In this document: piece after piece, positions 1 through 64,000 of the stretch
How the letters are laid out: the number at the start of each line of letters is the position of its first letter
How positions within the stretch are numbered: position 1 is the first letter of the stretch
From: Streptomyces sp. NRRL WC-3626
Lineage (GTDB): Bacteria > Actinomycetota > Actinomycetes > Streptomycetales > Streptomycetaceae
Direction: 5' to 3'
DNA: 64,000 bases
NCBI RefSeq assembly: GCF_000718785.1
Contig: NZ_JOCA01000004.1
Coordinates: 248,001-312,000 of the forward strand
Translations under genes and position numbers: made by a program
The notes under the pieces: generated by a model
Databases searched by the model: none
The model's input: the letters and a program-made list of their open reading frames with translations, nothing else
What the model was told of the DNA's origin: nothing

Positions 1-118
1 AGGCGCCGGATCCGGGCAGTTGACGCCGGATACGGCTTGGGGTGAAGCCGCGTCCCGGGAGGGACGTGGCCGGGCAACTCAACCGGCCCGAACCCGACAG
101 CTCACCTCGCAGGCGTCG
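1..118 (+). promoter_or_regulatory. c-di-AMP (ydaO-yuaA type) riboswitch, 5' end possibly cut by window edge
   Basis: The leader before the rpfA-like gene carries the hallmarks of a ydaO-yuaA riboswitch. There is a TTGGGGTGAAGCC block near 36-48, a GGGCAACTC block near 72-80 and the 3' signature CCCGAACCCGACAG running into CTCACCTCGCAGGCGT at 87-116. GACGCC at 22-27 pairs perfectly with GGCGTC at 112-117 and could be the closing stem. This class binds cyclic di-AMP, and in Streptomyces it is known to control rpf-type cell-wall hydrolase genes, mainly through premature termination. The identification rests on motif memory; a covariance-model search would settle it. Confidence 0.8.
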
Positions 119-133
119 GTGAGGGGATCCTCC

Positions 134-2382
<2,249 letters not shown>

Positions 2383-2408
2383 GCGCTCGCCGCGTAGGCA
2401 GCGTCGTA

Positions 2409-2453
2409 CGTACGTCCCCGTACCCGGTCCCGTACCGTGTGCGGGGACGTACG
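2409..2453 (+). terminator. Hairpin after eno
   Basis: A 12-bp perfect stem (2409-2420 with 2442-2453) with a long 21-nt loop lies between eno and the divIC-like gene. No T-run follows. It may end or attenuate eno transcription, with some read-through into divIC. Confidence 0.55.
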
Positions 2454-2483
2454 CGCGTAGGACGGTGAACGAGAGGCGGGACC

Positions 2484-2960
2484 ATGGCGGTCAAGGACCG
2501 GGACCGTTTCTCCACCGCGACCAGGATCCGGCTGATCGGTGAGCAGACCGCCGCCCGGGTCTACCGCTCGCAGACCAAACGCCAGGCCCGCCGCTCCCGG
2601 CTGACCGGCCGGGCGGCCCTGCTCGCCCTGGTGCTCTGCTCACTGATCGTGGCCCTCGCCTATCCCATGCGGCAGTACGTCTCCCAGCGCGCGGACATCG
2701 CCGACCTCCGGCAGGAGCAGGACGAGGCCCGTGAGCGGGTCGAACGGCTGCGCGACATGAAGGCGCGCTGGCAGGACGACGCCTACGCCGAGCAGGAGAT
2801 CCGCCGCCGGCTGCACTACGTCCTGCCCGGCGAGACCGGCTACATCGTCATCGACCCGGGTGCGGCGAAGCAGTCCCGCACGGACCTCGAGGCCGCCGAC
2901 CGCCCCTGGTACGCGAACGTCTGGGACGGCGTCGACAAGGCCGACGCCGCCGCCCAGTGA
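2484..2960 (+). CDS. divIC: Septum formation initiator, FtsB/DivIC family
   Basis: Bitopic membrane protein of 158 aa, expected to act with FtsL and FtsQ in the divisome. It has a basic cytoplasmic N terminus (about 1-41), one transmembrane helix (about 42-60), then an extracytoplasmic coiled coil (about 66-95) and the conserved C-terminal region with QEIRRRLHYVLPGETGY, typical of the family in actinobacteria. The ATG at 2484 follows a GAGAGGCGGG site. Its place between eno and the DUF501 gene matches the arrangement remembered for Streptomyces divIC. In Streptomyces this gene is dispensable for growth and matters for sporulation septa; that is family knowledge, not seen here. Confidence 0.9.
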   Translation: MAVKDRDRFSTATRIRLIGEQTAARVYRSQTKRQARRSRLTGRAALLALVLCSLIVALAYPMRQYVSQRADIADLRQEQDEARERVERLRDMKARWQDDAYAEQEIRRRLHYVLPGETGYIVIDPGAAKQSRTDLEAADRPWYANVWDGVDKADAAAQ

Positions 2961-2990
2961 CCCTTTGCAGAAAGCCGTAGAAAGACACGT

Positions 2991-3524
2991 ATGGAAACGC
3001 CCCCGCCCACGACCCCCCGCACCGAGCCCACCGACGCGGACGTCGAGGCCTTCAAGCAGCAGCTCGGGCGGCCCCCGCGCGGGCTGCGCGCCATCGCGCA
3101 CCGCTGCCCCTGCGGGCAGCCGGACGTCGTGGAGACCGCGCCGAGGCTGCCCGACGGCACCCCCTTCCCCACGCTGTACTACCTCACCTGCCCGAAGGCG
3201 AACTCCGCGATCGGGACGCTGGAGGCCAACGGCGTGATGAAGGAGATGACCGAGCGGCTGGCCGCCGACCCGGAACTGGCGGCCGCGTACCGCGCCGCGC
3301 ACGAGGACTACATCCGGCGCCGCGACGAGATCGAGGAGCTGAAGAACTTCCCCAGCGCGGGCGGCATGCCGGACCGCGTGAAGTGCCTCCACGTCCTGGT
3401 CGCCCACTCGCTGGCCGCCGGACCCGGCGTCAACCCGCTGGGCGACGAGGCGCTGGCGATGCTGCCCGAGTGGTGGCGCAAGGGCGCCTGCGTGACACTG
3501 CCCGCGAAGGAGGAGGACCGATGA
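2991..3524 (+). CDS. DUF501 family protein
   Basis: Protein of 177 aa with no membrane segment. It matches the DUF501 family, whose function is unknown. Conserved cysteines and histidines could bind a metal: Cys39 and Cys41 in HRCPCGQP, Cys67 in YYLTCPK, and Cys132 with His134 and His139 in KCLHVLVAH. DUF501 genes sit next to divIC and ppx/gppA genes in many actinobacteria, as here. Its stop overlaps the next start in ATGA, so the two are probably translationally coupled. The start is the ATG after a weak GAAAG site. Confidence 0.85.
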   Translation: METPPPTTPRTEPTDADVEAFKQQLGRPPRGLRAIAHRCPCGQPDVVETAPRLPDGTPFPTLYYLTCPKANSAIGTLEANGVMKEMTERLAADPELAAAYRAAHEDYIRRRDEIEELKNFPSAGGMPDRVKCLHVLVAHSLAAGPGVNPLGDEALAMLPEWWRKGACVTLPAKEEDR

Positions 3525-4462
3525 CCCGGGTCGCCGCCGTCGACTGCGGTACGAACTCCATCCGGCTGCTGGTCGCTGACGCGGACCCGAAGACCGGTGA
3601 ACTGACCGAGCTGGACCGCCGTATGACGATCGTACGGCTGGGTCAGGGTGTGGACCGGACGGGCCGGCTGGCGCCCGAGGCGCTGGAGCGGACCTTCGCC
3701 GCCTGCCGTGAGTACGCGGAGATCATCAAGGAGCACGGCGCGGAGCGTCTGCGGTTCGTCGCCACCTCCGCCTCCCGCGACGCCGAGAACCGCGACGAGT
3801 TCGTGCGCGGGGTGCTGGACATCCTGGGCGTGGAGCCCGAGGTCATCACCGGTGACCAGGAGGCCGAGTTCTCCTTCACCGGCGCCACCAAGGAGCTGAC
3901 CGGGCGGACCGATCTGCGCCGCCCCTTCCTCGTCGTGGACATCGGCGGCGGCTCGACCGAGTTCGTGGTGGGTGAGGACCGGGTGCGTGCCGCCCGTTCC
4001 GTGGACGTCGGCTGCGTACGGATGACCGAGCGGCACCTGGTGCGCGACGGGGCCGTGACGGACCCGCCCACCGAGGCACAGATCGCGGCGATGCGCGCCG
4101 ACATCGAGGCCGCCCTGGACCGGGCCGAGGAGACCGTACCGCTGCGCGAGGCGCACACCCTGGTCGGCCTGGCCGGCTCGGTGACGACCGTGTCGGCGAT
4201 CGCCCAGGACCTCCCCGAGTACGACTCCGAGGCCATCCACCACTCCCGCGTCACCCGTACCCGCGTCCGGGAGATCACCGGCCACCTGCTGCGCTCCACC
4301 CACGCCGAACGCGCGACGATCCCCTCCATGCACCCGGGCCGCGTCGACGTGATCGGCTCGGGCGCCCTGGTGCTGCTGGCGATCATGGAACGGGTCGGCG
4401 CGGAGGAGGTCGTGGTCTCGGAGCACGACATCCTCGACGGCATCGCCTGGTCGGTGGCGTAG
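3521..4462 (+). CDS. Ppx/GppA family exopolyphosphatase / guanosine pentaphosphate phosphatase
   Basis: Protein of 313 aa in the ASKHA (actin-like ATPase) fold. It has the phosphate-binding motif DCGTNSIRLLVAD at the N terminus and the second glycine-rich motif VDIGGGSTEFVVG near residue 145. Members hydrolyse polyphosphate or convert pppGpp to ppGpp; the sequence does not tell which. At about 310 aa it is the short two-domain form common in actinobacteria, without the C-terminal HD-like domains of E. coli GppA. The start is fixed by the ATGA overlap with DUF501 and a GGAGGA site just upstream. Confidence 0.92.
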   Translation: MTRVAAVDCGTNSIRLLVADADPKTGELTELDRRMTIVRLGQGVDRTGRLAPEALERTFAACREYAEIIKEHGAERLRFVATSASRDAENRDEFVRGVLDILGVEPEVITGDQEAEFSFTGATKELTGRTDLRRPFLVVDIGGGSTEFVVGEDRVRAARSVDVGCVRMTERHLVRDGAVTDPPTEAQIAAMRADIEAALDRAEETVPLREAHTLVGLAGSVTTVSAIAQDLPEYDSEAIHHSRVTRTRVREITGHLLRSTHAERATIPSMHPGRVDVIGSGALVLLAIMERVGAEEVVVSEHDILDGIAWSVA

Positions 4463-4906
4463 GTCTCCCTTGCTACCGGCGGGTAGCACTCCGCTGAGCA
4501 GTCGGGATAGCGTTTGAGCAGGGTCCCCGGGGGTCTTCGCGGCCCCCCGGCGGGGGCCCGCCGGGAAAGTTCGTGAAGTTCTTCACAAGGAAATGGGCCC
4601 GGGAGGGCGAAGAACCCGGTTCGGTTGACCCATTCGGGCCCCCAACGCCCCTTTGAACACGTTCAGAAGGTGATGGGGGGCACCCTGGCGGGGGTCGTCG
4701 CCAGGGCTTCGGCGGTCGGCCTCACGGTGTGCTCGTAACGGCAGAGAGGCAGCTCACGCGCCATTGACAACGTCTGCCGCGGGGTGCCGGTTCCCATTTC
4801 GCGACGTGATCTGGATCAAGAAATGCGGGATGGTAACACGAGCCCTGTCGAAGCTTGTGAAGGGGCGCACGAGGTACCCCCCCGAGACGGGTGGATACTC
4901 GATGGC
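4463..4906. other. Intergenic region upstream of NDH-2
   Basis: A region of 444 bases without a gene. It holds a small GCTACC/GGTAGC hairpin at 4471-4486, a GC-rich inverted repeat around 4547-4564 that could terminate ppx/gppA, and a candidate Rex operator at 4571-4588. A TTGACA hexamer lies at 4764-4769 without a clear matching -10. The long leader after the operator is unexplained. Confidence 0.6.
4571..4588. promoter_or_regulatory. Candidate Rex operator (ROP) for NDH-2
   Basis: TCGTGAAGTTCTTCACAA matches the Rex consensus TTGTGAANNNNTTCACAA at 13 of 14 fixed positions. Rex is the NADH/NAD+-sensing repressor of actinobacteria and firmicutes and controls respiratory genes. The next gene is an NADH dehydrogenase, which fits. 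The site is more than 300 bases before the start codon, so the promoter must be far upstream or the leader long. Confidence 0.7.
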
Positions 4907-6298
4907 ATGAGCACCACGGAGCGTCCCAGGATCCTCGTAGTAGGCGGTGGGTACGTAGGCCTGTACGCAGCTCGGCGCATCCAGAAGAAGATGCGTTACG
5001 GCGAGGCGACCGTCACCGTCGTCGACCCGCGGTCGTACATGACCTACCAGCCCTTCCTCCCCGAAACCGCCGCCGGCAACATCTCCCCCCGGCATGTCGT
5101 CGTCCCGCTGCGACGCGTGCTGCCCAAGGCGGAGGTTCTCACCGGCCGGGTCACCACCATCGACCAGGACCGCAAGGTCGCGACGATCGCGCCGCTGGTC
5201 GGTGACGCGTACGACCTGCCCTTCGACTACCTGGTGATCGCGCTCGGCGCGGTCTCCCGGACCTTCCCGATCCCCGGCCTCGCGGAGCAGGGCATCGGCA
5301 TGAAGGGCGTCGAGGAGGCCATCGGCCTGCGCAACCACGTCCTCGAGCAGCTCGACAAGGCGGACTCCACCACGGACGAGGAGATCCGGCGCAAGGCGCT
5401 CACGTTCGTCTTCATCGGCGGCGGCTTCGCCGGCGCGGAGACGATCGGTGAGGTCGAGGACATGGCCCGGGACGCGGCCAAGTACTACAAGACGGTCTCC
5501 CGCGAGGACATGCGCTTCGTCCTCGTCGACGCCGCCGACAAGATCCTCCCCGAGGTCGGCCCCAAGCTCGGCGCGTACGGCAAGGAGCACCTCGAGAGCC
5601 GCGGCGTCGAGGTCTACCTGTCCACGTCGATGGACTCCTGCGTCGACGGCCACGTGGTGCTGAAGAACGGCCTCGAGGTCGACTCCAACACCATCGTGTG
5701 GACGGCGGGCGTCAAGCCGAACCCGGCGCTGTCCCGCTTCGGCCTGCCGCTCGGTCCGCGCGGCCACGTCGACACCCAGCCCACCCTCCAGGTCACCGGC
5801 ACCGACTACATCTGGGCCGCGGGCGACAACGCCCAGGTTCCGGACCTCGTGGGCCGCAAGGCCGGCAACGAGAACGCCTGGTGCCCGCCGAACGCCCAGC
5901 ACGCGCTGCGCCAGGCCAAGGTCCTCGGCGACAACGTGGTCTCCGGCATGCGGGGCTTCCCGCAGAAGGAGTACAGCCACGCCAACAAGGGCGCGGTGGC
6001 GGGCCTCGGCCTGCACAAGGGCGTGGCGATGATCGTCGTCGGCAAGATGAAGATCAAGCTGAAGGGGCGGCTGGCCTGGTACATGCACCGGGCGTACCAC
6101 GGCATGGCGATGCCGACCTTCAACCGCAAGATCCGCGTCTTCGCCGACTGGACCCTCGGCATGTTCCTCAAGCGCGAGGTCGTGTCGCTGGGCGCGATCC
6201 AGTCGCCGCGTGAGGAGTTCTACGAGGCGGCGAAGCCGGCGCCGGCGCCGGTGGCTGCCGCGTCGGAGCCGAAGAAGACGGAAGCGAAGGCTTCCTGA
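4907..6298 (+). CDS. ndh: Type II NADH:quinone dehydrogenase (NDH-2)
   Basis: FAD-dependent, non-proton-pumping NADH dehydrogenase of 463 aa. The N-terminal dinucleotide fold (GGGYVGLYAARR, about 13-24) binds FAD, a second fold near 168-183 (FIGGGFAGAE) binds NADH, and WAAGDNAQVP near 303 is the FAD-contacting ATG/GD motif. The C-terminal region (about 380-435) is rich in basic and hydrophobic residues, consistent with membrane-surface attachment. The tail is Ala/Pro/Lys-rich. It passes electrons from NADH to menaquinone. The ATG at 4907 was chosen because the family sequence begins there; the ribosome site is weak. Rex-type redox control is suggested by the operator upstream. Confidence 0.93.
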   Translation: MSTTERPRILVVGGGYVGLYAARRIQKKMRYGEATVTVVDPRSYMTYQPFLPETAAGNISPRHVVVPLRRVLPKAEVLTGRVTTIDQDRKVATIAPLVGDAYDLPFDYLVIALGAVSRTFPIPGLAEQGIGMKGVEEAIGLRNHVLEQLDKADSTTDEEIRRKALTFVFIGGGFAGAETIGEVEDMARDAAKYYKTVSREDMRFVLVDAADKILPEVGPKLGAYGKEHLESRGVEVYLSTSMDSCVDGHVVLKNGLEVDSNTIVWTAGVKPNPALSRFGLPLGPRGHVDTQPTLQVTGTDYIWAAGDNAQVPDLVGRKAGNENAWCPPNAQHALRQAKVLGDNVVSGMRGFPQKEYSHANKGAVAGLGLHKGVAMIVVGKMKIKLKGRLAWYMHRAYHGMAMPTFNRKIRVFADWTLGMFLKREVVSLGAIQSPREEFYEAAKPAPAPVAAASEPKKTEAKAS

Positions 6299-6320
6299 CC
6301 TACGGTCACCTGTGACTGCC

Positions 6321-6362
6321 CGAAGGGGCCGCCCGCCATCCGTGGTGCGGGCGGCCCCTTCG
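6321..6362 (+). terminator. Terminator after ndh
   Basis: A perfect 16-bp GC-rich stem (6321-6336 with 6347-6362) with a 10-nt loop starts 22 bases after the ndh stop. There is no T-run, as is common in Streptomyces. Confidence 0.85.
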
Positions 6363-6549
6363 GCGTTGCCGAGGGGGCGAAGGGGGCGCCCGGGTTCCAG
6401 CCCCAGGGGGCTCCGCCCCACGCTCACCCACCACCCGACTCGGTCACCGAGAAGGCACCCTGGCGCGGCGCCGGGCCCCGGGGTGGATGAAGAGGCGGGC
6501 CGGGTGAGGCGGGATCCTCCCGGGAGGACCGGAAGCGAATCCCCCAACC

Positions 6550-6692
6550 GGTGACTTCTCGGCTCCGAGCCGGACGGGTGGGTGGGCGAGTGGGCCCCGC
6601 AGGGGTCCCACGGGGGCAGGGGCGGAGCCCTCGGGGGGTGACCTCTCGAGTCCCGAGTCCGGTGGGTGGGTGAGTGGGCCCCGGAGGGGGCC
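6550..6692. repeat. Imperfect direct repeat, two copies of about 57 bp
   Basis: Copy one runs from 6550 to about 6608 and copy two from 6637 to about 6692. Both begin GGTGAC(C/T)TCTCG, contain a GGGTGGGTGGG(C/T)GAGTG block and end in GGGCCCC plus a G-rich segment. Function unknown; it could be a local duplication of an intergenic repeat. Confidence 0.6.
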
Positions 6693-6759
6693 TGCCGGGT
6701 GCGGGCCGTCCCGGGAAGCGTGAGGCGGGGCCTCGAAGGGGACTCCGGGAGCGTGCTAT

Positions 6760-6774
6760 TGAGCGTTTTGCTCA
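6760..6774. promoter_or_regulatory. Candidate operator, TGAGC-N5-GCTCA
   Basis: Perfect 5-bp arms around GTTTT, 95 bases before the methyltransferase start. The geometry resembles TetR-family operators. No cognate regulator is adjacent, so the assignment is speculative. Confidence 0.35.
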
Positions 6775-6868
6775 GTCATGACGCGCGGCGGGGACTGCCA
6801 ACGCCCGTCCCTGGTGTTTACGTGGGAAATGACATTCCGGGATTCCCCGTCACGGAGGTGTACACACC

Positions 6869-8167
6869 ATGCCGGACGTCGCCTCGCGGCTGAAAGGCCA
6901 CGTCGAACAGTTGATCGGCGCCCCCCTCTCCGTCCGTGTCCGCGCCTGGGACGGATCACAGGCCGGCCCCCCGGACGCCCCCATCCTCGTCGTACGCAAC
7001 CGCCGGGCCCTGCGCCACCTGCTCCGGAAGCCGGGCGAACTCGGTCTCGCGCGTGCCTGGGTGGCCGGCGACCTGACGGTCGAGGGCGACCTCTACGCCG
7101 CCCTCGACGCGCTCGCCGGCCTCGTCTGGGAGCGCGGTGAGGACGCCCGTACCCTCGCCCAGGCCCTGCGCGACCCGGCGTTCCGTTCCGCCGCCCGCGG
7201 ACTCCTCGCCCTCGCCGGACCCCCGCTGCCGCCCGCCCCGCCCCCCGAGGAGGTCCGCCGTCCCCGCCGCGGACTGCACACCAAGCACAGCGACCGGCGG
7301 GCCATCAGCCACCACTACGACGTCGGCAACGACTTCTACGAGATCGTCCTCGGCCCGTCCATGGTGTACTCCTGCGCCTACTGGCCCGCCCCGCCCCCGC
7401 CGGGCACCCTCGAACAGGCCCAGCACGACAAGCTCGAACTCGTCGCCCGCAAGCTCGCCCTGCGGCCCGGTCAGCGCCTGCTGGACGTCGGCTGCGGCTG
7501 GGGCTCCATGGCCATCCACGCCGCCCGCGACCACGGCGTGAGCGTGGTCGGCGTGACCCTCTCCCGGGAACAGGCCGCGTACGCCCGTAAGCGCGTCGCC
7601 GACGAGGGACTGACCGACCGCGTCGACATCCGCGTACAGGACTACCGGGACGTGTCCGACGGACCGTACGACGCCGTGTCCTCCATCGGTATGGCCGAAC
7701 ACGTCGGCTCCGAGCGCTACCTGGAGTACGCCACCGCCCTGCACCGGCTGCTCAAGCCCGGCGGACGGCTGCTGAACCACCAGATCGCGCGCCGCCCGCA
7801 GCGGGACGAGACGTCGTACCGGGTGGACTCCTTCATCGACGCCTACGTCTTCCCCGACGGTGAACTCGCCCCGCTGGGCACCACGGTGTCCCTGCTGGAA
7901 CGTTCCGGTTTCGAGGTGCGCGACGTCGAGTCGATCCGCGAGCACTACGCGCTCACCCTGCGCCGCTGGGTGGAGAACCTGACGGACGGCTGGGACCGGG
8001 CGGTGTCGCTCGCCGGTCCGGGAAGGGCCCGGGTCTGGCTGCTGTACATGGCCGCGTCCGCCCTCGCCTTCGAACGCAACCGCATCGGCGTCAACCAGGT
8101 CCTCGCCGTCAGAACCCCCGAGCCCGGCACCTCCGGCCTCCCCCTGCGGGCCCGCACCTGGAACTGA
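6869..8167 (+). CDS. Cyclopropane-fatty-acyl-phospholipid synthase family methyltransferase
   Basis: SAM-dependent methyltransferase of 432 aa. An N-terminal domain (about 1-130) resembles the lipid-binding part of Cfa enzymes. Then come ISHHYDVGNDFYEIVLG, the Cfa signature, and the class I SAM-binding motif LDVGCGWGSMA at about 206-216. MAEHVGSERY and an aromatic-rich C-terminal segment (NRIGVNQVLAV) are also typical. Members add a methylene or methyl group to unsaturated acyl chains of membrane phospholipids. The exact product (cyclopropane versus methyl-branched chain) cannot be read from sequence. The ATG at 6869 follows a GGAGGTG ribosome site. It is convergent with the ABC transporter. 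Confidence 0.9.
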   Translation: MPDVASRLKGHVEQLIGAPLSVRVRAWDGSQAGPPDAPILVVRNRRALRHLLRKPGELGLARAWVAGDLTVEGDLYAALDALAGLVWERGEDARTLAQALRDPAFRSAARGLLALAGPPLPPAPPPEEVRRPRRGLHTKHSDRRAISHHYDVGNDFYEIVLGPSMVYSCAYWPAPPPPGTLEQAQHDKLELVARKLALRPGQRLLDVGCGWGSMAIHAARDHGVSVVGVTLSREQAAYARKRVADEGLTDRVDIRVQDYRDVSDGPYDAVSSIGMAEHVGSERYLEYATALHRLLKPGGRLLNHQIARRPQRDETSYRVDSFIDAYVFPDGELAPLGTTVSLLERSGFEVRDVESIREHYALTLRRWVENLTDGWDRAVSLAGPGRARVWLLYMAASALAFERNRIGVNQVLAVRTPEPGTSGLPLRARTWN

Positions 8168-8170
8168 CCC

Positions 8171-8222
8171 GCTCACGACGACGGGCCCCGCTCCACCCGG
8201 AGCGGGGCCCGTCGTCGTGAGC
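8171..8222. terminator. Bidirectional terminator, perfect 24-bp stem
   Basis: Arms 8171-8194 and 8199-8222 are perfectly complementary with a 4-nt ACCC loop. It lies between two convergent genes and can serve both. Confidence 0.92.
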
Positions 8223-8229
8223 CGGGACG

Positions 8230-10758
8230 CTACTCGGCCTTGATCGCCTGCAGCATGTTCAGCCGGGCCGCCCGCCGCGCCGGCCACAGCGCCGCCAGCA
8301 CACCGACCACCGCGGCCAGCAGCAGGAAGATCCCCATCCGCTGCCACGGCAGGACCAGTTCGTACGTCGCCATCCGCGCGCCCACGAGTTCACCGGCCGC
8401 CCAGCCGAAGAACACGCCCAGACCGAGGCCGAGCACCCCGCCGAACAGCGAGATCACCAGGGACTCCAGCCGGACCATCCGCTTGACGCCCTTGCGGTCC
8501 AGGCCGATCGCCCGCAGCATGCCGATCTCCTGGGAGCGCTCGAACACCGACATCGCCAGGGTGTTGATGACACCGATGACCGCCACGATCACCGCCATCG
8601 CCAGCAGGCCGTAGACCATGTTCAGGATCAGGGTGAACATCTTCGCGACCTCGTTGGAGAGGTCCTGCTTGTCCTGGACCCTGATCGCGGGGTTGCTGCC
8701 GAGGGCCTTCTCCAGGGAGTCCTTCACGGCGTCCGACGTGCCGTCGGCGGTCTTCACCATGACCATCATGTCGGCCGGTTCCGACTCGTGCGGGTCCAGG
8801 GTCGCGGTGTCGATCATGATGCCGCGCATCAGCTCGTTGGCCTCGTAGACCCCGGAGACCGTGAGCTTCTGCTTCTCGCCGTCCCCGTAGGCGACGGTGA
8901 ACGCCGAACCTGCCTTCCAGCCGTACGACTTCGCGACGTCCTCGTCCACGACGACCCGGGTGCCGCCGATCTCGAAGGAGCCCTGGACGACCGGGAAGTC
9001 GGTCAGGTCGCCGAACGTGGCGCCGTTCACACCGGTCAGGTACTCGGTCTCACCGTCGATCCGGGCGTCCGCGTTGCGCATCGGACTGGTCGCGGTGACG
9101 TCGCCGGCCCCCTTCAGCTTCTTCTCGACGTCCGGCGACAGCGGGTGGCCGTTCGCCATGGACACCATGTAGTCCGCCTTGATCGCGGACGCGGCCATCT
9201 TGTCGATGGACTTCTGCAGACTGCCGGCCATCACCGTCATCCCGGTGATCAGGGTGAGCCCGATCATCAGCGCGGACGCGGTGGCGGCGGTACGGCGCGG
9301 ATTGCGCACCGAGTTCTGCCGGGCGAGCTTGCCCGACACCCCGAAGACGCGCAGCACCGGGCCCGCGGCCGCGATCAGCGGACGGGACAGCAGCGGGGTC
9401 AGGATGAAGACACCGATGATCAGCAGTACGGCGCCGAGCCCCATCGGGGCCTGGCCGTCGGAGCCGTCCATCGTCGTGGCCGCGAGGACCACCGCGACAC
9501 CGGCCGCCGAGAACAGCGCGCCCAGCGTGTTGCGCAGCACCAGCGACTTGGTGGTCGCCTGCGCGTGCAGCGCGCTCATCGCCGCCACCGGCGGGATCTT
9601 CGCGGCCCGGCGGCCGGGCAGCCACGCGGCGAGCATGGTCACCAGGATGCCGACCGCGAACGCGGAGCCGACCGTGCCCGAGCTGATCACCAGCGGTCCG
9701 TCGGGCATGGGCGCGTCCAGCGCCCCCATCAGCGAGCGCAGACCCGCGCCGATGCCGACACCGGCGACCAGTCCGGCGACGGCGGCGACCGCGCCGACCA
9801 CGAACGCCTCGATCAGCACCGACCGCGTCACCTGACGGCGGGACGCGCCGACCGCGCGCATCAGGGCCAGTTCCTTGGTGCGCTGGGCGACCAGCATGGT
9901 GAAGGTGTTGGCGATGATGAACGTACCGACGAACAGCGAGATCCCGGCGAAGACCAGCAGCCCCTGCTTCAGGCCGCTCATCGAGGCGGCGATCGCCTCC
10001 GCCTGGTCGTCGGCGAGCTCCGTGCCCGTCGTGGTCTCCACGACGTCGGAGGGCAGCGCCTTCTCCAGCTGGGCCCGGAGCTCGGTGTCGCTGACGCCGG
10101 CCTTCGCCTTCACGGCGATCTCGTCGAAGGTGCCCGGCTTGCCGAACAGCTTCTGCGCGCTCGCCGTGTCGAACAGGGTGAGGCTGCCGCCCGCCGCGAC
10201 GTTGCCGTCGTCGGTGGTGAAGACGCCGGTGATCACCGGCTCCAGGACGGGACCGTCGACCGACATCCGCACGGTGTCGCCGACCTTGTAGCCGGCCCGC
10301 TTCGCGGTCTCGGAGTCGATGAGGATCTCGCCCTCGCCCTTCGGCGCGCGCCCGTCGGTCAGCGGGTAGCGGGGGTCCTTGTCGCCCCAGTAGTTGCCGC
10401 CCTGCGACTGGAAGCCGTCGCCGATCAGCTTGCCGTCCTTGCCGGCGATCGCGGTGAAGCCCTGGACGGTGCCGATGGCCCGGGCGGCGCCGGGGACGGC
10501 GGCGCTCTCGTCGACCAGTTCGCGGGTCAGCTCCGGGTACTCGCCGACCCTGTCGCCCTCGGCCTCCTTCCACTGGGCCGTGACGGCGACGTCGACGTGG
10601 TCGAAGCCCTTGGCGGACTGGTTCTGCAGGGCGCCGGAGAGGCTGTTGGTGAAGACCAGGGTCCCCGACACGAAGGCCACGCCGAGCATCACGGCGAGCA
10701 CGGTCATCAGGAGCCGGGCCTTGTGCGCGGAGACGTTGCGCAAGGCGGTACGGAACAT
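8230..10758 (-). CDS. ABC transporter permease, FtsX/MacB-like
   Basis: Large integral membrane protein of 842 aa. It begins with the MacB-type N terminus (MFRTALRNVSAHKAR) and a first transmembrane helix, then a long extracytoplasmic MacB periplasmic-core-like domain. FtsX domains follow at about 265-400 (three to four helices, with RTKELALMRAVGASRRQV) and about 710-840 (FERSQEIGMLRAIGLDRKGV). A second extracytoplasmic domain lies between them. The duplicated layout is usual for actinobacterial exporters of this type, which move lipids, peptides or antibiotics, or act mechanically on the cell surface. The substrate is unknown. The partner ATPase lies 57 bases upstream on the same strand. Confidence 0.92.
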   Translation of the reverse strand: MFRTALRNVSAHKARLLMTVLAVMLGVAFVSGTLVFTNSLSGALQNQSAKGFDHVDVAVTAQWKEAEGDRVGEYPELTRELVDESAAVPGAARAIGTVQGFTAIAGKDGKLIGDGFQSQGGNYWGDKDPRYPLTDGRAPKGEGEILIDSETAKRAGYKVGDTVRMSVDGPVLEPVITGVFTTDDGNVAAGGSLTLFDTASAQKLFGKPGTFDEIAVKAKAGVSDTELRAQLEKALPSDVVETTTGTELADDQAEAIAASMSGLKQGLLVFAGISLFVGTFIIANTFTMLVAQRTKELALMRAVGASRRQVTRSVLIEAFVVGAVAAVAGLVAGVGIGAGLRSLMGALDAPMPDGPLVISSGTVGSAFAVGILVTMLAAWLPGRRAAKIPPVAAMSALHAQATTKSLVLRNTLGALFSAAGVAVVLAATTMDGSDGQAPMGLGAVLLIIGVFILTPLLSRPLIAAAGPVLRVFGVSGKLARQNSVRNPRRTAATASALMIGLTLITGMTVMAGSLQKSIDKMAASAIKADYMVSMANGHPLSPDVEKKLKGAGDVTATSPMRNADARIDGETEYLTGVNGATFGDLTDFPVVQGSFEIGGTRVVVDEDVAKSYGWKAGSAFTVAYGDGEKQKLTVSGVYEANELMRGIMIDTATLDPHESEPADMMVMVKTADGTSDAVKDSLEKALGSNPAIRVQDKQDLSNEVAKMFTLILNMVYGLLAMAVIVAVIGVINTLAMSVFERSQEIGMLRAIGLDRKGVKRMVRLESLVISLFGGVLGLGLGVFFGWAAGELVGARMATYELVLPWQRMGIFLLLAAVVGVLAALWPARRAARLNMLQAIKAE

Positions 10759-10815
10759 GGGAGTCTTCTCGAGTCCAGACGTATGGAGGAGGGGCGGGCG
10801 GAGGACGCGGGCGAG

Positions 10816-11616
10816 TCAGCTGGTGCGGCCCTTGGCGTCGAACTCGGGGGTCTGGGGGTTCCCCCCAGGAAGATTCCGCATGCGGTCGAGTACAAGGTCG
10901 GCCGTCGGCCCGTACACCTCGTCGACGATGCGGCCGTCCGCGAGGAAGACCACACGGTCCGCGTAGGCGGCGGCGACCGGGTCGTGCGTCACCATGACCA
11001 CCGTCTGCCCCAGCTCGCGCACGGAGTTGCGCAGGAAGCCCAGCACCTCGGCGCCGGAGCGGGAGTCGAGGTTTCCGGTGGGCTCGTCGCCGAAGATGAT
11101 GTCGGGCCGGGAGGCCAGCGCCCGCGCCACGGCGACCCGCTGCTGCTGACCGCCGGACAGCTGCGAGGGCCGGTGGCTCAGCCGGTCCGACAGCCCGACC
11201 ATCCTGATCACGGTGTCCAGCCACTGCTTGTCCGGCTTACGGCCCGCGATGTCCATCGGGAGGGTGATGTTCTCCAGCGCGGACAGCGTCGGCAGCAGGT
11301 TGAACGCCTGGAAGATGAAGCCGATCTTGTCCCGGCGCAGCCTGGTCAGCTGCTTGTCCTTCAGCGAACCCAGCTCGGTCTCCCCGATGCGTACGGACCC
11401 GGAGGAGAAGCTGTCGAGGCCGGCCACGCAGTGCATCAGCGTGGACTTGCCGGAACCGGACGGGCCCATGATGGCGGTGAGCTCGGCCTGCTGGAAGGCG
11501 ATGGAGACCCGGTCCAGGGCGACCACCTGGGTCTCGCCCTGGCCGTAGATCTTAGAAAGCTCCGTGGCGCGCGCGGCCACGGCGGTGGTCCGGTCGGCGA
11601 GGGATGCGGTGGTCAC
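10816..11616 (-). CDS. ABC transporter ATP-binding protein, LolD/MacB-like
   Basis: Nucleotide-binding subunit of 266 aa for the adjacent permease. Walker A is GPSGSGKST, the Q-loop lies in FIFQAFNLLP, the signature is LSGGQQQRVAVARAL, Walker B is IIFGDEPTGNLDS, and the switch His is in VMVTHDP. The GTG at 11616 was preferred because AGGAG lies nine bases before it; the ATG at 11664 has no ribosome site. The C-terminal tail (LPGGNPQTPEFD) is encoded by a palindromic G-run/C-run sequence at 10852-10868 that looks like an inserted repeat. Expression may be controlled through the inverted repeat at 11826-11848. Confidence 0.93.
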   Translation of the reverse strand: MTTASLADRTTAVAARATELSKIYGQGETQVVALDRVSIAFQQAELTAIMGPSGSGKSTLMHCVAGLDSFSSGSVRIGETELGSLKDKQLTRLRRDKIGFIFQAFNLLPTLSALENITLPMDIAGRKPDKQWLDTVIRMVGLSDRLSHRPSQLSGGQQQRVAVARALASRPDIIFGDEPTGNLDSRSGAEVLGFLRNSVRELGQTVVMVTHDPVAAAYADRVVFLADGRIVDEVYGPTADLVLDRMRNLPGGNPQTPEFDAKGRTS

Positions 11617-11825
11617 GGGATGGCACTCCTGTCGGGACGACGTGTTCTCGGGGACAGTCACCATCGTTCCGTCCGCCCGCCGCCGTGTAGTCAGCCGCTG
11701 CTCCCGTTCCGGGGGGCGACTGGGGAGGGACCGCCGGGCGCGGCGTCATACCTCAGGATGACGGGGGCCCCTGAGCCGGGGGCGCGCGGGAACGGGTGGA
11801 GCGCCCTTGTCCGGACGGTGAAATT

Positions 11826-11848
11826 CCGTCATTTCACGTGCATGACGG
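11826..11848. promoter_or_regulatory. Candidate operator, CCGTCAT-N9-ATGACGG
   Basis: Perfect 7-bp inverted arms with a 9-bp spacer that contains CACGTG. It lies about 210 bases before the ABC ATPase start and 160 bases before bldA. It could bind a dimeric regulator of either unit; none is encoded next to it. Confidence 0.4.
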
Positions 11849-11972
11849 ATCGTCACACGAGAAGCTGGTGGCACGTGCTGACGGCGCATTCCCGCGGCTG
11901 ATGCTCCCTCAGGCGCCAATAAAACAAGACAAGATCGGCCCATCCCGCCGCTGCTCGCGGGAGGGCCACCGA

Positions 11973-11978
11973 TAGGCT
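11973..11978 (+). promoter_or_regulatory. Candidate -10 element (TAGGCT) of bldA
   Basis: The hexamer sits 29 bases before the mature tRNA 5' end, giving a predicted precursor leader of about 22 nt. The -35 is not evident. Confidence 0.55.
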
Positions 11979-12007
11979 CGGGACGCTCGAAGCGGAGCCC
12001 ATGGCCT

Positions 12008-12094
12008 GCCCGGATGGTGGAAAGCAGACACGGCGAGCTTAAACCTCGCTGCCCCTGAGCGGGCGTGCCGGTTCAAGTCCGGCTCCGGGCACCA
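12008..12094 (+). tRNA. bldA: tRNA-Leu (anticodon UAA), bldA
   Basis: Long-variable-arm leucine tRNA. The acceptor stem GCCCGGA (12008-12014) pairs perfectly with TCCGGGC (12084-12090), A12091 is the discriminator and CCA is encoded at 12092-12094. The anticodon stem GCGAG/CTCGC encloses the loop CTTAAAC, so the anticodon is UAA and reads the codon UUA. GGTTCAAGTCC forms the T-loop region. In Streptomyces the only UUA-reading tRNA is bldA, whose accumulation allows translation of TTA-containing developmental and antibiotic genes. Within the genes of this window I did not notice an in-frame TTA codon when reading by eye, which agrees with the rarity of that codon in core genes. Confidence 0.97.
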
Positions 12095-12259
12095 CCACGT
12101 ACTCGGCCCGACCTGCCGGAGGGCCCGCTCTCCCCTGCCGCCGGCCGTGTTTCTGAGTGCGCGTACTCAGGGGTTGAGCAGGAGCGCGTATACCGGGCTC
12201 GGCCCGTGATCGGCACCGTGGACGGAGTGAGAGGTTCGCTTCGTCGGCGGGGGTGCCGT

Positions 12260-13441
12260 ATGGCCGGGGGTTTCTGGTTGCGGGTGGCGGTCGCGGGAGC
12301 CGCCGTGGTGTCGCTGGCCGGGTGCGGCAAGGCGGATCTGGCCGTGCTGAAGGCGCCCGGGTGCCCCGAGGAGGGCTCCGCGCGGCCCGCGCGGGAGGAG
12401 GACCGGCCGGCCGGGACCGTGTGGGCCTGGGCGCCGCTCTTCCAGGCTCCCGAGGGCACGCCCGGGGAAGGCGCCGTGCCGGGGCTGACCGACGTCGTGT
12501 CCATCGCCGACGGCGGCCACACCCTGGTCGCCGTACGGAGCGACGGCACCGTGTGGTCGTACGGCACCAACGTCGACGGCTCCCTCGGTCACGGATCGCG
12601 TGAGCGCCACTACCTCGCCGAGCCCCGCCGGATCACCGGGATCGGGCCCGCGCACGCGGTCTACGGCAGCGGGCCCACCTTCTACGTGGTGCTGCGCGAC
12701 GGCACCGTGGCGGCGTGGGGCTCGGACCGGTTCCTGGTCAAGGGCGGCAAGCGCGAGGGGTACGACGGGGTGGCCACGCCGGAGCGGGTGCCGGGGGTGA
12801 GGGGCGTCGCCGCCATGGGGCCCGGCTCCCTCAACGCGTTCGCGCTGCGCGGCGACGGCCGGGTCCTCGGCTGGGGCATCAACCTGACCGACGTCCTCGG
12901 CGACCGTGACGGCACCCGGCTCACCACGATCGACGGGGTGAGGGGCGTCTTCGACGTGGCGTCGGCCGGCGGGGCCGTGGTCGCCGCGACGGCGGACGGC
13001 CGGGTCTGCGCCTGGGGCGGCAACGCGCACGGACTCCTCGGCGTGGAGCCCCGCGGCGGCCAGTCGGGGCGCCCCGTGCTCGTCAGGGGGCTGACGGACG
13101 TCGTCCAGGTGGCCGGCGGATCGGACGTCGCCTACGCCCTCGGCCGGGACGGCACCGTACGGGCCTGGGGACGGGGCGCGAGCGGCGCCCTCGGCGACGG
13201 TGACCGCTCGGACCACACCTCCGCACGGCCGGTCCGGGTGGAGGGGCTGCCCGAGATCCGCCGGATCGCGGCCCACGGGCTCACCGGGTACGCCATCGAC
13301 ACCTCCGGCGGACTGTGGGCCTGGGGCTCGGGGCTGACGCTCGGCGACCACGCCCCGCGGACCGCCCGGCCGGTCCGCATCCCGCTCCCCGGGCCCGCCC
13401 TGGACGTCTCGGGCCACCACGCGATCGTCGGCGCGAGGTGA
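12260..13441 (+). CDS. RCC1-repeat (beta-propeller) lipoprotein
   Basis: Putative surface lipoprotein of 393 aa. The N terminus MAGGFWLRVAVAGAAV leads into the lipobox LAGC, with Cys at about 23 as the lipidation site. After a short linker there are about six to seven repeats of roughly 50 residues with the RCC1 pattern, for example TLVAVRSDGTVWSYGTN, FYVVLRDGTVAAWGS, AFALRGDGRVLGWGIN and AYALGRDGTVRAWGRG. They should fold as a seven-bladed beta propeller, usually a protein-interaction platform. The ATG at 12260 was chosen because it opens the signal peptide; a GTG at 12227 is possible. No partner is evident. It follows bldA directly on the same strand. Confidence 0.8.
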   Translation: MAGGFWLRVAVAGAAVVSLAGCGKADLAVLKAPGCPEEGSARPAREEDRPAGTVWAWAPLFQAPEGTPGEGAVPGLTDVVSIADGGHTLVAVRSDGTVWSYGTNVDGSLGHGSRERHYLAEPRRITGIGPAHAVYGSGPTFYVVLRDGTVAAWGSDRFLVKGGKREGYDGVATPERVPGVRGVAAMGPGSLNAFALRGDGRVLGWGINLTDVLGDRDGTRLTTIDGVRGVFDVASAGGAVVAATADGRVCAWGGNAHGLLGVEPRGGQSGRPVLVRGLTDVVQVAGGSDVAYALGRDGTVRAWGRGASGALGDGDRSDHTSARPVRVEGLPEIRRIAAHGLTGYAIDTSGGLWAWGSGLTLGDHAPRTARPVRIPLPGPALDVSGHHAIVGAR

Positions 13442-13639
13442 ACGGATGATCTCCGGCGGGTTCCGGGCAGGTACCGGGTCGGTCATGGTTCGGTGCCGCA
13501 CGGCGAAGGGAATCACCCGGCCGCGTAGCGTGTTGGGCAGCACAACGAGGGAAAGATCCTTCCTAAGCAGTAGGGTCATTCCTTTGCCTACCTATTACTC
13601 TTGAGCCAAGGCCACGCCGTGTGGCCATGGAGGAGTGAA

Positions 13640-14533
13640 ATGAGGAGCAGAAACCCGGTCTTCTCGCGACGGGGGTTCAGCCGCGACAACGGCTACGCGG
13701 GCTTCAACACCGCGCCGCAGGCCGGGGGTCCCGCTGTCGCCACGCAGGCCAACCCGTACGCGCAGCCGACGGGCAACCCGTACGCCCAGAACCCTTACGC
13801 GCAGCAGGACCTGCAGTACGGCACTCCGCCGCAGGCACCGGCCACCACCGGCCGGATGACCATCGACGACGTCATCATGCGCACGGGCACCACGCTCGGT
13901 GTGCTCATCGTCACGGCCGCGCTCTCCTGGGCGCTGCTGCCGGTCGACGACGCCAACATCAGCCGGTCCTACGGCATCGGCATCGGTGCCGCGCTGATCG
14001 GCATGGTCCTGGCGTTCGTGCAGTCCTTCAAGCGCAAGGCCTCGCCCGCGCTGATCCTGACGTACGCCGCGTTCGAGGGTGTCTTCCTCGGCGTGATCTC
14101 CAGCATCGTCGACAACCGCATCGCCGACGGTGCGGCCATGCAGGCGGTGATCGGCACCATGGCGGTCTTCGCCGGTGTGCTGGTGGCGTACAGGGCGGGC
14201 TGGATCCGCGTCAACCGCCGCTTCTACGGCTTCGTGATGGCGGCCGCGCTCGGCTTCATCCTGCTGATGGCCGTGAACCTGCTGTTCGCCGTGTTCGGCG
14301 GCGGTGACGGCCTCGGCTTCCGCAGCGGCCCGCTCGGCATCGTCTTCGGCGTCATCGGCATCATCCTCGGTGCCTGCTTCCTCGCCCTGGACTTCAAGCA
14401 GGTCGAGGACGGCATCGCCTACGGTGCCCCGCGCGAGGAGGCATGGCTCGCCGCCTTCGGCCTCACGCTGACGCTGGTGTGGATCTACATGGAGTTCCTG
14501 CGGATCATCTCGATCCTCAACAGCAGCGACTGA
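13640..14533 (+). CDS. Bax inhibitor-1/YccA family membrane protein
   Basis: Integral membrane protein of 297 aa. Residues 1-85 are cytoplasmic and rich in Asn, Pro, Tyr, Ala and Gln, with repeated NPYAQ units (about 45-65). Seven hydrophobic helices follow between about 90 and 295, ending with the short C-terminal sequence FLRIISILNSSD. This is the Bax1-I/YccA group common in actinobacteria; some bacterial homologues are pH-dependent calcium leak channels. The ATG at 13640 has a strong GGAGGAG site; a start 13 codons earlier lacks one. A terminator follows 25 bases after the stop. Confidence 0.88.
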   Translation: MRSRNPVFSRRGFSRDNGYAGFNTAPQAGGPAVATQANPYAQPTGNPYAQNPYAQQDLQYGTPPQAPATTGRMTIDDVIMRTGTTLGVLIVTAALSWALLPVDDANISRSYGIGIGAALIGMVLAFVQSFKRKASPALILTYAAFEGVFLGVISSIVDNRIADGAAMQAVIGTMAVFAGVLVAYRAGWIRVNRRFYGFVMAAALGFILLMAVNLLFAVFGGGDGLGFRSGPLGIVFGVIGIILGACFLALDFKQVEDGIAYGAPREEAWLAAFGLTLTLVWIYMEFLRIISILNSSD

Positions 14534-14558
14534 CTCCGGTAGTCACCGGCCGTACGGA

Positions 14559-14592
14559 CGAAGGGCCCCGGGTTCGCACCCGGGGCCCTTCG
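14559..14592. terminator. Terminator after the Bax-inhibitor-like gene
   Basis: Perfect 15-bp stem (14559-14573 with 14578-14592) with a TCGC loop, between two convergent genes, so it can act in both directions. Confidence 0.9.
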
Positions 14593-14607
14593 CCGTGTCC
14601 GCACGCG

Positions 14608-14838
14608 TCACAGGAGTTTGCGTGCGGCCCGCCGCAGGTCGTACTCGTGCACGATCGCCTTGGCGTGGCCGTACGCCAGGTCGTACTCGTGCCGGAGCCA
14701 GCTGACCTTGTCCTCGAAGCGGAAGAGCGAGGGGCCTTCTTCGACGGTGCGCAGCCAGTCGGAGATCTCACGACCGGTGCAGTGGGGAATGCGGGCGAGC
14801 ATGTTGCGATGGGTCTCCTCGGAGAGGACGTGGGACAT
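14608..14838 (-). CDS. DUF4287 domain-containing small protein
   Basis: Protein of 76 aa with the DUF4287 pattern: TGREISDWLRTV near 20-31, then a helical region with WLRHEYDLAYGHAKAIVHEYDLRRA. The function of the family is unknown; the last half resembles DNA- or protein-binding helical hairpins. The ATG at 14838 has GGAGG nine or ten bases upstream. It is convergent with the Bax-inhibitor-like gene. Confidence 0.8.
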   Translation of the reverse strand: MSHVLSEETHRNMLARIPHCTGREISDWLRTVEEGPSLFRFEDKVSWLRHEYDLAYGHAKAIVHEYDLRRAARKLL

Positions 14839-14935
14839 CGGCGCCTCCGGACGCAGGGGATGTAAGCCGTAAGCCGGTCCTTCAGGTCACCGTGCCTGAG
14901 CGTTCGCCCGTTGGCAACAGTCCTGCCGCGCCGCG

Positions 14936-14941
14936 TACGCT
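14936..14941 (+). promoter_or_regulatory. Candidate -10 of a leaderless transcript
   Basis: TACGCT ends six bases before the GTG start at 14948, and TTGGCA at 14911-14916 is a possible -35 with a long 19-bp spacer. This places the transcription start at or next to the start codon. Confidence 0.5.
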
Positions 14942-14947
14942 CGCCGC

Positions 14948-15259
14948 GTGGTTGATACGACGCCCTTCACCCGTGCCGTGGATCATTTCGCCGACCGTCT
15001 GCGGGCCGCGCCGCAGAGCCGGCTCCAGCGGGGCGGGGCGGCCGAAGCGCTCGCCCTGGCCAGGGACTTGGCGCGGCGCACCCAGCTCGTCGAGGAGCCG
15101 GGCACCGAACCCCGAGAGATGCCCGACGCGGGCATGTTCGCCGCCGCCGACCAGATCACCGTCGCCGGCCACGACCTGGCGCTCGTACTGAAGAACGACG
15201 ACGAGGTGCGGGAGGCCGTACGGCTGGTGGAGGAGGCACGCGAGCGTGCCGGGGTGTAG
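14948..15259 (+). CDS. Conserved hypothetical protein, probably leaderless
   Basis: Soluble, largely alpha-helical protein of 103 aa with no recognised domain. Two helical blocks are visible: residues 6-40 (Arg/Ala/Leu-rich, amphipathic) and residues 70-103 (acidic, ending ALVLKNDDEVREAVRLVEEA). There is no ribosome binding site before the GTG, while a -10 hexamer lies six bases upstream, so the mRNA is probably leaderless. Codon bias supports it as real. Function unknown. Confidence 0.65.
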   Translation: MVDTTPFTRAVDHFADRLRAAPQSRLQRGGAAEALALARDLARRTQLVEEPGTEPREMPDAGMFAAADQITVAGHDLALVLKNDDEVREAVRLVEEARERAGV

Positions 15260-15286
15260 AGCGCCGGGGTGCGGACGCTTCGTCGG

Positions 15287-16075
15287 CTAGAGCGACGCGA
15301 TGACGCGGTCCGCCAGGATGTAGACGTTCTCCTCGCCGCAGGAGAACGTCAGCGTGTACGCGCCCGAGATGCCGGAACCGCCCAGCAGGAACGGGGTCTC
15401 GCCCGCGCGCAGGGCCGCGGCCAGGCGCTCCGCCGTCTCACGGTGGCCCGGCGTCATGCACAGGGTCGTCCCGTCGGCGAAGACATAGACGTCGAGGGTG
15501 CCCAGCGGTCCCGGACGGACGTCGGTCAGCTCGGTCCGGGCGGCGGCCAGCTCCTCCAGGGTGGTCACCGTGCGCTCGTGGTCGTTCACCACCGGCGAGG
15601 GGTTCGGTACGAAGTCGGGGTGCGAGGGGTGACGGCGGCGGGCCGCGGCCAGCTCCGGGGAGTCACCGGAGTGCTCCTCGGTGTCCGCGCCCGGTTCGGT
15701 GACCGGCTCCAGACCCGCGAAATCGGCCTGCCGGGGCAGGAACAGCTCGCTGTCGGCCAGACCCAGCAGGGAGGGGTGGTCGGACGCGTCACGCGCCTCC
15801 TGGGCGGCCCAGAAGGCCCGCGCCTCCGCGAGCTCGCGCTCCCGCTCCTCGGCGAGCGCCTCCGCCACGGCGGCGCGTATCTCCTCAGTGCCGGCCGTGC
15901 CGGCCGTGCGGGCCGAGGGGACGTGCGCGTACGTGGCCGCGGCGCGGTTCTCGTCCAGGGCGGCGTGCAGCGCCGCCACCTGCCGGCGCAGCACCAGGAT
16001 GCTGCGCAGCACGGCGACGCCCACGGCTCCGGTGGCGGCCGTGGTGACCAGCAGGGCGATCGGCATGGCGCTCAC
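15287..16075 (-). CDS. Membrane-anchored hypothetical protein
   Basis: Protein of 262 aa that I do not recognise. One N-terminal transmembrane helix (about 4-27) is followed by a coiled-coil-like stretch, an Ala/Glu-rich helical segment (about 64-92), a low-complexity acidic linker and a C-terminal globular part (about 165-262) with a VYVFADGTTLCMTPGHRET segment. The hydrophobic helix with no cleavage site suggests a signal anchor. It is convergent with the 103-aa gene and follows the thiolase on the same strand, 296 bases away. Function unknown. Confidence 0.7.
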   Translation of the reverse strand: MSAMPIALLVTTAATGAVGVAVLRSILVLRRQVAALHAALDENRAAATYAHVPSARTAGTAGTEEIRAAVAEALAEERERELAEARAFWAAQEARDASDHPSLLGLADSELFLPRQADFAGLEPVTEPGADTEEHSGDSPELAAARRRHPSHPDFVPNPSPVVNDHERTVTTLEELAAARTELTDVRPGPLGTLDVYVFADGTTLCMTPGHRETAERLAAALRAGETPFLLGGSGISGAYTLTFSCGEENVYILADRVIASL

Positions 16076-16371
16076 TGACGTACTCCCGGTTCAAAGTCGA
16101 CCCCCGACTTCCTACATCAGCTTGAAGGGTGGACTAACCATCTGTCAGTGCGTAACGTCACGAAACGGACAGGTCTTTGGGGATACGCCCGGGAGGGGGT
16201 CGGTCCTGACCTGCGTGAATCCCCGCCGCGAGGGAGATAGGTCACATCCTGGGGGAGATTGGATCACGAATCGGCCCGGACCCCGGAGGTTCCGGAGGCC
16301 CGGGCCCCGGTATCACCGCATGTGGCGCGGCGGCTACCGTACGGCGTTCGGTGCCGGTTTCGGGTGGGGCG

Positions 16372-17592
16372 TCAGCTGAGGCGTTCGATGACCATCGCCA
16401 TGCCCTGGCCGCCGCCGACGCACATCGTCTCCAGACCGAACTGCTTGTCGTGGAACTGGAGGGAGTTGATGAGCGTGCCGGTGATGCGGGCGCCGGTCAT
16501 GCCGAAGGGGTGGCCGACCGCGATCGCGCCGCCGTTGACGTTCAGCTTCTCCAGCGGGATGCCGAGGTCGCGGTAGGAGGGGATCACCTGGGCGGCGAAC
16601 GCCTCGTTGATCTCGACCAGGTCGATGTCGTCGATCGACAGACCGGCCCGGCCCAGCGCCTGCTTGCTCGCCTCGACCGGGCCGAGGCCCATGATCTCGG
16701 GGGAGAGGCCGGAGACACCGGTGGAGACGATCCGGGCGAGCGGGGTGAGGCCCAACTCGCGGGCCTTGGTGTCGCTCATGATGACGAGTGCGGCGGCGCC
16801 GTCGTTGAGCGGGCAGCAGTTGCCGGCGGTGACCAGGCCGTCCGGGCGGAAGACCGGCTTGAGGCCCTGGACGCCCTCCAGAGTGACGCCGGCGCGCGGG
16901 CCGTCGTCCTTGCTCACGACCGTGCCGTCGGGGAGCGTCACCGGGGTGATCTCGCGCTCCCAGAAGCCGTTCTTGATGGCTTCCTCGGCGAGGTTCTGCG
17001 AACGGACGCCGAACTCGTCCATGTCCTGGCGGGTGACGCCCTTGAGGCGGGCCAGGTTCTCCGCGGTCTGGCCCATCGCGATGTACGGGTCGGGGACGAG
17101 GCCGTCCTCGCGCGGGTCGTGCCAGGACGAGCCCGCCGACTCGGCGACGGCGGCGGTACGGGCCTCGGCCTCGGCGAACAGGGGGTTGCGGGTGTCCGGG
17201 AGGCTGTCGGAGTTGCCCTTGGTGAAACGGGAGACCGTCTCGACGCCGGCCGAGATGAACACATCGCCCTCGCCGGCCTTGATGGCATGCAGGGCCATGC
17301 GGGAGGTCTGCAGGGAGGACGAGCAGTAGCGGGTGATGGTGCAGCCGGGGAGATGGTCCATGCCCATCTGCACGGCGACGACACGGCCGAGGTTGTTGCC
17401 CTGCTCGCCGCCGGGGAGGCCGCAGCCGAGCATCAGGTCGTCGATGTCCCTCGGGTCCAGCCCGGGGACCTTGGCGAGGGCGGCCTGGATGATCGTGGCG
17501 GTCAGGTCGTCCGGACGCAGGTCCTTGAGCGAGCCCTTGAAGGCACGGCCGATGGGGGAGCGGGCGGCGGAAACGATCACGGCTTCGGGCAT
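16372..17592 (-). CDS. Acetyl-CoA C-acyltransferase (thiolase II)
   Basis: Degradative or biosynthetic thiolase of 406 aa. The nucleophilic Cys90 lies in [10 protein letters not shown], and the C-terminal motifs [16 protein letters not shown] (catalytic His) and [14 protein letters not shown] (acid/base Cys) are intact. It cleaves 3-ketoacyl-CoA to acetyl-CoA in beta-oxidation, or condenses acyl-CoAs. The ATG at 17592 has GGAG five bases upstream; the GTG immediately before it is too close to that site. It stands alone; another fatty-acid gene, an acyl-CoA dehydrogenase, lies 28 kb away in the window. Confidence 0.95.
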
Positions 17593-17745
17593 CACGGCTC
17601 CATGGGAAGGGGTGGCGGGCGGTCATACCGGGAGTTGGTGCGGGCTCCTTGGGAAGTTACCCGTACGTATGGACGGGGTCACGGGTGACGCGATGTGACA
17701 TGGACCGCAACTGTCTAAGCGCTTGCTTTTCGCTCCACCGCCGAT

Positions 17746-17814
17746 CCGCGGGCAGGCGTCCCCGCCCCTCCGCGGGCAGGCGTGCCCGCCTCTCCGCGGG
17801 CAGGCGTGCCGCAG
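17746..17814. repeat. Tandem 24-bp repeat, about 2.9 units, each a small hairpin
   Basis: Units start at 17746, 17770 and 17794, each beginning CCGCGGGCAGGCGT. Each full unit can fold as GCGGGC-N6-GCCCGC or nearly so. The third unit runs directly into the family 1 repeat, whose own 5' end has the same sequence, so the array looks like slippage of the element end. Confidence 0.8.
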
Positions 17815-17868
17815 GGCGGCACGGGTGGGCGCGACGGCACCCCGCCAGCGCCGGGCCGCGCGACTCCC
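17794..17868 (+). repeat. Family 1 structured repeat, copy A
   Basis: Contains the core GTGCCGC-AGG-GCGGCAC hairpin followed by GGTGGGCGCGACGGCACC and a GCGCCGGGC tail. The same arrangement recurs at 17939, 28224, 59775 and 63499. Confidence 0.8.
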
Positions 17869-17938
17869 CCCGTCCCGCACCCACACCGTTGACCCGTGCG
17901 ACGCGGGGCTGGGTTCACTCGCCGGCGCTTGCCGGGTG

Positions 17939-17986
17939 CCGCTGCGCCCACCCGTGCCGCCCCAGCGGCACGACTGCCCGCAGCGG
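17939..17986 (-). repeat. Family 1 structured repeat, copy B (opposite orientation)
   Basis: On the minus strand the outer arms CCGCTGCG/CGCAGCGG are perfect, and the inner GTGCCGC/GCGGCAC stem and the GGGCAGTC and GGGTGGGC strands between them are present. It forms an inverted pair with copy A. Confidence 0.8.
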
Positions 17987-18032
17987 CGGCGGAGTGCGGC
18001 GGTGGGGCCGCAGGCCCCCGGGGGGCCTGTTG

Positions 18033-19058
18033 TCACGACGGTTGTGTCGAAGGTTCCGGCTCCGTCTCCGACACACGCCGCCGCCGCCGGCGTTTCAGCA
18101 GCGCCCACGCCCCCCGTGGACCGGACGGCATCGCCGCCGTGACCTCCGTGCCCGCCTCCGACGCCGCCTCCGCCGCCGCGCGGGCGACCGGCAGGAACCC
18201 CTCGCGACGCGCGGCGTCCGGCCGCTCCTCCTCCGCCGGCCACAGCCCCAGCGCCGCGCACGCCGTCGGCAGTACCGCCATCGCGGCGGTGGCGTACCCC
18301 TCCACCGAGGGGTGATAGCTGTCCGGCCCGAACAGCTCGCGCGGATGCGCCGCGAACTCCGGCCCCAGCAGATCCCCTAGCGACACCGTGCGCCCGCCCT
18401 GCTCCACCGCCCCGATCGTCTGCGCCGCCGCCAGCTGCCGCGAGGCCCGCCGGGCCAGCCACCGCAACGGCTGCCGCACCGGCTCGATCGTGCCGAGATC
18501 GGGGCACGTACCGACGACCACCTCCGCACCGGCCGTCCGCAGCCGCCGTACCGCCGACGCCAGATGACGTACGGAACGGGTGGCCGGCATGCGATGCGTG
18601 ACGTCGTTGGCCCCGATCATGATCACGCAGACGTCCGGCACCCGGGACGGATCCGCCAGCGCCCGCGTCACCTGCCGGTCCAGATCGTCGGAACACGCCC
18701 CCGGCACCGCCACCGTGCTCAGCCCCACCGGCCGCTCCGCGATCGCCGCCACCCCCGACGCCAGCAGCGCGCCCGGCGTCTGCCCGGCCCGGTGCACGCC
18801 CTGCCCGGCCGCCGTCGAGTCGCCCAGCATCGTCAGCCGCAGCGCCGGCTCGCCCGGCACCGTGTAGGCCGCGCCGTACAGCCCGTCTGCGTTCGGTACG
18901 TGAGGTGTCGTGCCGTTGCCCACGCGGCGCCGCGCCAGCTGGGCCTCGGCCACCAGCAGCCCCACCGTCGCCGCCCCGACCAGCCCGATGCCCCCGCCGC
19001 CGTACGCCGCGCCGGCCGCGATCCGCCGGGCAACCCTCGCCCTCGACATGCCCGTCAT
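18033..19058 (-). CDS. SGNH/GDSL-family hydrolase, membrane anchored or secreted
   Basis: Esterase-like protein of 341 aa. An N-terminal hydrophobic helix (about 12-38) acts as a signal or anchor. The SGNH blocks are present: block I MLGDSTAAGQG with Ser81, a Gly in VAVPGACSDD, block III GANDVTHR with the Asn, and block V DSYHPSVEGY near 260 with Asp and His. The C-terminal 60 residues are charged and include RRRRRR. Such enzymes deacylate sugars, lipids or peptides at the cell surface; the substrate is unknown. The start could be the first ATG or the Met at residue 4. Confidence 0.88.
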   Translation of the reverse strand: MTGMSRARVARRIAAGAAYGGGGIGLVGAATVGLLVAEAQLARRRVGNGTTPHVPNADGLYGAAYTVPGEPALRLTMLGDSTAAGQGVHRAGQTPGALLASGVAAIAERPVGLSTVAVPGACSDDLDRQVTRALADPSRVPDVCVIMIGANDVTHRMPATRSVRHLASAVRRLRTAGAEVVVGTCPDLGTIEPVRQPLRWLARRASRQLAAAQTIGAVEQGGRTVSLGDLLGPEFAAHPRELFGPDSYHPSVEGYATAAMAVLPTACAALGLWPAEEERPDAARREGFLPVARAAAEAASEAGTEVTAAMPSGPRGAWALLKRRRRRRVSETEPEPSTQPS

Positions 19059-19170
19059 GCTCCGCCGCCACCTCCCTCGAACCCGTACACCCAGTGCTTG
19101 CCCCGTACGGACCGTGCCCCAATCCCCACAGCGAGTGAACGACCCACCCGAGTCCCGCCCGGACAGGGCC

Positions 19171-19176
19171 TAGGCT
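19171..19176 (+). promoter_or_regulatory. Candidate -10 element (TAGGCT) for cystathionine beta-synthase
   Basis: TAGGCT lies 46 bases before the GTG start, predicting a leader of about 40 nt. No clear -35. Confidence 0.5.
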
Positions 19177-19222
19177 GGCATCACCACCACGACCACCTCT
19201 TTTGCAGCATCCGGAGACAACG

Positions 19223-20611
<1,389 letters not shown>

Positions 20612-20930
20612 CGGGACGTCGGACGACCGGACGGGCGGACGCCGGCGTGCGGGTGATCTTCGTGGACTTCGCGGAAGTGGTACGAGGGCGTCACGTGCGC
20701 GCAGCACTCGCTTAACACGGGTCCGGCAGATTGGTGGATGTCGGCGGAGCGGGAGCGGCTCCCCGTTCCGGCCGACGGCCATACGGCGTCGAAGGCCTCC
20801 GGAGCGGCTCCCGGACCTCCATGACGCCCAGGACGCGCGGCCCGCATCGACGGGCGCGCGTCTCCTGCGGGGACCGCCGTCGTCCCGACCCCCGGCGACG
20901 GGGGTGCGGCGGTCCCCGCGAGTGCTTTCC
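20612..20930. other. Intergenic region between convergent genes
   Basis: 319 bases. The second half holds a strong hairpin (20867-20919). In the first 250 bases I see no gene, repeat or regulatory site I can support; an antisense reading frame there runs into the cystathionine beta-synthase gene and looks like a GC shadow. Confidence 0.6.
20867..20919. terminator. Bidirectional terminator
   Basis: Perfect 13-bp stem (20867-20879 with 20907-20919). The 27-nt loop contains a smaller C-run/G-run hairpin, and TTTCC follows on the plus strand. It separates convergent genes. Confidence 0.8.
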
Positions 20931-21362
20931 TCAGTCCTCCCAGTCGCTGTCCCGCGCGGACTCGCGGCGGCCGAACAGGCCCGGGTTGGTGCGCACCGCC
21001 TGGACGACGTTGACGCCGACGATGCCCAGCCAGGTGACCAGCAGGCCGGGGAGATGACCGACACCGCCACCGATCGCGGACAGCGGCACGGCCAGGACCA
21101 GCGAGACGATCCCGAAGCCGAAGCGGTCGCCCCAGCTGTCCGTGACCCTCGGCGACCGCGCGTCACGGGCCACCGTCATCTGCCGCTCCGCCACCTGCCG
21201 GCGGACCCGGCGCTCCACCGCGCCGTCGATGCGCTGATCGACCTTCTCCAGGAACGAGTCGACCAGCGCCGACTCGTACTCCTCGCCCAGCTCCCTGCGG
21301 GCCTGCAGGGAGGCGTGGAGTTCCTTCTTCAGCTCGGTGTCCCGCGCGTCCATTCCCGTCAT
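20931..21362 (-). CDS. Small membrane protein, hypothetical
   Basis: Protein of 143 aa (or 140 aa from a second ATG at 21353). The first 80 residues are a charged, helical, probably coiled-coil region (ELKKELHASLQARRELG, then VERRVRRQVAERQ). One or two hydrophobic helices follow at about 90-130, with a short acidic tail ending RDSDWED. No known domain is recognised. It lies 91 bases downstream of the LCP gene on the same strand and could be co-transcribed with it. Confidence 0.7.
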   Translation of the reverse strand: MTGMDARDTELKKELHASLQARRELGEEYESALVDSFLEKVDQRIDGAVERRVRRQVAERQMTVARDARSPRVTDSWGDRFGFGIVSLVLAVPLSAIGGGVGHLPGLLVTWLGIVGVNVVQAVRTNPGLFGRRESARDSDWED

Positions 21363-21453
21363 ACGTCCCACGGTAGGCAGCCGGGGCGTCCTCGGCACTG
21401 GGGGTAACCCCCGACTCCGCCTCGGGTTCGCCGTCCCACCGCTCCGGGCGGTG

Positions 21454-23154
21454 CTACCCCTTGCACATCTTCTCGTCGGCCCGCGACTGGGTGACGTCCA
21501 CCTTCTTCGGCGCGGCGACGGGGACACCGGCCTTCTGGAAGTCGGGGCCGAGGGTGAGCGTCATCGGTTCCGTGTCCGCGGCGTCCGCCGTGCCCGGCTT
21601 CAGCGCCGAGGCGGGCAGACCCATCAGGTCGGCGAGCTTACGGGCCTGGTCGGCCTGGTTCGGCGCGTACTCCAGCCGCGTCTTGGCGACCTTCTCCGGG
21701 GCGTTGCCCTTGTTCGAGGACCTGGCGACGTCCTCGCCGGTCTGCAGCCAGTTCAGGGTGTCCTGCGCCGCACCCTGCGGGCCGCCGCCGTTGAACACGT
21801 CGACGCGGATCGCGGACGCCTCGGCCCGGGGGCCCTCCAGCAGCTTCGCCTGCTTGTCCTTGGCGTTCTTCTCCTTCTTCTTCACCTCGGTGAAGGAGAC
21901 GTCCTCCTGCAGCATGCCGAAGACCTGCGGGGCCTTGACCGGGTCCAGGACGACGGTGACGGGCGTGGGCTCGGCCGGGTTGTCCCGCACCGGCAGGGTC
22001 ATCAGGGTGATGTTCTTCAGGTCGATTTTGCCGAGTTCCTTGGCGAGGGTGAGCAGCTTGCCCGGGCTGCCGATGCCCTTGTCGACGGTGAGGGACTTGG
22101 TGGCCGCGTCGGCGACGTCGAGCATCTTCGACGGGCTGTCCAGCGTGTCCTCCTTCAGCTGGCGGAGCATCGAGGCGACGAACTTCTGCTGCATCTCGAT
22201 CCGGTCCAGGTCGCTCTCGTTCTTGAGACCGTGCCGGTTGCGCAGGAACGAGAGCGCCTCCTCACCCTCGACGGTGCTTTCCCCGACCGGCAGATCAAGT
22301 CCGGAACCGCCGTCCAGGTCCTTGAGGGGCTTCTCCAGGCACACCTCGACGCCGCCGACCGCCGTGGACAGCGTCTTGACCGCGTTGAAGTCGAACATCA
22401 TGAAGTGATCGACCTCGAGGCCGGTGACCTCCTCGACGGTGAGCATGGTGCAGCCGGGGTCGCGGCCGCCGACACCGTAGGACTCGTTGAACCTGGTGGG
22501 GGCCGTCGAGCCGGGTATCTCCTTGGTGGACCCGTCGGACTGTCTGGACTCGCAGTCCGGGATGTCGATCATGAGGTCCCGGGGGATGCTCATCACCGTC
22601 GCGTTGCTGCGGTCCCCGGCGACATGGAAGAGGAGCGTGGTGTCCGCGTGGCCGGTGACGTTGGTCCGGTTGCCGTAGTCCTCGTTGCCCTCGCCGGTGC
22701 GTACGTCGTTGCCGATGATCAGCAGGTTGACCGGCCCGTCCGCCAGCACCGTGTCACTGCCCACGTCACCGATGTCGACAGTGTTGATGTTGCCGTAGAG
22801 GCGGTCGTACCAGTAGTACGCGAACGCCGATCCTCCGACGAGGACCAGGCCCAGAACACCCCCCGTCCACATCAGCGCCTTCCTCCTGCCGCTCCGCTTC
22901 GGCCTGCGCTTGTGGTGGCCCGCAGTCTCCTCCTCGGCGGGCGCGGTACGCCGGCCGCGCTGGCCGGGGACGCGGGCGGGCGCGGGCGCCGCGGAGTCGG
23001 GGCGGGGTACCCCCGGCCCGGAGCCGGGGCCGGGTGTTCCCGGCGGCTCCGCGGGACCGTCCAGCCGCAGCTCGTAGTCACCGGTCCGCGGATTGAGCAC
23101 CCACTGGTCGGCGGGATCGGTTCCGTCCGCCCGTCCACGACTCTGTGCGTCCAC
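21454..23154 (-). CDS. LCP (LytR-CpsA-Psr) family protein 1
   Basis: Cell-wall glycopolymer ligase-like protein of 566 aa. The N terminus is cytoplasmic and Pro-rich (about 1-92), with one transmembrane helix at about 93-116. The LCP domain (about 130-330) shows the active-site signatures IIGNDVRTG, HADTTLL, MSIPRDL and FLRNRH. A LytR_C domain occupies about 430-530. It has four extracytoplasmic cysteines: IPDC, GCT, EVC and one four residues from the end. The GTG at 23154 was preferred because its VDAQ.RGRA start and the upstream GGAGGA site are shared with the paralogue at 56426-58198, which is its closest relative here. LCP enzymes attach teichoic-type or arabinogalactan-type polymers to peptidoglycan. 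Confidence 0.9.
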   Translation of the reverse strand: MDAQSRGRADGTDPADQWVLNPRTGDYELRLDGPAEPPGTPGPGSGPGVPRPDSAAPAPARVPGQRGRRTAPAEEETAGHHKRRPKRSGRRKALMWTGGVLGLVLVGGSAFAYYWYDRLYGNINTVDIGDVGSDTVLADGPVNLLIIGNDVRTGEGNEDYGNRTNVTGHADTTLLFHVAGDRSNATVMSIPRDLMIDIPDCESRQSDGSTKEIPGSTAPTRFNESYGVGGRDPGCTMLTVEEVTGLEVDHFMMFDFNAVKTLSTAVGGVEVCLEKPLKDLDGGSGLDLPVGESTVEGEEALSFLRNRHGLKNESDLDRIEMQQKFVASMLRQLKEDTLDSPSKMLDVADAATKSLTVDKGIGSPGKLLTLAKELGKIDLKNITLMTLPVRDNPAEPTPVTVVLDPVKAPQVFGMLQEDVSFTEVKKKEKNAKDKQAKLLEGPRAEASAIRVDVFNGGGPQGAAQDTLNWLQTGEDVARSSNKGNAPEKVAKTRLEYAPNQADQARKLADLMGLPASALKPGTADAADTEPMTLTLGPDFQKAGVPVAAPKKVDVTQSRADEKMCKG

Positions 23155-23425
23155 GCCTCTACCCGTCCTCCGTCGGATGCCCCATGGGTCGCTCACACCT
23201 CAAGGCGCTCTGTTGTTCGATGAGTTACGCTAACCGGCCCGTTCGGGACACGGGCGATTCCGTAGCAGAATCGTCAAGTTCCGGATCTGTCGCCGAAGCG
23301 GGCACAGTGTGTGATCCCCGCCCGTCGCGAGGTGCGGACGGAGCGGCTCCGCCGTCCCGCCTGTATAACGGTATGCAGGAGTTTTGCCGGATGAATGGGT
23401 TGAGGCGGCGAGGGGGATCCACGTC
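23155..23425. promoter_or_regulatory. Divergent promoter region, LCP 1 / RpiR regulator
   Basis: 271 bases. On the plus strand TATAAC at 23364-23369 is a good -10 for the regulator, giving a leader of about 50 nt. TTACGCTAACC at 23225-23235 may be the core of a second promoter. No clear operator palindrome. Confidence 0.45.
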
Positions 23426-24268
23426 ATGAGCGGCACCGAGAGCCCTGCCGCGCGCCTTCAGGCGCTCTTCGAGGGGCACCGGCTGACGCCGACCCAGCGG
23501 CGGATCGCGCACAGCATGGTGCGCCGCGCGGCCGATGTGCCGTTCCTGTCCAGTGTGGAGCTGGCCGAGCTGGCCGGGGTCAGCCAGCCCTCCGTGACCC
23601 GGTTCGCCGTCGCCCTCGGCTTCGACGGCTATCCCGCGCTGCGCCGGCGGCTGCGCGAGGTCGCGCCCGCCGAACCCGCGCCGGAGACGGGCTCGTACAA
23701 CGAGTACCAGCAGGCCGTCGAGGCCGAGATCGAGAATCTGCGGCATCTCGCGGAGGTGCTGGCCGACCCCGCGCCGGTGCGGCGGGCCGGGCGGCTCCTG
23801 GCGGAGAGCCGGCCGCTGCCGGTGCTGGGGCTGCGGGCCGCGGCCGCCCAGGCGCACGGGTTCGCCTACTTCGCCGCCAAGGTCCATCCGGACGTACGGC
23901 TGCTCAACGAGGGCGGCACGATGCTCCTCGACCGGATCGACGCCGCCGCGCGGGCCGGGGCGGGCGCCCTGCTGTGCTTCGCGCTGCCCCGGCACCCCCG
24001 CGAGGTCGTCGACGCCCTCGCCCACGCCAGACGGACGGGGCTGACCGTGGTCACCGTCGCCGACTCCCCGTTCGCACCGGTCGCCAAGGTGTCCGACCTG
24101 CTGCTGCCCGCAGCCGTCGGCACCGGCCTCGCCTTCGACACGGCGTGCGCGCCGATGCTGCTGGGCCGGGTGCTGCTGGAGGCGATGTGCGACGGACTGC
24201 CCGACGCGCAGGCCCGCCTGGAGGAGTTCGACACGAAGGCGGCGGCACGCGGGCTGTTCGTGGACTGA
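23426..24268 (+). CDS. MurR/RpiR family transcriptional regulator
   Basis: Regulator of 280 aa. The N-terminal RpiR helix-turn-helix domain (about 8-80) has the pattern LTPTQRRIAHSMVRRA and ELAGVSQPSVTRFAVALGF. A SIS sugar-phosphate-binding domain (about 120-250) follows, with VLGLRAAAAQAHGFAYFA and LLCFALPRHPREVV. The ATG at 23426 has a GAGGGGG site. Members usually sense phosphosugars. Here it lies 3 kb before the hut operon, and a link to histidine or cell-wall metabolism is only a positional guess. Confidence 0.9.
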   Translation: MSGTESPAARLQALFEGHRLTPTQRRIAHSMVRRAADVPFLSSVELAELAGVSQPSVTRFAVALGFDGYPALRRRLREVAPAEPAPETGSYNEYQQAVEAEIENLRHLAEVLADPAPVRRAGRLLAESRPLPVLGLRAAAAQAHGFAYFAAKVHPDVRLLNEGGTMLLDRIDAAARAGAGALLCFALPRHPREVVDALAHARRTGLTVVTVADSPFAPVAKVSDLLLPAAVGTGLAFDTACAPMLLGRVLLEAMCDGLPDAQARLEEFDTKAAARGLFVD

Positions 24269-24366
24269 GGCTGTTCGTGGACTGGGCCGGCCGCGCTCTC
24301 AGACTCGTCTCACCTTGCGGCGCTAACCTCCCGTCTCCGACTGGAGTGAGTGACGGGAGGCCGGAC

Positions 24367-24951
24367 GTGACACGTGGAGGACAGGGACTGGCCAGGGTGG
24401 CCGTCGTCGTACGGGCCGGGGCGGCACCCCTGTGGTGGCTCGGCGCCGTCGCGGCGGGCGCCGGGGTGCTGCCGCCGGGGCTGACCGGGCGCCGGATCGG
24501 TGTCCTCGCGGGCGCCGCGCTGTTCCTCGTGGCCGCGGCCGTGGTCGCGTACGCGCGGCGGGGACGGTATCGCGCGCCCGCCGGTTCGGCGGCCCGCGCG
24601 GGCAGGCACGACGTCCTTCAGGACCGTGCGGTGACCGTCCGCAACTGGCGCCGCGGGCACCGCCCGTGGCTGCTCCTCGCCTTCCTCGCCGCGCTGGGCA
24701 CGTCGTTCGCGGTACCCGCCGCGGGCGGACTGCTGCTCGCCGGGTGCGGGGCGGGCCTGTGGCTGAAGGCCGCCTGGATCGGCCGCCTGGAGCAGGCCGG
24801 CGAGGCGTTGCTGTGGGTGCGTGTCGACTGGCTGACACCGCGGGCGGGCCGGCCCGCCGGCCGGACGGTCAAGGGCTACCGCACGACCGGCATCGCGGCC
24901 GGCGACGCCGCCCCGGGCGGCGCCCGCCGCCGGACGCCGGCCCTCGTCTGA
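24367..24951 (+). CDS. Small integral membrane protein, hypothetical
   Basis: Protein of 194 aa with about four hydrophobic helices (approximately 15-35, 42-62, 95-115 and 118-138) and a positively charged linker containing RRGRYRAPAG. The C-terminal tail is Arg/Gly-rich. No family recognised. The GTG at 24367 is preceded by GGGAGG; it is 98 bases after the RpiR gene on the same strand and may be co-transcribed with it. Its 3' end is 11 bases from the convergent decarboxylase stop. Confidence 0.65.
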   Translation: MTRGGQGLARVAVVVRAGAAPLWWLGAVAAGAGVLPPGLTGRRIGVLAGAALFLVAAAVVAYARRGRYRAPAGSAARAGRHDVLQDRAVTVRNWRRGHRPWLLLAFLAALGTSFAVPAAGGLLLAGCGAGLWLKAAWIGRLEQAGEALLWVRVDWLTPRAGRPAGRTVKGYRTTGIAAGDAAPGGARRRTPALV

Positions 24952-24962
24952 GGCGCCGAGCG

Positions 24963-26375
24963 CTACCCGATCAGGGCGTCGGTGTGGGCGGCGCCCGACT
25001 CGGCGACGATCTCCTCGATCGTCTGCGGGGCGCGTACGGTCGCGAAGACGATGTCTCCCGTCCCCGTCCGGGTGAAGCCGTAGACGCCCGGGCGGGGGAG
25101 GGAGTTGTAGGCGTAGTGGTGGGCGAAGTAGTACGCGCCCGTGTCCAGCGCCGCCGCGTGGTCGCCCTGCTCCAGCAGCGGCAGTGACTGCGCCCGGGCG
25201 AGCAGGTCGCCCGCGAAACAGGCCGGCCCCGCCACGTCCTGCACCACCGCCGGGCCCTCCTTGCGCCGGCCCTTCGCGTCGTACGCGGCGATCCTGAGCG
25301 GCCAAGACTCCGGCGCGTACACCGTCCGCGTCGCCACCTGCACGCCCGCGTGCGTCACCGCGACCGGGCGTCCGCCCGCGCTCTTGGCGTACTCCACGCG
25401 CGCGACCACCGTGCCGTGCTTCGCCAGCAGCGACCGGCCGAACTCCGTGACCAGCCCGTACCGCCCGTCGAACAGCCCCGGCACCGTCTCGCTCAGCAGC
25501 CGCGCGTACTGCCCGTACGTCGGGCTGCTCGCCTCCGAGGCGAAGTTCACCGGCAGCCCGCCGCCGATGTCGATCGTGTCGACCTGTCGTCGCCCCGCAC
25601 GCCGGTTGATCTCCTCCGCCAGCGCGTACGTCTCCGCCGCCCCGCGCGCCATCATCGTCAGCGCGATGCCCTGGGAGCCGGTGTGCGCGTGCAGCCGGGT
25701 CAGCCACGGCCGGTCCAGGTACGCCTGTACGACCCACTCCCGCGCACCCTCGTCACGCAGCGCCACTCCGAACTTCGAGGTCGCCGTCGCCGTGGACAGC
25801 GCCTCGATGGAACCCCCGCCGACCTGCGGGTTCACCCGGATGCCGAGAGGGGAGCGGGAGCCGCCCGCCGCCATCAGGGCGTCGAGACGGGCCAGCTCCT
25901 GCGGGTTGTCCGCGTTGACGGCGATGCCCAGAGCGAGCGCCTCCCGCAGCTCCGCGTGCGTCTTCGCCGGCGAGTCGAGGACCGTACGCTCCGGCTCCAC
26001 CCCCGCCGCGCGCGCCAGCGCCAGCTCACCCGGGCTGGCCACCTCCGCGCCGATGCCCTCCTCACGCAGCAGCCGCAGCACCGGCACCAGCGGGCTCGCC
26101 TTCACCGCGAAGGCGTGCAGCACGGGCGTGCCCGGTGCCGTCACCGCGTCGAACGCCGCCCGCAGCTCCGCCGCCGACTCGCGGATGCCGGTGACGTCCA
26201 GCAGACCCACGAGCGGGTTGCCGTCCTCGAGCAGCCCCTGCTCCACGGCGGCCCGCACCGCCTCGTCCCGCCGGGCGGCCCTCCCGTCGGCGTACGGGTC
26301 CACCCCGTCCGTCCTGCCGCCGTCGTGAGCCACCGCGTCCCCCGCCCCCTGGGCGTCGTCCATGTCCGTGCGCAT
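24963..26375 (-). CDS. Type III PLP-dependent decarboxylase, diaminopimelate-decarboxylase-like
   Basis: Fold-type III (alanine-racemase-like barrel) enzyme of 470 aa. The PLP Lys is Lys92 in HAFAVKASP, RLHAHTGSQG is the conserved His-Gly-Ser segment, the IDIGGGLPVNF glycine loop binds PLP phosphate, and CFAGDLL supplies the catalytic Cys. It resembles LysA-type decarboxylases but has an unusual N-terminal 50 residues and is unlinked to lysine genes, so the substrate is uncertain. It is divergent from hutU across 131 bases. The ATG at 26375 was chosen among several starts without a clear ribosome site. Confidence 0.82.
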   Translation of the reverse strand: MRTDMDDAQGAGDAVAHDGGRTDGVDPYADGRAARRDEAVRAAVEQGLLEDGNPLVGLLDVTGIRESAAELRAAFDAVTAPGTPVLHAFAVKASPLVPVLRLLREEGIGAEVASPGELALARAAGVEPERTVLDSPAKTHAELREALALGIAVNADNPQELARLDALMAAGGSRSPLGIRVNPQVGGGSIEALSTATATSKFGVALRDEGAREWVVQAYLDRPWLTRLHAHTGSQGIALTMMARGAAETYALAEEINRRAGRRQVDTIDIGGGLPVNFASEASSPTYGQYARLLSETVPGLFDGRYGLVTEFGRSLLAKHGTVVARVEYAKSAGGRPVAVTHAGVQVATRTVYAPESWPLRIAAYDAKGRRKEGPAVVQDVAGPACFAGDLLARAQSLPLLEQGDHAAALDTGAYYFAHHYAYNSLPRPGVYGFTRTGTGDIVFATVRAPQTIEEIVAESGAAHTDALIG

Positions 26376-26424
26376 GAACCCAGCCAAACACCCCTCGTAC
26401 GGCGGTGCCGACCCGCCCCCTCCT

Positions 26425-26440
26425 TGACTAGGTCTATTCA
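26425..26440. promoter_or_regulatory. Candidate operator/promoter of the hut operon
   Basis: TGACTAGGTCTATTCA is a palindrome of the form TGANTAGNNCTANTCA. The overlapping TTGACT (26424-26429) would be a -35, with GAGGAT 17 bases downstream as a weak -10. It lies in the divergent region between the decarboxylase and hutU, so it could control both. Confidence 0.5.
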
Positions 26441-26462
26441 GCTGACGAGGATGTGAATATCT

Positions 26463-26494
26463 GCAGTACTCGTCCGCAGTACCGTCCGCAGCAC
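26463..26494. repeat. Three short direct repeats GCAGTAC/GCAGTAC/GCAGCAC before hutU
   Basis: Repeats start at 26463, 26476 and 26488 (13 and 12 bases apart) with CGTCC between them. They lie within the probable leader, just before the ribosome site of hutU. They may be an activator or attenuator site, or chance. Confidence 0.35.
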
Positions 26495-26506
26495 AGGAGG
26501 CAGACC

Positions 26507-28171
26507 ATGTCCGGACCCCGCCCTGTCCGAGCGCCGCGCGGCACCGAACCGAGCGCCCTGGGATGGCAGCAGGAGGCCGCCCTGCGGATGCTGCAGAACA
26601 ACCTCGACCCGGAGGTCGCCGAACACCCCGACAAGCTCGTCGTCTACGGCGGCACCGGCAAGGCGGCCCGTGACTGGCGCTCCTTCGACGCGATGGTGCG
26701 GACCCTGCGCACCCTCAAGCAGGACGAGACGATGCTCGTCCAGTCCGGCCGCCCCGTTGGCGTCATGCAGACCCACGAGTGGGCGCCGCGTGTCCTCATC
26801 GCCAACTCCAACCTCGTCGGCGACTGGGCCAACTGGGAGGAGTTCCGCCGCCTGGAGGCCCTCGGCCTGACCATGTACGGGCAGATGACCGCCGGCTCCT
26901 GGATCTACATCGGCACCCAGGGCATCCTCCAGGGCACCTACGAGACCTTCGCCGCCGTCGCCGCGAAGCGGTTCGGCGGCACCCTCGCCGGGACGATCAC
27001 GCTCACCGCCGGGCTCGGCGGCATGGGCGGCGCCCAGCCGCTCGCCGTGACGATGAACGACGGCGTCGCGATCTGCGTCGACTGCGACCCGCGTGCGATC
27101 GAGCGCCGCATCGAACACCGGTACCTGGACGTGAGGGCCGACTCGCTCGACCACGCCCTGCGGCTGGCCGTCGAGGCCCGGGACCGGCGCGAGCCGCTGT
27201 CCATCGGGGTCCTCGGCAACGCCGCCGAACTGGTGCCGCGGCTGCTCGCCATGGGCGCGCCCATCGACATCGTCACCGACCAGACCTCCGCCCACGACCC
27301 GCTGGCGTATCTGCCGCTGGGCACGGCCTTCGAGGACATGGCGGACGCCGCGGCGAAGGGCCCGGCCGGTTTCACCACCCGGGCCCGGGAGTCCATGGCC
27401 CGTCATGTCGAGGCGATGGTCGGCTTCCAGGACGCCGGTGCGGAGGTGTTCGACTACGGCAACTCGATTCGCGGGGAGGCGCAACTTGCCGGATACGAGC
27501 GGGCGTTCGCCTTCCCCGGGTTCGTACCGGCGTACATCCGGCCGCTGTTCTGCGAGGGGAAGGGGCCCTTCCGGTGGGCGGCGCTGTCGGGTGATCCGGC
27601 GGACATCGCGAAGACCGACAAGGCGATCCTCGAACTGTTCCCGGAGAACGAGTCCCTGGCGCGGTGGATCAAGCTGGCGGGGGAGCGGGTGCGCTTCCAG
27701 GGGCTGCCGGCCCGGATCTGCTGGCTGGGGTACGGGGAGCGGGACAAGGCCGGGGAGCGGTTCAACGACATGGTGGCGAGCGGGGAGCTGGCCGCGCCGG
27801 TCGTGATCGGGCGGGACCATCTGGACTGCGGGTCGGTGGCTTCGCCGTACCGGGAGACCGAGGCGATGCTGGACGGGTCGGACGCGATCGCCGACTGGCC
27901 GCTGCTGAACGCGATGGTGAACGTGGCGTCGGGGGCGTCGTGGGTCTCCATCCACCACGGTGGGGGTGTCGGCATGGGGCGGTCGATCCACGCGGGGCAG
28001 GTGACCGTCGCCGACGGGACGGCGCTGGCGGGGGAGAAGATCCGGCGGGTGCTGACGAACGACCCCGGGATGGGTGTCATCCGGCATGTCGATGCCGGGT
28101 ACGACATCGCGGAGTCGGTGGCGGGCTCGCGGGGTGTGCGGGTGCCTATGCGTGAGGGTGAGTCGGCGTGA
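26507..28171 (+). CDS. hutU: Urocanate hydratase
   Basis: Urocanase of 554 aa, full length. It uses tightly bound NAD+ to convert urocanate to 4-imidazolone-5-propionate, step two of histidine breakdown. Conserved blocks include [13 protein letters not shown], the NAD-binding [34 protein letters not shown], and ARICWLG, whose Cys405 should correspond to the catalytic Cys. [17 protein letters not shown] is also present. The ATG at 26507 follows an AGGAGG site. Its stop overlaps the next start in GTGA, the first of two such overlaps linking hutU, the M20 gene and hutF. Confidence 0.97.
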
Positions 28172-29604
28172 GCGACGGCTTCTCTTCGGCGGGGGCGGGC
28201 GGGGCGTCGCCGTCCGCGGGTTCGGCTGTGCCCACCCGTTCCGCCCTGCGGAACGACTGCCCACAGCCTGGGGGTCCGCAGTCTGAGGGTCCGCAGCCTG
28301 AGGGCTCGCAGTCTGGCGGCCCACAGCCTGGGGGTCCACAGCCTGGGGGTCCGCAGCCTGAGGGCTCGCAGCCTGGGGGTTGTGGGGGGTCCTTTCTGGA
28401 GATGTGGCGGGCGTTGTCGCCCGTTGGGCGGCACGCCGGGTCCGGGGGGTACCGGCGGTTCGCGTGGAGCGGGGCCGATTCCGAGTGCCGGGCGTGGTTC
28501 GAGGAGCAGGTTCGGGGGCGGGGGCTGGCCTATGAGGTCGACCGGAACGGGAATCAGTGGGGGTGGGCCGGGGATCCGGCCGGTGGGGATGCGGTCGTCA
28601 CCGGGTCGCATCTCGACTCCGTGCCCGATGGCGGGGCCTTCGACGGGCCGCTCGGGGTGGTGTCCGCCTTTGCCGCGCTGGATGAACTGCGGCGGCGAGG
28701 TGCGCGGTTCGTCAAGCCGCTCGGGATCGTCAACTTCGGGGACGAGGAGGGTGCTCGGTTCGGACTTGCCTGTGTCGGGTCCCGGCTCACCGCCGGCGCG
28801 TTGACGGTCGAGCAGGCCCACCGGCTCACCGACGCGGACGGCATCACGCTCCCGCAGGCCATGGAGGCCGCCGGCCACGACCCCGGCGCCCTCGGCCCCG
28901 ACCCCGAACGGCTCGACCGCATCGGCGCCTTCGTCGAACTCCACGTCGAACAGGGCCGGGCCCTCGACCTGTCCGGCGACCGCGTCGGCATCGCGTCCGC
29001 CATCTGGCCGCACGGCCGCTGGCGGTTCGACTTCCGGGGCGAGGCCAACCACGCCGGCACCACCCGGCTCGCCGACCGGCGCGACCCGATGCTGCCGTAC
29101 GCCCAGACCGTCCTCGCCGCCCGCCGCGAGGCCGAACTCGCCGGCGCCGTGGCCACCTTCGGCAAGATCGCCGTCGAGCCCAACGGCGTCAACGCCATCC
29201 CCTCCCTCGTACGCGGCTGGCTCGACTCCCGCGCCGCCGGCCAGGAGAGCCTGGACGCCGTGGTCGAGGCCGTACGGGACGCCGCCCGCGCCCACGCGCG
29301 GGAGCACGGCGTCACCCTCGACGTCGAACGCGAGTCCTTCACCCCCGTCGTCGAGTTCGACCACGCCCTGCGCGACGAACTCGCCCGCATCCTCGGCGGC
29401 GGCACCGACCTCGAGGTGCCCGTCCTCGGCACCGGCGCCGGACACGACGCCGGAATCCTCTCCGGACGCGTCCCGACCGCCATGCTGTTCGTGCGCAACC
29501 CGACCGGCGTCTCGCACTCCCCGGCCGAGTACGCCACCGAGGACGACTGCGTGGCCGGAGTCCTCGCCCTCGCCGACGTACTGGAAGGACTGGCCTGCAC
29601 GTGA
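28168..29604 (+). CDS. M20 family amidohydrolase (allantoate amidohydrolase / N-carbamoylase type) in the hut operon
   Basis: Metal-dependent amidohydrolase of 478 aa. The family domain starts near residue 76 ([16 protein letters not shown]) and carries the di-metal motifs [28 protein letters not shown] and GAGHDAGI. In this operon the expected activity is hydrolysis of N-formylglutamate to glutamate and formate, because no HutG is present; this is inference. Residues 1-75 are abnormal. They are encoded by a copy of the family 1 repeat (28224-28268) and by seven 15-bp tandem repeats giving G-P/S-Q-P/S-E/G units (residues 36-70). The GTG start overlaps the hutU stop and the ORF remains open, so the enzyme is probably made with a low-complexity leader. 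Confidence 0.88.
28224..28268 (-). repeat. Family 1 structured repeat, copy C, inside the M20 coding sequence
   Basis: On the minus strand GGCTGTG/CACAGCC outer arms enclose GTTCCGC/GCGGAAC inner arms, with the conserved GGGCAGTC and GGGTGGGC strands. Both stems differ from copy B by paired changes that keep complementarity. Confidence 0.8.
28273..28377 (+). repeat. 15-bp tandem repeat, seven units, in frame
   Basis: Seven units of the pattern GG(T/C)CC(G/A)CAG(C/T)CTG(A/G)G encode [30 protein letters not shown] and GSQPG. All units keep the reading frame of the M20 gene. The array abuts copy C of the family 1 repeat. Confidence 0.9.
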
Positions 29605-30983
29605 CTGCCACCCCGCGGACGTACTGGCTGGAGCACGCCTGGCTCGGCACCCTCCCCCAAGCTCTCGGCTCCGCTCGAGCAGGGGGGACCCCCATCGAGC
29701 CGGGCGTCGCCGTCGAGGTCCGGGACGGCCGCATCACCGCCGTCCGGGCCGGCACCCCCGCCCCGCCGCCCGGCGCCGAGATCCTGCGCGGACTGACCCT
29801 CCCCGGACTGGCCAACGCCCACAGCCACGCTTTCCACCGAGCCCTGCGCTCCACCGTCCAGGTCGGCTCCGGCACCTTCTGGACCTGGCGCGAGACCATG
29901 TACGCCACGGCCGGCCGCCTCACCCCGGACACCTACCACGCCCTCGCCCGCGCGACCTACGCCGAGATGGCGCTGGCCGGCGTCACCGCCGTCGGCGAGT
30001 TCCACTACGTCCACCACGCCCCCGGCGGCACGCCCTACGCCGACCCCAACGCCATGGGCGAGGCGCTCATCGAGGCCGCCGCCGAAGCCGGAATCCGCAT
30101 CACCCTCCTCGACACCGCCTATCTCTCCTCCGGCTTCGGACAGCCGCCCACCGCCCACCAGCTCCGCTTCTCCGACGGTGACGCGGACGCCTGGGCCACA
30201 CGCTGTTCAGTTCTCAAGGAACGGGATCACGCACGGATCGGGGCGGCGATCCACTCCGTCCGGGCCGTACCGGCGGAGCAGCTGGCCACCGTGGCCCGGT
30301 GGGCCGAGGAGCGGCGGGCCCCGCTCCATGTGCACCTGTCCGAGCAGACCGCCGAGAACGACGCCTGCCGCGAGGCCCACGGCTGCACCCCGGCGCAGCT
30401 CCTGGCCCTGCACGGCGTCCTCGGCCCGCGCACCACCGGCGTCCACAACACCCATCTCACCGCCGAGGACATCGCCCTGATCGGCGGCAGCGGCACCGGC
30501 ACCTGCATGTGCCCGACGACCGAACGCGACCTCGCCGACGGCATCGGACCCGCCGCCGCGCTGCAGAACGAGGGCTCGCCGCTCTCCCTCGGCTCCGACA
30601 GCCACGCCGTGATCGACCTGCTCGAAGAAGCCCGCGCGATGGAGCTGGACGAGCGGCTGCGCACCCGCACCCGGGGACGCTGGACGGCCGCCGCGCTGCT
30701 GCGGGCCGCCACCGTCGACGGACACGCCGCCCTCGGCTGGGACGACACCGGCACCATCGAGGCCGGTGCGCGCGCCGACCTCGTCACGATCGCCCTCGAC
30801 TCGGTCAGAACAGCGGGGCCACTGCCCGGACTCGGCGCCGAGACGGCCGTATTCGCCGCGACAGCGGCCGACGTACGGCACACGGTCGTCGCGGGCCGGC
30901 ACGTCGTACGCGACGGGGCGCACACGCTCGTACCCGATGTGCCCGGAGCCCTCGCGCGGGCCGTCGAAGCACTGCGCGCCTGA
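29601..30983 (+). CDS. hutF: Formimidoylglutamate deiminase
   Basis: Amidohydrolase-superfamily enzyme of 460 aa. It converts N-formimidoyl-L-glutamate to N-formyl-L-glutamate and ammonia. The metal-binding motif [11 protein letters not shown] follows the N-terminal beta-sandwich. Later features are VGEFHYVHH, the HVHLSEQ segment with a metal His, and [16 protein letters not shown] with the conserved Asp. The pattern separates it from HutI and guanine deaminases. The GTG overlaps the M20 stop in GTGA. Residues about 17-31 are encoded by a palindromic C-run/G-run repeat (29650-29694) that appears to be an in-frame insertion in the N-terminal beta domain. The operon continues to hutI 23 bases later. 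Confidence 0.93.
29650..29694. repeat. REP-like imperfect palindrome inside hutF
   Basis: A CTCCCCCAAGCTCTCGG half and a CTCGAGCAGGGGGGACC half form an imperfect palindrome of a type I recognise as dispersed in Streptomyces chromosomes. Here it is read in frame as [15 protein letters not shown]. Confidence 0.75.
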
Positions 30984-31006
30984 CGACCACCCATGAGGAC
31001 ACCATC

Positions 31007-32176
31007 ATGAGCAGCACCGTCATCAGCGACATCGTCACGCTGGTCACCAACGACCCCTCCCTCGACGGCTCTCCCCTCGGACTGGTCCGGAACGCGGCCG
31101 TCGTCATCGAGGGCGACCGCGTCGTGTGGACCGGTGAGTCAAGCAAAGCACCCGCCACTGACAACCGGGTCGACGCGGGCGGCCGGACCGTCCTGCCGGG
31201 CTTCGTCGACTCCCACTCCCACCTGGTCTTCGCCGGTGACCGCACCGAGGAGTTCAACGCCCGTATGTCGGGCCGCGCCTACAGCGCCGGCGGCATCCGC
31301 ACGACCGTCGCCGCCACCCGCGCCGCCACCGACGCGGAACTGGAGGCGAACCTCGTCCGTTTCCTCGACGAGGCGCTCCGCCAGGGCACCACGACGTTCG
31401 AGACCAAGTCGGGCTACGGCCTGACGGTCGAGGACGAGGCCCGCGCCCTGCGCCTGGCCGCCCGCCACACCGACGAGGTCACCTACCTCGGCGCGCACAT
31501 CGTGGCGCCCGAGTACGCCGAGGACCCGGCCGCCTATGTGGCCCTGGTCACAGGCGAGATGCTGGACGCCTGCGCGCCGCACGCCCGCTGGATCGACGTC
31601 TTCTGCGAGAAGGGCGCCTTCGACGGCGACCAGGCCCGCGCCGTCCTCACCGCGGGCAGGGCCAAGGGCCTGCACCCCCGTATCCACGCCAACCAGCTGT
31701 CGTACGGCCCCGGGGTCCAGCTGGCCGTCGAGCTCGACGCGGCCAGCGCCGACCACTGCACGCACCTCACCGACGCCGACGTGGACGCCCTCGCGGCCGG
31801 GAGCACCGTCGCCACCCTGCTCCCCGGCGCCGAGTTCTCCACCCGCGCCGCCTGGCCGGACGCCCGCAGACTGCTGGACGCGGGGGTCACGGTCGCGCTC
31901 TCCACCGACTGCAACCCGGGCTCCTCGTTCACGTCCTCCGTCCCCTTCTGCGTCGCCCTCGCGGTACGGGACATGGGGATGACACCGGACGAGGCCGTCT
32001 GGTCGGCCACGGCGGGCGGCGCCGCGGCCCTGCGCCGCACCGACATCGGCCGGCTGGCCCCGGGCGCGTACGCCGACCTCACGCTTCTCGACGCCCCGAG
32101 CCATGTTCACCTCGCCTACCGGCCCGGAGTGCCGCTGGTCGCTGGGGTGTGGCGGCGGGGCGTACGCGCGGTGTGA
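31007..32176 (+). CDS. hutI: Imidazolonepropionase
   Basis: Amidohydrolase of 389 aa that opens the imidazolone ring to give N-formimidoyl-L-glutamate, step three of histidine degradation. Metal ligands are in [21 protein letters not shown] is the family signature, IHANQLSYG carries a further ligand His, and [11 protein letters not shown] has the conserved Asp. The ATG at 31007 follows GAGG at 30996-30999 with proper spacing. It is the last gene of the operon and a strong terminator follows. Histidine ammonia-lyase (HutH) is not in this window. Confidence 0.96.
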
Positions 32177-32204
32177 GCCGCGCGGGCGGCCGCGGACAGC
32201 CCGA

Positions 32205-32234
32205 AGGGGGCGGTCCGTCCGCGGACCGCCCCCT
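32205..32234 (+). terminator. Terminator after hutI
   Basis: Perfect 13-bp stem (32205-32217 with 32222-32234) with a 4-nt loop, 29 bases after the hutI stop and before the convergent sigma-factor gene. Confidence 0.88.
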
Positions 32235-32296
32235 GGAGGACGGGCGTCACCCGGTGAGGAGGGGAACAACGAGAAGGAGGGCAACAGCGATGAGGA

Positions 32297-33211
32297 TCAC
32301 TCCTCGAGCGTGAGCCCCCTGCGCAGTTTCACCAGGGTGCGTGAGAGCAGGCGGGAGACGTGCATCTGGGAGATGCCCAGTTCCTCGCCGATCTCCGACT
32401 GGGTCATGCCCGCGACGAACCGCAGGGAGAGGATCTTGCGGTCGCGCGGCGGCAGTTCGGCGATCAGCGGCTTCAACGACTCGACGTACTCGATGCCTTC
32501 GAGCCCGTGGTCCTCGTAGCCGATCCGGTCCGCCAGCGCGCCCTCGGCGTCGTCCTCCTCCGGCTGGGCGTCCAGCGAAGAGGCGGTGTAGGCGTTGGAC
32601 GCCGCCATGCCCTCGACGACCTCGTCGTTGCTGATGCCCAGGCGCTCAGCCAGTTCGGCCACCGTCGGCGCGCGGTCGAGCTGCTGAGCCAGCTCGTCAC
32701 CGGCCTTGGCCAGGTCGAGCCGCAGTTCCTGAAGCCGGCGCGGTACGCGCACGGACCAGGAGGTGTCGCGGAAGAAGCGCTTGATCTCGCCGATGATGGT
32801 GGGCATCGCGAAGGTGGGGAACTCTACACCGCGCGCGAGCTCGAAGCGGTCGATCGCCTTGATCAGGCCGACGGTGCCGACCTGGATGATGTCCTCCATC
32901 GGCTCGCTGCGCGAGCGGAACCGGGAGGCGGCGAACTTGACCAGGGCGAGGTTCAGTTCGACGAGCGTGTTGCGTACGTACGAGTACTCGTGGGTGCCTT
33001 CCTCGAGCGACTCGAGGCGCTCGAAGAGGGTCTTGGACAGAGCCCGCGCGTCGACCGGGCCCACCTCGTCGTACGGGGGGATCTCCGGGAGTCCGGCGAG
33101 TAGGTCGTCCGGGACGACACTCGTGTCGCCCTGCTCGATGGGATCCAGATGTTCCGGAGGGAGTGTCGACGTCGCTTTCGGGGTAGGCGATGCGTCGAGC
33201 CGGGGTGACAT
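32297..33211 (-). CDS. RNA polymerase sigma factor, SigB/SigF/SigG family
   Basis: Alternative sigma factor of 304 aa. After a variable N terminus come region 2 (EDIIQVGTVGLIKAIDRFE, EFPTFAMPTIIGEIKRFFRD), region 3 (about 175-220) and region 4 with the helix-turn-helix MTQSEIGEELGISQMHVSRLL. This is the stress/development subgroup controlled by anti-sigma kinases and STAS antagonists. The ATG at 33211 has GGAGG five bases upstream; the earlier ATG at 33235 does not. Divergently transcribed from it are a STAS antagonist and an RsbW-like ATPase, which are plausible regulators. It may be the SigI-type factor of Streptomyces, but I leave the name open. Confidence 0.92.
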   Translation of the reverse strand: MSPRLDASPTPKATSTLPPEHLDPIEQGDTSVVPDDLLAGLPEIPPYDEVGPVDARALSKTLFERLESLEEGTHEYSYVRNTLVELNLALVKFAASRFRSRSEPMEDIIQVGTVGLIKAIDRFELARGVEFPTFAMPTIIGEIKRFFRDTSWSVRVPRRLQELRLDLAKAGDELAQQLDRAPTVAELAERLGISNDEVVEGMAASNAYTASSLDAQPEEDDAEGALADRIGYEDHGLEGIEYVESLKPLIAELPPRDRKILSLRFVAGMTQSEIGEELGISQMHVSRLLSRTLVKLRRGLTLEE

Positions 33212-33463
33212 GATGTCCTCCATCGTTCTCGGCATATGGCTGCCGAAGCCGATACGTGCACTGCGGTGTGCGGCGCCTCCAAAGCCGGCCGTGGTCGGTT
33301 ACGTGTTCTTACTAGCCCTACCCGCTTTCCTGAGCCGATCGCAAGTGCATTGTGTGTGCATATGTCCGTTTGTGTGTGATTGTTCGGCTGTCGGAGTGTG
33401 GCAGGAAGGCGTAATGTTCGAGGACGTCAGCAGGCAGCCATCAGGTCGGGAGAGAGAGACGGC
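33212..33463. promoter_or_regulatory. Divergent promoter region, sigma factor / STAS antagonist
   Basis: 252 bases, locally AT-richer than its surroundings, with a GT-rich stretch (TGTGTGTGCATATG) near 33352-33366. On the minus strand GGGTAG occurs about 110 bases before the sigma-factor start and resembles the -10 of SigB-type promoters, but the matching -35 is poor. Confidence 0.35.
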
Positions 33464-33841
33464 ATGGACCGCGGGACGGTCGGCAGCGCACAGTCGGGCC
33501 GGCTTCTGGTCGAGGTGCGAGAAGAGGGCCCCAGTGCCGTCGTGACTCCGGCGGGTGAGTTGGATCACCACACCGCCGATCTGTTGCGCGAGCCACTGGA
33601 GGACTGCCTCGCCAAGGGATTCAAGCGGCTTGTCATCGACTGCTCCCGGCTGGAGTTCTGTGACTCCACGGGGTTGAACGTGCTGCTCGGTGCCCGGCTG
33701 AAGGCCGAGGCGGCCGGAGGCGGGGTCCATCTCGTGGAGATGCAGCCCGTCGTCGCGCGCGTCTTCGAGATCACGGGAGCGGACGCGGTGTTCACCGTCC
33801 ATGACACGCTCGAGGCGGCGCTGGCCGACGATTCCGCGTGA
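33464..33841 (+). CDS. STAS domain anti-sigma factor antagonist
   Basis: Protein of 125 aa consisting of one STAS domain of the SpoIIAA/RsbV/BldG type. The conserved phosphorylation site is Ser68 in LEFCDSTGLNVLL; dephosphorylated antagonist sequesters the anti-sigma kinase. The ATG at 33464 follows a purine-rich GGGAGAGAGAGAC site. An RsbW-like ATPase lies downstream on the same strand, and a sigma factor of the matching type is divergent, so the three may form one partner-switching module. Confidence 0.92.
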   Translation: MDRGTVGSAQSGRLLVEVREEGPSAVVTPAGELDHHTADLLREPLEDCLAKGFKRLVIDCSRLEFCDSTGLNVLLGARLKAEAAGGGVHLVEMQPVVARVFEITGADAVFTVHDTLEAALADDSA

Positions 33842-33867
33842 CCCGCGCGGGCAGGCCCGTCCTTTCG

Positions 33868-33890
33868 TACGGATACGGATACGGATACGG
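33868..33890. repeat. Hexanucleotide tandem repeat (TACGGA)x3.8
   Basis: A short microsatellite 27 bases after the STAS stop, between the two regulatory genes. It could vary by slippage; no function evident. Confidence 0.85.
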
Positions 33891-34019
33891 GGGTGTCCCC
33901 ACGGTCCGTCCGGGCAGGAGACATCCTGAACGTGCCGGACGGGCCGTGCGCGCGTGACGACGGAACGGGTACGGAGACTTTTGAATCGTGAACTGGTGAC
34001 ACGGTGAGGTGAAGCGCTG

Positions 34020-34529
34020 ATGAGCACCACCCGGCCCTATTCGCCGGGCGACCGCGGTCCGGAACCCGGCGGCGCTTCCGAGACGTCCGGAGGAGACGCG
34101 CCGGCGGAGGCCCAGAGTGGCGGACAGGTACGCCGGCTGAGCTTCGACGGCCAGAGCGGGGTCGTACCGCTCGCCCGGGACTTCACCCGCCAGGCGCTGT
34201 ACGCGTGGGGGTGGCTGCCGGCCGCCACCGCGGACCAGCGGGCCGCCGCGGAGGATGTACTGCTGGTCGTCTCCGAGTTGGTCACCAACGCGTGCCTGCA
34301 CGCGGAGGGGCCGGATCATCTGGCCATCACCTGTGACAGGAAGGTGATCCGGCTCGAGGTCACCGACCGGGGGTCGGGGCAGCCGGCCCCGCGCACGCCG
34401 CACCGGGCCGGACGGCCGGGGGGACACGGCATGTTCATCGTGCAGCGGCTGTGCCTGGACTGGGGCGTCGTCCGTTCGCCGGACGTGGCGGGCAAGACGG
34501 TCTGGGCGGAACTGGGCGCACCGGCCTGA
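34020..34529 (+). CDS. HATPase_c anti-sigma-factor-like kinase (RsbW/SpoIIAB type)
   Basis: ATP-binding protein of 169 aa. Residues 1-38 are a disordered Gly/Ser/Pro/Glu-rich extension. The GHKL fold follows with the N-box VVSELVTNACLHA (Glu86, Asn90), G1 box EVTDRGSGQP and G2 box GGHGMFIVQRL. Streptomyces have many such small kinases, and not all are anti-sigma factors. Its position after a STAS gene and near a SigB-type sigma factor supports that role. The ATG at 34020 has a GAGGTGA site. Confidence 0.88.
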   Translation: MSTTRPYSPGDRGPEPGGASETSGGDAPAEAQSGGQVRRLSFDGQSGVVPLARDFTRQALYAWGWLPAATADQRAAAEDVLLVVSELVTNACLHAEGPDHLAITCDRKVIRLEVTDRGSGQPAPRTPHRAGRPGGHGMFIVQRLCLDWGVVRSPDVAGKTVWAELGAPA

Positions 34530-34536
34530 GAGTTTC

Positions 34537-34656
34537 CCTTCGCCCCTCGAACGCCGGAGGGGCTGAATCCAGCCCCTCCGGCGTTTGAGGAGCGGGGTCT
34601 GGGGCGGAGCCCCGGTTTCGGGACGGGAAGGGGCGGCGGGGGCGAAAAGAACACAA
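34537..34656 (+). repeat. Family 2 repeat, full copy
   Basis: Begins with a 15-bp inverted repeat (34550-34564 with 34571-34585). The line TTTGAGGAGCGGGGTCTGGG follows, then CGGAGCCCCGG, ACGGGAAGGGGCGGCGGGGG and CGAAAAG. Related copies are at 42245 and 50221. The hairpin also acts as a likely terminator for the ATPase gene. Confidence 0.8.
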
Positions 34657-34659
34657 CAA

Positions 34660-34700
34660 CCGAAGGGCCCCGCATCCCATCCGGACGCGGGGCCCTTCGG
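34660..34700. terminator. Bidirectional terminator before the peptide transporter 3' end
   Basis: Perfect 14-bp stem (34660-34673 with 34687-34700). It lies between convergent genes directly after the family 2 repeat. Confidence 0.85.
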
Positions 34701-34715
34701 CTAGAGCGCAAACGC

Positions 34716-36212
34716 TCAGCGCACGTCGCCCATCAGCGCCTTCACCTTGTTGCGGTACATCCACACCGCGACACCCGCGAGCACCGCGAGGCTCGCCTCC
34801 ATCACGACGATCCCCGTCTTGTCCAGATCGACGCCCGCGATGGACAGCAGCCCCGTGGTCGCGTCACCGGCGGTGACCGCGAGGAACCACACACCCATCA
34901 TCTGCGAGGCGTACTTCGCCGGCGCCATCTTCGTCGTCACCGACAGACCGACCGGCGACAGCAGCAGCTCACCCACGGTCTGCGTGAAGTAGATCGCCAC
35001 CAGCCACAGCGCCGCCGCCTTGTGACCGCCCTCGGCGATCGACAGCGGGGCCAGGAAGAGGAAGAAGGAGACACCGACCAGCACCAGGCCCGACGCGAAC
35101 TTCACGATCGTGCTCGGCTCCTTGCCGCGCCGGTTCAGCGCCAGCCAGACCCACGCGAAGACCGGAGCCAGCGCCATGATCAGGACCGGGTTGACCGACT
35201 GGTACCAGGAGACCGGGAAGTTCCAGCCCAGAACGCTGTTCTCGGCCGACGAGTCGGCGAAGAGCGACAGGGTCGAGCCGCCCTGGTCGTAGATCATCCA
35301 GAAGATCGCGGCGGCGACGAAGAACCAGATGTACGCGGACATCTTCGACTGCTCGGCGCGGTCCAGGTCCTTGTCGCGCTTGATCCGGGCGATCACCATC
35401 ACGGGGACGATCACACCGAGCAGCGTCAGCGGGACCAGGACCCAGTTCAGGGTGTAGTTGCCGGTGAGGCCGATGACGGCGTACGCGACGACGGCGATGC
35501 CCGCCCAGAACGCGGACTTGCGCAGCGTGGAGGACTTCTCCGCGGCCGACAGCGGCTTCGGGACGACGCTGGAGCGCGCGTCCAGGTGACGGCTGCCCAG
35601 CAGGAACTGCGCCACACCGAGACCCATGCCCAGCGCGGCGAGCGCGAAGCCCAGGTGCCAGTTCACGCTCTCGCCGATGGTGCCGATGATCAGCGGCGCG
35701 GCGAAGGCACCCAGGTTGATGCCCATGTAGAAGACGGTGAAGCCGCCGTCCCGGCGCGGGTCGTCCGGGCCCTGGTAGAGCTGGCCGACCATCGTGGAGA
35801 TGTTGGCCTTCAGCAGACCGGAGCCGATGGCCACCAGACCGAGGCCCGCGTAGAAGGTCCCGGAGGACGGCAGGGCCAGCGTCAGGTGGCCCAGCATGAT
35901 GATGCCGCCCGCGATGGCCACGGTCTTGCGGGGACCCCAGACACGGTCGCCGAACCAGCCGCCCGGCATCGTCAGCAGGTACACCAGCGAGAGGTACACC
36001 GAGTAGATCGCGGTCGCGGTGCCCGCGCTCAGCCCCAGGCCGCCCGGAGCGACGAGGTACAGCGGGAGGAGGGCCCTCATGCCGTAGTAGGAGAAACGCT
36101 CCCACATCTCGGTCATGAAGAGAGTGGCCAGTCCGCGGGGGTGGCCGAAGAAGGTCTTCTCGGATCCGGGGGTGCCCGGAGTGACCGAGTCCTTCGTCAG
36201 GCTGGACGCCAT
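34716..36212 (-). CDS. POT family proton-coupled di/tripeptide transporter
   Basis: Integral membrane protein of 498 aa with 12 to 14 predicted helices. It carries the PTR2 signatures: FFGHPRGLATLFMTEMWERF with the ExxERFxYY motif (EMWERFSYYG), GGWFGDRVWGPR, and a second signature around FTVFYMGINLGAFAAPL. It imports di- and tripeptides with protons. The ATG at 36212 has an AAGGAA site and matches the family N terminus; the open frame extends 366 bases further without support. It stands alone between terminator and intergenic region. Confidence 0.95.
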   Translation of the reverse strand: MASSLTKDSVTPGTPGSEKTFFGHPRGLATLFMTEMWERFSYYGMRALLPLYLVAPGGLGLSAGTATAIYSVYLSLVYLLTMPGGWFGDRVWGPRKTVAIAGGIIMLGHLTLALPSSGTFYAGLGLVAIGSGLLKANISTMVGQLYQGPDDPRRDGGFTVFYMGINLGAFAAPLIIGTIGESVNWHLGFALAALGMGLGVAQFLLGSRHLDARSSVVPKPLSAAEKSSTLRKSAFWAGIAVVAYAVIGLTGNYTLNWVLVPLTLLGVIVPVMVIARIKRDKDLDRAEQSKMSAYIWFFVAAAIFWMIYDQGGSTLSLFADSSAENSVLGWNFPVSWYQSVNPVLIMALAPVFAWVWLALNRRGKEPSTIVKFASGLVLVGVSFFLFLAPLSIAEGGHKAAALWLVAIYFTQTVGELLLSPVGLSVTTKMAPAKYASQMMGVWFLAVTAGDATTGLLSIAGVDLDKTGIVVMEASLAVLAGVAVWMYRNKVKALMGDVR

Positions 36213-36737
36213 GGTCGTTCCTTGCTGGTCGGGACGCGTCGCGCGAGCGTGTACGCGCCCGGTGGGGGGAGGCCGGCACCGGCAGGGCCGTACCGTCCAC
36301 CCCACGCCCGAGGGGGGCCGCTCCGGGTCGGGGAGCGGCGGACGGCGACCACCGGGATCCACGCCTCTACGCGCGTCAGTGCGCGAGGAGGCCCGGCCAC
36401 AGGTCATTCCTTCCGGGGCCGGCGAAGAAGCCGGCCCGCACACAAAGGAGACCCTCGGCGTCGACTGCGCCAAAGGTCCCCGTGGTGCAACAGGCGTTGA
36501 TTCACCATACGGCAGGACAGTGCCGGATATGGAAGGACTTGAGACGCGGATCACAGGCTTTGGTGGAACCGTGATCACTCATTCGAAGGTCTGTCCCAGG
36601 ATCGCACCCCACAGCCGCAGGTACGCACCAAGGGCACCGCGGGCCGCCGCAGGGTGAGAAACGGGTATGCCGGAGGTAAGAGTCAACGCCCGCGATCACA
36701 CCCCGGGCCCCTCGACGGCGGGTCTACCATCACTGAC
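36213..36737. other. Intergenic region, peptide transporter / two-component system
   Basis: 525 bases between divergent genes. I find no gene with convincing codon bias, no repeat of the families seen elsewhere and no clear operator. It should contain both divergent promoters. Confidence 0.5.
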
Positions 36738-37415
36738 ATGACCCGTGTACTGCTCGCCGAGGACGACGCGTCCATCTCGGAGCCGCTGGCCCGCGCCCTG
36801 CGCCGGGAGGGCTACGAAGTCGAGGTCCGTGAGGACGGACCCGCCGCGCTCGACGCCGGAATGCAGGGCGGCGTCGACCTGGTGGTGCTGGATCTCGGGC
36901 TGCCCGGCATGGACGGCCTGGAGGTCGCCCGCCGGCTCCGCGCCGAGGGGCACACGGTTCCCCTGCTGATCCTGACCGCCCGCGCCGACGAGGTGGACAC
37001 GGTCGTCGGCCTCGACGCGGGCGCCGACGACTACGTCACCAAGCCGTTCCGGCTCGCCGAACTGCTGGCCCGGGTCCGGGCCCTGCTGCGGCGCGGCGCC
37101 GCCGAGCCCCAGCAGCCGCCCGCCACCCACGGCGTGCGCATCGACGTCGAGTCGCACCGGGCCTGGATGGGCGAGGAGGAGCTCCAGCTCACCGCCAAGG
37201 AGTTCGACCTGCTGCGGGTCCTGGTGCGGGACGCGGGCCGGGTCGTCACCCGCGACCAGCTGATGCGCGAGGTCTGGGACACCACCTGGTGGTCCTCCAC
37301 CAAGACCCTCGACATGCACATCTCGTGGCTGCGCAAGAAGCTGGGCGACGACGCGGCCAACCCCCGCTACATCGCCACGGTGCGCGGCGTGGGATTCCGC
37401 TTCGAGAAGAGCTAG
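36738..37415 (+). CDS. Two-component response regulator, OmpR/PhoB family
   Basis: Protein of 225 aa. The receiver domain (1-115) has the acidic pair Asp9/Asp10, phospho-acceptor Asp52 in VVLDLGLPG, a Thr in LTARAD and Lys102 in YVTKPF. The winged-helix DNA-binding domain occupies about 130-225, with ELQLTAKEFDLLRVL and the RYIATVRGVGFRF ending. The next gene, 41 bases downstream, is its histidine kinase. The signal is unknown. Confidence 0.95.
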   Translation: MTRVLLAEDDASISEPLARALRREGYEVEVREDGPAALDAGMQGGVDLVVLDLGLPGMDGLEVARRLRAEGHTVPLLILTARADEVDTVVGLDAGADDYVTKPFRLAELLARVRALLRRGAAEPQQPPATHGVRIDVESHRAWMGEEELQLTAKEFDLLRVLVRDAGRVVTRDQLMREVWDTTWWSSTKTLDMHISWLRKKLGDDAANPRYIATVRGVGFRFEKS

Positions 37416-37456
37416 CCGAATCCCCACGGGGTTCCCGTCCGGACGATGAAGAGGAC

Positions 37457-38731
37457 ATGCGCCGCCGTCTGATCCAGTCCACGCTCGCCGTGGTGCTTGT
37501 CGTGATCGCCGTCTTCGGCGTCTCCCTGGTGCTCGTCGAGACCCGCACCATCAGCGACAGCGCCCGCGAGCGGGTGGAGTCCGAGGCGGTGCGGCTGGCC
37601 AGCATCGTCGACAGTCGGCTGCTGGTCGAGGACAAGGTCACCGCCGAGATCATCAGCGACCAGGTCACCGGTGACCGGTACGCCGTCATCCGGATCCCCG
37701 GCAAGCCGCCCATCGAGGTCGGCACCAAGCCGGACGGCGACGTCATCAGCGCGACGGCCCCCGGCGAGGAGGGCGAGACGGTCACCGTCCAGGAGCCGCG
37801 CTCCTCGGTGACCCGGGAGGTCGGCCGTACGCTGCTGATCATCGGCCTGGTGGCGCTGCTCGCGGTGATCGCGGCGGTGCTGCTGGCGATCCGCCAGGCC
37901 AGCAGACTGGCCTCCCCGCTGACCGATCTCGCGGAGACCGCCGAGCGGCTGGGCTCCGGCGACCCCCGCCCCCGCCACCGCCGCTACGGCGTGCCCGAAC
38001 TGGACCGGGTCGCGGACGTACTGGACCGCTCCGCCGAGCGCATCGCCCGCATGCTGACCGCCGAACGGCGCCTCGCCGCCGACGCCTCCCACCAACTGCG
38101 CACCCCTCTCACCGCGCTGTCGATGCGCCTCGAGGAGATCACCCTCACCGACGACCCGGACACGGTGAAGGAGGAGGCGACGATCGCGCTGACGCAGGTC
38201 GAGCGGCTGACGGACGTGGTGGAGCGGCTGCTGACCAATTCCCGTGACCCGCGCACCGGCTCCGCGGTCACCTTCGACCTCGACGAGGTGATCCAGCAGC
38301 AGCTCGCCGAATGGCGCCCCGCCTACCGCAGCGCGGGCCGCGCCATCGTCACCTCGGGCAAGCGACAGCTGCGGGCGGTGGGCACGCCGGGCGCGGTCGC
38401 CCAGGTGCTGGCGGCGCTGATCGAGAACTCGCTGATGCACGGCGGCGGCACGGTCGCCCTGCGCACCCGCGTCACCGGCAACCAGGTCGTCGTCGAGGTC
38501 ACCGACGAGGGCCCGGGCGTCTCCGCCGAACTGGGCGCGAGGATCTTCGAACGGGCGATCAGCGGCCACAACTCCACCGGCATCGGCCTCGCCGTCGCCC
38601 GGGACCTGGCGGAGGCGGACGGCGGCCGCCTGGAGATGCTGCAGGCCACTCCCGCCGTCTTCGGCCTGTTCCTGTCCCGCACCCCGCCGCAGAAGTCCCC
38701 GGACGACGAGTACCGCCGCACGGTGCGCTGA
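37457..38731 (+). CDS. Sensor histidine kinase
   Basis: Membrane kinase of 424 aa. Transmembrane helices at about 7-28 and 124-145 flank a small extracytoplasmic sensor of roughly 95 residues. A HAMP segment (about 146-198) is followed by the HisKA motif ADASHQLRTPL with phospho-acceptor His212 and the ATPase domain with NSLMHGGG (N-box), EVTDEGPGV (G1) and STGIGLAVARDLAEADGG (G2). The ATG at 37457 has GAGG just upstream. The pair has no adjacent structural gene that reveals its target. Confidence 0.94.
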   Translation: MRRRLIQSTLAVVLVVIAVFGVSLVLVETRTISDSARERVESEAVRLASIVDSRLLVEDKVTAEIISDQVTGDRYAVIRIPGKPPIEVGTKPDGDVISATAPGEEGETVTVQEPRSSVTREVGRTLLIIGLVALLAVIAAVLLAIRQASRLASPLTDLAETAERLGSGDPRPRHRRYGVPELDRVADVLDRSAERIARMLTAERRLAADASHQLRTPLTALSMRLEEITLTDDPDTVKEEATIALTQVERLTDVVERLLTNSRDPRTGSAVTFDLDEVIQQQLAEWRPAYRSAGRAIVTSGKRQLRAVGTPGAVAQVLAALIENSLMHGGGTVALRTRVTGNQVVVEVTDEGPGVSAELGARIFERAISGHNSTGIGLAVARDLAEADGGRLEMLQATPAVFGLFLSRTPPQKSPDDEYRRTVR

Positions 38732-38734
38732 CGC

Positions 38735-39226
38735 CTACGGCACGCGCTGTGCCGCGCGGGAGCCCTCGGGCGCCGCGGCCGGCGGCTCCGGTTCGCGGGC
38801 CGAAGGCAGCGCGCGGAAGACCCAGGTGCGGTACGACCAGAAGCGGAACAGGGTCGCCACCCCGATGCCGACGAACTTGAAGATGTTGCTCTGCAGCGGG
38901 GTGTCCCAGCCGAAACCGTACGTCGCCGTGTACAGCACGCCGTTCTCGATCACCAGGCCGACCGCGCTGAACAGCAGGAACAGCGTCATCTCCCGGGTGC
39001 GCCCGGACTTGTCGCGGTCCCGGTAGGCGAAGTAGCGGAAGCCGATGTAGTTGAAGACGATCGCCACGATGGTGGCGATGACGCTCGCCCGCACCACCTG
39101 GAGGTCGGTCCAGTGCCGGACCAGGTTGAACACACCCAGGTTGACCAGCACCCCGGCACCGCCCACGGCGCCGAACTTGGCCACTTCCCGGAAGAACCGT
39201 CGAAGCCCCGAGGAACCACGTTCCAT
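38735..39226 (-). CDS. GtrA family membrane protein
   Basis: Protein of 163 aa with four transmembrane helices (about 18-38, 45-65, 80-100 and 112-132). It has the GtrA pattern FGAVGGAGVLVNLGVFNLV and FNYIGFRYFAYRD. GtrA proteins are thought to flip polyprenyl-phosphate-linked sugars across the membrane for wall or polymer glycosylation. It is convergent with the kinase gene (4 bases apart) and divergent from purK. Confidence 0.9.
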   Translation of the reverse strand: MERGSSGLRRFFREVAKFGAVGGAGVLVNLGVFNLVRHWTDLQVVRASVIATIVAIVFNYIGFRYFAYRDRDKSGRTREMTLFLLFSAVGLVIENGVLYTATYGFGWDTPLQSNIFKFVGIGVATLFRFWSYRTWVFRALPSAREPEPPAAAPEGSRAAQRVP

Positions 39227-39369
39227 CGTCTGCCGGCTCCTGTCCGTCGAAATGCGTCAACTCAATCATGCTAACCACCCGCGCGCGCGATCTTCCTGGC
39301 GACGCCGGCGACGGTGCGCGGTACTTCCCGCCCGGCGGGTGCGGAATCGGCCACCGTGGCGCGGGCCGA

Positions 39370-39375
39370 TACCCT
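39370..39375 (+). promoter_or_regulatory. Candidate -10 of purK, probably leaderless
   Basis: TACCCT ends seven bases before the GTG start at 39383, so transcription would begin at the start codon. The GGGGG between them is too close to be a normal ribosome site. Confidence 0.4.
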
Positions 39376-39382
39376 GGGGGAC

Positions 39383-40522
39383 GTGACGTTCCCGGTAGTC
39401 GGCATGGTCGGCGGTGGCCAGCTCGCTCGTATGACACACGAGGCGGGCATCCCGCTCGGCATCAGATTCAAGCTTCTCAGTGACACTCCGCAGGATTCCG
39501 CGGCGCAGGTCGTCGGCGAGGTCGTCGTCGGCGACTACCGCGACCTGGAGACGCTGCGCGCGTTCGCGCGCGGCTGCGACGTGATCACCTTCGACCACGA
39601 GCATGTGCCCACCGAGCACCTGCGGGCCCTGGAGGCGGACGGCATCCCCGTCCGCCCGGGCCCGGACGCGCTGGTGCACGCCCAGGACAAGGGCGTGATG
39701 CGCGCGAAGCTCGACGCGATCGGTGTGCCCTGTCCACGGCACCGCATCGTCGCCGACCCCGAGGACGTGGCCGCGTTCGCGGCCGAGGGGGAGGGCTTCC
39801 CCGTCGTCCTCAAGACGGTCCGCGGCGGCTACGACGGCAAGGGCGTGTGGGTCGTCGACTCGGTGAAGGAGGCCGCCGAGCCGTTCAAGGCGGGTGTCGC
39901 CGTCCTCGCCGAGGAGAAGGTCGACTTCGTGCGCGAGCTCGCCGCCAACGTGGTCCGCTCCCCGCACGGCCAGGCCGTCGCCTACCCGGTCGTGGAGTCG
40001 CGGCAGGTGAACGGCGTCTGCGACACGGTGATCGCGCCCGCCCCCGGCCTCGAGGAGGAGCTCGCGCTGCGGGCCGAGGAGATGGCGCTGAACATCGCCA
40101 AGGAACTCGGCGTCGTCGGACATCTCGCGGTGGAGCTGTTCCAGACCCGCGACGGCCGCATCCTCGTCAACGAACTCGCGATGCGCCCGCACAACTCCGG
40201 CCACTGGTCCATGGACGGCGCGATCACCTCCCAGTTCGCCAACCACGTCCGCGCCGTCCTCGACCTCCCGCTCGGCGACCCCCGCCCGCGCGCGAAGTGG
40301 ACGGTCATGGTCAACGTCCTCGGCGGCGACTACCCGGACATGTACTCCGCGTACCTGCACTGCATGGCCCGCGACCCTCAGCTGAAGATCCACATGTACG
40401 GCAAGGACGTGAAGCCCGGCCGCAAGGTGGGCCATGTCAACACCTACGGCGACGACCTGGACGACGTGCTGGAGCGCGCCCGTCACGCAGCCGGCTACCT
40501 GAGAGGCACGATCACCGAATGA
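39383..40522 (+). CDS. purK: 5-(carboxyamino)imidazole ribonucleotide synthase
   Basis: ATP-grasp enzyme of 379 aa in purine synthesis. It makes N5-CAIR from AIR, bicarbonate and ATP. The motif [13 protein letters not shown] begins the N-terminal domain, the ATP-grasp part holds [15 protein letters not shown], and [12 protein letters not shown] is the family signature. The GTG at 39383 starts the conserved N terminus. It overlaps purE in ATGA, so the two enzymes are made together. Confidence 0.96.
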
Positions 40523-41043
40523 GCCCAGTTGTCGGCATCGTCATGGGGTCGGACTCCGACTGGCCCGTCATGGAAGCGGCGGCCAAGGCCCTCGACGAGT
40601 TCGAGATCGCCTACGAGGTCGACGTCGTCTCCGCGCACCGCATGCCCCGCGAGATGATCGCGTACGGCGAGCAGGCCGCGGACCGGGGCCTCAAGGCGAT
40701 CATCGCCGGCGCGGGCGGCGCCGCCCATCTCCCCGGCATGCTCGCCTCGGTGACCCCGCTGCCGGTCATCGGTGTGCCCGTACCGCTGAAGTACCTCGAC
40801 GGCATGGACTCGCTGCTCTCCATCGTGCAGATGCCGGCCGGTGTCCCGGTCGCCACCGTCTCCGTCGCCGGGGCGCGCAACGCGGGCCTCCTCGCGGCCC
40901 GGATGCTCGCCGCACACGACGAGGAACTCCTCGGCCGGATGCGGGAGTTCCAGCAGGAGCTGAACGACCAGGCCACGGAGAAGGGCAAGCGGCTGCGGGC
41001 CAAGGCCGAGGGTTCGGCCGCCGGCTTCGGCTTCGGGAAGTGA
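40519..41043 (+). CDS. purE: N5-carboxyaminoimidazole ribonucleotide mutase
   Basis: Class I PurE of 174 aa, converting N5-CAIR to CAIR. It has [14 protein letters not shown], the SAHRMP motif with the catalytic His, and [16 protein letters not shown]. Start overlaps the purK stop, and its own stop overlaps the start of the dipeptidase gene, so purK, purE and the dipeptidase appear to be one transcript. Confidence 0.97.
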
Positions 41044-42239
41044 CACGGATGACCTCCTCACTGGACCGGGCCCGGGAACTGCTGCGGGAGTTCCCCGTCG
41101 TCGACGGGCACAACGACCTGCCGTGGGCCCTGCGCGAACAGGTCCGCTACGACCTCGGCTCCCGCGACATCGCCGCCGACCAGTCCGCCCATCTGCACAC
41201 CGACATACCCCGGCTGCGGGCCGGCGGGGTCGGCGCGCAGTTCTGGTCGGTGTACGTCCGCGCGGACCTGCCCGACGCGGTGCCGTCCACGCTGGAACAG
41301 ATCGACTGCGTACGGCAGTTGCTGGCCCGTCATCCGCAGGAGCTGGCGCCGGCGCTGACCGCCGCCGACATGGAGGCGGCGCGCGCCCAGGGCCGTATCG
41401 CCTCCCTCATGGGTGCCGAGGGCGGCCACTCCATAGCCAACTCCCTCGGCACACTGCGGGGGTTGTACGACCTCGGCGTCCGCTATCTGACCCTCACCCA
41501 CAACTACAACGTGGCGTGGGCGGATTCGGCGACCGACGAGCCCGGGGTGGGCGGACTGTCGGCCTTCGGCCGTGAGGTGGTCCGGGAGATGAACCGGCTG
41601 GGCATGCTGGTCGACCTCTCCCATGTCGCCGCGACGACCATGCGGGACGCGCTGGACGCCACGTCCGCGCCGGTGATCTTCTCGCACTCCTCCGCCCGCG
41701 CGGTCTGCGACCACCCGCGCAACATCCCCGACGACGTGCTGGAGCGGCTGCCCGCCAACGGGGGCGTCGCGATGGTGACGTTCGTGCCGAAGTTCGTGCT
41801 GCAGGCGGCCGTCGACTGGACGGCCGCGGCGGACGAGAACATGCGCGCGCGCGGCTTCCACCACCTCGACACCACCGCCGAGGGCATGAGGGTGCACCGC
41901 GCCTTCGAGGAGACCCACCCGCGCCCGGTCGCCACCGTCTCCACGGTCGCCGACCATCTGGACCACATGCGCGAGGCCGCCGGCGTCGACCACATAGGCA
42001 TCGGCGGCGACTACGACGGCACGGCCTTCACCCCCGACGGCCTGAACGACGTCTCCGGCTACCCGAACCTCATAGCGGAACTCCTGGACCGGGGCTGGTC
42101 GAAGCCCGACCTGGCCAAGCTCACCTGGCAGAACGCGGTACGGGTCCTGTCCGCGGCGGAGGACGTGGCGAGGGACCTCCAATCCAAGAGGAGCCCGTCG
42201 AACGCGACCCTGGAGTCCCTGGACTCCCCGGACGCCTGA
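41040..42239 (+). CDS. Membrane dipeptidase (M19 renal dipeptidase family)
   Basis: Zinc dipeptidase of 399 aa. All family ligands are present: His24 and Asp26 in DGHNDLPW, bridging Glu in GAEGGHS, His in [11 protein letters not shown], His in DLSHVAATT, His in FSHSSAR, Arg in DHPRNIPD and Asp in GGDYDG. It hydrolyses dipeptides, possibly including D-residues from peptidoglycan. The GTG at 41040 overlaps the purE stop; an ATG three codons later is the alternative. A diverged copy follows at 42434. Confidence 0.93.
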
Positions 42240-42244
42240 GACAG

Positions 42245-42320
42245 AGCCCCTCCGGCGTTCGAGGAGCGGGGTCCGGGGCGGTGCCCCGGTGACGGGAAGG
42301 GAAGGGGCGGCGCGGGCGAA
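42245..42320 (+). repeat. Family 2 repeat, second copy
   Basis: GCCCCTCCGGCGTTCGAGGA runs into GCGGGGTCCGGGGCGGTGCC, then CGGGAAGGGAAGGGGCGGCG and CGGGCGAA. It lacks the first arm of the 5' hairpin seen in the copy at 34537. It lies between the dipeptidase and its diverged paralogue. Confidence 0.8.
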
Positions 42321-42433
42321 CCGAACCGAGGGACGTCCCCCGTACCCCCGAACGCCCCGTCCACCAGGAAACCTGTCCCCGCTCCGTGCGAACGTGACCG
42401 TACCGCCAAGGTCACGACCGTACGGAGCCCGCC

Positions 42434-43561
42434 ATGGCCGATCTCCAGGACGACCTGCACACCGCCGCCGAGATCGGCCGCGCGGACGTCCCGTACCCCG
42501 AGGAAGCCGTCCTCGTGGAACCGGCGACCTTCGCACCCGTCTCCGACCCGGACGCCGACCCCCTCACCCGCGCCCACGCCGTCCTGGCGGCCCACCCCGT
42601 GGCCGACGGCTACAACGGCCTGCCCCAGACACTGCGCCGCCTCTCCTGGTGCGACCTCGCCCTCGGCGAGAGCGCGGTCGAGACGGACGTACCCCGCCTG
42701 CGCGCGGGCAAGGTGGGCGCGATGTTCTGGTCCCTCCACCTCCCCGACGGACTCGCCCCCGACAGGGCCGTGGCCGCCACCCTCGACCACCTCGACCTCG
42801 CCAAGACGGTCGTCGCCGCCCACGGCGAGGGCCTGTACCCCGCCCGCACCGCCGGCGAGGTCGCCGACGCACGCAACCGCGGCCGGGTGGCCGTCCTGTT
42901 CGGCCCCGCGGGAGCCGCCGCCCTCGGAGACTCCCTCGGCGTGCTGCGCTCGCTGTACACCCTCGGCCTGCGCGTCCTCACCCTCACCGGCGTCTCCTGG
43001 GCGGGCCCGGCGGGACTGACCCGGTTCGGTGAGGAGACCGTCCGGGAGATGAACCGGCTCGGCATGATCGCCGACCTCTCGTACGCCTCGGAGCCGACGA
43101 TCCGCCGCGTCCTCACCCTTTCCAAGGCGCCCGTGCTGTTCAGCCGCTCCGCCTCGCGTGAGCTGCGCCCGCACCCCGCGAACCTTCCCGACGATCTGCT
43201 CGGGGACATGGCGAGGACCAGGAGTCTGTGCATGGTGCCGTTGGCCGCGGAGCAGTCCGGGCCGACCGTCCGCGACGTCGCCGACCAGCTCGACCACATC
43301 CGTGGGGTCGCCGGGCCGGAGTGTGTCGGACTGTCCGGCACCTACGACACCGGCGGTGCGTGTACGCAGGAGCTGGCGGACCCCTCCTGCTATCCGAGGC
43401 TGATCGCGGAGCTGCTGCGGCGGGGCTGGGAGGAATCGGACGTGGCCCTGCTGACCTGGGGCAATGTTCAGCGGGTGCTGCGGGGGGCCGCGTTCGCCGC
43501 GCACGCGGTCCAGCAGCGGCGGGCTCCGTCGACGGCGACCGTCGGGGAACTGGACCGCTGA
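42434..43561 (+). CDS. M19-fold protein lacking all dipeptidase active-site ligands (probable pseudoenzyme)
   Basis: Protein of 375 aa that aligns along its length with the preceding dipeptidase, for example [21 protein letters not shown] and DQLDHIRGVAG. Every ligand position is changed: DGHND to DGYNG, the bridging Glu of GAEGGHS to Ala in GPAGAAA, LTHN to LTGV, DLSH to DLSY, FSHS to FSRS, DHPR to PHPA and GGDYDG to SGTYDT. The open frame and codon bias are intact, so this is not a decaying pseudogene. A structural, binding or new catalytic role is possible. The ATG at 42434 follows GGAGCCCGCC. Confidence 0.85.
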   Translation: MADLQDDLHTAAEIGRADVPYPEEAVLVEPATFAPVSDPDADPLTRAHAVLAAHPVADGYNGLPQTLRRLSWCDLALGESAVETDVPRLRAGKVGAMFWSLHLPDGLAPDRAVAATLDHLDLAKTVVAAHGEGLYPARTAGEVADARNRGRVAVLFGPAGAAALGDSLGVLRSLYTLGLRVLTLTGVSWAGPAGLTRFGEETVREMNRLGMIADLSYASEPTIRRVLTLSKAPVLFSRSASRELRPHPANLPDDLLGDMARTRSLCMVPLAAEQSGPTVRDVADQLDHIRGVAGPECVGLSGTYDTGGACTQELADPSCYPRLIAELLRRGWEESDVALLTWGNVQRVLRGAAFAAHAVQQRRAPSTATVGELDR

Positions 43562-43665
43562 GGGGACGAGCGCCGCCCGCTGTGTCCCTTCGGGGTGCTG
43601 TGCTCCCGGTGTCTTTGGCCCGCCGGTCCACCGGGGTCCGGTCGGGTGGGGCAGAATGGGGCGGT

Positions 43666-43704
43666 GCGCCGGTTCGGCCGACTGAGCCTCGGCCGAACCG
43701 GCGC
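43666..43704. terminator. Bidirectional terminator, perfect 16-bp stem
   Basis: Arms 43666-43681 and 43689-43704 with a CTGAGCC loop lie between the convergent M19-fold and UDP-glucose dehydrogenase genes. Confidence 0.9.
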
Positions 43705-43715
43705 CACCCGTTCCG

Positions 43716-45059
43716 TCAGGCGGTGGGGCGGCCCATCGCGCGGTAGCGCCAGCCGGCCCGGCGCCACACCTCCGGGTCGAGCGCGTTGCGGCCGTCCAGG
43801 ATCAGCCGGTCCGCGGCGACCTCGCCCAGCGCCGCCGCGTCCAGCTCGCGGAACTCCCGCCACTCCGTCAGATGCAGGACGACGTCCGCGCCCCGCACCG
43901 CCTCCAGCGCCGAGTCGGCGTACCCGAGGGTCGGGAAGAGGCGGCGGGCGTTGTCCATGCCCTTGGGGTCGTACACCGTGACCTGGCCGCCCTGCAGATG
44001 GATCTGCCCGGCCACGTTCAGCGCGGGGGAGTCCCGGACGTCGTCCGAGTCGGGCTTGAACGTCGCGCCCAGCACCGCCACCCGCCTGCCGAGGAACGCC
44101 CCGCCGTCCAGCGCCTGCCGGGTGAGCTCCACCATCCGGCCGCGCTGGCGCATGTTGATCGAGTCGATCTCCCGCAGGAACGTCAGCGCCTGGTCCGCGC
44201 CCAGTTCGCCGGCGCGCGCCATGAACGCCCGGATGTCCTTCGGCAGACAGCCGCCGCCGAAGCCGATCCCGGCCCGCAGGAACTTCGCGCCGATCCGGTC
44301 GTCGTAGCCGATGGCCTCCGCCAGCTTGGCGACGTCACCGTCCGCGGCCTCGCACACCTCGGCCATCGCGTTGATGAACGAGATCTTGGTGGCGAGGAAG
44401 GAGTTCGCCGAGGTCTTCACCAGCTCCGCGGTCGCGAAGTCGGTCACCACGAACGGCGAGCCCTCCTCGATCGGGGTGGCGTACACCTCCCGCAGCAGTT
44501 TCTCCGCCCGCTCACTGCGCACGCCCACCACGAGCCGGTCCGGGTGCAGGGTGTCCTGCACGGCGAAGCCCTCGCGCAGGAACTCCGGGTTCCAGGCCAG
44601 CTCCGCGTCCGCACCGGCCGGGGCGTGCTCGGCCAGATACGCGGCCAGCCGGTCCGCCGAGCCCACCGGCACCGTCGACTTGCCCACGACCAGCGCGGGA
44701 CCTTTGAGATGCGGGGCGAGCGAGGCGATCGCGGAGTCGACGTACGACATGTCGCAGGCGTACTCGCCGTGCCGCTGCGGGGTGTTCACGCAGACGAAGT
44801 GGATGTCGCCGAACTCGCCGAGCTCGGCCCAGTCCATGGTGAAGCGCAGCCGCCCGCTGGACCCCTCGATCCCGGCGACATGCCTGCGCAGCAGCTCTTC
44901 CAGCCCCGGCTCGTACATGGGGACCTCACCGCGCCGGAGCTTGTCGATCTTCTCCGGTACGACATCGAGGCCCAGTACCTCGAACCCGAGCTCCGCCAGG
45001 GCCGCCGCGTGGGTCGCGCCGAGATAACCGGTCCCGATCACGGTGATCTTGAGGGCCAT
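43716..45059 (-). CDS. UDP-glucose 6-dehydrogenase family protein
   Basis: NAD-dependent sugar-nucleotide dehydrogenase of 447 aa. The N-terminal Rossmann motif is VIGTGYLGATHAAALAELG, and VGKSTVPVGSAD and WNPEFLREG are family signatures. The nucleophile is Cys271 in GFGGGCLPKD, and FKPDSDDVRDSPAL marks the C-terminal domain. It oxidises a UDP-hexose (or GDP-mannose) to the uronate, supplying acidic sugars for wall polymers. The ATG at 45059 has GGAG five bases upstream. It fits with the sugar nucleotidylyltransferase and LCP genes in the window. Confidence 0.92.
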   Translation of the reverse strand: MALKITVIGTGYLGATHAAALAELGFEVLGLDVVPEKIDKLRRGEVPMYEPGLEELLRRHVAGIEGSSGRLRFTMDWAELGEFGDIHFVCVNTPQRHGEYACDMSYVDSAIASLAPHLKGPALVVGKSTVPVGSADRLAAYLAEHAPAGADAELAWNPEFLREGFAVQDTLHPDRLVVGVRSERAEKLLREVYATPIEEGSPFVVTDFATAELVKTSANSFLATKISFINAMAEVCEAADGDVAKLAEAIGYDDRIGAKFLRAGIGFGGGCLPKDIRAFMARAGELGADQALTFLREIDSINMRQRGRMVELTRQALDGGAFLGRRVAVLGATFKPDSDDVRDSPALNVAGQIHLQGGQVTVYDPKGMDNARRLFPTLGYADSALEAVRGADVVLHLTEWREFRELDAAALGEVAADRLILDGRNALDPEVWRRAGWRYRAMGRPTA

Positions 45060-45189
45060 GGGTGCTCCAGGGGTATACGGCGAGCAGTGCGGGCCCGAGC
45101 ATAACCGGGGGCCCGGGAGGGCCCGCGCGGGGCTGTCGCCCAGCTCACCTATCCACAACCGTGGATGACGCTCTAAAATTTGAGTTACT

Positions 45190-45201
45190 TAACGGTAGTT
45201 A
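45190..45201. promoter_or_regulatory. Candidate operator TAACGGTAGTTA before the acyl-CoA dehydrogenase
   Basis: Inverted repeat TAAC-GGTA-GTTA in an AT-rich island (45172-45205), 40 bases before the TTG start. Its position suits a TetR-type repressor of fatty-acid genes; the regulator is not in the window. Confidence 0.4.
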
Positions 45202-45240
45202 GCGTGATCAGCATCGCAGCGTTTTGGAGCGTGAGAGACC

Positions 45241-46398
45241 TTGGCCGGATCGGCTGACTTCGACCTGTACCGCCCGTCCGAAGAGCACGACATGCTTCGC
45301 GACGCCGTCCGCTCGCTGGCCGAGGCGAAGATCGCGCCGTACGCCGCAGCGGTGGACGAGGAGGCCCGCTTCCCGCAGGAGGCCCTGGACGCCCTCACCG
45401 CGAACGACCTGCACGCGGTGCACGTCCCCGAGGAGTACGGCGGCGCGGGCGCCGACGCGCTCGCCACGGTCATCGTGATCGAGGAGGTGGCCCGCGTCTG
45501 CGCGTCCTCCTCCCTCATCCCGGCCGTGAACAAGCTGGGCTCGCTGCCGGTGATCCTCTCCGGCTCCGAGGCGCTGAAGAAGAAGTACATGACCCCGCTC
45601 GCCAAGGGCGACGGCATGTTCTCGTACTGCCTCTCGGAGCCGGACGCCGGCTCCGACGCGGCCGGCATGAAGACGAAGGCCGTCCGCGACGGCGACTTCT
45701 GGGTGCTGAACGGCGTGAAGCGCTGGATCACCAACGCCGGCGAGTCCGAGTACTACACGGTGATGGCCGTCACGGATCCGGCGAAGCGCTCGAAGGGCAT
45801 CTCCGCCTTCGTCGTCGAGAAGTCCGACGAGGGTGTCTCCTTCGGCGCCCCGGAGAAGAAGCTCGGCATCAAGGGCTCCCCGACCCGCGAGGTCTACCTC
45901 GACAACGTGCGCATCCCCGCCGACCGCATGATCGGCGAGGAGGGCACCGGCTTCGCCACGGCGATGAAGACGCTGGACCACACCCGCATCACCATCGCCG
46001 CCCAGGCCCTCGGCATCGCCCAGGGCGCCCTCGACTACGCCAAGGGCTACGTCAAGGAGCGCAAGCAGTTCGGCAAGCCGATCGCCGACTTCCAGGGCGT
46101 CCAGTTCATGCTCGCCGACATGGCCATGAAGATCGAGGCCGCCCGCCAGCTCACGTACGCGGCCGCGGCCAAGTCCGAGCGCGGCGACAGCGACCTGACC
46201 TTCCAGGGCGCCGCCGCCAAGTGCTTCGCCTCCGACGTCGCCATGGAGGTCACCACGGACGCCGTCCAGCTCCTCGGCGGCTACGGCTACACCCGCGACT
46301 ACCCGGTCGAGCGCATGATGCGCGACGCGAAGATCACCCAGATCTACGAGGGCACGAACCAGGTCCAGCGCATCGTGATGGCCCGCAACCTGCCGTAA
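45241..46398 (+). CDS. Acyl-CoA dehydrogenase
   Basis: FAD-dependent dehydrogenase of 385 aa. It has CLSEPDAGSDAAGMKTKA and WITNAGESEYY (FAD and substrate contacts), the RITIAAQALGIAQGALDYA helix, QLLGGYGYTRDYPVERMMRD, and the catalytic Glu in QIYEGTNQVQR. It introduces the trans-2 double bond in acyl-CoAs, probably short or medium chain by similarity to BCAD-type enzymes. The TTG at 45241 follows GTGAGAGACC and starts the family sequence; it is an uncommon start codon. The candidate operator upstream suggests lipid-responsive control. Confidence 0.95.
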   Translation: MAGSADFDLYRPSEEHDMLRDAVRSLAEAKIAPYAAAVDEEARFPQEALDALTANDLHAVHVPEEYGGAGADALATVIVIEEVARVCASSSLIPAVNKLGSLPVILSGSEALKKKYMTPLAKGDGMFSYCLSEPDAGSDAAGMKTKAVRDGDFWVLNGVKRWITNAGESEYYTVMAVTDPAKRSKGISAFVVEKSDEGVSFGAPEKKLGIKGSPTREVYLDNVRIPADRMIGEEGTGFATAMKTLDHTRITIAAQALGIAQGALDYAKGYVKERKQFGKPIADFQGVQFMLADMAMKIEAARQLTYAAAAKSERGDSDLTFQGAAAKCFASDVAMEVTTDAVQLLGGYGYTRDYPVERMMRDAKITQIYEGTNQVQRIVMARNLP

Positions 46399-46418
46399 GG
46401 ACCGGCGGGCCGACGGGG

Positions 46419-46447
46419 GAAGGGCGTCCGCGGGCCGGGCGCCCTTC
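46419..46447. terminator. Hairpin between convergent genes
   Basis: 8-bp stem GAAGGGCG/CGCCCTTC (46419-46426 with 46440-46447) followed by GTT, between the acyl-CoA dehydrogenase and the phospholipase-D-type gene. Confidence 0.6.
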
Positions 46448-46471
46448 GTTCCGTCCGGCCGTCGCGCGCCG

Positions 46472-47635
46472 TCACAGGAAGCGGCGGATCGGGGTGACCG
46501 CGGCCTCGGCGAGGCGTGCGGACAGGGGGCGGCGCCGCCAGCGGGCCGGGTCGACGGGCTCGCTCAGCTTGCGGTCGGCGTCGAAGTCGTCGTCCAGCAC
46601 GGCGGTGAAACCCTCGTCGAGGACGGCCAGCATGACCTCCTCGTCGTGCTCCAGGGAGCGGCGGTTGAAGTTGGTGGAGCCGATGAGGGAACAGACGCCG
46701 TCCACGGTGATGACCTTCGTGTGCAGCATGGTCGGCTGGTACTCCCGCACCTCCACGCCCGCGTCGACGAGGGTCTGGTAGTGCTGCCGTCCGGCCAGGA
46801 GACAGGCCCGCTGGTCGGTGTGCGGGCCGGGCAGCAGGATCTCGACCCGCACTCCCCGGCGGGCGGCGTCGGCCAGCAGGCCGATGAAATAGGGATCGGG
46901 CGCGAAGTAGGCGGTGGAGAGCCGGAAACGCTCCCGCGCCGAGGTGATCACCACGCGCAGCAGTGTCTGCATGTCCTGCCAGCCGAAGCTGGCCGAACCC
47001 CGCACCACCTGCACCGTGGCGTTCCCCGGCTGCTCCTGGGAGGTGAAGCGGTCGTGCTCGTCGTACAGATCGTCGTGGCACTCGGCCCAGTTCTGGGCGA
47101 AGGCCGCGGCTATACCGTCCACGGCGGGTCCCCTGACCTTCACGTGGGTGTCGCGCCACTCGCCGGGGTTGCGGGCGTCACCGCACCACTCCTCCGCGAT
47201 GCCGACACCCCCGGTGAAGGCGGTGTGCTCGTCGGTCACCAGGACTTTGCGGTGGCAGCGGTGGTTCTGCCGCATCGGCGACAGCCGGGTGGGCTTGCGG
47301 AACCAGGCCACCCGGACGCCGGCGTCGCCCATGGCGTCCAGCAACTCCGGCTCGATCTCCTTGGCGCCGAAACCGTCCAGCAGCAGCCGCACCCGGACCC
47401 CCGAGCGCGCCCGCTCGGCCAGGGCGTCGGCGAACTTCCGCGCTATGTCGCCGCGCCAGTACACGAACGTCATCATGTCGACGGTGTGTTCCGCGGCGTG
47501 GATGGCCTCCAGCATCGCGGGGAAGATCCGGTCGCCGTTGCGCAGCGGAACGAGCTCGTTGCCCTCGGTCGCGGCGATGCCGATGAGCCGTTCCAGTCGT
47601 CTGCGCAGCCGTTGTCGCTCCTGCTGCGTGGTCAC
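46472..47635 (-). CDS. Phospholipase D superfamily protein, cardiolipin-synthase-like
   Basis: Protein of 387 aa with two HKD motifs: HRKVLVTD (His128, Lys130, Asp135) followed by FTGG, and HTKVITVD followed by SLIGSTNFN near residue 311. FVYWRGDIARKFADAL and FRLSTAYFAPD are also typical of cardiolipin synthases. There is no N-terminal transmembrane pair, so it is the soluble ClsB-like form. It likely joins phospholipids by transphosphatidylation. The GTG at 47635 has GGGGAAGG upstream; the open frame continues 315 bases further without support. Confidence 0.9.
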   Translation of the reverse strand: MTTQQERQRLRRRLERLIGIAATEGNELVPLRNGDRIFPAMLEAIHAAEHTVDMMTFVYWRGDIARKFADALAERARSGVRVRLLLDGFGAKEIEPELLDAMGDAGVRVAWFRKPTRLSPMRQNHRCHRKVLVTDEHTAFTGGVGIAEEWCGDARNPGEWRDTHVKVRGPAVDGIAAAFAQNWAECHDDLYDEHDRFTSQEQPGNATVQVVRGSASFGWQDMQTLLRVVITSARERFRLSTAYFAPDPYFIGLLADAARRGVRVEILLPGPHTDQRACLLAGRQHYQTLVDAGVEVREYQPTMLHTKVITVDGVCSLIGSTNFNRRSLEHDEEVMLAVLDEGFTAVLDDDFDADRKLSEPVDPARWRRRPLSARLAEAAVTPIRRFL

Positions 47636-47869
47636 GTGTGCCTTCCCCTTTGTGCTCGTCCCGCCCCATGGCGCGGTCGTTGTCGTCCCGGCCGCCTCTC
47701 CTCTCTTTGCCGCTTCCGGGGGTTCCACGCGGGCGTTCTGTGTGTCCTGCCCGACACGGGGCGGGCGGGCGTCCCGTCCCCTGTGGTGGTCATGGGGGCG
47801 CAGGCGTAGGACGGAGAGCGGGGGCCGGGCCCCGGCCCTCCTTCGTCCCCCGCTCCCCCGGGAGGAACC

Positions 47870-48238
47870 ATGACGCAGCAGCAGCCGGCCACCGTGGAAC
47901 CGATGAGCCAGGACATGCGGGACTGCATCGACGCCTGTATGGCCTGCCACGGCGTGTGCGAGGAGACCATGAGTTCCTGTCTGCGGCAGGGCGACCGGGC
48001 CCGGATGCCGATCATGCGGGCGCTCATGGACTGCTCCGAGACGACCCGTATGTGCGCGGACATGATGATGCGCCGCTCGCCGCTGGCGAACGAGATGTGC
48101 ATGATGTGCGCGCAGGCCTGCGACATGTGCGCCGAGGCCTGCATGTCGGTGCCGGACGACGAGCGGCTGGCGCGCTGCGCCGAGTCCTGTCGCCGCTGTT
48201 CCGAGATGTGCCGTGCGATGGCGGGCGCCACCATGTGA
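47870..48238 (+). CDS. Four-helix-bundle copper-storage-like protein (Csp/DUF326)
   Basis: Protein of 122 aa with 16 cysteines and about 20 methionines. Cysteines are spaced CxxxC and CxxC along four predicted helices, for example CIDACMACHGVC, EMCMMCAQACDMCAEAC and CAESCRRCSEMC. This is the pattern of Csp proteins, whose helical bundle is lined with thiols that hold many Cu(I) ions. No signal peptide is present, so it should be cytosolic (Csp3-like). The ATG follows GGGAGGAACC. It is divergent from the phospholipase-D-type gene. Confidence 0.9.
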   Translation: MTQQQPATVEPMSQDMRDCIDACMACHGVCEETMSSCLRQGDRARMPIMRALMDCSETTRMCADMMMRRSPLANEMCMMCAQACDMCAEACMSVPDDERLARCAESCRRCSEMCRAMAGATM

Positions 48239-48252
48239 CGCCGGACATGGCC

Positions 48253-48278
48253 GTGGGCACCCCGCCCGGGGTGCCCAC
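48253..48278. terminator. Bidirectional terminator
   Basis: Perfect 11-bp stem (48253-48263 with 48268-48278) with a GCCC loop, between the convergent copper-storage-like and LCP 2 genes. Confidence 0.85.
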
Positions 48279-48295
48279 AGCCGTGCTCGGGTGTC

Positions 48296-49534
48296 TCAGT
48301 TGCCCTTGACGGTGACCTTCTCGTCGTTGTTCAGCTCGTTCACCAGCTGCTTCACCTTGGCCTTGTCCCAGAGCAGGTTGCCGCCGGTGGAGCCCGCGAT
48401 CGGCATGTTCATGGACGTGCCGTCACCGCCGCTGACACCCTTCATCGACCAGAACATGTCGGCCAGGTCGAACAGGCCCATGTCCTCGTCGACGATCAGG
48501 GAGTCCAGGCCGGCGCCCATCGTCGGGTAGAGCGTGAAGGGGTTGAGGATCGTGCCCGGCGTGGCCACCTGGTTGGCGAGGGCCGAGAGGAACTTCTGCT
48601 GGTTCTTCGTACGGTCCAGGTCGGAGCCCGCCAGCGCGTACCGGGTGCGGACGAAGGCGAGGGCCTCCTCGCCGTTCAGGGTCTGCTTGCCCTTCTTGAA
48701 GTCGGCGCCGGACTTGGTGTCCTTGATGTCCTGCGGGATGTCCATCTCCACGCCGCCGACCGCGTCCACGATGCTCGCGAAGCCGCCGAAGCCGATCTCC
48801 ACGTAGTGGTCGATGTGCAGGCCGGTGTTGAACTCGACGGTACGGACGAGCAGTTCGGGCCCGTCCTCGGCGTACGCGGCGTTCAGCTTCACCTGGCGGC
48901 CGGTGCCGGGGTAGGTCTTGCCCGACTCGGAGCCCACGAACGACGGGATCTCCACGTTGGAGTCACGGGGCAGCGAGATCAGGGTGGGGGCGTTGTCGCC
49001 GGTGTGCAGGATCATCATCGAGTCCGTGCGCTTGCCGTCGGCGGACCCGGTGTGCAGCTTCTTCTTGTCCTCGGCGGTCATGCCCTCGCGGCTGTCGGAG
49101 CCGACGATGAGGTAGTTGGTGCCCTCGCCCTTCTCCGGCCGCTCGATCACCTTCGACAGGTCGACGTCCCGGTTGAGCTTGGAGTCGGCCCAGAAGTACG
49201 TGCCCACGGTCGTCACGACCAGCACCGTGACCAGGGTGATCGCCGTCCACTTGATACGGCGGCGCCAGTCCGGCGCGGGACGCTGCGGGCCGTGACCTCC
49301 GTCACCGCCGCTCCCGCCGCCGTACACCTGGCCGGTGTTGTAGCCGCTGTCGTGTCCGTCCACGTACGACGGCTGCTGCGGGACACCGCCGTAGGCGCCC
49401 TGCCCGGGAGGGGCCGCCGGGCCACGGCGGACCTGCCGCATGACACGGGCGCCCTCGGGCTGTGCGCTCGCGCTGCCGCGTCCGTAGCGTCCGCCGCGGT
49501 TGTCGTCGGGCCGTGCCTCGGGCCAATCAGTCAT
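48296..49534 (-). CDS. LCP family protein 2 (no LytR_C domain, no cysteines)
   Basis: Protein of 412 aa. The N terminus is Gly/Gln/Pro-rich and cytoplasmic (1-95), with one helix at about 96-118. The LCP domain (about 135-330) has LIVGSDSREG, RTDSMMILH, ISLPRDS and FVRTRY. It ends with a short tail after DKAKVKQLVNELN and has no LytR_C domain. Unlike the other six LCP proteins in this window it has no cysteine at all outside the membrane. The ATG at 49534 is divergent from the thioesterase gene. Confidence 0.9.
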   Translation of the reverse strand: MTDWPEARPDDNRGGRYGRGSASAQPEGARVMRQVRRGPAAPPGQGAYGGVPQQPSYVDGHDSGYNTGQVYGGGSGGDGGHGPQRPAPDWRRRIKWTAITLVTVLVVTTVGTYFWADSKLNRDVDLSKVIERPEKGEGTNYLIVGSDSREGMTAEDKKKLHTGSADGKRTDSMMILHTGDNAPTLISLPRDSNVEIPSFVGSESGKTYPGTGRQVKLNAAYAEDGPELLVRTVEFNTGLHIDHYVEIGFGGFASIVDAVGGVEMDIPQDIKDTKSGADFKKGKQTLNGEEALAFVRTRYALAGSDLDRTKNQQKFLSALANQVATPGTILNPFTLYPTMGAGLDSLIVDEDMGLFDLADMFWSMKGVSGGDGTSMNMPIAGSTGGNLLWDKAKVKQLVNELNNDEKVTVKGN

Positions 49535-49653
49535 GGAAGACAGTGTGCAGGTCCGCGCAGTGCGCCATACAAGGGTCGTCGGAAAATCAGGGCACCGCTG
49601 TTGCGAAGCTGACACAAATTCCGCAGATCCGACCACGGCATAAGGTGGAGGCC

Positions 49654-50211
49654 ATGACAGATCAGGCCCCCGCCGCAGCACTGGACGGTCCGGACATCCC
49701 GGGCAAGCCCACCTCGGCCTCCCGTACGACCCTCAGCCACATCATGACCCACAACGACACCAATCTGCTGGGTACGGTGCACGGCGGGGTGATCATGAAG
49801 CTGGTCGACGACGCGGCGGGCGCCGTCGCCGGGCGGCACTCCGGGGGGCCTGCGGTCACCGCCTCCATGGACGAGATGGCCTTTCTGGAGCCGGTCAGGG
49901 TCGGCGACCTGGTCCATGTGAAGGCCCAGGTCAACTGGACCGGCCGGACCTCGATGGAGGTAGGCGTCCGGGTCCTGGCCGAACGCTGGAACGAGTCCGC
50001 CCCGGCCACCCAGGTCGGCTCGGCCTACCTGGTCTTCGCAGCGGTCGACGCGGACGGCAAGCCCCGCAGGGTCCCCCCGGTCGTCCCGGAGACGGAACGG
50101 GACGAACGCCGCTACCAGGAAGCCCAGATCCGCCGCACCCACCGCCTGTCCCGCCGCAGGGCCATCATGGCCCTGCGCGAGAAACGAGCGGCGGAGGGCT
50201 TCGACGCCTAG
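49654..50211 (+). CDS. Acyl-CoA thioesterase, hotdog fold (YciA/BACH type)
   Basis: Protein of 185 aa with one hotdog domain (about 22-140). The motif LLGTVHGGVIMKLVDDAAG contains the helix and catalytic Asp expected of this class; VTASMDEMAFLEPVRVGDLVHV and RTSMEVGVRVLAE follow. The tail is highly basic (RRTHRLSRRRA). It hydrolyses acyl-CoAs to free acids. The ATG at 49654 has GGTGGAG upstream. Confidence 0.9.
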   Translation: MTDQAPAAALDGPDIPGKPTSASRTTLSHIMTHNDTNLLGTVHGGVIMKLVDDAAGAVAGRHSGGPAVTASMDEMAFLEPVRVGDLVHVKAQVNWTGRTSMEVGVRVLAERWNESAPATQVGSAYLVFAAVDADGKPRRVPPVVPETERDERRYQEAQIRRTHRLSRRRAIMALREKRAAEGFDA

Positions 50212-50220
50212 GGGCGCGGA

Positions 50221-50280
50221 CGGGGGTCTGGGGGCGCAGCCCCCAGGGACGGGACGGGAAGGGGCGGCGGGGGCGAAAAA
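50221..50280 (+). repeat. Family 2 repeat, 3' part
   Basis: Holds the CGGGGGTCTGGGGGCGCAGC hairpin half, then ACGGGAAGGGGCGGCGGGGG and CGAAAAA. The 5' hairpin of the full copy is missing. It fills the gap between convergent genes and may terminate both. Confidence 0.75.
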
Positions 50281-50286
50281 ACCCAC

Positions 50287-51762
50287 TCACGAGCACCCCA
50301 CCTCGTCCCCCCGCACCACCCCGAACTCCCCCTGCCCGGGATCCTGCGCCCGCACCTTCCGCACCTTCTCGAAATCGGCCCCCGCGATCACCTTGAGCAG
50401 GGCCCCCTGGCCCTTGACCGCCCGCAGCTCACTACCGGGAAGAGCCGCCGCGAGCGACTTCGCGGACCGGTCCCACCGCGGGTCGTAGGCGACGACCGTC
50501 CGCCGCACGTCGCGCTCCGCCGCGTTGACCGGCGCCCGGGTCGTACGGAACCCGGTAGCCGCCAGCGCGGCGTCCACCCGCCGCGCCAGCCCCGCCGTAC
50601 GCGTGCCGTTCTCCACCCGCACCCGGATCTGCCGGGGGTCCACCGGAACCCGGACCGCCGCATCGGCCGTACGCCGCACGGACAGCGGCTCGTCCCGCCG
50701 CAAGGCGTCGAAGATCCGCGCCGCCTTCTCCGCATCCCACTTCAACGTCGAGCCGACCCCCTTCACCGCGTACCCCATCCGCCCGATCGGCACGGTGGTG
50801 AACTCGGACGAGGCCGGCGAGAAGTTCCGCATCGCCCGCCCGAGATCGAGGAGTTCACCGGTGCCGAAACCCTCGTCGGCCCGCACGGACCCGAGTACCG
50901 CCCGCGTCACGTCCCGGAACCTCATCGGGTTCAGCAGGATCCCGGAGGACGTGGCCCGCTCCACCAGCGCCGCCATGAAGTGCTGCTGACGCTTCATCCT
51001 GCTCAGGTCGGAGGCGCCGTCGACATGCCGTGCGCGGACGTACTGCAGCGCCTGGCCGCCCTTGAGGGTGTGCCGGCCGGGGCGCAGATCGAGGCCGGTG
51101 TGGTCGTCCTTGAGTGCCTTGTCGGTGCAGATCTCGACACCGCCGACGACGTCCACGGTCTTCATGAAGCTGGTGAAGTCGACCTCCAGATAGTGGTCGA
51201 TCTTCACCCGGGTCATCTTCTCGACCGTGCGCACGGTCAGCCGCGGCCCGCCCTCCGCGTACGCCGCGTTCAGCTTGACCGGGTGCCCCTTGTGCCGCTC
51301 CCCGCTCACCCGGTCGGTGTGCGGGGGCGTCATGGCGTACGAGTCACGGGGCAGGCTGACGACGCTGGCGTGGTCCCGGTCCGCCGAGATGTGCACGATC
51401 ATGATCGTGTCGGTGCAGTTGCAGGGCGCCCCGCCGAGCCGGTACCTCTCGCGCTCCGCCCTGCCGATCTTCTCCCGGCCGTCGGTGCCGACGAGCAGGA
51501 TGTTCATGCCGTGACCGGCCTCGGGGCGGTTCTTCATGTCGCGGAACGGGTCGACGCGGGCGATGTCGTCGTCGAGGCCGCTCATCACCGCGTGCCCGAT
51601 CCCGGCGGAGGCCAGCACCACGACCGACAGCGAGGTGACGGTGCGCATCACCCAGCGCGGCTTCCCGCGGGCCGGCGCCGGTGGCCGCGGGGTCCGGCGG
51701 GGCGGCCGCGGGCGGTGCTGGGGTGCGGTGCGGGGCCGGGGGGACCGCGGCGGCGTGGGCAA
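50287..51762 (-). CDS. LCP family protein 3
   Basis: Protein of 491 aa. An Arg/Pro-rich cytoplasmic N terminus (1-38) precedes one helix (about 39-58). The LCP domain (about 80-285) shows LLVGTDGRE, CTDTIMIVHI, VSLPRDS and YVRARH; the LytR_C domain lies at about 380-470. It has four extracytoplasmic cysteines, but placed differently from its paralogues: a CNC pair in the first loop, one in EICTDK, and one two residues from the end. The TTG at 51762 was chosen because GGAGG lies eight to nine bases before it; an ATG at 51648 just before the membrane helix is the alternative. Confidence 0.85.
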   Translation of the reverse strand: MPTPPRSPRPRTAPQHRPRPPRRTPRPPAPARGKPRWVMRTVTSLSVVVLASAGIGHAVMSGLDDDIARVDPFRDMKNRPEAGHGMNILLVGTDGREKIGRAERERYRLGGAPCNCTDTIMIVHISADRDHASVVSLPRDSYAMTPPHTDRVSGERHKGHPVKLNAAYAEGGPRLTVRTVEKMTRVKIDHYLEVDFTSFMKTVDVVGGVEICTDKALKDDHTGLDLRPGRHTLKGGQALQYVRARHVDGASDLSRMKRQQHFMAALVERATSSGILLNPMRFRDVTRAVLGSVRADEGFGTGELLDLGRAMRNFSPASSEFTTVPIGRMGYAVKGVGSTLKWDAEKAARIFDALRRDEPLSVRRTADAAVRVPVDPRQIRVRVENGTRTAGLARRVDAALAATGFRTTRAPVNAAERDVRRTVVAYDPRWDRSAKSLAAALPGSELRAVKGQGALLKVIAGADFEKVRKVRAQDPGQGEFGVVRGDEVGCS

Positions 51763-51891
51763 GGGGGGACACCTCCGGACGACGGCCGTACGTGGGATCG
51801 TGAGCACGGTAGGCCGATACGATCTGCGGCCCGCCGGATCGCCCCCGGCACGCGCGGCGGTGTCCCCCGTTCGCGGTAACGTGAGCCCCCT

Positions 51892-52929
51892 ATGAACGCC
51901 AATCCCGACGTGCGGCTCCCCGCCGTTTCCGTGATCATGCCCGTCCTCAACGAGGAGCGGCACCTGCGTGGTGCCGTACGCGCGATCCTCGCCCAGGAGT
52001 ACGCCGGCGAGATGGAGGTCGTGATCGCCCTCGGTCCGTCCGCGGACCGCACGGACGAGATCGCCGCCGAGCTCGTGGCCGAGGACCCGCGGGTGCACAC
52101 CGTGCCCAATCCGACCGGCCGCACCCCGGCCGCCCTCAACGCGGCGATCAAGGCCTCGCGCCATCCGGTCGTGGTCCGCGTGGACGGGCACGGGATGCTC
52201 TCCCCGAACTACATCGCGACCGCCGTACGGCTCCTGGAGGAGACCGGCGCGCAGAACGTCGGCGGCATCATGCACGCCGAGGGGGAGAACGACTGGGAGC
52301 ACGCCGTCGCCGCCGCCATGACGTCGCGGATAGGCGTGGGCAACGCCGCCTTCCACACCGGTGGCGAGGCCGCGCCCGCCGAGACGGTGTACCTGGGCGT
52401 GTTCCGGCGGGAGGCGCTGGAGCGGCAGGGCGGTTACAACGTGGAGTTCATCCGCGCCCAGGACTGGGAGCTGAACTTCCGCATCCGTGAGGCCGGCGGG
52501 CTGATCTGGTTCTCGCCGGAGCTGAAGGTGTCGTACCGGCCCCGGCCGAGCGTGCGGGCGCTGGCCAAGCAGTACAAGGACTACGGCCGTTGGCGGCACG
52601 TGGTGGCCCGCTACCACTCCGGTTCCATCAACCTGCGCTATCTCGCCCCGCCGACGGCGGTGTGCGCGATAGCGGCCGGGATCGTGGTGGGCGCGGCACT
52701 GACCCCGTGGGGCTTCCTGGTGCCCGGCGGCTATCTCGCGGCGATCGCCCTGGGGTCCGTACCGGCCGGCAAGGGGCTGCCGCTGAAGGCACGGCTGCAG
52801 ATTCCGGTGGCGCTGGCGACCATGCACATGTCGTGGGGCTGGGGCTTCCTGACCAGCCCGAAGTCCCTGGCGAAGAAGGTCATCGCCTCACGCCGCCCCG
52901 CCGTCACCGCGGACGCGCCGGCCACCTGA
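51892..52929 (+). CDS. Glycosyltransferase family 2, ExoA-like
   Basis: Protein of 345 aa. The GT-A domain starts VSVIMPVLNEERHL; the nucleotide-sugar/metal region is VVRVDGHGMLS, and the acceptor-site motif is RAQDWELNFRIREAG. After position 240 there are one or two hydrophobic helices (about 255-285), as in ExoA-like membrane-associated transferases. It probably adds a sugar to a lipid-linked oligosaccharide. The ATG is divergent from LCP 3 and convergent with LCP 4, so it belongs physically to the wall-polymer region. Confidence 0.9.
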   Translation: MNANPDVRLPAVSVIMPVLNEERHLRGAVRAILAQEYAGEMEVVIALGPSADRTDEIAAELVAEDPRVHTVPNPTGRTPAALNAAIKASRHPVVVRVDGHGMLSPNYIATAVRLLEETGAQNVGGIMHAEGENDWEHAVAAAMTSRIGVGNAAFHTGGEAAPAETVYLGVFRREALERQGGYNVEFIRAQDWELNFRIREAGGLIWFSPELKVSYRPRPSVRALAKQYKDYGRWRHVVARYHSGSINLRYLAPPTAVCAIAAGIVVGAALTPWGFLVPGGYLAAIALGSVPAGKGLPLKARLQIPVALATMHMSWGWGFLTSPKSLAKKVIASRRPAVTADAPAT

Positions 52930-52941
52930 CGTTCCCGTCGT

Positions 52942-52980
52942 GCGTGAGCCCCTTCCCGGACGCCGGGAAGGGGCTCACGC
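52942..52980. terminator. Bidirectional terminator, perfect 18-bp stem
   Basis: Arms 52942-52959 and 52963-52980 with a 3-nt loop, between the convergent glycosyltransferase and LCP 4 genes. Confidence 0.92.
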
Positions 52981-52989
52981 GCGTTCGGT

Positions 52990-54570
52990 TCACCAGGTGA
53001 AGCCCGGGCTGACGTGCATGCACGCCTTGTCGTCGGCGCCGTTGAGCGCCTGTGCCGACTCGGGGGTGGTGTTGTCCTCCTCCGGCGCCTCGTAGGTCGT
53101 GCCCTCGCGCCAGTCGGCGCCGACCACGAGGGTGACGCCGGACACCTCGGTGGAGCGCTTCACCGCGCTCGCCGGGACGCCGAGGGCGTCGGCGACGCGG
53201 CGGGCGTCGCCCTCCAGGTCGGCGCTCGGATACCGCACCATCGTCCGCTTCTCGCTGAGGGCGCTGGTGGTGTCGGCGGTCGCCGCGGTGAAGCCCTGCT
53301 CCTTCAGCGCCGCCACGACCGTGCTGGTGCGCCCGGAGGCGGCGGCGAGGGTGTCCGTGCGGGTGCCGTTGCGGACCTGTACGGCGATGTCGGCGTCGTC
53401 GGCGGCCGGGTCCGACGGCGCCTTCTCCTCGGCCTCCACCGGCTCGGCGTCCTTGCCGTCGAGGGCGATGTCGTCGCGCACGAGACGGAACAGCTGCTCC
53501 GCGTCCTCGGTCGGCTCCACGCGGGCGCCCACGTACCGGTTGGGCATCGTCGTCATGGTGATGCGCTTCGGCTCCACCTTGCGCAGCTCGGTGCTCAGGT
53601 CGTACAGCTTCTTCACCGTGTCGAGCCCAGGGTCGACGGTGAGCGCCTCGGTGGCCTTCTCGGCCAGCCTGCGCAGCTTGTTGGGGTTGCTCAGCGTGGC
53701 GTTCTCACGCAGCTCGCGGACCAGTGAGTTCATGTACATGTGCTGCGCCTTGGCGCGGGCGAGGTCGCTGCCGTCCTCGAAGCCGTAGCGCGTGCGCAGC
53801 CATTGCAGGGCCTGCTCGCCCTTCACCGGGTGGGTGCCCTTCTCCATCTTCAGACCGGAACCGTGGCCCTGGCTGTCGCGCGAGTGGATGTTGGCGTCGA
53901 CGCACACCGGGACGCCGCCGACCGCGTCCGCCATGGAGACCACGCCAGCGAAGTCGACCATGACGAAGTGGTCGATGTGGATGCCGGTGAGCTCCTGCCA
54001 GGTCGCCACCGTGCAGCCGGGGCCGCCGTGTCCGAGGCTCTGGTTGGTCATCGTCCGCCCGTTGCTCGCCGGGTACACCGTCCCGTCGTCCGGGTCCGTG
54101 CACTTGGGGATCTCGAGCAGGGTGTCGCGCGGCATGCTGACCACGGACATGTTGGACCGGTCGGCGGACAGATGCACCAGCATCTGCACATCGGCGAGCG
54201 GGGTCGAGCCGAACGTCTCGCGGGCGCCGCCGAGTTGCTGGTTCTTCTCGGTGTCCCGCGCGTCGCTGCCGATGAGCAGGATGTTCAGCGGGGTCTGTCC
54301 GGCCGCGTTCGGCGTCGGCTGGGCGACCTTGGTGTCGCCCAGGTTCAGGGCGTCCTTCTTGATGTTGTGGTTCAGCTGCCGGTAGTAGAGGTAACCGGCC
54401 CCGGCCGCACCGACTATGAGCAGGGCGAGGACCGCCGCGAACCATTTGAGCAGCCGGCGCGCGCGCCGCGGGCGGGGGCCGCCCTCGTCCTCGCCCTCGG
54501 TCGGACTTTCGTCCGGGTCCACCTCACGCTCGCCGTCACCGAGCGTCTCCGGTGCGGCGTTCCGCGTCAC
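52990..54570 (-). CDS. LCP family protein 4
   Basis: Protein of 526 aa. The N terminus is acidic and cytoplasmic (1-40) with one helix (about 41-64). The LCP domain (about 90-290) has LLIGSDARD, LADVQMLVHL, VSMPRDT and WLRTRYG; LytR_C lies at about 400-500. Cysteines: IPKC, PGC, PVC and one in the C-terminal ACMHVSPGFTW, four in total. It is closely related to LCP 5, sharing the NAAGQTPLN and C-x-x-x-x-x-x-x-x-x-W endings, so the pair is a recent duplication. The GTG at 54570 (VTRN) was chosen by analogy with LCP 5. Confidence 0.88.
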   Translation of the reverse strand: MTRNAAPETLGDGEREVDPDESPTEGEDEGGPRPRRARRLLKWFAAVLALLIVGAAGAGYLYYRQLNHNIKKDALNLGDTKVAQPTPNAAGQTPLNILLIGSDARDTEKNQQLGGARETFGSTPLADVQMLVHLSADRSNMSVVSMPRDTLLEIPKCTDPDDGTVYPASNGRTMTNQSLGHGGPGCTVATWQELTGIHIDHFVMVDFAGVVSMADAVGGVPVCVDANIHSRDSQGHGSGLKMEKGTHPVKGEQALQWLRTRYGFEDGSDLARAKAQHMYMNSLVRELRENATLSNPNKLRRLAEKATEALTVDPGLDTVKKLYDLSTELRKVEPKRITMTTMPNRYVGARVEPTEDAEQLFRLVRDDIALDGKDAEPVEAEEKAPSDPAADDADIAVQVRNGTRTDTLAAASGRTSTVVAALKEQGFTAATADTTSALSEKRTMVRYPSADLEGDARRVADALGVPASAVKRSTEVSGVTLVVGADWREGTTYEAPEEDNTTPESAQALNGADDKACMHVSPGFTW

Positions 54571-54616
54571 TGCCGCCGTTCTCCCCACTCCTGGCAACCC
54601 CTCGCCTCGTGAAGCA

Positions 54617-54652
54617 GGCCCGTCCTGCGTCCTGTTAGACGCACGACGGGCC
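54617..54652 (-). terminator. Hairpin between LCP 4 and LCP 5
   Basis: 15-bp stem with one mismatch (54617-54631 with 54638-54652). A similar hairpin with the same GGCCCGTC-type arms occurs at about 56379-56423 before LCP 6, suggesting the terminators were duplicated with the genes. Confidence 0.75.
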
Positions 54653-54722
54653 CGTCAGTTGCCCCGGTAATCCAACCGACTTCAACAAGTTACGCGGGAG
54701 CGCGGGAGGCTTCGGGAGGGCG

Positions 54723-56351
54723 CTACCAGCGGTAGGGCTTGTACACGTCCATGCACGTGCCCGTCTCCGCGCCGTTGAGGGCGTCGGCGTCGTCCGGCAG
54801 GTCACCGGCGGCGGGCGGAGCCTGCTCCGGATAGTCCGTGCCCTCACGCCAGTCCGCGCCGATCACGACCGTGACACCGGAGACATCGGCGGACTGCCTG
54901 ACGGAACTCGCCGGGATGCCGAGCGACTCGGCGACCCGCCGGGCGTCCCCCCGCGAGTCCGCGGCCGGATACCGTACGGCGGTCCGCTCCTCGGCGAGCG
55001 CGCGGGAGGTGTCCGGCGCGGCGCGGGTGAAGCCCCGCGTCACCAGGGACTGGGCGATCTCCTTGGCCCGCCCGCCGACGGGGCCGAGGGTCGCGGAGCG
55101 GGTGGCGTTCTGCACGAGGACACCGATCTCGGCGTCCGGGGCGGCGGGGTCGGCGGAAGCCTTGTCCTCGTCCTTCTCGTCCCTGCCGCTCGCCGTGTCC
55201 TTGCCGCCCTTGCCGCCCTTGTCGTCGAAGGACACGTCGTCGCGGAGCATGGTCCACACCCGCTCGGCCTCGTCGCCGGCCGCGAGCAGATGGTTGCCGT
55301 TCTGCGGGTCCTCGACCGTGGGCAGCGTCGTCATGGTGATCCGGTCCGGCGGCACCGTCTTCAGCTGCATCCCCAGGTCGTACAGCTTCTTCACCGTGCC
55401 GATCTCCTCCGAGACCGTCAGCGAACTGGTCGCCGCCTCGGCCAGGTCCATCAGCCTGCCCGTGTCGGTGAACACGTTCTGGTCCCGCAGGGTGCGGATC
55501 ATCGAGTTCATGTACATGTGCTGGGCCCGCGCCCGCAGCAGGTCACTGCCCCAGGCGTGCCGGGTGCGCAGCCACTGCAGCGCCCGCTCGCCCTCGACCT
55601 TCTCCGACCCGGCCTTCATCTTCAGGCCCGAACCGCCGGGCACGCCGGGCAGCGGACGGTCCCACACGTTCTGGTTGACGCACACCTCGACGCCGCCGAT
55701 GGCGTCGGCCATCGACACGACGCCGGCGAAGTCGATCGTCATCCAGTGGTCGATGTAGACACCGGTGAGGTTCTCCCAGGTGGCCAGGGTGCAGCCGGGG
55801 CCGCCGCGGGCCAGCGAGGTGTTGATGATGTCGTTGGTCGCCGGGTAGCGGTCCCCGGTCTTCGGGTCGGTGCACGCGGGGATGTCGACCCGGGTGTCGC
55901 GCGGGATGCTGACCACGGCCGCGCTCTCGCGGTCGGCGGAGAGGTGGATCAGCATCTGCACATCGCCCAGCGGCGGATTGCCGCGGGTGTCCCGGCCGCC
56001 GCCGAGCGCGACGTTCTTGGCGGAGGCGCGGCTGTCGGAGCCGATCAGCAGGATGTTCAGCGGCGTCTGCCCGGCCGCGTTGGGCCCGGTCCGGTGCGCC
56101 TTGGAGTCACCGCTGCTGCGCTCACCCTTCTCAATGTTGCCGTTCAGATGCTCGTAGTACAGGTAACCGGCGCCGGCCGTCCCGAGTATCAGTACGGCCA
56201 GGGTCGTCGCCGACCAGCGCAGCGCGCGCCGGCCCCGCCCGGCGGACGGTCCCCGTCTGCCTTCCGGCGGGCCGTCGGTGCCGTCCGGGGCCTGCGGCCC
56301 GCCGTCCGGCAGACCGGGTCCGGGCTCCTCCTGCACACCGCTCCGCGTCAC
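54723..56351 (-). CDS. LCP family protein 5
   Basis: Protein of 542 aa. Cytoplasmic N terminus (1-45), one helix (about 46-68), LCP domain (about 95-300) with LLIGSDSRA, LGDVQMLIHL, VSIPRDT and WLRTRHA, and LytR_C at about 415-515. Four extracytoplasmic cysteines: IPAC, PGC, EVC and the C-terminal TCMDVYKPYRW. The linker after the LCP domain is Lys/Asp-rich (about 370-400). The GTG at 56351 has GGGGAG nine bases upstream; the GTG at 56357 is too close to that site. Closest paralogue in the window is LCP 4. Confidence 0.88.
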   Translation of the reverse strand: MTRSGVQEEPGPGLPDGGPQAPDGTDGPPEGRRGPSAGRGRRALRWSATTLAVLILGTAGAGYLYYEHLNGNIEKGERSSGDSKAHRTGPNAAGQTPLNILLIGSDSRASAKNVALGGGRDTRGNPPLGDVQMLIHLSADRESAAVVSIPRDTRVDIPACTDPKTGDRYPATNDIINTSLARGGPGCTLATWENLTGVYIDHWMTIDFAGVVSMADAIGGVEVCVNQNVWDRPLPGVPGGSGLKMKAGSEKVEGERALQWLRTRHAWGSDLLRARAQHMYMNSMIRTLRDQNVFTDTGRLMDLAEAATSSLTVSEEIGTVKKLYDLGMQLKTVPPDRITMTTLPTVEDPQNGNHLLAAGDEAERVWTMLRDDVSFDDKGGKGGKDTASGRDEKDEDKASADPAAPDAEIGVLVQNATRSATLGPVGGRAKEIAQSLVTRGFTRAAPDTSRALAEERTAVRYPAADSRGDARRVAESLGIPASSVRQSADVSGVTVVIGADWREGTDYPEQAPPAAGDLPDDADALNGAETGTCMDVYKPYRW

Positions 56352-56378
56352 CGTCACCGTCTCCCCCTCGCACCACGC

Positions 56379-56423
56379 AACGGGCCTGCCCCGCGCCCTG
56401 TAGGACGCGGAACAGGCCCGTCA
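56379..56423 (-). terminator. Hairpin between LCP 5 and LCP 6
   Basis: ACGGGCCTG/CAGGCCCGT outer arms with a partly paired inner CCGCG/CGCGG stem, directly after the LCP 6 stop on the minus strand. It resembles the hairpin at 54617. Confidence 0.7.
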
Positions 56424-56425
56424 GG

Positions 56426-58198
56426 TCACTTGGCGCACTCGACCTTGTCCGCCGTGGACTTCTCGATGTCGTCGGGCGCCTTGTCCGGAGTCGTGAGCGG
56501 GATGCCGGCACCCTTGAAGTCCTTGCCGAGCGTCAGCGTCATCGCGGGCACGCCCTGCGAGTTGGTGACGCTCTCGCCGGGCTTCATCGCCGACCCGGAC
56601 AGCCCCAGGATGTCGGCCAGACGGCGTGCCTGGGCGGCCTGGTCGGGGGCGTACTCCAGCGTCGTTTTACTCAGTTCCTCCGGCGCGTTGCCGGCGTTCT
56701 CCGACTTGTCGACGCCCTGCTCCACCTGCAGCCAGCTGAGGGTCTCCTGGGCACTGCCGGACTTGGCGCCGCCGTTGAGGATCTGCACCCGCACCTCGGA
56801 GGCCGGTGCCTTCTCGCCCTTCAGCCGGGCGGCGACGGCGGCCTTCTCCTTCTTCTTCTGCTGCTTGACCTCGGTGAAGGAGACGTCGTTCCTGATCAGG
56901 TCGAAGATCGCCGGGGCCTTCGCCTCGTTGAGGACGACGGTCGCCTTCACCTTCTCGGCGGGGTTGTCCAACACCGGAATCGTGGTGAAGGACAGGTTCT
57001 TGGTGTCGAGCTTGCCCAGCTCCAGACCGAGGTCCTTGAGCTTGTTGATGCTGTCCAGCTGGGAGTCGACGGTCAGTGCCTTGGTCCCCGCCTCCGCCAG
57101 CTTGATCATCTTCGTCGGGCTGGTGAGCGTGTCGTTCGACTTCAGCTTCCGCATCAGCGAGCTCAGGAACTGCTGCTGCAGCTCGATCCGGCTCAGGTCG
57201 CCACCCAGACCGACGGAGTGCCGGGTCCGTACGAACGCCAGCGCCTCCTCGCCCTCGATGGTGTGTGTGCCCTTGGGCAGCTTCAGATGCGAGTCCGGGT
57301 CGTCGATGTCCTTGGCCAGGCAGACGTCGACGCCGCCGACGGCCGACGTCAGCGTCTTCACCGCGTTGAAGTCGGCCACCATGAAGTTGTCCGGCGTGAT
57401 GCCGGTCAGCTCCGTCACCGTCCGCATGGTGCAGCTGGGCGTACGGCCGTCCTGGCCGAGGCTGGTGTTGAAGCGGGCGCCGGTGGAGCCCGGGATGATC
57501 TTCTCGCTGCCGTCCTCCTGCTGCGTCGGGCAGTCGGGGACGTCGACTATCAGGTCACGCGGAATGCTCAACGCGGTCGCGTTGGAGCGGTCCTTGGAGA
57601 CATGCAGCAGGAGCGTGGTGTCGGCGTGACCCTCGCTGCCCGCGTCCCCGTATCCGTCGTTGCCCGAGCCGGTGCGCTTGTCGGTGCCGATCAGCAGGAT
57701 GTTGATCGCCTTGTCCTTGCTGAAGCCACCCGTACTGGCGCCGTCGTCGGAGACGGACTGGATGTTGTCGTTCAGATGCTCCAGATAGAGGTAACCGGCC
57801 GTACCGGCGGCGAGCACCACGAAGGCCATCGTGCCGCCGGTCCACAGCAGGACCTTCTTCGTCCTCGACTTCTTCTTCGCCGGCCGGCGCCCGCGCCGCC
57901 CCGGGGGCGGCTCCTCCGGCGCGCCCCGGCGTCTGCGCTGCGGCGGCACCTCACGGTCCGGGGACTCCCGGTCCGGTGCGTCCCGGTCCGGTGTCCCCCG
58001 CTCGCGTTCGGGCGCGCGGCCCGACGGTGCCGGCCGGCCGCGTCCCGCGCCCGGGGGGCGTGGATTACGCGGCCCCGGGACCGCTGATTGCGGTGCGGAA
58101 GGGCCCAGTCGCAGTTCGTATTCGCCGGTGTCCGGGTTGAGCACCCACTGGTCTGCGGGATCGATGTTCTCCGCCCGCCCACGGCCTTGCGCGTCCAC
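56426..58198 (-). CDS. LCP family protein 6
   Basis: Protein of 590 aa, the closest relative of LCP 1. It shares the VDAQ.RGRAENIDPADQ N terminus and the sequence NPAEKVKATVVLNEAKAPAI after the LCP domain. The long cytoplasmic tail is Pro/Arg-rich (1-112) with RRRGRRPAKKKSRTKK before the helix at about 118-138. The LCP domain has LLIGTDKRTG, HADTTLLLHV, LSIPRDL and FVRTRHS. LytR_C lies at about 455-560. Four cysteines: VPDC, PSC, DVC and ECAK at the end. The GTG at 58198 was chosen because this N terminus and its GGAGGA site are conserved in LCP 1. Confidence 0.88.
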   Translation of the reverse strand: MDAQGRGRAENIDPADQWVLNPDTGEYELRLGPSAPQSAVPGPRNPRPPGAGRGRPAPSGRAPERERGTPDRDAPDRESPDREVPPQRRRRGAPEEPPPGRRGRRPAKKKSRTKKVLLWTGGTMAFVVLAAGTAGYLYLEHLNDNIQSVSDDGASTGGFSKDKAINILLIGTDKRTGSGNDGYGDAGSEGHADTTLLLHVSKDRSNATALSIPRDLIVDVPDCPTQQEDGSEKIIPGSTGARFNTSLGQDGRTPSCTMRTVTELTGITPDNFMVADFNAVKTLTSAVGGVDVCLAKDIDDPDSHLKLPKGTHTIEGEEALAFVRTRHSVGLGGDLSRIELQQQFLSSLMRKLKSNDTLTSPTKMIKLAEAGTKALTVDSQLDSINKLKDLGLELGKLDTKNLSFTTIPVLDNPAEKVKATVVLNEAKAPAIFDLIRNDVSFTEVKQQKKKEKAAVAARLKGEKAPASEVRVQILNGGAKSGSAQETLSWLQVEQGVDKSENAGNAPEELSKTTLEYAPDQAAQARRLADILGLSGSAMKPGESVTNSQGVPAMTLTLGKDFKGAGIPLTTPDKAPDDIEKSTADKVECAK

Positions 58199-58442
58199 GT
58201 CGCTTGAATCCTCCGTCGGGCCCACGCGGCGCCTTTCCCCTCCCAAGGCGCTCGGGTCTCGGTCACACAGTGCGGGATTCTCAGGACAGGCCTGAAGGAA
58301 CGGACGCACCGGAGCGCTCACACTAACGGTCCAGATCGAGTGGAAGCGACGGCGGTGACGAATTCCACTTCCTCACAAGTGGGCAATCCACCCATTTCCT
58401 CGGACAAAGGTGCGGTGCCTTGGAGTTGACTTGGAGCAGGCT

Positions 58443-59606
58443 TTACGCACAGATGTCCTCGGCGGCCGTGTTTCCCGAGAACGTCGGTGCCGGAGAGGGG
58501 TTGCCGGACGGCTTCCCCGATTTCTTTTCCGTGGCCTTTCGGTCACCGTCCGTGTCGACGACCACGGGCGCGTCCTTGCGCAGCCGCTCGAACAGATTCT
58601 CCGCGGCGGGTTGCGCGAGCTGGTCCCGATTCACGTCCCCGCTGTACGGCTCCCGGGGAACGGTCAGGAATTGCACGCCTTCCGTGGGGACGTCACGCAG
58701 CCCGCGCACAAGGTCGTACAGACTTCGCAGACTGGCCAGTCCCGGGTCGGTGGTGAGGGACGAGGTGGCCGCGTCCAGAACGGGATAGAGCTTCACCGGA
58801 TTCAGCAGTACGTCATTGCCGCTCACCTTGTTGACGAGCGCGCCGAGGAAGCGCTGCTGCCGTTCCATACGGCTGGTGTCGCTGCCGTCGCCGAGGGTCT
58901 TGCGGGCGCGGACGTAACCGAGCGCCTGTTCCCCGTTCAGCGTCACCCGGCCGGCCGGCAGCCTCAGCTCGGCGTCCTTGTCGTCGACGGGCTCGCGCAA
59001 ACACACCTCGACGCCGTCCACCGCGTCGACCATGTCCTTGAACCCGGCGAAGTCGACGACCACGTGATGGTCGATCCGGATATCGGTGAGCTTCTCCACT
59101 GTACGGATGGTGCACGCCGAACCGCCCACGGAGAAAGCGGAGTTGAACATCGTGAACACCGGCGTGGAACGCGACCCGCCGGGTCGGCGGCAGTCGGGCA
59201 CGTCCACCATCAAATCCCGGGGGATGGACACCGCGGTGGCGCTGCGCCGGCCGGTCGACAGATGCAGCAGGATCACGGTGTCGGACCGTTCCGTCCCCGC
59301 GTCGTGCCCGTAGCGGGCGTTCTCCTGCCCGGAGCGCGTGTCCGAGCCGATCAGCAGGATGTTCCGGGCGCCCTCGGTGAGCGTGGCGGGCCGCTCCTTC
59401 TCGTACCGCGCGAGTTCGGCCGCCGCGGCCTCGTCCGGGGTGATGTTCCGCTCGAGCTTCATGTACACCACCCACCCGGCGCCCGCGGCGCCGAGCAGGA
59501 CGACGACGGCCGCGAGCCCGGCCCCGAACGCCCACCGCCGTCGCCGGCGCCGCGCCCGCCCACGCCCACTCGCCGAGGCCCCGTGCACGCCCGCGGACTC
59601 ACTCAT
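58443..59606 (-). CDS. LCP family protein 7
   Basis: Protein of 387 aa. A short basic N terminus (1-23, RRRRRR) precedes a helix at about 25-48. The LCP domain (about 80-285) has LLIGSDTRSG, RSDTVILLHL, VSIPRDL and YVRARKT. A LytR_C domain is missing; the Ser/Pro-rich C terminus ends with EDICA. Still it has the four-cysteine pattern (VPDC, SAC, EVC, ICA). The ATG at 59606 begins the family sequence; a GTG seven codons earlier is possible. Confidence 0.87.
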   Translation of the reverse strand: MSESAGVHGASASGRGRARRRRRRWAFGAGLAAVVVLLGAAGAGWVVYMKLERNITPDEAAAAELARYEKERPATLTEGARNILLIGSDTRSGQENARYGHDAGTERSDTVILLHLSTGRRSATAVSIPRDLMVDVPDCRRPGGSRSTPVFTMFNSAFSVGGSACTIRTVEKLTDIRIDHHVVVDFAGFKDMVDAVDGVEVCLREPVDDKDAELRLPAGRVTLNGEQALGYVRARKTLGDGSDTSRMERQQRFLGALVNKVSGNDVLLNPVKLYPVLDAATSSLTTDPGLASLRSLYDLVRGLRDVPTEGVQFLTVPREPYSGDVNRDQLAQPAAENLFERLRKDAPVVVDTDGDRKATEKKSGKPSGNPSPAPTFSGNTAAEDICA

Positions 59607-59980
59607 GCCAGCGCCATCCCTCACCACGTACGGTCCCGTACGACGATGCCCCGAAAGCCGGCTACAAGCCCCCCGCTACTACGCCACCCGAGCGACCGAC
59701 CACCGCGGCACCCTCGCGATCCGCGCCCAGTCGCTGCCGTTGGGTCGGCAACCCCGGCCCGCCGCGTCACGCCTCCGCTGCCGCGGGCAGTCGTGCCGCT
59801 GGGGCGGCACGGGTGGGCGCGACGGCACCCCGTGAGCGCCGGGCCGCGCGAACACCCCCGGGTCCGCCCAACGCGCGGCACCGCACAACGTGCCCCGCCA
59901 ACCTCAAGCGGCCCCGGCCCTTCAATCCCGCGAGTGCCGGCCCACGCCAACACCCCCGGCCCCAGACACAACGGCGGGCG
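59607..59980. other. Intergenic region upstream of LCP 7 with a family 1 repeat
   Basis: 374 bases between two minus-strand genes. The first part should contain the LCP 7 promoter. The rest is occupied by copy D of the family 1 repeat. No gene seen. Confidence 0.7.
59775..59860 (+). repeat. Family 1 structured repeat, copy D
   Basis: CCGCGGGCAGTCGTGCCGCT, then GGGGCGGCACGGGTGGGCGC, then GACGGCACCCCG and the tail GCGCCGGGCCGCGCGAAC followed by ACCCCCGGGTCC. The tail is shared with copy E almost base for base. Confidence 0.85.
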
Positions 59981-60742
59981 TCACCGCGCGATGACACTCA
60001 CCCGTTCACTCTCCACCCGCGTGTCCAACGCCGATTCCCCCAGCAGCCCCAGGTGACGGCACAGCACCACGGACCCCCCGACCGCCAACGGCCCGTACAG
60101 CCCCGCACACAGCCCCTCCCACGTGTCGTAGGACAACCCCGAAAGGACCCGCGCCCCCGGCCCGGTGAGCCCCAGCCCCGACGCCTCCGCCCGAGCCCGC
60201 TCGACGACCTCCGCCCCGCTGAACTCCCGCCCCGCCACGATCAGCGCAGGCTCCTCCGGATCCACCCGCCCGTACGGCACGAACCGGTCCCCCTGCCCCG
60301 GCACCTCGACCGCGTAATCGGCGAAGCCCTCCGGCGGCTGCGGAAACCGCCCCCCGAGCGGCCTGAGCGCCAGCGCGACCCGCGGCCCCGAACAGCTCCG
60401 CGCCGCCGACAGCGACTCCGGATCCGGACCGCTCACCACCACGTCCGCCGCCGCCGGATCCCCGGCCACGTCCGCGACCACTCCCACCGACGCGCACGCC
60501 AGCAGCCACACCGCCGTCTGCCAGTGCGCCGGCAGCAGCAGGGCCACCCGGTCGCCGGGTTCCACGGACAGCTCGTCCTGGAGCAGGTTGGCGGTCTTGG
60601 CCACCCAATTGGCGAAGGTGGCCACGGACAATTCGACACGTTCGCCCGTGGCATCGTCGTAGAAGGTCACGAGGGGGCGCACCGGGTCCGCGGCGAGCGC
60701 GGAACCCAGCAGGTCGGCAGGGGTGCGGTCGGTGGCGTTCAC
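59981..60742 (-). CDS. TIGR03089 family protein (truncated acyl-adenylate-synthetase-like)
   Basis: Protein of 253 aa. It resembles the N-terminal half of AMP-binding acyl-CoA synthetases: TFYDDATGERVELSVATFANWVAKTANLL and DRVALLLPAHWQTAVWLLAC. The ATP-binding core motif and the C-terminal cap of the full enzymes (about 500 aa) are absent. This matches the actinobacterial TIGR03089 family as I remember it. A binding or regulatory role is likelier than adenylation. It sits between LCP genes and the amidase. The GTG at 60742 starts the conserved sequence. Confidence 0.82.
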   Translation of the reverse strand: MNATDRTPADLLGSALAADPVRPLVTFYDDATGERVELSVATFANWVAKTANLLQDELSVEPGDRVALLLPAHWQTAVWLLACASVGVVADVAGDPAAADVVVSGPDPESLSAARSCSGPRVALALRPLGGRFPQPPEGFADYAVEVPGQGDRFVPYGRVDPEEPALIVAGREFSGAEVVERARAEASGLGLTGPGARVLSGLSYDTWEGLCAGLYGPLAVGGSVVLCRHLGLLGESALDTRVESERVSVIAR

Positions 60743-60871
60743 CCGCGCAAGCGTACGCGGACCCGTCCGCCCGCACCCTGCCCGAGGGGCACCGGTTCGG
60801 CGGAACGGGACCCGACAGCCCGTCACATCCCGGATGGACAGAATTGTCTGACTCTGTCCAAGCTCAGGAGC

Positions 60872-62242
60872 ATGCGTGGAATCCTTGCTTCCTCAATCGG
60901 TGTCACCTGCGCCGCCGCCCTCGCCCTCCCGCTCGCCCCGCCCGCCACCGCGGCGGACCCGGGACCGGCCCCGACGGCAGAAGCGGCCACGCGCGCAGCG
61001 GTGACGGCCCAGCACGACGTACCCGGCAGCACCCAGTCGCTGCCCCTGAGACCCCTCACCCGCGACCGTGCCTCGGGCACCGCCGTCCTCGGCCTCGCCC
61101 CCCGGGCCGTACGGCACTTCTCCCTCCTCGGCGTGATCTGGGACGACCCCGCCGACGAACTCCACGGCCGCGTCCAGGTCCGCACCCGGGCGGCCGGCAC
61201 CGGCGGCTGGACCGGCTGGCAGGACGTCGAGACGCACTACAGCGACCACGGCGCCGATCCGGACAGCGCGGAAGGCTCCTCGGACGGGGTGCACGGCGCC
61301 ACGGCGCCGCTGTGGGTGGGGGAGTCGGACGGAGTGGAGGTCCGGGTCCAGCCGGGGCCCGGGACGGAGGAGCCCGGGGCCGAGGAGCCCGAGGGGGGTG
61401 ATCACTCGATCCTGCCCCCCGGGCTGCGGCTCGAACTCGTCGACCCCGGGGACGACACCCAGGAGAGCCCCCGCAGCGGCCCGATGAGCGCCGAGGCGAG
61501 CGCCGCCTCCGCCGTCAACTCCGCCCTCGCCCCGCTCGGCGCCACGGAGATCCCCGCACTGAACGGCGAGCAGACCCGCGAGGAACTCCTCACCCTGCGC
61601 GGAGCCCGGCTCACCGAGCAGCAGCGGGCCAAGCCGTACATCGGACCGCGCCCCGCCATCGTCACCCGGCGCGGCTGGGGAGCCGACGAGAGCCTGCGGG
61701 AGACGCGGTTCGTTTACACCAGCAAGGTCAAGGCGGCCTTCGTGCACCACACCGCCTCCGGCAACAACTACACCTGCGCGCAGGCGCCTTCGCTCATCCG
61801 CGGCTTCTACCGGTACCACGTGAGCAGCCTCGGCTGGCGGGACATCGGCTACAACTTCCTCGTCGACAAGTGCGGCCGGATCTACGAGGGCCGGGCCGGG
61901 GGAGTGGCGAAGGCCGTCAAGGGCGCGCACACACTCGGGTTCAACACCAACTCCACGGGCATCGCGGTCATCGGCTCCTACGGCTCCAAGAAGCCGTCGG
62001 CCTCCGCCGTGAAGGCCGTCGCCCGGCTCACCGCGTGGAAACTCGGGCTGTACGGGATGAATCCGCGGGGCAAGACATATCTGACGTCCGGCGGTGGCAA
62101 TCTCTACCGAAAGGGCAAGAAGGTGCGACTGAACGTGATCTCCGGTCACCGGGACGGGTTCAACACCTCGTGCCCCGGGGGGAAGCTGTACAAGAAGCTC
62201 GGTACGGCGCGTACCACGGCGGCCCGCTACCAGGGCCGCTGA
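60872..62242 (+). CDS. Secreted N-acetylmuramoyl-L-alanine amidase, PGRP type
   Basis: Exported cell-wall hydrolase of 456 aa. Signal peptide 1-28 (ends PPATAADPG). A beta-rich N-terminal domain (about 55-205), common in actinobacterial amidases, is followed by an amidase_2/PGRP catalytic domain (about 265-415). Its zinc ligands are expected in AAFVHHTASG (near 290) and VISGHRDGFNTSCPGG (near 425). YNFLVDKCGRIYEGRAGG and HTLGFNTNSTGIAVIG are typical of the family. It cuts the amide between muramic acid and L-alanine. The ATG at 60872 has CAGGAG only one base upstream, an unusual spacing; no better start is seen. Confidence 0.92.
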   Translation: MRGILASSIGVTCAAALALPLAPPATAADPGPAPTAEAATRAAVTAQHDVPGSTQSLPLRPLTRDRASGTAVLGLAPRAVRHFSLLGVIWDDPADELHGRVQVRTRAAGTGGWTGWQDVETHYSDHGADPDSAEGSSDGVHGATAPLWVGESDGVEVRVQPGPGTEEPGAEEPEGGDHSILPPGLRLELVDPGDDTQESPRSGPMSAEASAASAVNSALAPLGATEIPALNGEQTREELLTLRGARLTEQQRAKPYIGPRPAIVTRRGWGADESLRETRFVYTSKVKAAFVHHTASGNNYTCAQAPSLIRGFYRYHVSSLGWRDIGYNFLVDKCGRIYEGRAGGVAKAVKGAHTLGFNTNSTGIAVIGSYGSKKPSASAVKAVARLTAWKLGLYGMNPRGKTYLTSGGGNLYRKGKKVRLNVISGHRDGFNTSCPGGKLYKKLGTARTTAARYQGR

Positions 62243-62281
62243 GACGGGCCGGGCGCTCCTTCCTGCCGGAGGCGGTCTGCA

Positions 62282-62313
62282 TACACTGGCCGGCCGAAAG
62301 ACAGTTCGGCCGG
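62282..62313 (+). promoter_or_regulatory. Candidate -10 (TACACT) and leader hairpin of the nucleotidylyltransferase gene
   Basis: TACACT at 62282-62287 is a plausible -10. Just after it, CCGGCCGAA (62290-62298) and TTCGGCCGG (62305-62313) form a 9-bp hairpin at the predicted RNA 5' end. It could stabilise the mRNA or, alternatively, end amidase transcription. Confidence 0.45.
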
Positions 62314-62338
62314 TCCCGGCAGGAAGCAGAGACGACAG

Positions 62339-63421
62339 GTGACAGAAGCGATTCTCCTGGTCGGCGGCAAGGGCACGCGGCTGCGACCGCTCACGGTGCA
62401 CACGCCCAAACCCATGGTCCCGGCGGCCGGGGTGCCCTTCCTCACGCACCAGCTGGCGCGGGCGCGGGCGGCGGGCGTCGAGCACATCGTCCTGGCCACG
62501 TCGTATCTGGCCGAGGTCTTCGAGCCGTACTTCGGCGACGGGGCGGCGCTCGGGCTGCACATCGAGTACGTGACGGAGGAGGAGCCGCTCGGCACGGGCG
62601 GCGCGATCCGCAACGTCGCGTCGCGGCTCCGGTCGGGGCCGGACGAGCCGGTGCTGGTCTTCAACGGGGACATCCTGACGGGGCTGGACATCCGGGCGCT
62701 GGTGCGGACGCACGAGACGATCGGCGCGGACGTCTCGCTGCACCTGACGCAGGTGACCGATCCCCGCGCGTACGGGCTGGTGCCGACGGACGCGTCGGGG
62801 AGGGTGCTCGCCTTCCTGGAGAAGCCGCAGACGCCGGAGGAGATCGTCACCGATCAGATCAACGCGGGGGCGTACGTCTTCCGCCGGTCGGTGATCGACA
62901 CGATCCCGGCGGGGCGGGTGGTGTCGGTGGAGCGGGAGACGTTCCCCGGGCTGCTGGCGGCGGGAGCGCATCTGCAGGGCATGGTCGACTCGACGTACTG
63001 GCTGGACCTCGGGACGCCGGCGGCGTTCGTACGAGGGTCGGCGGATCTGGTGCTGGGCCGCGCGCCGTCGCCGGCGGTGCCGGGGCGCTGCGGGGACCGG
63101 CTGGTGCTGCCCACGGCGACCGTGGCACCCGACGCGAAGCTGGCGGGCGGGACGGTGGTGGGCGAGGGCGCGTTCGTGGCGGAGGGCGCGCGCGTCTTCG
63201 GCAGCACGATCCTGCCGGGGGCGGTCATCGAACCGGGCGCGGTCGTCACGGACTCGCTGATCGGTACACGCGCCCGAGTGGGCGAACGCACGGTCCTCAC
63301 CGGCACGGTGATAGGCGACGGCGCGACGATCGGCCCCCACAACGAACTCCGGTCCGGCGCCCGGGTCTGGTGCGACGCCACAATCCCCGCAGGAGCGCTC
63401 CGCTTCTCCTCGGACCAGTAA
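62339..63421 (+). CDS. Sugar-1-phosphate nucleotidylyltransferase (mannose-1-phosphate guanylyltransferase type)
   Basis: Protein of 360 aa. The nucleotidyltransferase domain (1-230) carries LLVGGKGTRLRPLT, KPMVPAAG, PLGTGGAIRNV, VFNGDIL and FLEKP. The C-terminal part (about 255-355) is a left-handed beta helix of hexapeptide repeats (ATVAPDAKLAGGTVVGEG). It makes GDP-mannose, or another NDP-sugar, from the sugar-1-phosphate; the substrate base is not certain from sequence. The GTG at 62339 follows AGACGACAG. It supplies activated sugar, consistent with the surrounding wall-polymer genes. Confidence 0.9.
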   Translation: MTEAILLVGGKGTRLRPLTVHTPKPMVPAAGVPFLTHQLARARAAGVEHIVLATSYLAEVFEPYFGDGAALGLHIEYVTEEEPLGTGGAIRNVASRLRSGPDEPVLVFNGDILTGLDIRALVRTHETIGADVSLHLTQVTDPRAYGLVPTDASGRVLAFLEKPQTPEEIVTDQINAGAYVFRRSVIDTIPAGRVVSVERETFPGLLAAGAHLQGMVDSTYWLDLGTPAAFVRGSADLVLGRAPSPAVPGRCGDRLVLPTATVAPDAKLAGGTVVGEGAFVAEGARVFGSTILPGAVIEPGAVVTDSLIGTRARVGERTVLTGTVIGDGATIGPHNELRSGARVWCDATIPAGALRFSSDQ

Positions 63422-63498
63422 CGCCCCCGGCGCCCGCACGACCGCCCCCACCCCGGCGGTAGTGCCGCAGGGGCGGCAAACCCACCCCACCCCCGCCA

Positions 63499-63580
63499 GC
63501 CGCGGGCAGTCCTGCCGCTGGGGCGGCACGGGTGGGCGCGACGGCACCCCGCAAGCGCCGGGCTGCGCGAACACCCCCGG
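63499..63580 (+). repeat. Family 1 structured repeat, copy E
   Basis: Same order as copy D, with CTGCCGC in one inner arm in place of GTGCCGC. It is followed by two direct repeats of GTCCACCTCAACGCA (63581 and about 63632). Confidence 0.85.
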
Positions 63581-63658
63581 GTCCACCTCAACGCAGGGCA
63601 CCTCACCGGCGTCAGCCCGTGCGGACCCCCGGTCCACCTCAACGCACCGCGCCGAACC

Positions 63659-64000
63659 TCACAGCCGCCCGATGTCCCCGTACGCCATCCGCGGCCCCCG
63701 CCGCCCCGGCACCCTCCCGCTCAGCAGAATCAACCGCGCGGCCCGATGCCGCTGCCCCGCATACGGCTCCAGCAGCGACAGCATCACGTCGTCGTCCGCA
63801 TCCCGGTCCCCCGCGAGCGCCCACCCCACGATCCCCGGCAGATGCAGATCCCCCACGGTCACCGCGTCCACCGCCCCATGACTCCGCTGCACCGTCTCCG
63901 CCGACGTCCACGGCCCGATCCCCGACACCAGCTCCAACCGCGCCTGCGCCTCGGCGGCAGGCATCCCCACCGCCTCCTCCAGCCGCGCGGCGACCCGTAC
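63659..64000 (-). CDS. HhH-GPD DNA glycosylase (3-methyladenine / AlkA type), partial
   Basis: Only the C-terminal 113 codons are inside the window; the gene continues beyond 64000. The helix-hairpin-helix motif LELVSGIGPWTSAETVQ is followed by the GPD-type segment AVTVGDLHLP with the expected catalytic Asp. RAARLILLSGR follows near the end. The family removes alkylated bases in base-excision repair. The Met at 63970 is internal, not the start, because the frame is open to the window edge. Confidence 0.88.
   Translation of the reverse strand, partial: VRVAARLEEAVGMPAAEAQARLELVSGIGPWTSAETVQRSHGAVDAVTVGDLHLPGIVGWALAGDRDADDDVMLSLLEPYAGQRHRAARLILLSGRVPGRRGPRMAYGDIGRL

Follow-up and report, generated by a model that had tools for sequence, protein, structure and literature searches.

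A hairpin repeat occurs five times in a 64,000-nt stretch of the Streptomyces sp. NRRL WC-3626 genome (contig NZ_JOCA01000004.1, positions 248,001 to 312,000; hereafter the window), raising the question of what kind of element it is and what keeps its fold. The original prediction offered a MITE-like repeat, a protein-binding DNA hairpin or an RNA motif. Anatomy and placement narrow these to a palindrome that looks like the REP/BIME repeats, although no RAYT was found for it. We think it rather probable that the copies belong to a REP-like family of non-autonomous mobile palindromes in Streptomyces, whose mobiliser our searches did not identify.

Copies in the window and their predicted fold

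All five claimed copies were recovered by the covariance model R1, run with filters off on both window strands (E at most 3.6e-11); the next-best window match (E = 0.046) was the reverse strand of copy B. Copies of the family, the five window ones included, went into building R1, and these five therefore match it by construction. A pattern independent of R1 (34 bases, at most three mismatches, fixed loop length) found three of the five, against none in 100 shuffles. The copies are:

17792..17836, forward strand: copy A, type I; R1 63.7 bits, E 3.6e-11; outer stem CTCCGCG/CGCGACG, 3-nt loop AGG
17940..17985, reverse strand: copy B, type II, convergent with copy A; R1 73.9 bits, E 2.3e-13; outer stem CGCTGCG/CGCAGCG, 4-nt loop TGGG
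28224..28268, reverse strand: copy C, at the 5′ end of an M20-peptidase-family ORF; R1 66.1 bits; outer stem GGCTGTG/CACAGCC, inner stem GTTCCGC/GCGGAAC, loop AGG
59779..59824, forward strand: copy D, type I, between a LytR-CpsA-Psr gene and an AMP-binding-domain gene (Pfam); R1 71.9 bits
63498..63543, forward strand: copy E, type I, downstream of a nucleotidyltransferase gene (Pfam PF00483); R1 66.4 bits

As had been claimed, they lie in both orientations, in intergenic DNA and inside a called ORF. In a unit of about 46 nt, the outer stem spans 4 to about 10 bp and the inner one about 8 bp, the loop usually has 3-5 nt, and in the predicted DNA fold two 2x2 mismatch regions flank a paired CA/TG. 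The strands GGGCAGTC and GGGTGGGC had been described as simply unpaired; in the predicted fold, CA-TG and C-G pairs form between the mismatches, and by this model the strands are mostly a mismatched helix. Nor is GGGCAGTC common to all five copies, since copy A carries GGGCAGGC in its place. A shared outer stem holds for B and C, with 7 bp, and shrinks to 4 bp (CGCG/CGCG) in A, D and E. Predicted DNA folds reach -16.3 kcal/mol (z -2.1) for copy A and -23.1 kcal/mol (z -6.2) for copy B; copy E, with one inner-stem mismatch (C.C), folds no better than shuffles (z -0.24).

Covariation between copies B and C is as first read, in the outer stem (CTGCG/CGCAG against CTGTG/CACAG) and in the inner stem (GTGCCGC/GCGGCAC against GTTCCGC/GCGGAAC). 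Alignment A2 combined the five window copies with 36 of 43 sequences from other genomes, leaving out four unrelated by eye, L174 (another stem register), L129 (identical to copy B) and L182:1501; shuffles and slid partners were the sole controls for phylogenetic background. A2 contains 67 double-change cells against 19.7 +/- 5.3 after shuffling, a count that none of 500 shuffles reached, and 5-13 with slid structures; most of its loci were initially picked up by R1, a model biased toward pairing. This bias is removed for the inner stem by a pattern that leaves it open and fixes a single G and a single C in the outer stem, which gave 264 matches in 13 genomes against 7 for the reversed pattern. 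The matches listed among these 264 hold 54 distinct sequences, none from G004, G006, G014, G015 or G040. All six of six inner pairs are formed in 32 of these 54 (shuffles, 0.7%) and at least five in 42 (shuffles, 5.9%); position pair 6-42 is T-A in 31 and C-G in 10, and unrelated inner stems also occur among the sequences that form the pairs.

Covariation with and without inner-stem selection thus supports the proposal of present or past selection on the fold, or of its maintenance by a mobility mechanism that depends on it. Two findings that would have spoken against it, stems free of covariation and recent spread with random stem changes, were looked for; covariation was present in A2 and in the open-inner-stem set, and variable stem positions carry matched-pair changes across lineages. 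Stems that change in matching pairs around two fixed inner strands suggest that something recognises the folded shape. A protein would recognise the folded single strand through the GGGCANNC and GGGTGGG strands, we infer, because these are nearly constant whereas the stems are free to change provided they stay paired; stem swapping thus tells which nucleotides such a protein would have to read.

Copies in the genome and in relatives

The whole genome holds 99 copies by a strict pattern and 146 by a looser one (reversed-pattern control, 0 in both), and the window copies are a small sample of these. Copy number varies between species from 0 to about 150; G089 has 149 pattern matches with several inner-stem subfamilies. 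R1 matches, counted among the best 41 candidates per genome, occur in only 65 of 150 genomes of the genus. The repeat was found almost only in Streptomyces, and a search for carriage on plasmids or phages gave one weak plasmid match and no phage match.

Alignment A1 and the analyses of composites and gene context used 113 own copies with at most one mismatch in the conserved strands and at least six of seven inner pairs. These form 27 pairs of close neighbours, 18 of them convergent, 8 tandem and 1 divergent. Of the convergent pairs, 15 are spaced 147-151 bp, each uniting a type I with a type II copy; in 14 of the 15, loops of 3 and 4 nt are paired. Convergent pairs are present also in G004, G008, G015 and G098. 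Target-site duplications were sought at composite ends and none was clean; the ends fade. The window has one such composite, and truncated material near two copies:

17792..17985, no strand: A-B convergent type I / type II composite, REPIN/BIME-like, 148 bp core to core
17744..17791, forward strand: tandem truncated 5′ halves (TCCGCGGGCAGGCGTSCCCGCC) upstream of copy A, read from the sequence
63463..63478, forward strand: partial hairpin remnant upstream of copy E, a weak R1 match (E 0.41) to model positions 16-31 only

An extra 5′-half motif lies within the 80 nt upstream of 16 of the 113 own copies, with no full copy there. Truncated foot duplications that lack a second full copy are found on the 5′ side in 23 and on the 3′ side in 8 of 107 copies tested (p 0.011). 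By eye, the break in several of them shows the same few bases, for instance GTGCCGC.

At the A-B site, R1 found no copy in 18 fetched loci of relatives, some with one side only. The distance between flanking matches is 23-65 bp in G003, G009, G011, G016 and G017 and 77 bp in G001, against 305-327 bp in the window. The closest genome compared, G345, has flanks mostly 90-93% identical; it has copies C and E and lacks A-B and D. Where the window has A-B, G345 has a short sequence that resembles a degraded 5′ half, so gain in G000 and loss in G345 look alike there. Around D, the intergenic sequences of the window and G345 do not align. At the place of copy E, G345 has a type I copy, and G111 and G020 have type II copies in the same intergenic region; since the surroundings of these are very different, independent insertion is indistinguishable from turnover. 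Comparing orthologous loci, as had been proposed, therefore yielded differences in presence and absence, but no clean empty site or insertion junction at A-B, hutU, D or E, G345 included. The MITE-like reading draws support from the fixed-spacing inverted composites and the absence of A-B in relatives, and is weakened by the lack of a target-site duplication or clean junction. Copies C and E are common to G345 and copy C to many species, so vertical descent may explain much of the distribution.

Placement relative to genes

Copies crowd the 3′ ends of genes and avoid divergent promoters. Intergenic own copies number 41 between convergent, 38 between codirectional and 4 between divergent genes, against 10, 42 and 31 expected (from window intergenic bases only, with a simple gene caller and both composite partners counted); a further 25 lie at locus edges and 5 inside called genes. 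Copies would accumulate at 3′ ends because a gene tolerates insertions behind it, whereas those close to a promoter are purged. Copy C lies in a different setting:

28168..29604, forward strand: M20 peptidase-family ORF (Pfam PF01546, E 8.8e-21)
28259..28393, forward strand: in-frame 15-bp tandem repeats adjoining the foot of copy C (direct-repeat family D4, from the translation)

We take this ORF to encode a probable allantoate amidohydrolase. Its GTG start overlaps the hutU stop and is in frame in 51 of 53 loci, these having been chosen by similarity to the window. By in-frame comparison with other species, copy C is in frame within a predicted N-terminal extension, where it would be read as peptide, and a few copies may have been absorbed in this way. 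The hutU site thus offers a species series with the palindrome intact, decayed or absent in apparent coding sequence. Differences between species in 3′ regions and at one N-terminus can be traced concretely to the repeats.

Placement also bears on a competing explanation, that the repeat is mainly a functional RNA element at mRNA 3′ ends, acting in stability or termination, with a protein binding the mismatched helix and selection on the RNA keeping the fold. This fits the 3′-end bias and the avoidance of divergent promoters, a wobble-compatible intermediate in G084, the very stable predicted RNA fold of 17780-18000, which spans the A-B composite (z -9.2), and the palindromic 3′-UTR fragments reported from S. 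coelicolor RNA-seq (PMC4681348). We nevertheless hold it to be unlikely. Among codirectional copies, 25 lie on the same strand as the genes and 13 on the opposite one, no T-run of an intrinsic terminator follows any of the five hairpins (by eye, both strands), and at gathering thresholds Rfam matches no repeat copy in the window. Relatives carry no copy in their A-B loci, copy number falls to 0 in some species, and at the hut locus the GGGCAG strand is antisense to the operon in most intact copies and the opposite way in G018. A mobile palindrome may still take an RNA role after insertion. All that Rfam found in the window was a c-di-AMP riboswitch (1-130).

A second alternative does away with dedicated mobility: the repeat would be spread and made uniform by replication slippage and template switching that the hairpin provokes, and by gene conversion. 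It would account for the excess of truncated tandem foot duplications on the 5′ side, the short sequence shared at their breaks and the half-like remnant in G345, and near-identical copies could indeed spread by gene conversion. Events of the slippage type are local only, however, whereas about 100 dispersed places with fixed-spacing heterotypic composites, and the several inner-stem subfamilies of G089, need a long-range copying step; this explanation is very unlikely.

Mobilisation and known repeat families

For mobile palindromes of the REP type the obvious candidate is a RAYT, and this was pursued through PF01797 matches in our own and 150 genus genomes, with 30 Y1 loci scanned for copies and their tyrosine motifs read; no link to the repeat emerged. 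The own genome has one PF01797 match, beside a TnpB-type gene, and 47 of the 150 genus genomes have matches. The 30 Y1 loci are those of the stronger PF01797 matches; by tyrosine motif 29 of them are class 1 (IS200/IS605), with one left unassigned, and their flanks of about 1.5 kb contain no copy (best E 0.59). It is very unlikely that the repeat is a standard REP family whose RAYT is gained and lost horizontally or escaped the search. In favour are an architecture parallel to that of the GTAG REPs, GTAG at -8 to -5 (9 of 50 own and 8 of 57 other copies, taking those with four or more outer pairs) and a weak co-occurrence of PF01797 with the repeat (26/65 against 21/85 genomes, Fisher p 0.052). 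Against it, none of the 30 Y1 loci proved class 2 or flanked by copies, and PF01797 has no match in 14 of the 21 genomes where R1 matches at least 14 times. A check by eye of 25 of the 36 clusters formed by 343 neighbour proteins showed no transposase-like cluster beside the copies.

For the REP-like palindromes favoured here, the same recogniser would copy or move singles and composites, and no Y1/RAYT transposase was linked to the family. Somewhat speculatively, the repeats could form a REP-like superfamily (GGGCANNC opposite GGGTGGG, with interchangeable stems) moved by an enzyme other than Y1/RAYT, which would be an undescribed hairpin-recognising system in the genus; we regard this as possible but doubtful. 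GTAG REPs are thought to be moved by RAYTs, and here a large REP-like family, with about 100-150 copies per genome, was found without one. What moves REP-like palindromes without a RAYT thus becomes a testable question in tractable bacteria. A literature search limited to openly available papers found none that contained any of five sub-sequences of the repeat or Streptomyces together with REPIN and RAYT, and no listed title that described the family.

GTAG repeats, of which PMC3733652 gives 24 families, have been listed for Proteobacteria, Cyanobacteria, Chloroflexi and PVC. As in those families, the Streptomyces repeat is a short imperfect palindrome whose sub-families have alternative complementary stem bases, and it is extragenic and biased to gene 3′ ends. 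Shared with GTAG REPs, BIMEs and REPINs are inverted heterodimers with partners of unlike loop length, placement at 3′ ends and between convergent genes, tandem clusters and intragenic units; the conserved mismatches in an imperfect hairpin recall the E. coli y/z REPs. Unlike GTAG REPs, it is longer, has two 2x2 mismatch regions and a near-invariant GGGTGGG, carries GTAG only partially and has no RAYT gene found flanked by copies. The hairpins of IS200/IS605 elements and their non-autonomous ends are recognised as folded single strands, according to PMC8266576, a likeness that is only inferred for our repeat, and unlike these elements it forms inverted composites and is absent from the flanks of the 30 Y1 loci. 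CGTC REPs (including Rickettsia RPE-4 and RPE-6) likewise lack a known dedicated transposase and have intragenic copies, but bear a CGTC tag and stems of 8-9 bp, whereas the Streptomyces stem is longer and mismatched and its flank CGYM-like, rarely CGTC; among the hexamers listed, CGTCGC occurs in one own copy only.

GTAG, although frequent, is ruled out as a strict tag by its counts; two more copies have it one base further out, and it is absent from the type I flanks seen. Among the 25 commonest hexamers of each set, G predominates at position -5, A or C at -6 and C or T at -7.

Copies and hairpin anatomy

A covariance model (R1), built from copies of the family including those of the window, locates all five structured-repeat copies of the original prediction:
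17792-17836, + strand, copy A
17940-17985, - strand, copy B
28224-28268, - strand, copy C
59779-59824, + strand, copy D
63498-63543, + strand, copy E

The whole 7.9 Mb draft genome (G000; the window is contig C4:248001-312000) has 99 copies by a strict pattern and 146 by a slightly looser one, with no match to either pattern reversed. Some copies lie less than about 300 bases from contig ends (C1:10, C3:74, C6:150, C13:115, C8:361309, C22:136948, C38:30460), and the draft assembly may therefore break at repeats.

As single-stranded DNA, copies B and C are each predicted to fold into a single long imperfect hairpin consisting of outer stem, GG/GG mismatch, paired C-G and A-T, mismatch, inner stem and a loop of 4 nt (B) or 3 nt (C). 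Copies A, D and E are predicted to have an outer stem of 4 bp; for copy E the fold is no better than for its shuffles (z -0.24). Read by eye, many copies appear to be followed by a further, variable hairpin made up of CACC and a short stem. The five bases on each side of the core were tallied for 113 copies of the genome and define two main types.

Table. Outer bases of 113 copies in the window's own genome
TCCGC/GCGAC (type I, partly paired): 38
GCTGC/GCAGC (type II, fully paired): 29
CCTGC/GCAGG: 5
GCCGC/GCGGC: 4
GCTGT/ACAGC: 3
GTTGT/ACAAC: 1
Remainder, mostly other type I forms with the GCGAC end: 33

Evidence on selection of the fold

Double changes occupy 29 cells among 51 distinct sequences of the genome (9.4 +/- 2.2 when shuffled) and 67 cells among 41 sequences that combine the window's copies with those of other genomes (19.7 +/- 5.3 when shuffled); slid structures on the same 41 give 5-13. 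Because both sets were selected partly on pairing, 13 other genomes were also searched with a pattern that leaves the inner stem open and specifies, besides the conserved strands, a single G and a single C of the outer stem; it matched 264 times and its reversed form 7 times. Among 54 distinct listed sequences, which include a few evident chance matches, all six tested inner pairs form in 32 (shuffled 0.7%) and at least five in 42 (shuffled 5.9%), and at the free outer position 31 have T-A, 10 C-G and 13 no Watson-Crick pair. Past or present selection on the fold, or its upkeep by a mobility mechanism that depends on it, as originally proposed, is supported within the limits of these controls. 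In another Streptomyces genome (G089), unrelated inner stems such as CAGCCCC/GGGGCTG stand between unchanged conserved strands. Stem replacement and the inner-pairing counts together show the conserved strands to be the fixed part and the stems to be interchangeable.

Placement, composites and site comparisons

Calls from a simple gene finder place 41 of the 113 copies between convergent genes, 38 between codirectional and 4 between divergent ones, where the window's intergenic bases predict 10, 42 and 31. A further 5 are inside predicted genes and 25 lie at the edges of loci. The counts do not represent independent events because both partners of a composite enter them. Neighbours less than 600 bp apart form 27 pairs in the genome (18 convergent, 1 divergent, 8 tandem). 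Fifteen convergent pairs are spaced 147-151 bp; every one joins a type I to a type II copy, and 14 combine loops of 3 and 4 nt. Conservation of the composite tapers off a few bases beyond both feet (the outer ends of the hairpins). Four other genomes (G004, G008, G015, G098) likewise carry convergent pairs. Many copies carry truncated tandem repeats of their foot; among the 107 whose flanks are long enough, 23 have them on the 5' side versus 8 on the 3' side (p 0.011).

R1 detects no copy in 18 loci taken from relatives for the site of composite A-B, some of which cover one side of the site only. The matches to the two genes flanking the site are separated by 23-65 bp in G003, G009, G011, G016 and G017, by 77 bp in G001, and by 305-327 bp in the window. 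In the closest genome compared (G345; most matching blocks near the sites 90-93% identical), copy C is present and site E has a type I copy, and sites A-B and D lack one. In place of the A-B composite there is a short stretch, ATCCGCGGACAGCCGCGCCGC (L379, about 4360-4410), that looks like a decayed 5' half, so that gain in G000 cannot be distinguished from loss in G345. The intergenic sequences at site D do not align, and the G345 comparison gave presence differences only, with no clean insertion junction.

Copy C occupies a position, the hutU site, at which other species have intact, decayed or absent forms. In G018 (L156 / L260) the copy there is in the opposite orientation, in frame too, from either independent insertion or inversion. 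Among 53 hutU loci, chosen for similarity to the window and hence not a census, 51 have a GTG (or ATG, TTG) that overlaps the hutU stop and shares its frame with the conserved Met-Trp of a downstream M20-family protein (one of the two exceptions, L116, looks like a false anchor), and 9 contain the exact 14-residue peptide predicted from in-frame reading of the intact palindrome. Empty forms would begin VSFHSMW or similar. Several species keep the frame with the palindrome apex swapped for another repeat, CCCCCACTCTCAACTTCGTTCGAGCGGGGGGACCCCCATC or near (L228, L234, L235, L238, L241, L243, L245), and in several the foot has grown into in-frame tandem repeats. We infer from these reading frames that copy C is translated within the M20-family ORF.

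Distribution and relation to REPs

R1 matches 65 of 150 genomes of the genus. The looser pattern matches 125 of 293 genomes sampled from the order, in two of nine genera; outside Streptomyces it found one copy (in G527, among five genomes of the family's other genera) and none in 15 genomes of other families. At least 117 stretches match in named genomes, and the 80 listed are all Streptomyces but one 'Actinobacteria bacterium'. A phage collection gave no match to the copies and a plasmid collection one weak match. The small G089 genome (5.7 Mb) has 149 pattern matches in several inner-stem subfamilies.

GTAG REPs, a known palindrome family, are moved by RAYTs, which are class 2 Y1 transposases. 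Using Pfam family PF01797 for Y1 genes, we found one gene in G000, adjoining an OrfB/TnpB-type gene and with no repeat copy in the flanks taken. PF01797 is present in 47 of the 150 genus genomes, 26 of the 65 with R1 matches versus 21 of the 85 without (p 0.052); it is absent from 14 of the 21 genomes richest in R1 matches, and has no match in G089. The class 1 motif Y...Q occurs in 29 of 30 PF01797 loci (one gave no class), and none of the 30 has a repeat copy. A class 2 gene may be among weaker matches beyond these loci, or missed by the family model.

Passages of PMC3733652 describe REPs as forming dimers, with loops differing in some families, as lying mostly between unidirectional and convergent genes but also inside genes, as having sub-families with alternative complementary stem bases and, for CGTC REPs, as seemingly without a dedicated transposase. 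According to PMC8266576, the TnpAREP of E. coli depends on both the GTAG tag and the mismatch bulge. In the main text of PMC12306157 (RepRanger), no word starts with Streptom. The Streptomyces element thus behaves as REPs do, but a strict GTAG tag and a linked RAYT, both defining features of GTAG REPs, were sought in the family and not found; it is therefore called a REP-like variant and not filed as a GTAG REP. We lean towards a REP-like mobile palindrome, a confidence left as it was by the G345 comparison, in which presence differs but no clean junction was seen. Movement by an undescribed mobiliser is less likely than not. An RNA role after insertion is possible.

Other features of the window are:
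1-130, + strand, c-di-AMP riboswitch (ydaO/yuaA leader), truncated by the 5' edge of the window, with a called ORF (134-853) downstream
34571-34652, 42245-42326 and 50202-50283, three listed copies of another family of dispersed repeats, AGCCCCTCCGGCGTTTGAGGAGCGGGGTC...GGAGCCCCGG
21454-22872 and 48296-59627, several apparent LytR-CpsA-Psr paralogues, seen as diverged direct repeats, the gene at 58443-59627 being confirmed by Pfam
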